In this document: positions 1 through 25,876 of the stretch, piece by piece
Position numbering within the stretch: position 1 is the stretch's first letter
Layout of the letters: every line of letters starts with the position of its first letter
NCBI GenBank assembly: GCA_016176845.1
Contig: JACOWJ010000016.1
Span: forward strand, 1 to 25,876
DNA length: 25,876 nt
Direction of reading: 5' to 3'
Source of the DNA: Nitrospinota bacterium
GTDB lineage: Bacteria; 2-12-FULL-45-22; JACOWJ01
Notes under the pieces: model-generated
The model's database searches: none
What the model saw: the letters and a program-made list of their open reading frames with translations, nothing else
What the model was told of the DNA's origin: nothing
Program-made: the position numbers and the translations under genes

Positions 1-1
1 G

Positions 2-118
2 CTCGACGGAGACGAGGAGAAGTCAATGGCGAGCGACTACTCCCTCTTCCTGATCCTCAACGCCGACTGGCGGATGCAGACCGTGAAGATACCGCCGGCT
101 CCAGGAAACGCGAGGCTT
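2..118 (+). pseudogene. Possible C-terminal fragment of a glycogen-debranching/isoamylase-type enzyme
   Basis: The plus-strand frame from base 2 is open and reads LDGDEEKSMASDYSLFLILN, then ADWRMQTVKIPPAPGNARLL. The pattern of a short hydrophobic strand, an Asn-Ala, then an alternating strand and a Pro-rich turn resembles the C-terminal beta-sandwich of GlgX/isoamylase enzymes (FLLLLNA...F.LPP). The similarity would end near base 115, where the convergent gspF remnant begins. This is a by-eye resemblance over about 38 residues at the window edge. It could equally be the shadow of a minus-strand gene. Confidence 0.2.
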
Positions 119-124
119 CTAAGC

Positions 125-1384
125 TTACATCCTCCCACCCCGGATGGCCTTTCCCAGGTTGAAGATGGGCAGGAAAAGGCAGATCAGAATGATCCCCACA
201 AGGCCCCCCACCAGGATGATGAGGAGCGGCTCCAGGACGGAGGTGAGGGTGGTGGTGGAGGCCTCCACCTGCTGCTCGTAGAAATCGGCCCCTTTGTTGA
301 GCATTCTCTCCAACTCTCCGGCTTCCTCTCCCGAGTAAATCAGTTGGATGAGGGTCTCCGGAAAGATCCCCTCGGCCCTGAAGGAGTCGGCGATCGAGCT
401 CCCGTTCCGGATGGCATCGATGCTGTTCAGGATGGCCCTCTCCACCACCCGATTCCCACTCGTCTGGCTCACCAACCTCAGGGCCTCCAGGAGGGCCCGG
501 CCCAAGACAAGGTCCCGGATCTCCTGCCTCATCTCCAGCATCTCGATGATCGCCGTGCGTCCGTAATATCCCGTGTTCTTGCACCGACGGCAGCCGGTTC
601 CCCGGTAGAAGAGGACCTCTCCCCCCTCATCGGGCCTGAGCCCCAAGCTGGCGAGCAGTTCCTGGGAAGGGACGAAGGGCTCTCGACAGGAGGGACAGAC
701 CACCCGCACCAGCCTCTGGGCCACCGCCAGGCTTAGGGACGAGCAGACCAGGAAGGGCTCGATCCCCATGTTGATCAGGCGGATCACGGTGCCGACGGCG
801 TCGTTGGCGTGCAGGGTACTGAGGACCAGGTGGCCCGTCAATGCCGAGCGGATGGCCATCTCTGCCGTCTCCAGATCTCGGATCTCCCCCACCATGATGA
901 TGTCAGGGTCCTGACGCAGGATGTGACGCAGGCCGTTGGCGAAGGTGAGGCCAATGCCGGGCCGGCCCTGGAGGCGATCACCGGGCTGATCTCACAGCCT
1001 GTCAGCGCCTTCAGGGAATCAATGGCCAGGGATGTCAAAGGGATCCGCCATGGCCAGGCTGAGCCGCCTTCCCTCCCGGGAGAGGGGGAAGACCTGGTAA
1101 CGGTGCAAGAGCTGCTCGGGGAGGAAGGAAAGCAGCGCGGGGTCTATCTCACCCACACCCCTCTCGAGGTCCAGGCAAGGGATGCCCAATTGAGCCCCTA
1201 ACAGCCGCATGATCGCCATCTCCGAGGCGAAGCCGAGACTCACGATAATCTCTCCCAGCCGCCCCCCTTTTCTCCTCTGCTCGTCCAGGGCCATCTTGAG
1301 CTGATCCTCGGTGACCAGTCCCTCCGCCAGCAGCAGATTCCCCAGCTGGTCATAGCCCAACCGGTATCCGTATCCCTTGCTCAT
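125..1384 (-). pseudogene. Collapsed gspE/pilB - gspF/pilC remnant (type II secretion / type IV pilus)
   Basis: GspE/PilB is the hexameric assembly ATPase and GspF/PilC its inner-membrane platform. Reading leftward from ATG 1384, the first ~120 residues are a GspE N-terminal domain (MSKGYGYRLGYDQLGNLLLAEGLV) ending in MADPFD. The frame then breaks near 1035. The next stretch ([22 protein letters not shown]) continues in another frame to about 965. The original frame resumes at [19 protein letters not shown] with Walker B and His motifs (MVGEIRD, STLHAND) and a tetracysteine zinc site (CPSC...CRRC). The central ~170 residues with Walker A (GPTGSGKTT) are missing. Near base 505 the ATPase C-terminus is replaced in frame by the last ~125 residues of a GspF protein ([24 protein letters not shown], a C-terminal membrane segment) ending at 125. 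It cannot encode a working ATPase or platform. An assembly error is the alternative. Confidence 0.85.
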
Positions 1385-1402
1385 CTGTGTCCATCCTTGT
1401 CC

Positions 1403-1502
1403 ATTTGTGTCAACTTAACTCCTCTGGGAACGCGGGCGTCCCGCCCGCAAAGAGCGGCCAAGATGGCCGCGCTCCCAGCACCAACCTTAAGTTGACACAA
1501 AT
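1403..1502. repeat. 100-bp MITE-like element, family A copy 1
   Basis: The ends are perfect 16-bp inverted repeats (ATTTGTGTCAACTTAA and its complement). The interior carries nested GC-rich palindromes (GCGGGCGTCCCGCCCGC and GCGGCCAAGATGGCCGC). The 10-bp direct repeat ATCCTTGTCC flanks it at 1393-1402 and 1504-1513, as expected for a target-site duplication. It lies between the gspE remnant and the truncated HepT-like gene and is inverted relative to the copies at 2071 and 13766. It encodes no protein. Confidence 0.85.
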
Positions 1503-1735
1503 GATCCTTGTCCGTCAAAATGGAGCTGAAAGCTCTTGACACGAAAAAGGAAATTCCTATACCTTTCAATTAACATTCTTTTAAGAAGGTCTGTATGATA
1601 TCTTGCCATATCCTCGATTTGGTTCTCGAAAAATCTAGCAACCAATTTAAAGATATCTTCATAAGCTGAATATAGATTGTGAAGCTTATAGGCCAAATTA
1701 ATAGTTAAATCTTCATTATAAATATCGCTTTTCAA
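1487..1735 (-). pseudogene. Truncated HepT-like (HEPN-fold) protein
   Basis: The frame reads MKSDIYNEDLTINLAYKLHN then LYSAYEDIFKLVARFF and RYHTDLLKRMLIE. This matches the N-terminal helices of HepT-like HEPN proteins, whose intact members are about 140-160 residues and contain an Arg-x4-6-His catalytic motif further on. That C-terminal half is absent: after about base 1560 the reading becomes unrelated and it stops inside the family A repeat. The frame is open upstream to the AbrB stop at 1762 with no ATG; TTG at 1735 is the first usual start. The AT-rich composition differs from the neighbouring genes and suggests transfer. It was probably co-transcribed with the AbrB gene as a toxin-antitoxin-type unit and is now broken. 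Confidence 0.55.
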
Positions 1736-1761
1736 TGTCGCAATTTTTTTCTCTATAGATC

Positions 1762-1995
1762 TCAGTCACGCTCGGCCGCTTCCCTCCGATCCTTTAGAAG
1801 GGCCTGGAGAAGGGAGGTCTCCCCCTTCAGGATCCCCCGAGATCCCTCAATGGGGTCCTCCATCAAAGGCCGAAGAACGATCACTCCGCCCTCGTCCACA
1901 ATGCTGACCTTGCTTCCCTTCCTGATCCCATACCTTTCTCGGATCTCGGCCGGAATGACCACTTGCCCCTTGGCAGTAGTGATTGATATGGTCAT
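1762..1995 (-). CDS. AbrB/MazE/SpoVT-family DNA-binding protein (antitoxin type)
   Basis: The protein is 77 residues. Its N-terminal swapped-hairpin AbrB domain is clear (TTAKGQVVIPAEIRERYGIR then KGSKVSIVDEGGVIVLRPL). The charged helical tail (SLLQALLKDRREAAERD) is the form seen in antitoxins that bind a toxin partner. The start at ATG 1995 is chosen because GAGGAGG lies about 10 bases upstream on the minus strand; the longer frame from 2061 lacks such a site. Such proteins normally bind their own promoter and a partner nuclease, usually a VapC PIN protein. Here the gene directly downstream is a HepT-like fragment, not a PIN gene. Family assignment is firm; the antitoxin role is inferred. 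Confidence 0.8.
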   Translation of the reverse strand: MTISITTAKGQVVIPAEIRERYGIRKGSKVSIVDEGGVIVLRPLMEDPIEGSRGILKGETSLLQALLKDRREAAERD

Positions 1996-2070
1996 TCTAT
2001 ATACACCTCCTCTAAAGTTACAACTTGCTCCTAGCATATCACCCCGAAGAATCCAGGTCAATTCCTATTC

Positions 2071-2170
2071 ATTCGTGTCAACTTAAGGTTTAATCCTGGG
2101 AGCGCGGCCATCCTGGCCGCTCTTTGCCGGCGGGGACGCCGGCGTTCCCAGGGGTTAGATTGACACGAAT
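2071..2170. repeat. 100-bp MITE-like element, family A copy 2
   Basis: It begins ATTCGTGTCAACTTAAGG and ends ATTGACACGAAT, with internal palindromes GCGGCCATCCTGGCCGC and GCCGGCGGGGACGCCGGC. The flanks ATTCCTATTC (2061-2070) and ATCCATATTC (2172-2181) agree at 8 of 10 bases, which looks like a decayed target duplication. It lies just upstream of the AbrB gene and about 190 bases before the DUF362 gene. Confidence 0.8.
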
Positions 2171-2206
2171 GATCCATATTCAGCAAAAGGGAAAAAGGGA
2201 GAAGGT

Positions 2207-2220
2207 CCGGAAATTTCCGG
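2207..2220. promoter_or_regulatory. Perfect 14-bp palindrome upstream of the DUF362 gene
   Basis: CCGGAAATTTCCGG is fully self-complementary. It lies about 145 bases before the DUF362 start in the only non-repeat part of this intergenic region. A weak -35/-10 pair (TTGGTT, 17 bases, TAGACT) follows just downstream. An operator for a dimeric regulator is possible; nothing identifies the regulator. Confidence 0.3.
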
Positions 2221-2363
2221 TTGGTTTTGGCCCGGGATTTTGATAGACTAGGCGGGTCAAACCACCTCGGCCGACGCGGCCAATTTCGTGAGGCATCAGG
2301 GACAAAGGGCGCGATCCGCGGCTCCCTCATGCCCCGCGGCAACTTTCAAGGGAGGGTCAGGAG

Positions 2364-3680
2364 ATGGCTTCAAAGGTCTACTTTATGGACGATCGGGCCT
2401 CCGGCGTGAAGGAGAGCCTGGTGGCCAAGATGCTTACCGTATTCGATGCTGCAGGGCTCGCCGATACCATCAAGCCGGGCGACTCGGTGGCCATCAAGCT
2501 CCACATGGGCGAGTACAACAACACCGCTTACCTCCGGCCCGTTTACGTGCGGGCCCTGGCGGACAAAATCAAGGGCCTGGGCGGGGAGCCCTTCGTGGTG
2601 GATACGACCACGCTGCTGGGCCTCTACGCCTCCCGGGCCACCGCCGTCGATTACCTGAAGACCGCCGCCCGCAACGGCTTCACCATGAGCACGCTGGGCT
2701 GTCCGGTGGTCATTGGCGACGGCTTTATCGGCAACGACGACGTGCGGGTGGACCTGCCCGAAGGTTTCATCCTCCAAGAACAGTACGTGGCCTCCGCCAT
2801 CGCCCTGGCCGACGCCATGATCGCCCTTTCCCACTTTAAGGGCCATCCGGTTGGCACTTACGGCGGGGCGATTAAGAACATCGGCGTTGGCTGTGCCTCG
2901 AAGCGAGGGAAGTACAACCTGCACCTCTCCCGCCACCCGAAATATGGGTTCCACATGCGCCCTCTCTACCCGGAGCGGTGCAAAGGGCGAAATTGCGCCA
3001 CCTGGCAGACTTGCGAGATCTGCTGTCCCGAGGGGGCCATCCAGATCACCGATACCACCATCAATTGGGACCGCAGCAAGTGCCACGGCTGCTTCGCTTG
3101 CGTGGGGGTGCTCCACTGTGGGGCCATCGAGTTCATCCCCGAGTGGTTCGACGCCACCACCGCGGGCATTGCCGATTCAGCCCGGGCCGCCGTCAAGACC
3201 TTCGCTCCCGGCAAGGTGGGCTTCGTTACCCTGGCGATTGATATCGTTCCCTGGTGCGACTGCGTTACCTTCAGCGACCGGCCCATCATTCCCAACATGG
3301 GCGTCTTCGCCTCCTACGACCCGGTGGCCATGGATACCGCTTGCGTCCAGATGGCCCAGCAGTCCGAGGGGATCCTCGGCTCAGCCGCCGAGGAGCACGA
3401 CGTGATGGCCCCCGGCACGATGAAGTTCGCCCACTGCAGCTCCTGGATGCCAGGCGGGGCCAAGAGCGAGGACGTGCAGCTGAACGCCGGGGTTTACAAC
3501 GGACTGGGCAGCAAGGAGTACGAGCTGGTCGAGGTGGGCAAGACGAAGCTCGCTTCCAACTTCCTCTACGCCACGGAACCGCTGACCCCGCGCTTCGGCC
3601 GACACATGAAGGTCCACCCCGTCTTTCCCGCGCAGGGATTCAAGTGGGTCGAGGACGTGGACCTGACGAAAGTAAGATAA
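2364..3680 (+). CDS. DUF362 iron-sulfur protein
   Basis: The 438-residue protein has an N-terminal DUF362 domain (about 1-200; VAIKLHMGEYNNTAYLRPVY, ALSHFKGHPVGTYGGAIKN). A two-cluster ferredoxin-like insert follows at about 200-255, with Cys206, 211, 217, 220/221 and Cys240, 243, 246, 252 (CHGCFACVGVLHC), enough for two 4Fe-4S clusters. The DUF362 fold then resumes (VTLAIDIVPWCDC, GVFASYDPVAMDTACVQMAQ). The start is supported by AGGGAGG...CAGGAG before ATG. No signal peptide is evident, so it is probably cytoplasmic. The family's biochemical role is not settled; its members are common in anaerobes as putative electron carriers or Fe-S enzymes. It lies 26 bases before the first CoA-transferase, so the two are probably co-transcribed. 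Confidence 0.85.
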   Translation: MASKVYFMDDRASGVKESLVAKMLTVFDAAGLADTIKPGDSVAIKLHMGEYNNTAYLRPVYVRALADKIKGLGGEPFVVDTTTLLGLYASRATAVDYLKTAARNGFTMSTLGCPVVIGDGFIGNDDVRVDLPEGFILQEQYVASAIALADAMIALSHFKGHPVGTYGGAIKNIGVGCASKRGKYNLHLSRHPKYGFHMRPLYPERCKGRNCATWQTCEICCPEGAIQITDTTINWDRSKCHGCFACVGVLHCGAIEFIPEWFDATTAGIADSARAAVKTFAPGKVGFVTLAIDIVPWCDCVTFSDRPIIPNMGVFASYDPVAMDTACVQMAQQSEGILGSAAEEHDVMAPGTMKFAHCSSWMPGGAKSEDVQLNAGVYNGLGSKEYELVEVGKTKLASNFLYATEPLTPRFGRHMKVHPVFPAQGFKWVEDVDLTKVR

Positions 3681-3706
3681 TCCGGGAGATCAGGGGGAGG
3701 AAAGGA

Positions 3707-4948
3707 ATGAAAAAGGAGGAGTTCTACCGAGAGGCCCGCTCCGATATGACGGGCCCCCTCCAGGGGGTCCGGGTATTGGAGGCAACCACCTCCCAGGCCG
3801 GCCCGATTGCCGGGACGGTCCTGGCCGACCTGGGGGCGAATGTGATCAAGATCGATCTGCCGGAGATGGGCGACATCATGCGCCATCTCCCCCCCTTCAT
3901 TGAGGGGGCGCCCAAGCTCAACTCCAGCTGCTACCACCTCAGCATCAACCGCAACAAGAAGAACATCAGCCTGGCGATCAACCGCCCCGCCGGCCAGGAG
4001 GTCTTCCGCAAGCTGGCGGCCAAGATGGACGTCATCGTCCAGAACTTCAAGCCCGGCACGATGGACAAATGGGGCCTGGGCTACGAGGCGATCAAGAAGA
4101 TCAAGCCCGATATCGTCTATGTCTCGGTCTCGGGCTTCGGACAGTTCGGCCCCAACCACCAGAAGCCCGGCTATGACCCCGTGGGGCAGGCGATCGGGGG
4201 ACTGATGAATGTCAACGGCTACGCGGACGGCCCCCCCACGCGCACGGGAAACGCCATGGCCGACAATATCACCGGCTGGCAGGGGGCCATTGGGGCCCTG
4301 GCGGCCCTGCACCATCGACAAATGACCGGAGAGGGTCAGCATGTGGACGTCTGCCTGGTCGATTCCATCCTCTACACCAGCGACTACGGCGTGATGGCCG
4401 CCTCCAACGCGGGTTTCAACTGGAAGCGGATGGGGAGCGGCAACCCGGCCGGCGGCCCCTGCGACGTCTACCGCTGCAAGGACGGCTATGTCTTCATCCT
4501 GGTCCTGATCGATTCTCACCACAAGCGATTCTGGCCGCTCATCGGCCGGCCCGAGCTCTACCAGGACCCCCGGATGCAGACTCCGGTCGCGCGGGCGCAG
4601 AACCTGCCCTTCATCAATCAGGTGGTGGGCGAGTGGACCCAGGACAAGACGGTGGAGGAGGTGGTGCGGCAGCTGGAGGAGGCCCAGCTGGTGGTGACCC
4701 CTATCTTCGATTTCCCCCAGATCGTGCGGAACGAGCACCTGCGGGAGCGGGAGATGGTGACCGAGGTGGAGTACCCCGACGTGGGCAAGCTGACGATCTA
4801 CGGCGTGGCGGCCAAGTTCTCCCGCACCCCGTGCAAGGTCCGAACCCACGCCCCGGCCATCGGCCAGCATAACGAGGAGGTCTTTGGGGAGCTGCTCGAC
4901 CTGGGGGCCGAGGAACTGGCCCAACTGCAGCAAGGGAAGATCATCTAG
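3707..4948 (+). CDS. Class III CoA-transferase (CaiB/BaiF/Frc family), paralogue 1
   Basis: Family III enzymes move coenzyme A between carboxylic acids through an aspartyl-CoA intermediate. This 413-residue protein has the usual family length and all main blocks: VLEATTSQAGPIAGTVLADL near the N-terminus, NRNKKNISL, VIVQNFKPGTMDKWGLGY, and GQHVDVCLVDSIL. Asp186 in MADNITGWQGAIG lies where the catalytic aspartate of formyl-CoA transferase lies. The start at ATG 3707 follows GGGGAGGAAAGGA; the open frame extends much further upstream only as a shadow of the DUF362 gene. The substrate is unknown. The neighbouring paralogue (5379) suggests two related acids or a two-subunit enzyme. Confidence 0.88.
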   Translation: MKKEEFYREARSDMTGPLQGVRVLEATTSQAGPIAGTVLADLGANVIKIDLPEMGDIMRHLPPFIEGAPKLNSSCYHLSINRNKKNISLAINRPAGQEVFRKLAAKMDVIVQNFKPGTMDKWGLGYEAIKKIKPDIVYVSVSGFGQFGPNHQKPGYDPVGQAIGGLMNVNGYADGPPTRTGNAMADNITGWQGAIGALAALHHRQMTGEGQHVDVCLVDSILYTSDYGVMAASNAGFNWKRMGSGNPAGGPCDVYRCKDGYVFILVLIDSHHKRFWPLIGRPELYQDPRMQTPVARAQNLPFINQVVGEWTQDKTVEEVVRQLEEAQLVVTPIFDFPQIVRNEHLREREMVTEVEYPDVGKLTIYGVAAKFSRTPCKVRTHAPAIGQHNEEVFGELLDLGAEELAQLQQGKII

Positions 4949-5108
4949 TACTTAGTTGCGTTAATTCGCGTATAAGAATCCCCATTTCCGTCTAAGCGGG
5001 AATCCAGTATTTCTCTGGATTCCCGCTGGAGTTTACCCCGCACTTGATGCGGGGCAGGAATGACGGAAACCGTCAAAATAACTAACGCTCACTTTTGCAA
5101 ATAAGTAC
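4948..5108. repeat. 161-bp inverted-repeat element overlapping the CoA-transferase stop codon
   Basis: The ends GTACTTAGTTGC (4948-4959) and GCAAATAAGTAC (5097-5108) are inverted repeats matching at 11 of 12 bases. Inside are two hairpins: GCGGGAATCCAG pairing with CTGGATTCCCGC, and CCCCGCACTTGATGCGGGG. The left end overlaps the last base of the TAG stop of the preceding gene. The first ~29 bases recur alone at 14747-14775 with four differences. Confidence 0.7.
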
Positions 5109-5119
5109 CGCTCCAGAGG

Positions 5120-5223
5120 AAAAGGTATCCGAATAAACCGCAGAGGGCGCGGAGAGTGCATAGAGAACCCTCTTTCCCTCTTCTCTGCGGCCTCTGCGTT
5201 CTCTGCGGTAAATGGATACTTTT
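5120..5223. repeat. Inverted-repeat element with ACCGCAGAG arms
   Basis: The left arm starts AAAAGGTATCCGAATAAACC and continues GCAGAG. The right arm, read in complement, starts AAAAGTATCCATTTACCGCA and continues GAG. The arms pair over about 25 bases with a few mismatches, followed by a further purine-rich/pyrimidine-rich pairing (CCTCTGCGTTCTCTGCGGT). It lies between the two CoA-transferase genes and would form a long hairpin in a readthrough transcript. Confidence 0.65.
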
Positions 5224-5378
5224 GTTGCGTGGAGTTCAAGCGCTAGCATTCCCCCGCCTCAGAGGAATTTCCTCCCCGGGTGGAAGGCGTGGAGCCCTTC
5301 GCAAAGGTGAGCTGTGGCCCTGTGCGTGGGGAAAGAGAACCCCCTGCAGAGGGCCTCTTCATCTGGAGATCCATATCC

Positions 5379-6623
5379 ATGAGAAAAGAGGAGTTCTACC
5401 GGGAGGCCCTCCCCGACTCCCGGGGGCCGCTGGAGGGGTTCCGGGTCCTGGAGGCCACCAACGTGGCAGCCGGCCCCCTGGCAGGGACCCTGCTGGCCGA
5501 CCTGGGGGCCGAATCGGTGAAGTGCGAGATGCCCGGGAAGGGGGACCTGCTGCGGCAGGTGACCCACTGCCAGGTGGAGGGGCCCTCGGAGCTGGACCGT
5601 AGCGCCTACTACCTGAGCATCAACCGCAACAAGAAGTGCATCACGCTGAACCTGAAGCACCCGGAGGGACAGGAGCTTTTCCGGCGGTTGGCCCGCCACG
5701 TGGATGTGGTGATCGAGAATTTTAAGCCCGGCACCATGGAGGGATGGGGCCTGGGCTACCAGGAGATCCGGAAGGTCAAGCCGGACATCATCTATACCTC
5801 AGTCTCCGGCTACGGCCAGTACGGTCCTTACAGCCATCGGCCGGGCTACGACCATATCGGCCAGGCGATGGGAGGGCTGATGAGCATCACCGGCTACCCC
5901 GACGGGCCTCCCACCAAGACCGGCCACGCCGTCGCGGACAACCTGGGGGGCTGGCAGGGGGCCTTCGGCACGCTGGCCGCCCTGGTCCACCGGATGAAGA
6001 CGGGCCGCGGTCAGCACGTGGACGTGAACCTGGTGGACGCCATCCTCTACACCACCACCTTCGGGATCATGGGCGCCGCCAATGCCGGCTGGCACTGGGA
6101 GCGCTGCGGCAACCGCCATCCGCTTGCCTCCCCCTCCAACACCTTCCCGTGCCGGGACGGCTGGGTGATCATGGCGGTGGCCTCCGACTCCCACTGGGCA
6201 AAGCTCTGCCGGCTGATGGGCCGGGAGGCGCTGATTGCGGATCCCCGCACCGCTTCCCCCGCCCTGCGGGCCGCCAACTGGCAGTTCGTCGAGGGGGAGG
6301 TGGCCGCCTGGACCCAGGGGAATACGGTGGCCGAGGTGGTGGATCGTTTCGAGGAGGCCGGTCTGGTCGCCTCTCCCATCCTCTCCTTCGAGGAGATCGT
6401 GCAGGACCCTCACTTCCGCGAGCGGGAGATGGTGGCTGAAGTAGAGCACCCCACCGCAGGTCCGCTAAAACTCTTCGGTGTGGCTTCCAAGTACTCCCTG
6501 ACGCCGGCCCGGGTCCATGCCCCCGCCCCCCTGTTGGGGCAACATAACGAAGAGGTCTATGGGGGCTGGTTGGAGTTGACTTCGGAAGAGATGGGAAGGC
6601 TCCGAGAGAAAGGGGTCATCTGA
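5379..6623 (+). CDS. Class III CoA-transferase (CaiB/BaiF/Frc family), paralogue 2
   Basis: The 414-residue protein aligns end to end with the CoA-transferase at 3707; about half or more of positions are identical by eye, including the unusual N-terminus (MRKEEFYREA against MKKEEFYREA) and C-terminus (LLGQHNEEVYG against AIGQHNEEVFG). The catalytic aspartate is Asp187 in VADNLGGWQGAFG. ATG 5379 is preferred over the earlier in-frame start at 5280 because the family N-terminus begins there and TGGAGA lies upstream; the first 33 codons of the longer frame look non-coding. Divergence is highest around residues 55-75 and 235-260, which may tune the acyl substrate. It could form a heteromer with its paralogue or act alone. 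Confidence 0.87.
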   Translation: MRKEEFYREALPDSRGPLEGFRVLEATNVAAGPLAGTLLADLGAESVKCEMPGKGDLLRQVTHCQVEGPSELDRSAYYLSINRNKKCITLNLKHPEGQELFRRLARHVDVVIENFKPGTMEGWGLGYQEIRKVKPDIIYTSVSGYGQYGPYSHRPGYDHIGQAMGGLMSITGYPDGPPTKTGHAVADNLGGWQGAFGTLAALVHRMKTGRGQHVDVNLVDAILYTTTFGIMGAANAGWHWERCGNRHPLASPSNTFPCRDGWVIMAVASDSHWAKLCRLMGREALIADPRTASPALRAANWQFVEGEVAAWTQGNTVAEVVDRFEEAGLVASPILSFEEIVQDPHFREREMVAEVEHPTAGPLKLFGVASKYSLTPARVHAPAPLLGQHNEEVYGGWLELTSEEMGRLREKGVI

Positions 6624-6707
6624 CAGGCCGAGCCCGCCGGACACCATGGGCCCTACTTGCAAGAATTATTTTTTTAGGGACTTTCGAAAAATAGATTGGT
6701 CCGAGTC

Positions 6708-6778
6708 GTCATTCCCGCGAAAGCGGGAATCCAGGCAACTCATATCAAAATCTGGATTCCTGCTTTCGCAGGAATGAC
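6708..6778. repeat. Inverted repeat with dRS3-like ATTCCC-N8-GGGAAT arms
   Basis: Two 27-bp arms (6708-6734 and 6752-6778) are complementary at 25 of 27 bases. Each arm is itself a small palindrome of the form ATTCCCGCGAAAGCGGGAAT. Such elements are common between genes in many Gram-negative genomes. Here its right arm marks the point where the minus-strand cupredoxin reading frame stops being cupredoxin-like. Confidence 0.8.
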
Positions 6779-6985
6779 AAACAACGGGCTATTGGGGAAG
6801 GAGCCCTCGCTCGTGAAATTGCGCCCCCAAGAGGTGACAGGGGCTATCTCCCCCGAGTCCCAGCCCCTGGTGTCGCTGGTAATTACATGCGTCACCGCGC
6901 CGTTGTTAACCCATTGGACGTCATCCCCGATACGCACTACAATGAGCTGGGGCGCGAAGGAGAAGTCGTTGATCGAGACCCGGGC
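6779..6985 (-). pseudogene. Cupredoxin (plastocyanin-like) remnant
   Basis: The minus strand reads ARVSINDFSFAPQLIVVRIG then DDVQWVNNGAVTHVITSDTR and GWDSGEIAPVTSWGRNFT. This follows the cupredoxin pattern closely: an I.DF.F.P strand, a Gd.V.W.N.....H.v.SD block containing the first copper-ligand His, then the D.SG.i..G.s...F strand. The C-terminal ligand loop (Cys-x-x-His-x4-Met) is missing because the frame enters the inverted repeat at 6778. No signal peptide or start codon can be placed upstream. Intact members are periplasmic copper electron carriers or nitrite/oxidase-associated proteins; this copy cannot bind copper normally. Confidence 0.6.
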
Positions 6986-7176
6986 TGGGGACGGTGAAAT
7001 CGGCCCGGCTCTCGCTCGGAAGGCCTCCCGAGCCGTCCAAAAGGCGCCCGATGAAGCGGCCTATAGGCTTGACCGAAGTCAACAGTTTTTCGGAGGGTTT
7101 CTCCGAGTCTGGTGAAGCTTTCAGCTTGCCTGTGGCCGATAGATGCGGTATCCTACGGGCAGGGGTAAACTGGTAG

Positions 7177-7277
7177 TTTAATCGCATAGGAATTTCCATT
7201 TTTAAGTGGCTAGAGGCTAGGGGTTTGCAAAAGTTCTTCTTCACTAACCCCTAGTCCCTAATCCCTAACCCCTAACT
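7177..7277 (-). repeat. CTAG-rich dispersed repeat, family B copy 1
   Basis: Read on the minus strand, this is a ~100-bp unit. It opens with GTTAGGGGTTAGGGATTAGG, continues through GGGACTAGGGG and TAGTGAAGAAGAAC, has a complementary arm (CCCCTAGCCTCTAGCC), and ends ATGGAAATTCCTATGCGAT. It is the inverted counterpart of the copy at 10393-10502. The arms can fold into a hairpin, and the unit is full of TAG triplets. Confidence 0.8.
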
Positions 7278-7315
7278 TGAGAGAGGTTTCGAGGGTTTCG
7301 AGCTTCCAGCGAGCC

Positions 7316-7618
7316 ATGCCGAGGATCATCCCTACAGATCGCCATACATTAGATGAAGTTGCCCAGGCCGTGGTCATGGGGGAGCGGGGCTTGGGGCATG
7401 AGTTGGACCGGATCGCTGACGATATGGCCAGGTTGATGCTGAATCGGTTGGCGGCATCTGGTGCCCCTGGCTTTCATCGGGTTGCGCGAGAGCAATGGTA
7501 CGCCCCCCGCCACTGGCAGGCCATCTCAGCGCGTTACAGCGCTGATATGCTGAAGGCGATTCTGTCGCGGGTGGACAAATACCTGGCGGCCTTCGCGCAG
7601 AAGGCAAAGGATGCATGA
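7316..7618 (+). CDS. Small protein of unknown function, upstream partner of a nucleotidyltransferase
   Basis: The product is 100 residues (MPRIIPTDRHTLDEVAQAVV...), mostly helical by composition, with no recognised domain and no signal peptide. ATG 7316 is preferred over the TTG at 7277, which lies in the family B repeat. Its last eight bases overlap the start of the next gene, so the two are translationally coupled. Two-gene units of a small protein and a minimal nucleotidyltransferase are often toxin-antitoxin or abortive-infection modules. By position it is the candidate cognate partner; no sequence motif proves this. Confidence 0.6.
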   Translation: MPRIIPTDRHTLDEVAQAVVMGERGLGHELDRIADDMARLMLNRLAASGAPGFHRVAREQWYAPRHWQAISARYSADMLKAILSRVDKYLAAFAQKAKDA

Positions 7619-8243
7619 GCTTCGTAGCGATGACATGGATGCCTTCTTCCGCGCGTTGGCGAGGAAATTGCCCTGTCGCGTGAAAATTATTGTGACCGGA
7701 GGGGCAGAAGGGCTGCTCCTGGGCTCGACGCGCCCCACCCGCGACATTGACTTCGGCATCCTCCTCCGCGCGGGTCCTGACGAGCAGGCAGCCACCTGGG
7801 AGGCAGTCGAATCTGCCATCATGGAGGCGGCGGAAGAAACGGGCGTAACCGCACAATATGCCCAGGACATCGACCGCTGGTCGTCCGTTGCGGTCCCCCG
7901 ATATGACCTCCACACGCGGTTCTACCGGCGATTCGGGTGTGCCTATGTCCATCTGTTGGAACCAGCGTATTGGGCGGTTTACAAGCTGGCACGCTATCTG
8001 GACGCGGACGTTGCAGATTTGATCGCGGTGTTACGGACGCAGGGAGTGCCACCACGACAACTAGCCAAAGTGTGTGGGAAGGCGTTGCGCTCCAGCCCGC
8101 GATCATCCTCATTATTCCTGTTTCGCCGGCATGTGGAACACTTTTTCCGCGAGCACGGTCCGGCCATTTGGGGTCAAGGCTTTGACCCTTGTCGGGCGAT
8201 CGCCGCTTTTCACCATGCAGCGGGGATCCAGGAGCGGCCCTGA
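7611..8243 (+). CDS. Minimal nucleotidyltransferase-like protein (DUF6036 / AbiEii-like)
   Basis: The 210-residue protein carries the nucleotidyltransferase signature: Gly30-Gly31 in VTGGAEGLLLGSTRPTRDID, then Asp45-x-Asp47 as the metal-binding pair. A downstream helix (YKLARYLDADVADL, near 124-137) matches the KLxR...D..DL motif typical of this superfamily group. Relatives transfer nucleotides to proteins or RNA, and several act as type IV toxins or antibiotic-modifying enzymes. ATG 7611 overlaps the preceding gene by eight bases and follows AAAGG. The pair lies between two inverted copies of the family B repeat, as expected for a mobile accessory module. The fold is well supported; the substrate is unknown. 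Confidence 0.65.
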   Translation: MHELRSDDMDAFFRALARKLPCRVKIIVTGGAEGLLLGSTRPTRDIDFGILLRAGPDEQAATWEAVESAIMEAAEETGVTAQYAQDIDRWSSVAVPRYDLHTRFYRRFGCAYVHLLEPAYWAVYKLARYLDADVADLIAVLRTQGVPPRQLAKVCGKALRSSPRSSSLFLFRRHVEHFFREHGPAIWGQGFDPCRAIAAFHHAAGIQERP

Positions 8244-8302
8244 TCAACTATCCATTTACCAAATGGAAGCCCATGTCGGTCAGGATGATCATTTTTTGTG
8301 CC

Positions 8303-8406
8303 TTCTCAATAAATCGGGGCACAACCGAAAATTCCTCCGGAAGACTTCATATTTTTTCAATGGGTTAGGGGTAGAGGTTAATCGAGTTGCCCCGGATTTT
8401 TGAGAA
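8303..8406. repeat. Inverted-repeat element (TTCTCAA...GGGGCA arms)
   Basis: The left arm (8303-8325) starts TTCTCAATAAATCGGGGCAC. The right arm (8386-8406) read in complement is TTCTCAAAAATCCGGGGCAA followed by C. The arms pair over about 20 bases with small bulges around a ~60-base AT-rich centre. The centre includes GGGTTAGGGGTAGAGG, similar to family B. It lies 60 bases after the nucleotidyltransferase stop. Confidence 0.55.
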
Positions 8407-8694
8407 GATACGAAGAAAGTGTAAATAAGGGAGAAATAACTCAAGAGGCAAAAGAAGGCAAATCAATCGCAAGAAAGTCGATAGTAAAATAAAGCCAAAG
8501 AGGAAAGAAAGAAAAGAAAAACTCGGCCTAACGACGTAATGGCAGCCGCGGCAACCTTTTCCCGGACGGTTGGCTCTCTCCCTGTCACATCTTGCTTTAG
8601 GGTCAGTAGTTCCTGCACGGTCGCTTCCAACCTTTTCTCACTGCCGAGAAAGCAGGTCCCATGAGGCCGAAGTGAATCTGCGAAAGAGAATCGA
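8407..8694. other. Stretch without a convincing gene; possible minus-strand remnant
   Basis: The first ~110 bases are purine-rich and featureless. On the minus strand 8463-8650 stays open and reads SEKRLEATVQELLTLKQDVT then a hydrophobic end (VFLFFLSSLALFYYRLSCD). This could be the tail of a helical, single-pass membrane protein, but it has no start of its own and I recognise no family. No promoter or RNA gene is evident. Confidence 0.2.
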
Positions 8695-9064
8695 GTGCCC
8701 GACAAGAGCTTGAAAGACAGGATTGCCATCGTAGGCATCGGGGAAACCGAATTTGTCAGGGCTTCTGAGAAGAGCCTGGAAGAGCTCGTCATGGAGGCCG
8801 TTCTCAAGGCGATTGAGGATGCAGGCCTCTCGGTGCAGGAAGTCGATGGTCTGGTCACCGATGCCACCATCATGTGGCCGCGGATTAAAGCGGAAGATGT
8901 GGGTCGCAACCTGGGAATAGCGCATCGCACGTTCTCCGCCTGTATGTCGCTCGGGGGCGCGGGGGTAGTGGGTGCTCCCCTGCTGGCGGCTGCCGCGATT
9001 GACCAGGGTCTGGCCAGGAACATCGTGTGCTACTTCGGGGTTGACTGGGGCTCGGCGTCCGGGT
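8695..9064 (+). pseudogene. N-terminal fragment of a thiolase-like (SCP2-type) acyl-CoA acetyltransferase
   Basis: From GTG 8695 the frame reads [20 protein letters not shown], then a typical thiolase helix ([20 protein letters not shown]), and ...[35 protein letters not shown]. This is the first ~123 residues of the SCP2/acetyl-CoA acetyltransferase-like family, whose members run about 380-400 residues. The catalytic His/Cys region is absent. At about base 9060 the thiolase similarity stops and the aldo/keto reductase begins in the same frame. The fragment cannot be an active thiolase. It may still be translated as an N-terminal extension of the reductase, but the reductase has its own ribosome binding site. 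Confidence 0.75.
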
Positions 9065-9084
9065 ATCTCGAAAGGAGGGATCGA

Positions 9085-10071
9085 ATGCGACGCGCAAGCT
9101 TGGGGACGAAGGGGCTTACGGTATCCGCGATCGGGCTGGGCTGCATGGGGATGTCACAGTCCTATGGCAAGGCCGATCTTGCCGAGTCCGAACGGACGCT
9201 GCGTCGAGCGGTGGAGCTGGGGATCGACTTTTTCGATACGGCAGACGGCTATGGCTGGGGACACAACGAGCAACTGGTCGGACGGGTGCTCGGCTCGATC
9301 CGCCATGAACTGAAGATTGCCACCAAGTTTGGCATGGTGCGATTGCCGGGGGGCAAACGGAGCGTCAACGGTCGGCCGGAGTATGTGCGGCAAGCGTGTG
9401 ATGCCAGCCTTTCGCGGCTCGGGATGGAGGTGATCGATCTCTACTACCTGCACCGCAAGGACCCGCAGGTAGAGATCGAAGAGACGGTCGGCGCCATGGC
9501 GGAGCTCGTCACGGCGGGCAAGGTCCGGTATCTCGGATTGTCGGAAGTTTCTGCCGCGACGCTGCGCAGGGCCTGCGCCGTGCACCCCATTGCAGCGGTG
9601 CAAAGCGAATACTCCCTCTGGACACGGGACCCGGAATCCGGGGTGCTGCCGGCCTGTCGCGAGCTGGGGGTGGGGTTTGTGCCGTTCAGCCCGTTGGGCC
9701 GCGCGATACTGACCGGCCGCCTGGTATCGACCGAGGGCCTGGACGAGCAAGACATGCGGCGCACCATGCCGCGGTTTCAAGGGGAGAACTTCGAGAAGAA
9801 CCGGGAGCTGGTCGCCCGCGTCTCGGCCCTGGCAGAGCAGAAAGGCTGTACGGCGGGTCAGCTGGCGCTGGCCTGGCTGCTGGCGCAGGGCGACGACATC
9901 GCCCCGATCCCCGGCACCAAGCGCGTCCGCTATCTGGAGGAGAACGCCGCGGCGGTGGACGTGGTGCTGTCGGCGCAGGAAGTGGCGCACCTGAGCGAAC
10001 TGATGGCGCCCGGGGTGGTGTCGGGTGCCCGTTACGCCCCGGAAGGCATGTCCTTGCTGGATCGGGATTGA
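9085..10071 (+). CDS. Aldo/keto reductase (YghZ/AKR13-like)
   Basis: This NAD(P)H-dependent TIM-barrel oxidoreductase has 328 residues, the normal family length. The tetrad is complete: Asp51 and Tyr56 in [18 protein letters not shown], Lys81 in ATKFG, His123 in YYLHRKD. Other conserved blocks are [52 protein letters not shown] and [17 protein letters not shown] 9085 is chosen because AAAGGAGG lies eight bases upstream and the family N-terminus ([19 protein letters not shown]) starts there. The open frame begins 390 bases earlier only because an unrelated thiolase fragment is fused in frame. The substrate is unknown. The gene may have been acquired, since everything around it is fragmentary. 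Confidence 0.88.
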
Positions 10072-10198
10072 CCTGGAGATGGGGCGGCATGGGGGCTTCC
10101 ATATCGATGGAACCTCACCCTCTCCGCTTCGACTGGCATTCGAGGCCGCCCGGCCATTCCCGGGCCCTTCGACCATTTTCGCACGAGGAGGCAACCGC

Positions 10199-10378
10199 TT
10201 GCGACCTGTGAGCGCTTCGAGACATTCGCCCATCGGCATCCTGGGGGCCATGCCCGAGGAGACCGAACCCTTCCTGGAGACCCTGGAGGGGAGCCAATCG
10301 CAGCCAGAGGGGAGGTTCCGGTTCCACCGGGGGACCTACGGGGACCGGGAGGCCATCGAGTGCTATGAGCTCCCCTGA
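10199..10378 (+). pseudogene. 5'-truncation product: N-terminal fragment of MTA/SAH nucleosidase
   Basis: TTG 10199, preceded by GAGGAGG, opens a frame reading HSPIGILGAMPEETEPFLET and GRFRFHRGTYGDREAIECYE. This is the N-terminus of 5'-methylthioadenosine/S-adenosylhomocysteine nucleosidase (GIIGAMPEE...). The frame stops after 59 codons, against about 230 in intact enzymes. The rest of the nucleosidase fold, including the C-terminal catalytic Asp, is missing. The family B repeat starts about 15 bases later, so the 3' part was probably lost in a rearrangement there. GTG 10208 is an alternative start. The fragment is not expected to be functional. Confidence 0.65.
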
Positions 10379-10392
10379 GAGGAATCTTAAAA

Positions 10393-10502
10393 TGATCCAG
10401 TTAGGGGCTAGGGATTAGGGACTAGGGGCTAGTGAAGAAGAATTGTTGCTAACACTTAGCCCCTAGCCCCTCAACAATGGAAATTCCTATGCGATAGATT
10501 TA
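10393..10502 (+). repeat. CTAG-rich dispersed repeat, family B copy 2
   Basis: The unit starts TGATCCAGTTAGGGGCTAGG, includes GGGACTAGGGGCTAGTGAAG, then the return arm CTTAGCCCCTAGCCCC, and ends ATGGAAATTCCTATGCGATA. It matches 7177-7277 in the opposite orientation and 20331-20416 in the same orientation. It lies just after the mtnN fragment and ends about 40 bases before the M16 peptidase start. Confidence 0.82.
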
Positions 10503-10544
10503 TCAGGCGGCCTGGCGTTGCGTGGACCAGAAAGGAGGATGGAA

Positions 10545-11936
10545 GTGACCCATTCGGCGAAAGCAAAGGGAGGAGCGGCGGTGCTCCTCCTGCTCGCCTG
10601 CCTCCTCTTCACCTTGGAGGCGAGGGCCGGCATGGACGAGCGCGTGGTGGAGACGGTCCTCTCCAACGGCATGAAGGTGATCCTCCTGGAGAACCACAAG
10701 GCTCCCATGCTCACCTTCCAGGTATGGTACCGTTTGGGCTCCCGGAACGAGGTATGGGGCAAGACGGGCCTCTCTCATATGCTCGAACATATGATGTTCA
10801 AAGGAACCCAGAAGATCGGCCCCGAGGAATTCTCCCGCATCATCCAAGAACAGGGGGGAGTGAACAACGCCTTCACCTCGCAGGATCTTACCGCCTACTT
10901 TGAGAACCTCAGCGCAGATCGGGTCGACGTGGCGATCGAGCTGGAGGCGGACCGGATGCGGAATCTCCTCCTCCGAGAGTCGGACTTCCGCACGGAGCGC
11001 ATGGTGGTGATGGAGGAGCGGAGGCTTCGCACGGAGGACAGCCCCAAGGCCTATCTCTCGGAGCAGGTAGAGGCCACGGCGTTTCAGACATCGCCCTATC
11101 ACTGGCCCGTCATCGGCTGGATGCGGGACCTGGCCGATTTGACCCTGGAGGACCTGAAGGCTTACTACCAGGCCCATTACAACCCCAGCAACGCCTTCCT
11201 GGTGGTCGTGGGAGACTTCAAGAAAGAGGCGCTCCTGCCGAAGATCGAGCAGGCCTTCGGAGCCCATTCCTCGGGGACGGCGCCCAACCAGGAGAAAAAC
11301 GTTGATCCCCCTCAGCTCGGAGAGCGCAGGGTCGTGGTGCAGAAGGAGGCACGGCTCCCCTTCCTGGTGATGGGCTATCATGTCCCCAACCTGCGAGAGC
11401 CGGATAGCTACGTGCTGGAGCTGATCGCTGCCCTTCTCGCCAAAGGGAAAAGCTCCCGGCTTTACCAGTCCCTCGTCCGGGAGAAGCGACTTGCGCTGGA
11501 TGTTGCGGCCGACCATTCCCTGCTCTCCCGGGACCCCAATCTCTTCTCTTTTACTGCCACCCCGCTTCCCGGCAAAGAGGCGGCTGAGGTGGAGCGGGCT
11601 CTGGACGAGGAGATCGCGCGGCTCCAGCGGGAGCCCGTGGGGAAGTACGAACTGGAAAAGGCAAAGAACCAGCTCGAGGCCGCCTTTATCTCCGGACAGG
11701 ACGCGATCTTCAAGCAGGCCATGCTCCTGGCCCAGCACGAGATCGCGCTCGGCTGGAAGGCGATCGACCAGTACCTCCCTTCCATCCGGAAGGTCTCTCC
11801 CGAGGAGATCCAGCGGGTGGCGAGCCGCTACCTGATCCCCCAGAACCGCACCGTGGGGGTCCTCGTACCCCTGCCACCCAAAGAGGAGAAAGCTCCGCAG
11901 CCCGGATCTCCCGTCCAAAAACAACCTGTCAGGTAA
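10545..11936 (+). CDS. M16 zinc metallopeptidase, catalytic subunit
   Basis: M16 (pitrilysin/processing-peptidase) proteins cleave peptides in a clamshell built from two homologous units. This protein carries the inverted zinc motif HMLEH (His78, Glu81, His82) in GLSHMLEHMMFKG, with the third ligand about 75 residues later in RMVVMEERRL (Glu157/158). The C-terminal half has the usual non-catalytic M16 domain. A signal peptide is clear (AVLLLLACLLFTLEARA), so it acts in the periplasm. GTG 10545 is preferred because AAAGGAGG ends six bases before it; ATG 10539 abuts that site with no spacing. The gene lies nine bases before its non-catalytic partner, and the two should be co-transcribed. The substrate is unknown. 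Confidence 0.9.
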   Translation: MTHSAKAKGGAAVLLLLACLLFTLEARAGMDERVVETVLSNGMKVILLENHKAPMLTFQVWYRLGSRNEVWGKTGLSHMLEHMMFKGTQKIGPEEFSRIIQEQGGVNNAFTSQDLTAYFENLSADRVDVAIELEADRMRNLLLRESDFRTERMVVMEERRLRTEDSPKAYLSEQVEATAFQTSPYHWPVIGWMRDLADLTLEDLKAYYQAHYNPSNAFLVVVGDFKKEALLPKIEQAFGAHSSGTAPNQEKNVDPPQLGERRVVVQKEARLPFLVMGYHVPNLREPDSYVLELIAALLAKGKSSRLYQSLVREKRLALDVAADHSLLSRDPNLFSFTATPLPGKEAAEVERALDEEIARLQREPVGKYELEKAKNQLEAAFISGQDAIFKQAMLLAQHEIALGWKAIDQYLPSIRKVSPEEIQRVASRYLIPQNRTVGVLVPLPPKEEKAPQPGSPVQKQPVR

Positions 11937-11945
11937 GGAGACCGC

Positions 11946-13361
11946 ATGTTCTTTGTTAGCACATCCCCCCCATTATGGCCGGGACAACCCGGGAAGAAAC
12001 CGGCCCGGAGGTTCCCGTTCCTCAGGAGCCCAAGATTCTCATCCCTTATTGGATTCCTCGTCTATGTCATGCTTGGACTGGGGCTGCTGGAGCGCACCGC
12101 TCTGGCCATACCACCCGTGCAGCGAACGATCCTTCCCAATCAGCTGGTCCTCCTCGTGAGCGAGGAGCACTCCTTGCCCCTCGTTACCCTTCAGCTTCTG
12201 GTGGACGCAGGATCCTGGAGAGATCCTCAAGGAAAGGAGGGGCTGGCCTACGTGACGGCCAACGGGCTCCTCTTGGGGACCTCAAAGCACAGGGCCACGG
12301 TATTGAACGAACTGCTCGATTTCATCGGGGCTTCCCTGGACGCCTCGGGGGGAAGGGATTATGCCACGCTGAGCCTCCAAATCCTGAAAAAGGACCTGGA
12401 TCAGGGACTCGATCTCTTCCTGGAGGCGCTCACCCAACCCACCTTCCCGGAGGAGGAGATCCGTCGGGAGATCGAGAAGACGCTGGGGAGCATCCAGGCT
12501 GCTGAGGATCAACCCACGGCCGTTGCGACCAAGGCGTTCCAGAAGGCCCTCTTTCCCTCCGGTCCTTATGACCATCCCGTCGAAGGGACCCGGGACTCCC
12601 TCCCCAAACTCAGCCGTGAACTGCTCGTGGACTTTTACAGGACCTATTACCATCCCAACAACGCCATCCTGGCCGTGGTGGGAGATATCACCCTGGAGGA
12701 GGCCCAGGCCAAGCTCCTCCTTCGGCTGACCGCCTGGCCCCAGGGCAAGATCCCCAAGTCTACGGTCAACCCTCAATTCGCTCAGGGACCTGAAAAGATC
12801 CAGATCGACCGGCCGATCACCCAGGCCAACATCATGATCGGGCATGGGGGGATCAGCCGGGAGAACCCGGACTATTACGCGCTCACCGTCATGAATTACA
12901 TCCTGGGGGGCGGGGGCTTCGCCTCCCGGTTGGTGGAGGAGATCCGGAGCGCGCGGGGACTGGCCTACTCGGTGAGAAGCAGCTTCGATCCGGGCAGGTA
13001 CCCGGGGCCCTTCCAGATCGTCCTGCAGACGAAAAATGCGTCCGCCCGCGAGGCGATCTCCCTCGCCCTGCAGCAGATGGAGCGTCTGCAGAAAGAGATG
13101 GTCTCGGACAAAGAGCTGGAGGGAGCCAAGAAATATCTTGTCGGCAGCTTCCCCTTACGGCTGGGCACCCAAGCCAATCTGGCCGGCCTTCTCGTTCAGG
13201 TCGAATACTACGGCTTGGGCCTGGACTATCCTGAGAGGTACCCCTCCCTCATCCGCTCCGTCACCCGAGAGGACGTGCTGCGAGTCGCGCGAACCTATCT
13301 CCACCCGGAAAGCTGCATCCTGGTCGTTGTGGCCAACCTGAAGGAGGCCAAGCTGGACTAG
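11946..13361 (+). CDS. M16 peptidase-like protein, non-catalytic partner
   Basis: The 471-residue protein has the M16 fold (NQLVLLVSEEHSLPLVTLQL, TYYHPNNAILAVVGDITLEE). The zinc motif is absent: where HxxEH should stand it reads GLAYVTANGLL. The C-terminal Arg/Tyr region that completes the partner's active site is present (SARGLAYSVRSSFDPGRYPG). This division of labour is known for paired bacterial M16 proteins. An N-terminal hydrophobic segment (about 33-48) indicates export. ATG 11946 follows TAAGGAG, which overlaps the stop of the catalytic gene, so translation is closely linked. The ~30 residues before the hydrophobic segment are unusually long for a signal peptide; a start nearer residue 42 cannot be excluded. 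Confidence 0.88.
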   Translation: MFFVSTSPPLWPGQPGKKPARRFPFLRSPRFSSLIGFLVYVMLGLGLLERTALAIPPVQRTILPNQLVLLVSEEHSLPLVTLQLLVDAGSWRDPQGKEGLAYVTANGLLLGTSKHRATVLNELLDFIGASLDASGGRDYATLSLQILKKDLDQGLDLFLEALTQPTFPEEEIRREIEKTLGSIQAAEDQPTAVATKAFQKALFPSGPYDHPVEGTRDSLPKLSRELLVDFYRTYYHPNNAILAVVGDITLEEAQAKLLLRLTAWPQGKIPKSTVNPQFAQGPEKIQIDRPITQANIMIGHGGISRENPDYYALTVMNYILGGGGFASRLVEEIRSARGLAYSVRSSFDPGRYPGPFQIVLQTKNASAREAISLALQQMERLQKEMVSDKELEGAKKYLVGSFPLRLGTQANLAGLLVQVEYYGLGLDYPERYPSLIRSVTREDVLRVARTYLHPESCILVVVANLKEAKLD

Positions 13362-13482
13362 TACAGCTTGGCGCAAGTTTCTCGCTGGGATTGCGAGAAG
13401 GCCCTCGCCAAGGCCCGAGAGATCTTCCCCAAGGGGCAGGGGGGATGGATAGGTTGGGTCAAATAAGGAGTTGCAAACCCCC

Positions 13483-13511
13483 TTGACTTTCTCCACCTCC
13501 TGCGATATTAT
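13483..13511 (+). promoter_or_regulatory. Sigma-70-type promoter upstream of the activator gene
   Basis: TTGACT at 13483-13488 and TATTAT at 13506-13511 are separated by exactly 17 bases. Transcription would start near 13518. The next gene starts at 13914, so either the transcript has a ~395-base leader or the promoter serves a small RNA. Confidence 0.6.
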
Positions 13512-13517
13512 GCGCCC

Positions 13518-13706
13518 ATAACCTGCTGCCTCATGTACCGCCTATTTTTCTGCCAGCCTCACTGACGCCAGTTGGCAATACCTTCCGGACGCTTCTCATT
13601 CCGATTCGCATCTGGGGCCGCTCAGCCAGAGAGACTTCGATATTTTTGCAGTAAGTTCTCGCACATGCTCGTTAAAGACCCATGGGGAGGGCCTTCGGGC
13701 GCCTTT
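13518..13706 (+). ncRNA. Candidate small RNA of about 190 nt (unclassified)
   Basis: A good promoter ends at 13511 and no reading frame of note follows. Near 13688-13704 AGGGCC-TTCG-GGCGCCT forms a UUCG-capped hairpin followed by TTTATT, which could terminate transcription. The 5' end (GCGCCC, 13512-13517) is complementary to GGGCGC at 13697-13702, and CCTCATG near the 5' end can pair with CATGGGGAGG at 13681-13690. The size and closing helix recall 6S-type RNA, but I see no conserved 6S sequence. The evidence is structural only. Confidence 0.2.
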
Positions 13707-13765
13707 ATTCGTCATCCCAGGGCGGGTTACGAGCTTGTGGAGCCGGGTTAGACCCAACGGCTTTC

Positions 13766-13865
13766 ATTCGTGTCAACTTAAGGTTTAGTCCTGGGAGCGC
13801 GGCCATCCTGGCCGCTCCTTGCGGGCGGGGGCGCCCGCGTTCCCAGGGGTTAAGTTGACCCGAAT
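13766..13865. repeat. 100-bp MITE-like element, family A copy 3
   Basis: It begins ATTCGTGTCAACTTAAGG and ends TTAAGTTGACCCGAAT; the 16-bp ends match at 15 positions. The interior carries GCGGCCATCCTGGCCGC and a second GC palindrome. An exact 11-bp direct repeat, CAACGGCTTTC, flanks it at 13755-13765 and 13867-13877. It lies 48 bases before the activator gene, within its leader. Confidence 0.87.
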
Positions 13866-13913
13866 ACAACGGCTTTCAACTTACAACGCTCAAAGCATGA
13901 GGAGGGTCAGAAG

Positions 13914-14702
13914 ATGATCGTGGCTGGCTGTGATTGTGGCTCAACGACGGGCAAGGTGGTAATCATGAAGGATTCCCAGATCATCGGCACCAGTTGCGTG
14001 CCTTCGACCACGGTTTGCGAAAGGACGGCCATCAACTCGATGGAGGCAGCCCTGAAGGAGGCCGGGATCAAGCTGGAAGAGATCGAGTTTTGCGTGGGCA
14101 CCGGCTATGGCCGGGTGAACATCCCCTTCGCCCAGAAGAATATCACGGAGATCTCCTGCCACGGCCTGGGGGCCAGTTGGGTGAACAACGCCGTGCGGAC
14201 GGTCATCGACATCGGGGGACAGGACTGCAAGGTCATCCGGGTGGATGCCCAGGGGTTGGTCAAGGACTTCGTGATGAACGATAAGTGCGCGGCCGGGACG
14301 GGCCGGTTCCTGGAGACGATGTGTAAGATCCTGTATGTGGAACTGGAGAATTTGGGGCCCCTCTCCCTCCAGGGCGAAAAGGTCCTGGAGGTGAGCAGCC
14401 AGTGCAGCGTCTTCGCCGAGGCGGAGATCACGACGCTGATGGCCGAGAAGAAGCCTACCGCGGACATCTGCGCCGGTCTGAACATGTCGGTGGCCAACCG
14501 CCTGATCTCGATGCTCTACCGGGTTGGGGTAGAACCTCAGGTGATCATCGCCGGAGGGGTCTCCAAGAACGTGGGCGTGGTCAAGATGATCGAGGACAAG
14601 CTGGGAATGCCCCTGGCGTCCTCCGCCGTGGACCCGCAGCTCCTTGGGGCCGTGGGGGCGGCTCTCTTCGCCGCCAGGATCCTGGAGAAAAAGAAAAAAT
14701 AG
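13914..14702 (+). CDS. 2-hydroxyacyl-CoA dehydratase activator (HgdC/BadF/BcrAD ATPase family)
   Basis: The 262-residue protein has the ASKHA ATPase fold: phosphate-1 loop AGCDCGSTTGKVVI at the N-terminus, VIDIGGQDCKVI near 97-108, and AGGVSKNVGVV near 210. Cys125 in MNDKCAAGTGRFLE and Cys164 in SSQCSVFAE are the conserved residues that bridge one 4Fe-4S cluster across the homodimer. Such activators inject a high-energy electron, driven by ATP, into 2-hydroxyacyl-CoA dehydratases or benzoyl-CoA-reductase-type enzymes. No dehydratase or reductase subunit lies in the window, so the client is elsewhere or lost. Length and motifs fit the archerase activator more than BcrA/D subunits. The start is supported by GAGGAGGGTCAGAAG. 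The protein should be oxygen-sensitive, which argues for an anaerobe. Confidence 0.87.
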   Translation: MIVAGCDCGSTTGKVVIMKDSQIIGTSCVPSTTVCERTAINSMEAALKEAGIKLEEIEFCVGTGYGRVNIPFAQKNITEISCHGLGASWVNNAVRTVIDIGGQDCKVIRVDAQGLVKDFVMNDKCAAGTGRFLETMCKILYVELENLGPLSLQGEKVLEVSSQCSVFAEAEITTLMAEKKPTADICAGLNMSVANRLISMLYRVGVEPQVIIAGGVSKNVGVVKMIEDKLGMPLASSAVDPQLLGAVGAALFAARILEKKKK

Positions 14703-14746
14703 GTTGGCTCCCCTGGAGGGCGGGCGGGAAAATCCCCGATGGATTT

Positions 14747-14775
14747 AGTGCTTAGCGGCATTAATTCGCGTATAC
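14747..14775 (+). repeat. Solo end of the 161-bp element
   Basis: The 29 bases match the left end of the element at 4948 with four differences, including the shared TTAATTCGCGTATA. No right end follows. It lies between the activator and the MFS gene, just upstream of the MFS ribosome binding site. Confidence 0.6.
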
Positions 14776-14796
14776 AAAAAGGGGGAGGGTAGGGAA

Positions 14797-16146
14797 ATGG
14801 AAGGGAAGAGGAAGAAGCTCTTCTACGGGTGGATCGTGGTGGCCATTGGGTTTATATCCATGGCCCTGGGTTATGGCGTCCGTTACATGTATCCCATCTT
14901 CTTCATCGAACTGGAAGAGAAATTCGGGTGGACCCGGACCCAGACCTACGGTTCCTTCAGCTTGAAGATGCTCGTTTATGCCTTCGCGGCACCCCTGGCA
15001 GGGGCCCTGTTCGACCGGTTCGGGCCCCGTAAGCTCTTTCCCGCCGCGGCCCTGCTGATCGCCCTGGGGCTGCTTGGCTGCAGCCAGATCAGCCAGCTCT
15101 GGCACCTATACCTTTTCGGTGGGGTCCTGATTCCGCTGGGAATGGTCTCACTGGGCGTGGCCCCGCACAGCGCCCTCCTCTCCAACTGGTTCGTCAAGAA
15201 CCGGGGGCTGGTGATCGGCCTGGCCGCTGCGGGACTGGGGTTCGGCGGTGGGTTTCTCCCCCGGTTGGCTCAGTGGCTCATCTCGAACTACGGCTTTCGC
15301 TGGGCTTATGCCCTCCTGGGCCTGGGGCTCTTCCTGATCGTCGCGCCGCCCACGGCCCTCTTCCAGCGCCACCGGCCACAGGATAAGGGGCTCCTGCCGG
15401 ATGGGGAGGCCCCCGAACGGGAGGGGACGGCGGTTGCCCCCCGGCCCAGGCTGGACATGGTGGTTGACCGGGACTGGGCCGAGACGGAGTGGACGCTGGG
15501 GAGGGCGCTCCGCACCCGTCGGTTCTGGCTTTTCTTTGCCACCAAGTTCCTCCTGCTGATCGGCGTTTATGGGGTGATGATGCACGAGGTGGCCTTCGCT
15601 GTGGATATGGGCTTCAGCAAGACCACCGCCAGTTGGGCCTTTGGCCTCACCCTCTTTCTGGGGGCCTTCGCCAAGATCATCTGGGGGGGCATGGGAGATC
15701 GCATCGGCCGGGAGCTTACTTACAGCTTCACGATGTTCCTGGCCTCCGTGGCCATCCTGTTGTTTCTCTCGGTGCGGGACCCCTCCCAGGTCTGGTTTCT
15801 CTATGTGGCTGCCGGCTTATACGGCCTGGGCTACGGGGCCATCGTCTCCATCCTGGCCCCGACGTGCGCCGACCTCTTTCAGGGCAAGTCCCTGGGGGCC
15901 ATCTATGGCTTCTCCCTGGTAGCCGCCGGGACGGGCGGGGCCCTGGGTCCTTTCTTCTCGGCCTACATCTTCGACACTACGGGAGGTTACACGCCGGCAT
16001 TCCTGGTGGATCTGGCAGCCATCAACCTCTCCAGCGCTCTGATATGGGTCGTCGCCCCCAGGAAGGTGCGCCTGGTCGTGGGAAGGGCGCAGGCCCGGGC
16101 CCGGCAGGGAGCCCTGGCGGTGCTGAGAGAGGGGGAAGCGGGCTAG
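14797..16146 (+). CDS. MFS transporter (monocarboxylate / oxalate-formate antiporter-like)
   Basis: The 449-residue protein has two six-helix halves separated by a hydrophilic loop (about 190-225). The MFS loop motif appears between helices 2 and 3 as ALFDRFGPRK, and its second-half counterpart is GGMGDRIGREL. The N-terminus (KLFYGWIVVAIGFISMALGY) and the RYMYPIFFIELEEKFGW segment resemble the oxalate:formate antiporter/MCT-like branch, which moves small organic acids. The start follows GGGGGAGGGTAGGGAA. It lies 94 bases after the activator and may share its transcript. With class III CoA-transferases nearby, a dicarboxylate or hydroxy-acid substrate is plausible, but the sequence does not show it. 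Confidence 0.8.
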   Translation: MEGKRKKLFYGWIVVAIGFISMALGYGVRYMYPIFFIELEEKFGWTRTQTYGSFSLKMLVYAFAAPLAGALFDRFGPRKLFPAAALLIALGLLGCSQISQLWHLYLFGGVLIPLGMVSLGVAPHSALLSNWFVKNRGLVIGLAAAGLGFGGGFLPRLAQWLISNYGFRWAYALLGLGLFLIVAPPTALFQRHRPQDKGLLPDGEAPEREGTAVAPRPRLDMVVDRDWAETEWTLGRALRTRRFWLFFATKFLLLIGVYGVMMHEVAFAVDMGFSKTTASWAFGLTLFLGAFAKIIWGGMGDRIGRELTYSFTMFLASVAILLFLSVRDPSQVWFLYVAAGLYGLGYGAIVSILAPTCADLFQGKSLGAIYGFSLVAAGTGGALGPFFSAYIFDTTGGYTPAFLVDLAAINLSSALIWVVAPRKVRLVVGRAQARARQGALAVLREGEAG

Positions 16147-16148
16147 TC

Positions 16149-16271
16149 TAGTGTCTGAACGAAAACCCCGATTTTTAGGTAGCTACAAAAATCGGTCATG
16201 GTTCGACAGGCTCACCATGACCGGTCACCCTGAGCTTGTCGAAGGGCCTGTCCTTTTTCGTCCAGACACTA
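16149..16271. repeat. 123-bp inverted-repeat element enclosing a REP-like palindrome
   Basis: The ends TAGTGTCTGAACGAAAA and TTTTCGTCCAGACACTA are inverted repeats with one mismatch in 17. Inside is a second, different inverted pair (GGTTCGACAGGCTCACC facing TGAGCTTGTCGAA). Both outer ends are TA, compatible with TA-target insertion as in Tc1/mariner-type MITEs, but no wider duplication is visible. Confidence 0.7.
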
Positions 16272-16321
16272 ATTGTGACGCAGCCCCAGTTCCGTGGACA
16301 AAATGAGGGGAGGAAAGGAAA

Positions 16322-17434
16322 ATGGGAAAGGGCAGATCGGTGATCCAAAGGAGAAAACCTGTTTTCGCGCTCTGGCTGGGCCTCTTCCTGGCGTTTCCCG
16401 CCCATGCCATCGCCGCCGTTCCGGCATGGGTGAGCCCCAAGGAGGCGATTGGGCCCAACCTGGCCCGCTTCCAGCAGGGGAAGAAGGAGCTCACCGACCG
16501 GGAGAAGGAGGAGATTAAGAAGTACGGCTACACCGGCCTGGAGGTGATGACCTATGTGGACAGCAACCGCGAGACGCGGGGCAAGCCCGACTACACGATC
16601 TACCACCGCTGCCTCAATGTCACCGCCCGGGGGGGCAACATCCGAGCCTCGGGCATCCTCCAGAAGTACAAGTTCTACTACCCGGGCTACACCGCCCGCA
16701 TGAAGCAGGAGGGGATCAAGCCGGGAGACGTCGAGTACCGGGTCATCTCCCTGCTCACCAGCCCGGCCGAGACCAAGGGCGATACCACCATGAAGACCTT
16801 TTACCTGGCGGCGCCGGGATACCGCAAGGACAGCGACAACTGGCAGTATAGCAAGAAAACCCGCAAGGTCACCCGCAGCGTGGTTGCCAAGCGCCAGGAC
16901 GAGGGGATGATGATCACCACCCGCGACGACGACGAAGGGCGGGAGCCCTGGGAGGAGGAGCACCGGATCCTGGGGGAGGACGTTTACAAGGGACAGGCCT
17001 GCCTGGTGGTCGAGAGCATCCATTGGATCGTGAAAAATTACTACCTGAGCCGGCGGATCACCTGGGTGGAGAAGACGAATTTCCTGGACCTCCATGAGGA
17101 GCAGTTCGACCGACAGGGCATCCTCTTCAAGATCTTAGAGAAGGACTGGTTCCAGGTGAGGCCCTCCAACTACTGGTTCCCTCGGGAGACCAACAGCATC
17201 AAGTTCCCCTCCGGGCGAAGAACGATCCACCAGACTCCGATCTATATGGTGCATGAGGGGGCGATCAAGGAGAAGGACGACTACAACATGCAGGGCATCC
17301 GCAAGCAGGTCCCCTGGGTAGAAGTCGATGGCGTACTCCCCCCGGTAACCGGTTTCGCCAGCATACCTCCCGAGCCCCAGCCGAGGCTGGAGTTCTGGGA
17401 GAAGATGGGGATCAAGGTCCAGGTGAAACAATAA
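16322..17434 (+). CDS. Exported DUF1329 / outer-membrane-lipoprotein-sorting-like protein
   Basis: The 370-residue product starts with a twin-basic, hydrophobic signal peptide (LWLGLFLAFPAHAIA; cleavage near residue 30), so it is probably periplasmic. The mature part begins VPAWVSPKEAIGPNLARFQQ. It contains the beta-rich LolA-like pattern with FYLAAPGYRKDSDNWQYSKKTRKVTR and RRITWVEKTNFLDLHEEQFD, as in DUF1329 and 'outer membrane lipoprotein-sorting' proteins. The role of that group is poorly defined; lipid or hydrophobic-ligand binding at the envelope is inferred from the fold. The start is supported by AGGGGAGGAAAGG. An inverted-repeat element separates it from the MFS gene. Confidence 0.7.
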   Translation: MGKGRSVIQRRKPVFALWLGLFLAFPAHAIAAVPAWVSPKEAIGPNLARFQQGKKELTDREKEEIKKYGYTGLEVMTYVDSNRETRGKPDYTIYHRCLNVTARGGNIRASGILQKYKFYYPGYTARMKQEGIKPGDVEYRVISLLTSPAETKGDTTMKTFYLAAPGYRKDSDNWQYSKKTRKVTRSVVAKRQDEGMMITTRDDDEGREPWEEEHRILGEDVYKGQACLVVESIHWIVKNYYLSRRITWVEKTNFLDLHEEQFDRQGILFKILEKDWFQVRPSNYWFPRETNSIKFPSGRRTIHQTPIYMVHEGAIKEKDDYNMQGIRKQVPWVEVDGVLPPVTGFASIPPEPQPRLEFWEKMGIKVQVKQ

Positions 17435-17443
17435 GGGGCTAAA

Positions 17444-17491
17444 GAGCTCGTAGCTCATGGCTCATAGCTATGAGCTACGAGCCATGAGCTA
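17444..17491. repeat. 48-bp palindrome built from CTCATAG/CTCATGG/CTCGTAG units
   Basis: The dyad centre lies at 17467/17468 (GCTCATAGCTATGAGC). Each arm carries three related heptamers, so the arms pair well despite a swapped order of the outer two. It starts 10 bases after the DUF1329-like stop and could act as a 3' hairpin. It is followed by AGGGCTAGGG, similar to family B. Confidence 0.65.
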
Positions 17492-17511
17492 GGGCTAGGG
17501 AATCATTCCCC

Positions 17512-17736
17512 TTACGATCGCTTCATCCGGTTGTGTTCCATATTGAAAATCATCCTGTTATTCCGATCGAGCATGTCGCACAGCCTTTCCCTCTCTCTCG
17601 TCGTAAGCCTTCGCTCTGCCTTGAGTTGAGCCTCTCTTGCCTTTATCCGGTCCAATCTCTCTTGTAGGATTCTAGCCTCTCCCCTGGTAAGTCTTCCCGA
17701 TGCAATCCCTTGGTGAATTCTATGCTGCTGTCTCTT
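17512..17736 (-). pseudogene. Remnant of a small Arg/Glu-rich helical protein (RIxxGxxxGxLTxxEA family)
   Basis: The minus strand is open for 74 codons ending TAA at 17514-17512. It reads KRQQHRIHQGIASGRLTRGE, ARILQERLDRIKAREAQLKA, ERRLTTRERERLCDMLDRNN and RMIFNMEHNRMKRS. This matches a widespread family of small exported proteins with a RI..G..SG.LT..EA..L half followed by a second LT..ER..L..MLD..S..IY half. Intact members start with a signal peptide. Here a TAA stands directly before the first codon and there is no ATG, so the N-terminus is lost. Codon use and the conserved repeat show the frame is genuine. Its function is not known. Confidence 0.6.
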
Positions 17737-17788
17737 TTAATGGATTACATTCGGGGGGGAAAAGTCAAGAATAGTCTATCAAAAGGCT

Positions 17789-17816
17789 TGACTGGGGAAT
17801 CAAGGCGGCTATAATT
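17789..17816 (+). promoter_or_regulatory. Strong sigma-70-type promoter for the FabV-like gene
   Basis: TTGACT (17789-17794) and a perfect TATAAT (17811-17816) are 16 bases apart. The transcript would start near 17823 and carry a ~155-base leader with a CCGGCCTAAACCGG dyad before the gene at 17978. Confidence 0.7.
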
Positions 17817-17977
17817 CGAATAGATTCGCCCTCGTACATAAGGGAAGCCCTCTATAAGGTTTTATCCGGCCTAAACCGGCATAGCCAGGCAGAGTTGACC
17901 GCCCCCCGAGAATGAAACTGAGCTCCAAAGAGACTCGGGCAATTTCACGGTAAAAAATTTCATTCATGGAGGATCGA

Positions 17978-19177
17978 ATGTCGTACGAAATCCCGAGTAC
18001 TTTTGCCAGGCCCGCACCAGGCTTGCGCATCAAAGAAGGTGCTCCTGCCATTCCCCGGCCGACCAAGGAGGAGATTGCCTCTTTTCCCGAGGAGGCGCGA
18101 AAGCTTCTTGCCCAAAACTGGGGCGCGCAGGCGCCCTTGGTGAAGACGGGGCCATATTCTCTGAAGTGGTTGGAAGGAAGACATTTCCTTCTTGCCGGCG
18201 CCACTGGGCCCGGCCTGGGGGGAGCCCTGGCAACCGCGGTCCTAAACCTTCTTGGAGACTCCGGCAGTCTCACCGTCGTTGCCCGAGACCTGACCCGATC
18301 CATCGGGTACGAGACAGGAGTCGCCATGCAGAGGCAGGCAGAGGAGGCCGGCCTCGGAAAGCGATTCCACTGGCTCAACGACGGCCTGGCTTTGGAGGGA
18401 GAAGAGATCGAGAAGATCGTGTCCGCACTCTGGGAGGGAGGCGCGGATCGTGTGCTCTATATCAATACCGTCGCGGCGGCTAGCTCTGGGCTCCTCCCGG
18501 GTTGTCCCCCGGTGTTCGTAAAGGACGTGGACGAGAAAGGGCTTTTTCAATGGCAGCTCTCCCCCCTCAACGAACGAAGCATCGAGGCCACCCGGTTTAT
18601 CATGGGAACGATGGCGGTCCAGTTCCCCCACGAGCTGGAGAAGACCGGCATTCAGGTGGAAGCGACCGCATTCGCTGACTGGCGGGGCAGCCTGGATCGT
18701 TGCAGCCGAGATCCTGCCGCTCCCGAGTACGGCCGGCAAGGCGCATATTCGACAAGTCTCTATCTGCCCAAGGATATCCTCCAGGAGGCCACTGCCTCTG
18801 CCTATGGATCGGGAAAGATCCTCCTCGATATCTTCTTCCCGATCATGAGGACCCGGGCGCTGGGCTTCATTCCCGGGGGTACGACCATGTCTTGTGTTTA
18901 CAACAACCTGATGAAACGGGAAGGCGTGCGTCGGATCGACGTCCCGGAGTTAGCGTTGGCTATGCTGGACCGGATCGGCAGGGCGATCGACCAGGGTGAC
19001 GACAACCCGTTTCCCCGGCTTGACGCCCACGAGGCGCCGCTTGATTTATGGTTCTGCGAAGTGGTCAAACGCCTGAACGAGGACGAGGAGAGCGAGTTCT
19101 ACTTCAAAAGATGGATCGAAGGCAACTGGCGAGTCCTTGCAAAGGGCGATGCAATGCGCAACTTGCGCTTGAAATGA
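17978..19177 (+). CDS. FabV/TER-like NAD(P)-dependent reductase (SDR fold), divergent
   Basis: The product is 399 residues, the size of FabV enoyl-ACP reductases and trans-2-enoyl-CoA reductases. After an N-terminal ~65-residue extension there is a nucleotide-binding Rossmann start (FLLAGATGPGLGGALATAVL; Gly74, 77, 79, 81). Later blocks are DRVLYINTVAAASSG and TGIQVEATAFADWRGS, then Tyr276-x3-Lys280 in SAYGSGKILLDIFFPIM. FabV proteins normally have Tyr-x8-Lys, and I do not see that spacing. Either this belongs to a related but separate group, closer to ketoreductase domains of large fatty acid synthases, or the active site is altered. ATG 17978 is chosen because GGAGG lies five bases upstream; ATG 17966 would overlap that site. 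The gene is monocistronic behind its own promoter. Confidence 0.5.
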   Translation: MSYEIPSTFARPAPGLRIKEGAPAIPRPTKEEIASFPEEARKLLAQNWGAQAPLVKTGPYSLKWLEGRHFLLAGATGPGLGGALATAVLNLLGDSGSLTVVARDLTRSIGYETGVAMQRQAEEAGLGKRFHWLNDGLALEGEEIEKIVSALWEGGADRVLYINTVAAASSGLLPGCPPVFVKDVDEKGLFQWQLSPLNERSIEATRFIMGTMAVQFPHELEKTGIQVEATAFADWRGSLDRCSRDPAAPEYGRQGAYSTSLYLPKDILQEATASAYGSGKILLDIFFPIMRTRALGFIPGGTTMSCVYNNLMKREGVRRIDVPELALAMLDRIGRAIDQGDDNPFPRLDAHEAPLDLWFCEVVKRLNEDEESEFYFKRWIEGNWRVLAKGDAMRNLRLK

Positions 19178-19246
19178 TCCCGTCAAAGTGGTAAAGTTAA
19201 GCTACTTTCCGATCGAGACCAGGCGGTAGAGCCGAGGGGACGTGTA

Positions 19247-19292
19247 CTAGTCCCTAGTCACTAAAAAAATGGAATTCCTGGACGATAAATTT
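19247..19292 (+). repeat. Partial family B repeat forming the gpsA leader
   Basis: CTAGTCCCTAGTCACT followed by AAATGGAATTCCTGGACGAT and AAATTTA matches the right end of family B (CTAGCCCCT...ATGGAAATTCCTATGCGATAGATTTA at 10465-10502). The left part of the unit is absent. It ends directly at the gpsA start codon. Confidence 0.6.
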
Positions 19293-20312
19293 ATGAAAAG
19301 GGTGGCGGTGATCGGGGCGGGTAGCTGGGGCACCACGCTGGCCAATCTGTTGGCCGATCGGGAATTGGAGGTCGGGCTGTGGGTCTATGAGCGCGATCTG
19401 TGCCAGGTGATGATCCAAAAACGGGAAAACCCTCTTTACCTGCCGGGTTTTCCCCTGTCCCCGGGGGTTCATCCTGCTTCCAGCCTGGAGGAGGTTGCGC
19501 GGGGAGCGGAGTCCTTCATAACGGTTTGTCCCTCTCAAACGTTACGGGGCGTCATCGCTGAGTTGGTTCCCTTCCTGCCGTTTCATCCCCTGATCGTTAG
19601 TGCCTCCAAAGGATTGGAAAAGCTTTCGCTCTACACTTGCTCTCAAGTATTGGAGGAGGCCGTTCCAGCGGCCTTGCAACCCAGGATTGCCGTGCTTTCG
19701 GGACCGAGCTTCGCCCGGGAGGTGAGTCAAGGGCATCCCACGTTGGTGGTTGCATCCTCTAAGGAACCCGAAGCGGCCGGGCAGGTTCAACGGCTCTTCT
19801 CCACTTCCGCCTTTCGGGTTTACACCAATACCGACATGTTGGGAGTGGAGTTGGGCGCGGCGCTGAAGAACGTGATCGCGATCGCAGCCGGGATCTCTGA
19901 TGGCCTCCGTTTCGGCCACAATGCCCGTGCGGCCCTGATCACGCGGGGATTGGCGGAGATCGCCCGGCTGGGGGTGGCCATGGGGGCCTCCCCTTTGACC
20001 TTTTCCGGGTTGGCCGGAATGGGAGATCTGGTCTTGACCTGCACCGGAGACCTCAGCCGCAACCGCAGCCTGGGACTTCGGCTGGGACAAGGGCAAAGGT
20101 TGGAAGAGATCCTGCGCGAGATGAAGGCGATCGCTGAGGGGGTAGAGACTGTACAGGCCGCCGTAGCCCTTGGGAGGAGGTACCCGGTGGAGATGCCGAT
20201 CTCGGAGGCGGTCCACGCGGTATTATACGAAGGAAAGAGACCCCAAGAAGCCGTGGCGGAATTGATGGGGCGAGCCCCGCGCCCGGAGTTCGAGGAGTGG
20301 CTGATCGCTTAG
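19293..20312 (+). CDS. gpsA: NAD(P)H-dependent glycerol-3-phosphate dehydrogenase
   Basis: GpsA reduces dihydroxyacetone phosphate to sn-glycerol 3-phosphate for phospholipid synthesis in the cytoplasm. The 339-residue protein has the normal length and the full signature: Rossmann motif VAVIGAGSWGTTLANLL at the N-terminus, VSASKGLE, VLSGPSFAREV, the catalytic lysine in GAALKNVIAIAAGISDGL, and the substrate-binding SGLAGMGDLVLTCTGDLSRN. ATG 19293 fits the family N-terminus (MKRVAVIGAGSWG). The in-frame ATG at 19269 would add eight residues encoded entirely by a dispersed repeat. No strong ribosome binding site precedes either ATG. The gene may depend on upstream readthrough or a weak site within the repeat. 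Confidence 0.93.
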   Translation: MKRVAVIGAGSWGTTLANLLADRELEVGLWVYERDLCQVMIQKRENPLYLPGFPLSPGVHPASSLEEVARGAESFITVCPSQTLRGVIAELVPFLPFHPLIVSASKGLEKLSLYTCSQVLEEAVPAALQPRIAVLSGPSFAREVSQGHPTLVVASSKEPEAAGQVQRLFSTSAFRVYTNTDMLGVELGAALKNVIAIAAGISDGLRFGHNARAALITRGLAEIARLGVAMGASPLTFSGLAGMGDLVLTCTGDLSRNRSLGLRLGQGQRLEEILREMKAIAEGVETVQAAVALGRRYPVEMPISEAVHAVLYEGKRPQEAVAELMGRAPRPEFEEWLIA

Positions 20313-20330
20313 CGGCTTTTAAATTGCCGA

Positions 20331-20416
20331 TGATCAAGTTAGGGGGTTAGGGATTAGGGACTAGGGGCTAGTGAAGAAGAATTTTTGCTAATCCCTAGCC
20401 CCTAGTCCCTTAAAAT
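20331..20416 (+). repeat. CTAG-rich dispersed repeat, family B copy 3
   Basis: It starts TGATCAAGTTAGGGGGTTAG and continues GGGATTAGGGACTAGGGGCT and AGTGAAGAAGAATTTTTGC, with the return arm CCCTAGCCCCTAGTCCC. The terminal ATGGAAATTCC part seen in copies 1 and 2 is missing. It lies between gpsA and larB and could fold into a hairpin. Confidence 0.8.
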
Positions 20417-20457
20417 CGGTGTCCATCTGTGTCTCCAACCAAGGAAACGGCGGTACG

Positions 20458-21225
20458 ATGAATTTATCCTCTTTGAAGAAGCTGCTGGAAGAGCTGTACG
20501 AGCAAAAACTGGAGCCCCAACAGGCTTTAAAGCAGTTGAAAAGCTGGCCTTATGAGGATCTGGGCTTCGCCCAGATTGACCACCACCGGAGCCTGCGCAA
20601 GGGCTTTCCAGAGGTGATCTATTGCGAGGGGAAGAGCAAGGAGCAGGTCTGTCAGATCGCCGAACGGATTTTGATGGCAGGCAGCTCTGTCCTGGCAACT
20701 CGGGCCGCTCCCGAGGTGTACGACCAGATGAAGCTGATCGACGGCCGGGCCCAGTATCACCCCCTGGCCCGGACCGTGACCATCGAGGTCCACTCAGAAC
20801 GCCAGGGGACTCGAGGAAGGGTCCTGATCGTGACGGCAGGCACCTCCGATATCCCCGTTGCGGAGGAGGCCCTGGTGACCGCGCAGGTCCTGGGCAGTAC
20901 CGTCGAACGTCTCTATGACGTGGGGGTAGCCGGCATCCACCGCCTGCTGGACAAAAAGGACCAGCTGATGGAGGCCCGTGTGATCGTGGTGGTGGCCGGG
21001 ATGGATGGCGCCCTGGCCAGCGTGGTAGGAGGGCTGGTCGACAAGCCGGTGATCGCGGTTCCCACCAGTGTGGGCTATGGGGCCAGCTTTGGAGGCCTGG
21101 CGGCCCTCTTGACCATGTTGAACAGCTGCGCCACGGGGACGGCCACGGTCAACATTGACAACGGCTTCGGGGCCGGCTACCTGGCCCATAAGATCAACCT
21201 GCTCGGGGAGTTCCCGATAGAATGA
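20458..21225 (+). CDS. larB: Nickel-pincer cofactor biosynthesis protein LarB
   Basis: LarB carboxylates and hydrolyses nicotinic acid adenine dinucleotide to start synthesis of the nickel-pincer nucleotide used by lactate racemase and related enzymes. The 255-residue protein has a helical N-terminal ~100 residues, then the PurE-like domain (RVLIVTAGTSDIPVAEEA, VVVAGMDGALASVVGGLVDK). The conserved catalytic cysteine is Cys224 in MLNSCATGTATVNIDNGFGAGY. ATG 20458 fits the family N-terminus; the longer frame from 20419 begins in repeat-derived sequence. The stop overlaps the larC start (ATGA), so the two are translationally coupled. Confidence 0.92.
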   Translation: MNLSSLKKLLEELYEQKLEPQQALKQLKSWPYEDLGFAQIDHHRSLRKGFPEVIYCEGKSKEQVCQIAERILMAGSSVLATRAAPEVYDQMKLIDGRAQYHPLARTVTIEVHSERQGTRGRVLIVTAGTSDIPVAEEALVTAQVLGSTVERLYDVGVAGIHRLLDKKDQLMEARVIVVVAGMDGALASVVGGLVDKPVIAVPTSVGYGASFGGLAALLTMLNSCATGTATVNIDNGFGAGYLAHKINLLGEFPIE

Positions 21226-22445
21226 AGATCCTCTATATCGATGCCTTCTCGGGCATCAGCGGGGATATGTTTCTGGGGGCGTTGGTAGACCTGGGCGTGG
21301 ATCTCGCCCAGCTAAAAAACCAGCTGGGCCAATTGGCCCTGCGTGGCTACCAGTTAACCTCGTCGAAGGTCCACAAGAAGGGGCTGGCGGCCACGAAGGT
21401 CGATGTGGAGCTCACGCCAGGGCTCGCCCAGGAGTTCCGCCACTGGCCGGAGATTCGCCCATTGATCTCGGAGAGCACGCTTCCCGAAGCGCTGAAGGCC
21501 GATAGCTTCCGGGTCTTCGAGCGGTTGGTTCAGGCCGAGGCTCGCGTCCATGGGGTTCCGCCGGAAGAGGTCCACTTTCACGAGCTGGCCGTCCAGGACA
21601 CCATCGTGGACATCGTGGGCGCCGTCATCGGAGTCCACAGCCTGGGCGTAGACCGGATCATCTCCTCGCCGCTCAACCTGGGCCAGGGCCGAATTCGAAC
21701 GGCCCATGGGGAATATCCGGTCCCGGGTCCGGCGGTCCTGCAGCTGCTGGTGGGCTACCCGGCCTATTCCACCGACTGCGGCTTTGAGCTGACCACTCCG
21801 ACGGGTGCCGCCATTGCCACCACCCTGGCGGCGGAGTTCGGCCCGCTGCCCGCGATGCGCGTGGCGGGGGTCGGTTACGGAGCCGGCACCCGGGAGCTGC
21901 CCCACTCCCCCAACGTGTTGCGGCTCGTCCTGGGGGAAGCCTCGACCTCCGGGGAGGAGGACCAGGTGATCGTCATCGAGACCAACATCGACGATATGAA
22001 CCCGGAGTTCTACCCCCCAATCATGGAGCGACTCCTGGGGTTGGGAGCGCTGGATGTGGCCCTGACCCCCATCATCATGAAGAAAGGCCGGCCGGGCACC
22101 CGCCTCTCCGTCCTGGCGGAGGAGAAGGACCAGGAAAGGCTCACCCTGGCCCTCTTCGAGGAGAGCTCCACGCTGGGGGTGCGGTTTTATCCGGTACGCC
22201 GCAGGAAGCTTTCTCGCGTCGAGCAGCCGGTCCCCACTCCTTACGGGCCGGTAAAGGTTAAGGTCGGGCTTTCAGACGGCCGGCCTATCCAGCTCGCCCC
22301 GGAGCTGGAGGACTGTTATCGGTTGGCTCGCGAACGCAACCTTCCCCTGAAGGAGATTTACGAGGCGGCCCAGGCAGCGGCTCGGGAGCTATGGAGTAAA
22401 GGGACCCTCCCCGGGAAGCTCCCTTCGGGGCCGGCCGAGGCTTGA
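21222..22445 (+). CDS. larC: Nickel-pincer cofactor nickel insertase LarC
   Basis: LarC inserts nickel into the pyridinium bis-thiocarboxylate precursor in a CTP-dependent step. The 407-residue protein covers both LarC1 and LarC2 in a single uninterrupted frame, so no programmed frameshift is needed, unlike the Lactiplantibacillus plantarum gene. Signatures include YIDAFSGISGDMFLGALVDLG at the N-terminus (listed here in part), the histidine-bearing VHFHELAVQDTIVDIVGAV, and IVIETNIDDMNPEFYPPIME in the second half. It overlaps larB by four bases. LarE, which provides the sulfurs, and LarA are not in the window. Confidence 0.92.
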   Translation: MKILYIDAFSGISGDMFLGALVDLGVDLAQLKNQLGQLALRGYQLTSSKVHKKGLAATKVDVELTPGLAQEFRHWPEIRPLISESTLPEALKADSFRVFERLVQAEARVHGVPPEEVHFHELAVQDTIVDIVGAVIGVHSLGVDRIISSPLNLGQGRIRTAHGEYPVPGPAVLQLLVGYPAYSTDCGFELTTPTGAAIATTLAAEFGPLPAMRVAGVGYGAGTRELPHSPNVLRLVLGEASTSGEEDQVIVIETNIDDMNPEFYPPIMERLLGLGALDVALTPIIMKKGRPGTRLSVLAEEKDQERLTLALFEESSTLGVRFYPVRRRKLSRVEQPVPTPYGPVKVKVGLSDGRPIQLAPELEDCYRLARERNLPLKEIYEAAQAAARELWSKGTLPGKLPSGPAEA

Positions 22446-22467
22446 AGCCAACGGGGATCGAGGAGAA

Positions 22468-22496
22468 TTGCAACCTTGGTGTGAAAGTGTTATATA
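22468..22496 (+). promoter_or_regulatory. Sigma-70-type promoter for the OmpA-like gene
   Basis: TTGCAA (22468-22473), 17 bases, then TATATA (22491-22496). Transcription would start near 22503, giving a ~185-base leader with a CCCCG...CGGGG hairpin at about 22637-22657. Confidence 0.5.
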
Positions 22497-22688
22497 GAAC
22501 GTGGAGAGTTCGATGCCACGTTTATCGGGGACTAGTTTGAAAGCCCAATTGGGCCGAGCGCCGGTCGCAAGAAACGATGAACATTTTTTGGCCAAGCTGT
22601 ACCAATAGCCGAAAGGTGGGTTTAGATCCTTAGCCCCGGTTTTTCGTTCGGGGAAGAGGATGGTTAACCTTCAGAGGAGAAAGGGAAG

Positions 22689-23405
22689 ATGAGCGTGCTG
22701 AAGAAGATGACGGCCCTGACCCTGGTGGCCAGCCTGGGAGGTGGCGGTTGCGCCAACTGGCAATGGGGCAAACGAGAAACGGGGGCGGTGATCGGAGCTG
22801 CCGCAGGGGCTGCGATCGGGGCCGCGGGGGCCAAGCGGCAAACCAGAGGGGCCCTGGTCGGAGCCGCCGCAGGGGCCCTGGTGGGCGGCCTCATCGGGTG
22901 GTACCTGGACAACCAGCAGAAGGAAATGGAACAGTTGGCCAGCCAGATCAATGCCCAGCAGCAGACTGCACGACAGCAAGATCAATCCCCCATCAGAGCG
23001 GTACGGCAGGAGGATCAGCTGGTGATCATTATGCCCAGCAGCACCCTCTTCGACACCAATTCCACCCAGCTGCATCCCGGCGCCCAGAACAGCCTGCGAG
23101 AGGTGGCCGATATCCTCAAGCGCTATCCCCACTCCGATGTGATCATCGGGGGGCACACCGACGGCACGGGGACTTCGACTTACAACCAACGGCTCTCCGA
23201 GGAGCGGGCTGATGCGGTCCGGGCCTTTCTGGTGGCCCAGGGGGTAGACCCCAATCGTCTTTCTGCCCGCGGATATGGGGAGACCATGCCCGTTGCCAGT
23301 AACGAGACCACTGCCGGGCGGCAGCAGAACCGCCGGGTGGAGCTTCAGGTTAAGCCTCGGGCGGATGAGCTGGTCAAGGAATACCCGTCCGGCCCTCCGG
23401 CCTGA
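22689..23405 (+). CDS. OmpA-family peptidoglycan-binding protein with glycine zipper (probable lipoprotein)
   Basis: The 238-residue protein has an N-terminal export signal ending at Cys21 in LVASLGGGGCANW, an imperfect lipobox. A glycine-zipper membrane segment follows (GAVIGAAAGAAIGAAGA and GALVGAAAGALVGGLIGWYL, about 32-73). Then comes a Gln-rich linker and a C-terminal OmpA domain (about 103-222). The OmpA domain has STLFDTNSTQLHPGA, the diaminopimelate-binding pattern GHTDGTGTSTYNQRLSEERA, and NRRVEL. It should anchor the outer membrane or an envelope complex to peptidoglycan, like YiaD/Pal-type proteins. The start is supported by AGAGGAGAAAGGG. The gene has its own promoter and a hairpin terminator. 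Confidence 0.88.
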   Translation: MSVLKKMTALTLVASLGGGGCANWQWGKRETGAVIGAAAGAAIGAAGAKRQTRGALVGAAAGALVGGLIGWYLDNQQKEMEQLASQINAQQQTARQQDQSPIRAVRQEDQLVIIMPSSTLFDTNSTQLHPGAQNSLREVADILKRYPHSDVIIGGHTDGTGTSTYNQRLSEERADAVRAFLVAQGVDPNRLSARGYGETMPVASNETTAGRQQNRRVELQVKPRADELVKEYPSGPPA

Positions 23406-23438
23406 AAAGGGAAGAGAAGTTTCCCGGGGTGCGAGTTT

Positions 23439-23466
23439 AAGGGGTGAACCGAATGGTTCACCCCTT
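23439..23466 (+). terminator. Hairpin terminator of the OmpA-like gene
   Basis: A perfect 12-bp stem (AAGGGGTGAACC with GGTTCACCCCTT) encloses a GAAT loop 34 bases after the stop. The T-tract is short (CCCCTTTGTGC), so termination may be partial or bidirectional. Confidence 0.65.
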
Positions 23467-23605
23467 TGTGCATCTGATTTAAAACGTTAGCAACCCAGAA
23501 AGGGTTTCCTTGCCCATCTTCGCTCAAAGAAGGGTTTACCGTGAAAATGCCAAAGTCTTGCTGAAGTCCATTTTCATTCTCGGGAGCGGCCAGCTCAGCC
23601 TGGCC

Positions 23606-24727
23606 ATGTCGGTTAGGCTTGCCACACTGCTCGCGGCCCTGCTTGCCGGTTTTTCGATGATGCCCCTCCCCTTGGAAGCAGACGATGGTGCTCGATGGCT
23701 CTCCCAAGAGGTCATTCAAAGGGTGGAGGCCACGATCCTGGAATCTCGAAAGGCCAGAGCCAGGACGGAGGCGAAGATCAATCTGCTCAAACTCCTCCCG
23801 TTGAAGCACCCGCAACCGCCTGAGGGGTTTGCAGTGGCCCTCACGATGATCGACTGGTACAATGCGATCTACCTTTTAAAGATAAAAGGACCGACGGGGG
23901 GCTACCAGGTCGTATGGAACAGCGAGGACGAGGAGCTCCCCCTCCAGAAAGCCGGGCTTCTGGTCAAGGGCTCCTTGATTCAAGAGGACTTCTCCCTGGA
24001 GGACGTAGATGACGACGGAGCGAAGGAGATCTTTTTCGTCTGGCACAAAGGCGGAGGAGAAGGCACGGTAGAAGGAGATTACACGACCTTTTGTCTCTAC
24101 GACCTCCAGAAGAAAGCGCTGTTCGCCATACGGTTCGAACGACAAGCCTGGCCTTATCCGCTCTACCCCATTCCGAAGTTCTCGGCCAATGCCAACTTGC
24201 CCCAAAACAAGACTTACCGGAGTTGGTTGGAGAAGAAGGGCTACGATCTGGGGCTCATCGAGAAGACCACCATCGATCCCGATAACCCCGCCTTCGCCTT
24301 AAGCCTCTGGTTCGCTCAGAACGGGCCCATGAAGAATGGCCCGGTTCAGCTCCGGGAGTATCCTGGCCCGATCCTCTGGGGGACGCCCCTGGAGGCCGAG
24401 GTGTCCGATCCGGGAATCACTTGGAAGGCCTTTCAGAGGGGACCGGTCCTCGGCTACGATCGGGCCAGAGAGGTCTATTATGTGGTCTATGCCCCGGAGC
24501 GCATGCAGCACTGGGCTAAGGCCCTGGTGGCGGATAGCCAATTCCTGTGGATCGGGACTCGGGGCGATGGGCTCATTCGATACGACAAGGCTGCCAAGAC
24601 CTTGAAGCAGATCTTGAAGGCCGGGCCCGTACAGCTGCCCCAATCGATCTCTTCTTTAAGGGTAAAAGGCGACAAGCTCATCATCAACCGCACTCTCACT
24701 CTTTCCCGGGAGTCTCTTTCTCATTGA
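23606..24727 (+). CDS. Exported protein of unknown function
   Basis: From ATG 23606 the product is 373 residues, with a signal peptide (MSVRLATLLAALLAGFSMMP...LEA) and a soluble mature part. I recognise no family with confidence. A DVDDDGAKEIFFVWHKGGGE segment near residues 130-150 looks like an FG-GAP/VCBS-type acidic loop. A SQFLWIGTRGDGLIRYDKAA segment near residues 310-330 resembles a single two-component-regulator-propeller (Reg_prop) strand. These suggest beta-propeller pieces and a periplasmic location. The frame is open back to TTG 23510, but those 32 codons lack a signal-like start and a ribosome binding site. No strong site precedes 23606 either. It probably belongs to the envelope like the OmpA gene upstream, but a terminator separates them. 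Confidence 0.6.
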   Translation: MSVRLATLLAALLAGFSMMPLPLEADDGARWLSQEVIQRVEATILESRKARARTEAKINLLKLLPLKHPQPPEGFAVALTMIDWYNAIYLLKIKGPTGGYQVVWNSEDEELPLQKAGLLVKGSLIQEDFSLEDVDDDGAKEIFFVWHKGGGEGTVEGDYTTFCLYDLQKKALFAIRFERQAWPYPLYPIPKFSANANLPQNKTYRSWLEKKGYDLGLIEKTTIDPDNPAFALSLWFAQNGPMKNGPVQLREYPGPILWGTPLEAEVSDPGITWKAFQRGPVLGYDRAREVYYVVYAPERMQHWAKALVADSQFLWIGTRGDGLIRYDKAAKTLKQILKAGPVQLPQSISSLRVKGDKLIINRTLTLSRESLSH

Positions 24728-24759
24728 GCGCCATTCTCGGTAAGATCCTCACTCTTCTG

Positions 24760-25082
24760 GTCCGTGGTGCACCTCCCTCCGGAGAATCGCTGGATGGATT
24801 CGTCGACTCGCTCCTTCAGGAGTTCGAGAACTGTCGCCCGGGTCTTTCGGACGACGTAATCGAAAGGAGGAGAGCGGAGGCGGAGAACTTTATGAAACAG
24901 CGCTTTGCCGAGCGCGGCTTCAAGGTCGAGAAGTTGTTGCTCCGGAACTACAAGTACGCGGAGAATTACGAGGGGTCCCTCCGGGAGAAGAAGGTCGCCG
25001 TTCAGCTTACCAAGAAGAACCAGATGGAAAGCCTGGTGAACGAGGAAAAGGCCAAACTGAAGCAAATCGAGTCCTCGGGCAA
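24760..25082 (+). pseudogene. C-terminal fragment of an SPFH/band-7 (stomatin/prohibitin-like) protein
   Basis: The frame reads VIERRRAEAENFMKQRFAER, GFKVEKLLLRNYKYAENYEG and LREKKVAVQLTKKNQMESLV, then a charged coil to KLKQIESSGNA. This matches the end of the SPFH domain and the start of the coiled-coil tail. The N-terminal membrane anchor and first beta-strands are missing. The ~35 residues before this (LLVRGAPPSGESLDGFVDSL) are not clearly family-like. The frame carries on past 25082 only as unrelated sequence. Confidence 0.6.
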
Positions 25083-25406
25083 CGCCTCCATTTCGGGATC
25101 TTCGAGAAGCGCGGGCATCAGGAGATCTATCAGCCCGGCGGGGTCTACTTCTTTCTTCCGATCGTAAACAGTTGGAACAGACTTCCCATCTCACAGCAGA
25201 ACCTGTTGATGACCGCCAATTCGAAAGAAGGGGACCGCCCCGTTCCGGACGACGTCACGTTCAAGACCAAAGATGGGAACAACGTCCATATCGACGTGAA
25301 CGTAATGTGGCAAATCGACCCTAAAAAGGCGGGGAAGATTGTCTCGAACGTGGGGACGTCCATTGACGAGATCAAGGAGCGCCTCGTCCGTCCCATCTCC
25401 CGTTAA
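25083..25406 (+). pseudogene. N-terminal fragment of an SPFH/band-7 protein
   Basis: In a second frame the strand reads HFGIFEKRGHQEIYQPGGVY, FFLPIVNSWNRLPISQQNLL, VPDDVTFKTKDGNNVHIDVN and VMWQIDPKKAGKIVSNVGTS, ending EIKERLVRPISR then stop. This is the classical first half of a band-7 domain (QPGTYFFLP...W......Q.L.MT, F.T.DG..V..DV...W.I). The membrane anchor expected before it is replaced by the end of the other SPFH fragment. The domain is cut at RPISR, just before the part the upstream fragment would supply. SPFH proteins form ring-shaped membrane scaffolds; neither piece is expected to work. Confidence 0.65.
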
Positions 25407-25413
25407 GCAAGAA

Positions 25414-25465
25414 ACCTAACACCTAACACCTAACACCTAACACCTAAAACCTAAAACTTAAAACT
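25414..25465. repeat. Short tandem repeat (CCTAACA)n with decaying copies
   Basis: ACCTAAC is repeated at 7-base spacing four to five times. It then decays into CCTAAAA, CTTAAAA and a T-run. It begins 8 bases after the truncated SPFH frame and lies before the convergent MFS gene. It is related in sequence to the CTAAC/CCCTA units of family B. Confidence 0.7.
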
Positions 25466-25482
25466 TTTTTGGCCATAACCGT

Positions 25483-25876
25483 TTATTCGTCGTGCGCCAT
25501 GGCAAAGGCCACCCTGGCTGCCTTTTCCGACTTGACCTGCGACTCCCGGGGCATGAGCAGGACGAAGCAGCCGCCCGCAACCAGATTGGCCAGGGCGAAG
25601 GTGGTGAAACCCCAGAAGAAGGAGCCGGTGATGTCCAGCAGGATGCCGATGACCAGCGGGGCTACCAGGCCGGCCACTCCCCCCCCGACGCCCACCAGCA
25701 GGCCTATGCCGGTAGCAAAGGCCTCGGGAGGAAACAGCTCGTAGAAGAGAACGACCAGGCTGTTGGTTGCCCCCATAGAGAGGAAGAGGGCCAGGGTCAA
25801 AAGGCCTATGATGGCCAACGGGGTGGTGGCCATCATCGCCCCGATCATGGCCGGACAGGCCAGGATACAAAAGCCG
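25483..25876 (-). CDS. MFS transporter, C-terminal part (runs off the window)
   Basis: The minus-strand frame is open from the window edge and reads GFCILACPAMIGAMMATTPL, then ...AIIGLLTLALFLSMGATNSLVV, ELFPPEAFATGIGLLVGVGG, VAPLVIGILLDITGSFFWGF, and ends in a basic-acidic tail (RESQVKSEKAARVAFAMAHDE). The ELFP-x-E...G...G...G pattern and the hydrophobic spans match helices 9-12 of an MFS carrier. About 131 residues are visible; the N-terminal two thirds lie outside. It is a different lineage from the MFS at 14797. The substrate cannot be told. Confidence 0.8.
   Translation of the reverse strand, partial: GFCILACPAMIGAMMATTPLAIIGLLTLALFLSMGATNSLVVLFYELFPPEAFATGIGLLVGVGGGVAGLVAPLVIGILLDITGSFFWGFTTFALANLVAGGCFVLLMPRESQVKSEKAARVAFAMAHDE

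Follow-up and report, generated by a model that had tools for sequence, protein, structure and literature searches.

Bacterial pseudogenes arise by truncation, by frameshift, and by gene fusion through deletion, as reviewed in PMC11078800. The gene fragments described below are of this kind, with homology over part of a protein, frameshifts, and in-frame fusions alongside genes that are intact; nothing sets them categorically apart, and the permuted order of the SPFH remnants is a small oddity. Among short mobile repeats, MITEAba12 (PMC6382973) is 111 to 114 bp long, has terminal inverted repeats and 9-bp target duplications, and occurs in many copies. The repeat R1 is likewise short (102 bp), with terminal inverted repeats, 9- to 11-bp duplications, and many copies; it differs in that no parent element was found for it in its 68%-complete genome, that its duplications are mostly 10 bp, and that it has a GC-rich palindromic core.

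The window analyzed here is an entire contig (C21) of 25,876 bp, from a MAG of 1,531,706 bp in 61 contigs that is 68% complete. Controls came from the same genome (39 sampled stretches, ~660 kb, plus the window) and were used instead of a phylum comparison, for which there was one other genome, of a different family. A search with LarC for relatives of the region gave a best identity of 49%, in other phyla, which is useless for synteny; because nothing closer than this was present in the named genomes and the phylum was represented by one other genome, comparison with a near relative was ruled out.

Gene remnants and intact genes in the window

The sequence-only reading had counted at least eight protein fragments, and approximately eight genes are indeed broken. 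Partial-length homology, not explained by a contig end, was found for gspE, gspF, and the HepT-like, thiolase, mtnN, and SPFH fragments; the similarity of the cupredoxin-like fragment was weak (E value of 3e-4), and the small LT..ER protein piece was judged broken only from a reading of its translation.

The C-terminal third of gspF (positions 128 to 502, reverse strand; T2SSF profile, residues 285 to 404 of a 405-residue GspF) is fused in frame to a C-terminal piece of gspE (476 to 979, reverse strand). The latter corresponds to residues 375 to ~551 to 588 of GspE relatives, also matches PilB/GspE in the PDB, and is without the Walker A region and the last ~35 residues. An N-terminal gspE piece (1031 to 1384, reverse strand; residues 12 to 140 of a 577-residue GspE, positions 1 to 51 of 90 of MshEN) is followed by a frameshift and an internal deletion: positions 1363 to 1031 encode residues 12 to 120, positions 1041 to 970 encode residues 117 to 140 in a different frame, and residues ~140 to 375 are absent relative to homologues. 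All of these gspE and gspF pieces are collinear on a single strand, and the residue mapping indicates a frameshift, a deletion that took the Walker A region, and a deletion fusion of gspE and gspF.

The HepT-like fragment (1565 to 1756, reverse strand) retains the N-terminal half of the family (PF20797, positions 2 to 45 of 110), and its homology ends at a remnant similar to the tail of repeat R2 (1546 to 1575). Directly upstream lies an intact, orphan AbrB/MazE-type antitoxin gene (1765 to 1995, reverse strand; Pfam and sequence inspection) without a partner toxin, the gene for which appears to have been lost just past its start. Elsewhere in the window, positions 7277 to 8243 hold two small overlapping genes. 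A nucleotidyltransferase-like motif was seen in the second (weak match to AbiEii, E value of 0.005), and no family was found for the first; this couple is perhaps an undescribed toxin-antitoxin pair.

The N-terminal third of a thiolase/lipid-transfer protein (8695 to 9060, forward strand), comprising by homology the first 115 to 120 of ~390 residues, runs in frame into an aldo-keto reductase gene (9085 to 10071, forward strand), which appears intact by Pfam, homology, and sequence and has its own ribosome-binding site. The mtnN fragment (10199 to 10375, forward strand) encodes the first 46 to 56 of ~230 residues. Similarity of the cupredoxin-like fragment (6795 to 7054, reverse strand) stops ahead of the C-terminal copper-ligand loop, and the startless LT..ER piece (approximately 17514 to 17734, reverse strand) has an in-frame stop directly upstream. 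Two SPFH pieces on the forward strand match the same 380-residue relative (the L265 ORF) in reversed order, residues 194 to 250 (24877 to 25047) lying upstream of residues 61 to 167 (25086 to 25403; Band_7); the pieces would stem either from a pair of genes in tandem or from a rearrangement. Judged from the missing catalytic parts, namely, the Walker A region and the copper loop, the function of the products was probably lost.

The sequence-only reading had proposed a check for intact versions elsewhere in the genome. These were found for HepT, with four full-length copies at other places; GspE paralogues are present but only ~50% identical, thiolase has one distant relative, and no further SPFH, mtnN, or cupredoxin relatives were found elsewhere in the 68%-complete genome. 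The genes gpsA, larB, and larC are intact within the window, where no tRNA or Rfam matches were found. A 403-residue protein encoded at 17966 to 19177, enoyl-reductase-like by eye, had no Pfam or NCBIfam match.

Distances between fragment ends and repeats

Repeats were defined by self-comparison of ~660 kb of the genome plus the window, and the list for the window was supplemented with three hand-picked repeats, including those at the HepT and cupredoxin ends, so that it was biased toward the case made by the sequence-only reading. Thirteen breakpoints were placed, mostly to within ~10 to 20 bp and some more loosely. R2 is palindromic, with at least 40 copies spread all over the genome and no clear target duplications at these copies; self-comparison located three in the window (7174 to 7280, 10394 to 10503, and 20332 to 20416). 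An inverted-repeat element seen in the sequence (GTCATTCC...GGAATGAC; 6703 to 6780) adjoins the cupredoxin-like fragment, and an ACCTAAC-type low-complexity repeat found by self-comparison (25402 to 25469) lies at the end of the second SPFH piece. Copies of an additional repeat family, with 27 to 37 matches in the sample, abut two genes at their 5' ends (17869 to 17956 and 23528 to 23618). A further interspersed repeat, which matches seven other places in the sample, lies at 8298 to 8410, downstream of the gene with the nucleotidyltransferase-like motif.

Four fragments had been described as stopping in or close to repeats, and taken literally this is correct, with distances of 1 bp for HepT, 15 bp for cupredoxin, 27 bp for mtnN, and 0 bp for the second SPFH piece. 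The proximity is not above chance: a repeat was present within 30 bp of 4 of 13 breakpoints, compared with 168 of 840 ends (20%) of genes that appear intact in the genome sample outside the window (P = 0.31) and 21% of random noncoding positions (P = 0.30). No repeat was found within 100 bp of the other nine breakpoints (gspE, gspE/gspF, thiolase, VapC-like, the SPFH 5' end and inner junction, and LT..ER). The enrichment of breakpoints at repeats by which scars of repeat-mediated deletion are recognized was absent in this comparison, and such deletion, one of the two accounts offered by the sequence-only reading, is not supported as a general cause of the fragments; at the R1 copy next to HepT and gspE, it is contradicted by the perfect 9-bp duplication. 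Because the repeats at the HepT, SPFH, and mtnN ends carry no readable target duplications, these ends were not individually cleared, and repeat-mediated deletion may have acted at the SPFH end, at the HepT end bordering the R2-like remnant, or at mtnN.

Terminal inverted repeats and target duplications of R1

R1, the 103-nt repeat, is a 102-bp noncoding element bounded by terminal inverted repeats (CATTCGTGTCAACTTAA and its inverse). Approximately 16 near-complete copies and several pieces are scattered all over the genome. Among the 13 copies tested, which had both ends present and were 102 to 125 bp long, 8 were flanked by perfect target duplications of 9 to 11 bp, and several others had near-perfect ones. 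The length of the duplication was chosen for each copy, which gives some freedom, but a perfect 9- to 10-bp match is expected by chance at a rate of the order of 1 in 10^5 per copy; a shuffle test of summed matches used a fixed length of 9 bp and understates the duplication signal. In the window, the copy at 1402 to 1503, which separates the HepT fragment from gspE, has a perfect 9-bp duplication (atccttgtc), and the target-duplication scan gave an imperfect one (7 of 9) for the copy at 2070 to 2171 and a perfect 10-bp one (caacggcttt) for the copy at 13765 to 13866. As a short noncoding element with terminal inverted repeats and target-site duplications, R1 is a MITE, which arrives by transposition. 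The perfect duplications at the copy next to HepT and gspE show that it was inserted by transposition and that nothing has been lost at its edges since.

Twelve R1 sites were emptied in silico. Most had no gene across the insertion point, and two insertion points lay 10 to 17 codons ahead of the end of an open frame. Excision of R1 and one duplication next to HepT and gspE joined both remnants in a single open frame that spans 211 codons, which was judged to be due to chance because the element plus its duplication measures 111 bp.

A parent transposon with R1 ends was not found in the 68%-complete genome, where the transposase search covered PF01609 only. The only DDE_Tnp_1 (IS4-type) transposase hit, on contig C17 and below the cutoff, was rejected as the parent since R1 ends were absent there. 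R1 was not found in plasmids, its end pairs were not found in sampled stretches of other genomes, and a literature search for its ends gave no match. The ends presumably resemble those of IS231/IS4-type elements. We consider it possible, though rather doubtful, that R1 is an undescribed MITE family, active now or recently in a barely sampled phylum, and concentrated in this contig along with mildly faster decay.

Comparison of the window with the rest of the genome

The coding fraction of the window, estimated with a codon-usage gene finder, was 75.3%, compared with a mean of 79.2% (standard deviation, 6.3) in 34 other stretches, placing it at the 24th percentile. Repeats made up 4.3% of the window and 3.8% overall, and short coding-like segments numbered 3.5 per 10 kb, compared with ~4.3 overall. 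Truncated Pfam matches were found in three of eight short segments in the window and in 3 to 8 of 50 elsewhere (P = 0.03 to 0.17), where 50 of a random 60 segments were scanned and, by our own reading, three were clearly truncated and five were doubtful. Truncated genes at other genome sites include DsrE and two histidine-kinase pieces. The number of truncated pieces expected per window was 0.6 to 1.6, with a post hoc probability of three or more of 0.02 to 0.21. Local densities exceeded an even spread for R1 (three copies; P = 0.002) and R2 (three copies; P = 0.03), also post hoc. Any local excess of truncated pieces is weak at most and was identified post hoc. The proposal of a region tolerant of decay amid intact genes stands as far as decay among intact genes is concerned, with special tolerance at best weakly supported. 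A count of broken genes by homologues in a home-made set of ~1,650 proteins was set aside. The proportion of places flagged was 5.2% here, compared with 6.2% in a genome of the same order and 5.5% in a complete genome that is unrelated; the noise of the method swamps any such difference, and most of the window fragments were missed.

Discussion

The fragments are probably (roughly 0.8) ordinary pseudogenes in noncoding DNA that is shared with repeats, without any association between the two. Separate frameshifts and small deletions would have left the fragments in a genome that appears somewhat loosely packed (~79% coding in the sample), with ~4% interspersed repeats. With repeats and remnants occupying the same noncoding DNA, some fragment ends would fall near a repeat by chance, and R1 copies would arrive by transposition, duplicating 9 to 11 bp of target. 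The deletions themselves, we infer, occurred separately from one another and without the participation of repeats. Recombination between direct copies of a repeat, removing gene parts and leaving one repeat per scar, would have had many R1 and R2 copies as partners and could account for the four fragment ends within 30 bp of a repeat. It is unlikely, given proximity no greater than that of intact gene ends, the perfect duplications at the R1 copy next to HepT and gspE, the lack of a repeat at most breakpoints, including both in gspE/gspF, and the presence near repeats of a broken gene on one flank only.

A chimeric or misassembled metagenome contig, in which the fragments would be false joins, has a very low probability. 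The MAG is fragmented (61 contigs) and 68% complete, and such joins could explain the in-frame fusions and the reversed order of the SPFH pieces, but misassembly would be expected in repeats and the joins lie mostly outside them, the gspE/gspF pieces are collinear on one strand, and the same repeat families occur throughout the contig and the genome. Equally improbable is a local hot spot of decay, for example, an insertion-rich area or a genomic island of some age. The slight surplus of truncated pieces and R1 and R2 copies would fit it, as would the turnover of toxin-antitoxin genes suggested by the lone antitoxin and the HepT piece; against it, the window is ordinary in coding density, in repeat fraction, and in how many short coding segments it has, tRNA and Rfam matches are absent from the window, and gpsA, larB, and larC are intact. 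Ordinary pseudogene formation in shared noncoding DNA is the reading that we prefer.

Adjacency of gene fragments to repeats is no proof of repeat-driven deletion unless it is compared with the proximity of intact genes to repeats. The comparison made here clears away a tempting but unsupported account of deletion by repeats and yields, as a by-product, a MITE family (R1) whose target duplications can be read, in a phylum of which hardly any members have been sequenced.

Follow-up and report, generated by a model that had tools for sequence, protein, structure and literature searches.

A probable recent pseudogene of a gspE/pilB-gspF/pilC operon, preceded by a mobile repeat, in a Nitrospinota bacterium

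Results

A shrunken gspE-gspF pair at a contig edge

The window analysed here is a stretch of 25,876 nucleotides from a Nitrospinota bacterium and corresponds to the entire contig C21 of a 1.53-Mb assembly (61 contigs, estimated 68% complete). On its minus strand, starting 125 bases from the contig edge, positions 125-1384 carry the remnant of an adjacent gspE/pilB-gspF/pilC pair. We called lesions against the best relative found, the Thermodesulfobacteriota MAG L039 (JAQYWG010000001.1), in which gspE (580 aa) and gspF (~412 aa) are both intact and lie next to each other, gspE first. The two genes also lie side by side in G001, a genome of the same order, where each of the two proteins aligns over a long stretch. 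Compared to L039, the pair has shrunk from ~3.0 kb to 1.26 kb and now holds two open frames, one of 121 codons (1384-1019) and one of 256 codons (895-125). The features of the locus are as follows.

1019-1384, minus: N-terminal GspE/PilB remnant with a c-di-GMP-binding MshEN-type motif; 121 codons, ended by a frameshift; MshEN 7.5e-11, NF053729 2.9e-17; 41% identity to L039 GspE 1-117
1024-1031, minus: one-base frameshift, where GspE homology switches minus frame
955-966, minus: internal GspE deletion junction, ~243 codons, with Walker A and the Asp box gone; maps to L039 residues 140 and 384
503-958, minus: C-terminal ATPase half of GspE with Walker B, His box and tetracysteine zinc site; 58% identity to L039 GspE; T2SSE positions 216-354
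496-505, minus: junction at which a deletion of 1,011 nt, measured against L039 (L039 positions 6397 and 7408), joins GspE to GspF in frame
125-502, minus: C-terminal GspF/PilC remnant, comprising the second cytoplasmic domain and last membrane segment; T2SSF 9.1e-23; 48% identity to L039 GspF 293-414
125-895, minus: fusion open frame, 256 codons
1403-1503, no strand assigned: mobile, MITE-like repeat, multicopy in the genome and set 18 nt before the ATG of gspE; direct repeats ATCCTTGTCC at 1393-1402 and 1504-1513

Elsewhere in the window, positions 8695-10071 hold a second in-frame join of gene remnants: 131 codons for the N-terminal part of a thiolase-like lipid-transfer protein (6ok1, 4e-14) are followed, with the frame kept, by an almost complete aldo/keto reductase. 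The open frame at 24547-25167 matches nothing in Pfam or NCBIfam, and its middle resembles a fragment of a longer protein. We dropped a reading of bases 2-115 on the plus strand in which they would end a glycogen debranching enzyme, as searches gave it no support.

Three lesions separate the remnant from intact relatives

All three pieces align in order to L039 (GspE 1-117 at 41% identity, GspE from ~377 onward at 58-61% and GspF 293-414 at 48%), which bears out an earlier note, made from the letters of this DNA, that described a damaged gspE-gspF pair with three lesions. The N-terminal piece (1384-1031) covers L039 GspE residues 1-117, beyond which homology resumes in a different frame. This places one extra base at about 1024-1031; the frameshift had been put near 1035. 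At about 955-966, the alignment jumps from L039 residue ~140 to ~384, leaving 243 codons missing relative to L039. Walker A, at L039 residues 336-344, and the Asp box, at residue 365, both lie within the deleted segment (141-383). A loss near 960 that removed Walker A had thus been recognized correctly, while its proposed size of ~170 codons is too low, because the missing segment spans 228-285 codons (median 239) in 97 homologues.

The third lesion had been read as an in-frame GspE-to-GspF join near 505, and indeed separate GspE and GspF alignments abut in frame at about position 502, between residues 131 and 132 of the fusion. This 1-kb deletion took the 3′ end of gspE and the first two thirds of gspF. 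The downstream frame (895-125) matches T2SSE over residues 1-154 (2.2e-42) and T2SSF over residues 132-243 (9.1e-23), far in excess of chance. As the earlier note had it, these last 256 codons remain open as an ATPase C-terminus, a zinc site and a platform membrane segment, and no stop codon occurs from 958 to 125.

The surviving part of GspE keeps Walker B, the His box and four zinc-binding cysteines (including CRRC). A functional GspE/PilB has Walker A (GxxGxGKT) and an Asp box within one open frame of ~560-620 aa from start to C-terminus; here both motifs are gone and the reading is split into frames of 121 and 256 codons. GspF/PilC is a platform protein with three membrane segments, and a functional copy has two T2SSF domains in ~400 aa. 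The remnant retains the last ~120 of ~412 residues, with a single T2SSF domain (positions 12-125). The disabling lesions found against intact orthologues are those expected of a pseudogene.

Conserved sites are almost unchanged

Within the surviving parts of GspE, none of the 23 invariant sites and 1 of 43 near-invariant sites is changed; the surviving part of GspF shows no change at 4 invariant and 9 near-invariant sites. This near absence of change suggests that the lesions and the decay are recent. The pattern fits recent lesions, and taken alone it is also compatible with continuing selection or with an assembly error.

The main rival to a genuine pseudogene is that one or more junctions are artefacts of the contig start: joins or a one-base shift made by the assembler, or chimeras from whole-genome amplification. 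The closeness of the remnant to the contig end points that way, as do the lack of excess change at conserved sites, unexpected in a gene hit by three lesions, and the presence of another in-frame join, at about 9087, on this contig. On the other hand, neither the deleted GspE middle nor the GspF front was found in the rest of the assembly (68% complete). Furthermore, the genome holds a second GspE copy that is likewise degraded, and the mobile repeat on the 5′ side has a perfect target duplication, which is not something an assembler would invent. We therefore consider an assembly error unlikely.

The second GspE remnant lies on contig C33 (L037:4679-5350). It comprises residues 355-526 only and begins immediately past Walker A; at its other end it gives way to unrelated sequence, and it carries changes at conserved sites.

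A mobile repeat lies just upstream of gspE

A further lesion, absent from the earlier finding, is a repeat of ~101 bp at 1403-1503, which lies 18 nt before the gspE ATG and is flanked by a perfect 10-bp target duplication. Its ends are near-perfect 17-bp inverted repeats (CATTYGTGTCAACTTAA). A repeat search gave 27 matches in the genome, some of them partial or the same copy on the opposite strand. The terminal sequence occurs 34 times in the genome compared to 0 for the reversed control, and direct repeats of 8-12 bp flank 10 of the 14 copies examined compared to 0 of 182 swapped flank pairs. Based on these flanking duplications, the repeat behaves as a MITE. The copy at 1403-1503 would separate gspE from its promoter.

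Further copies are found in the window at 2069-2172 and 13764-13865, giving an element length of about 101-104 bp. A gene resembling an AbrB/MazE-type antitoxin (1762-1996) lies between two opposed copies.

Pilus and secretion genes elsewhere in the genome

As to an intact pilB/pilC or gspE/gspF pair elsewhere in the genome, a search for which had been proposed as a check, we found an intact PilB on contig C29, above its curated cut-off, and no other T2SSF gene in the 68%-complete assembly. Two PilT-like frames are found on C33. Contig C40 has two prepilin-like matches, of which one exceeds the cut-off. With PilB, PilT-like and prepilin-like genes remaining, the pathway is not entirely lost. 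Secretin, prepilin peptidase and PilN were not found in the same assembly; because it is 68% complete, these absences, like that of a second T2SSF gene, are only suggestive. A PilM match on C44 was rejected and read as FtsA, as it precedes an FtsZ-like frame.

Is the fusion a protein?

The open frame across the join led to the earlier proposal that the fusion could be translated. The frame is indeed open, and its GC at third codon positions (0.86) is coding-like. The one start codon that it has in frame is the ATG at 895, which encodes a methionine inside the ATPase, and the ribosome-binding context there is poor: predicted anti-SD pairing is -4.6 kcal/mol, compared to -7.6 at the gspE ATG and -9 to -13 at several intact neighbours, although pairing is likewise weak for gpsA and the gene at 17966. 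Together with the loss of Walker A and of most of GspF, this makes the proposal of translation weakly supported.

None of 80 related loci contains a contiguous GspE-GspF fusion; at each, GspE and GspF match separately or GspE alone matches. One plasmid match over 96% of the query was considered as a natural fusion and rejected, since it consists of two pieces under two annotated genes. Among literature titles and abstracts, we found nothing on point for a GspE-GspF or PilB-PilC fusion.

Could the 256 codons nonetheless encode a protein that works, such as a regulator of the remaining PilB or PilT hexamers that is tied to the membrane and dead in ATP binding? The open frame, the intact Walker B, His box and zinc cysteines, the unchanged conserved sites, the coding-like third-position GC and the persistence of PilB and PilT genes would all agree with such a role. 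Yet the native start is absent, ribosome binding looks weak, a mobile element precedes the operon start, no like fusion exists in the 80 related loci and GspF is reduced to its final third, while recent lesions predict unchanged sites equally well. We regard a working fusion as very improbable. Very improbable as well is the most novel variant, in which a deletion-born fusion of the GspE and GspF C-termini is produced and influences what is left of the PilB/PilT machinery, perhaps in the role of an inactive subunit anchored in the membrane. The in-frame join is a coincidence to be expected once in three such events, and most likely the remnant does nothing. If translated at all, it would yield an ATPase fragment lacking the nucleotide-binding loop and tied to a stray membrane segment.

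Discussion

We interpret positions 125-1384 as an ordinary, recent pseudogene of a gspE/pilB-gspF/pilC operon, with a probability of roughly 0.86. Insertion of the repeat, or loss of other parts of the machine, may have relaxed selection on the operon, and ordinary deletion in gspE-gspF would then have ensued. As a pseudogene the locus is ordinary: it records the recent loss of a pilus or secretion operon in a poorly sampled lineage, to which a mobile repeat may have contributed. Should the fusion be shown to be made, it would represent a motor-platform chimera born by deletion.

Compared with the GspE/PilB extension ATPases (PF00437; TIGR02538/TIGR02533), the remnant shares the MshEN-type N-terminus, Walker B, the His box and the zinc-site C-terminus, at 58% identity to L039 GspE. 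It differs in lacking Walker A, the Asp box and the last ~45 residues, and in its frameshifted N-terminus. With the GspF/PilC platform proteins (PF00482; TIGR02120), it shares the second cytoplasmic domain and the final membrane segment, at 48% identity to L039 GspF, whereas the first domain and the first two membrane segments are gone and what is left is joined to GspE. With bacterial frameshift and deletion pseudogenes, it has in common a frameshift and large deletions in an operon that can still be recognised, with a mobile element on its 5′ side; the difference here is that the second join happens to leave the frame open.
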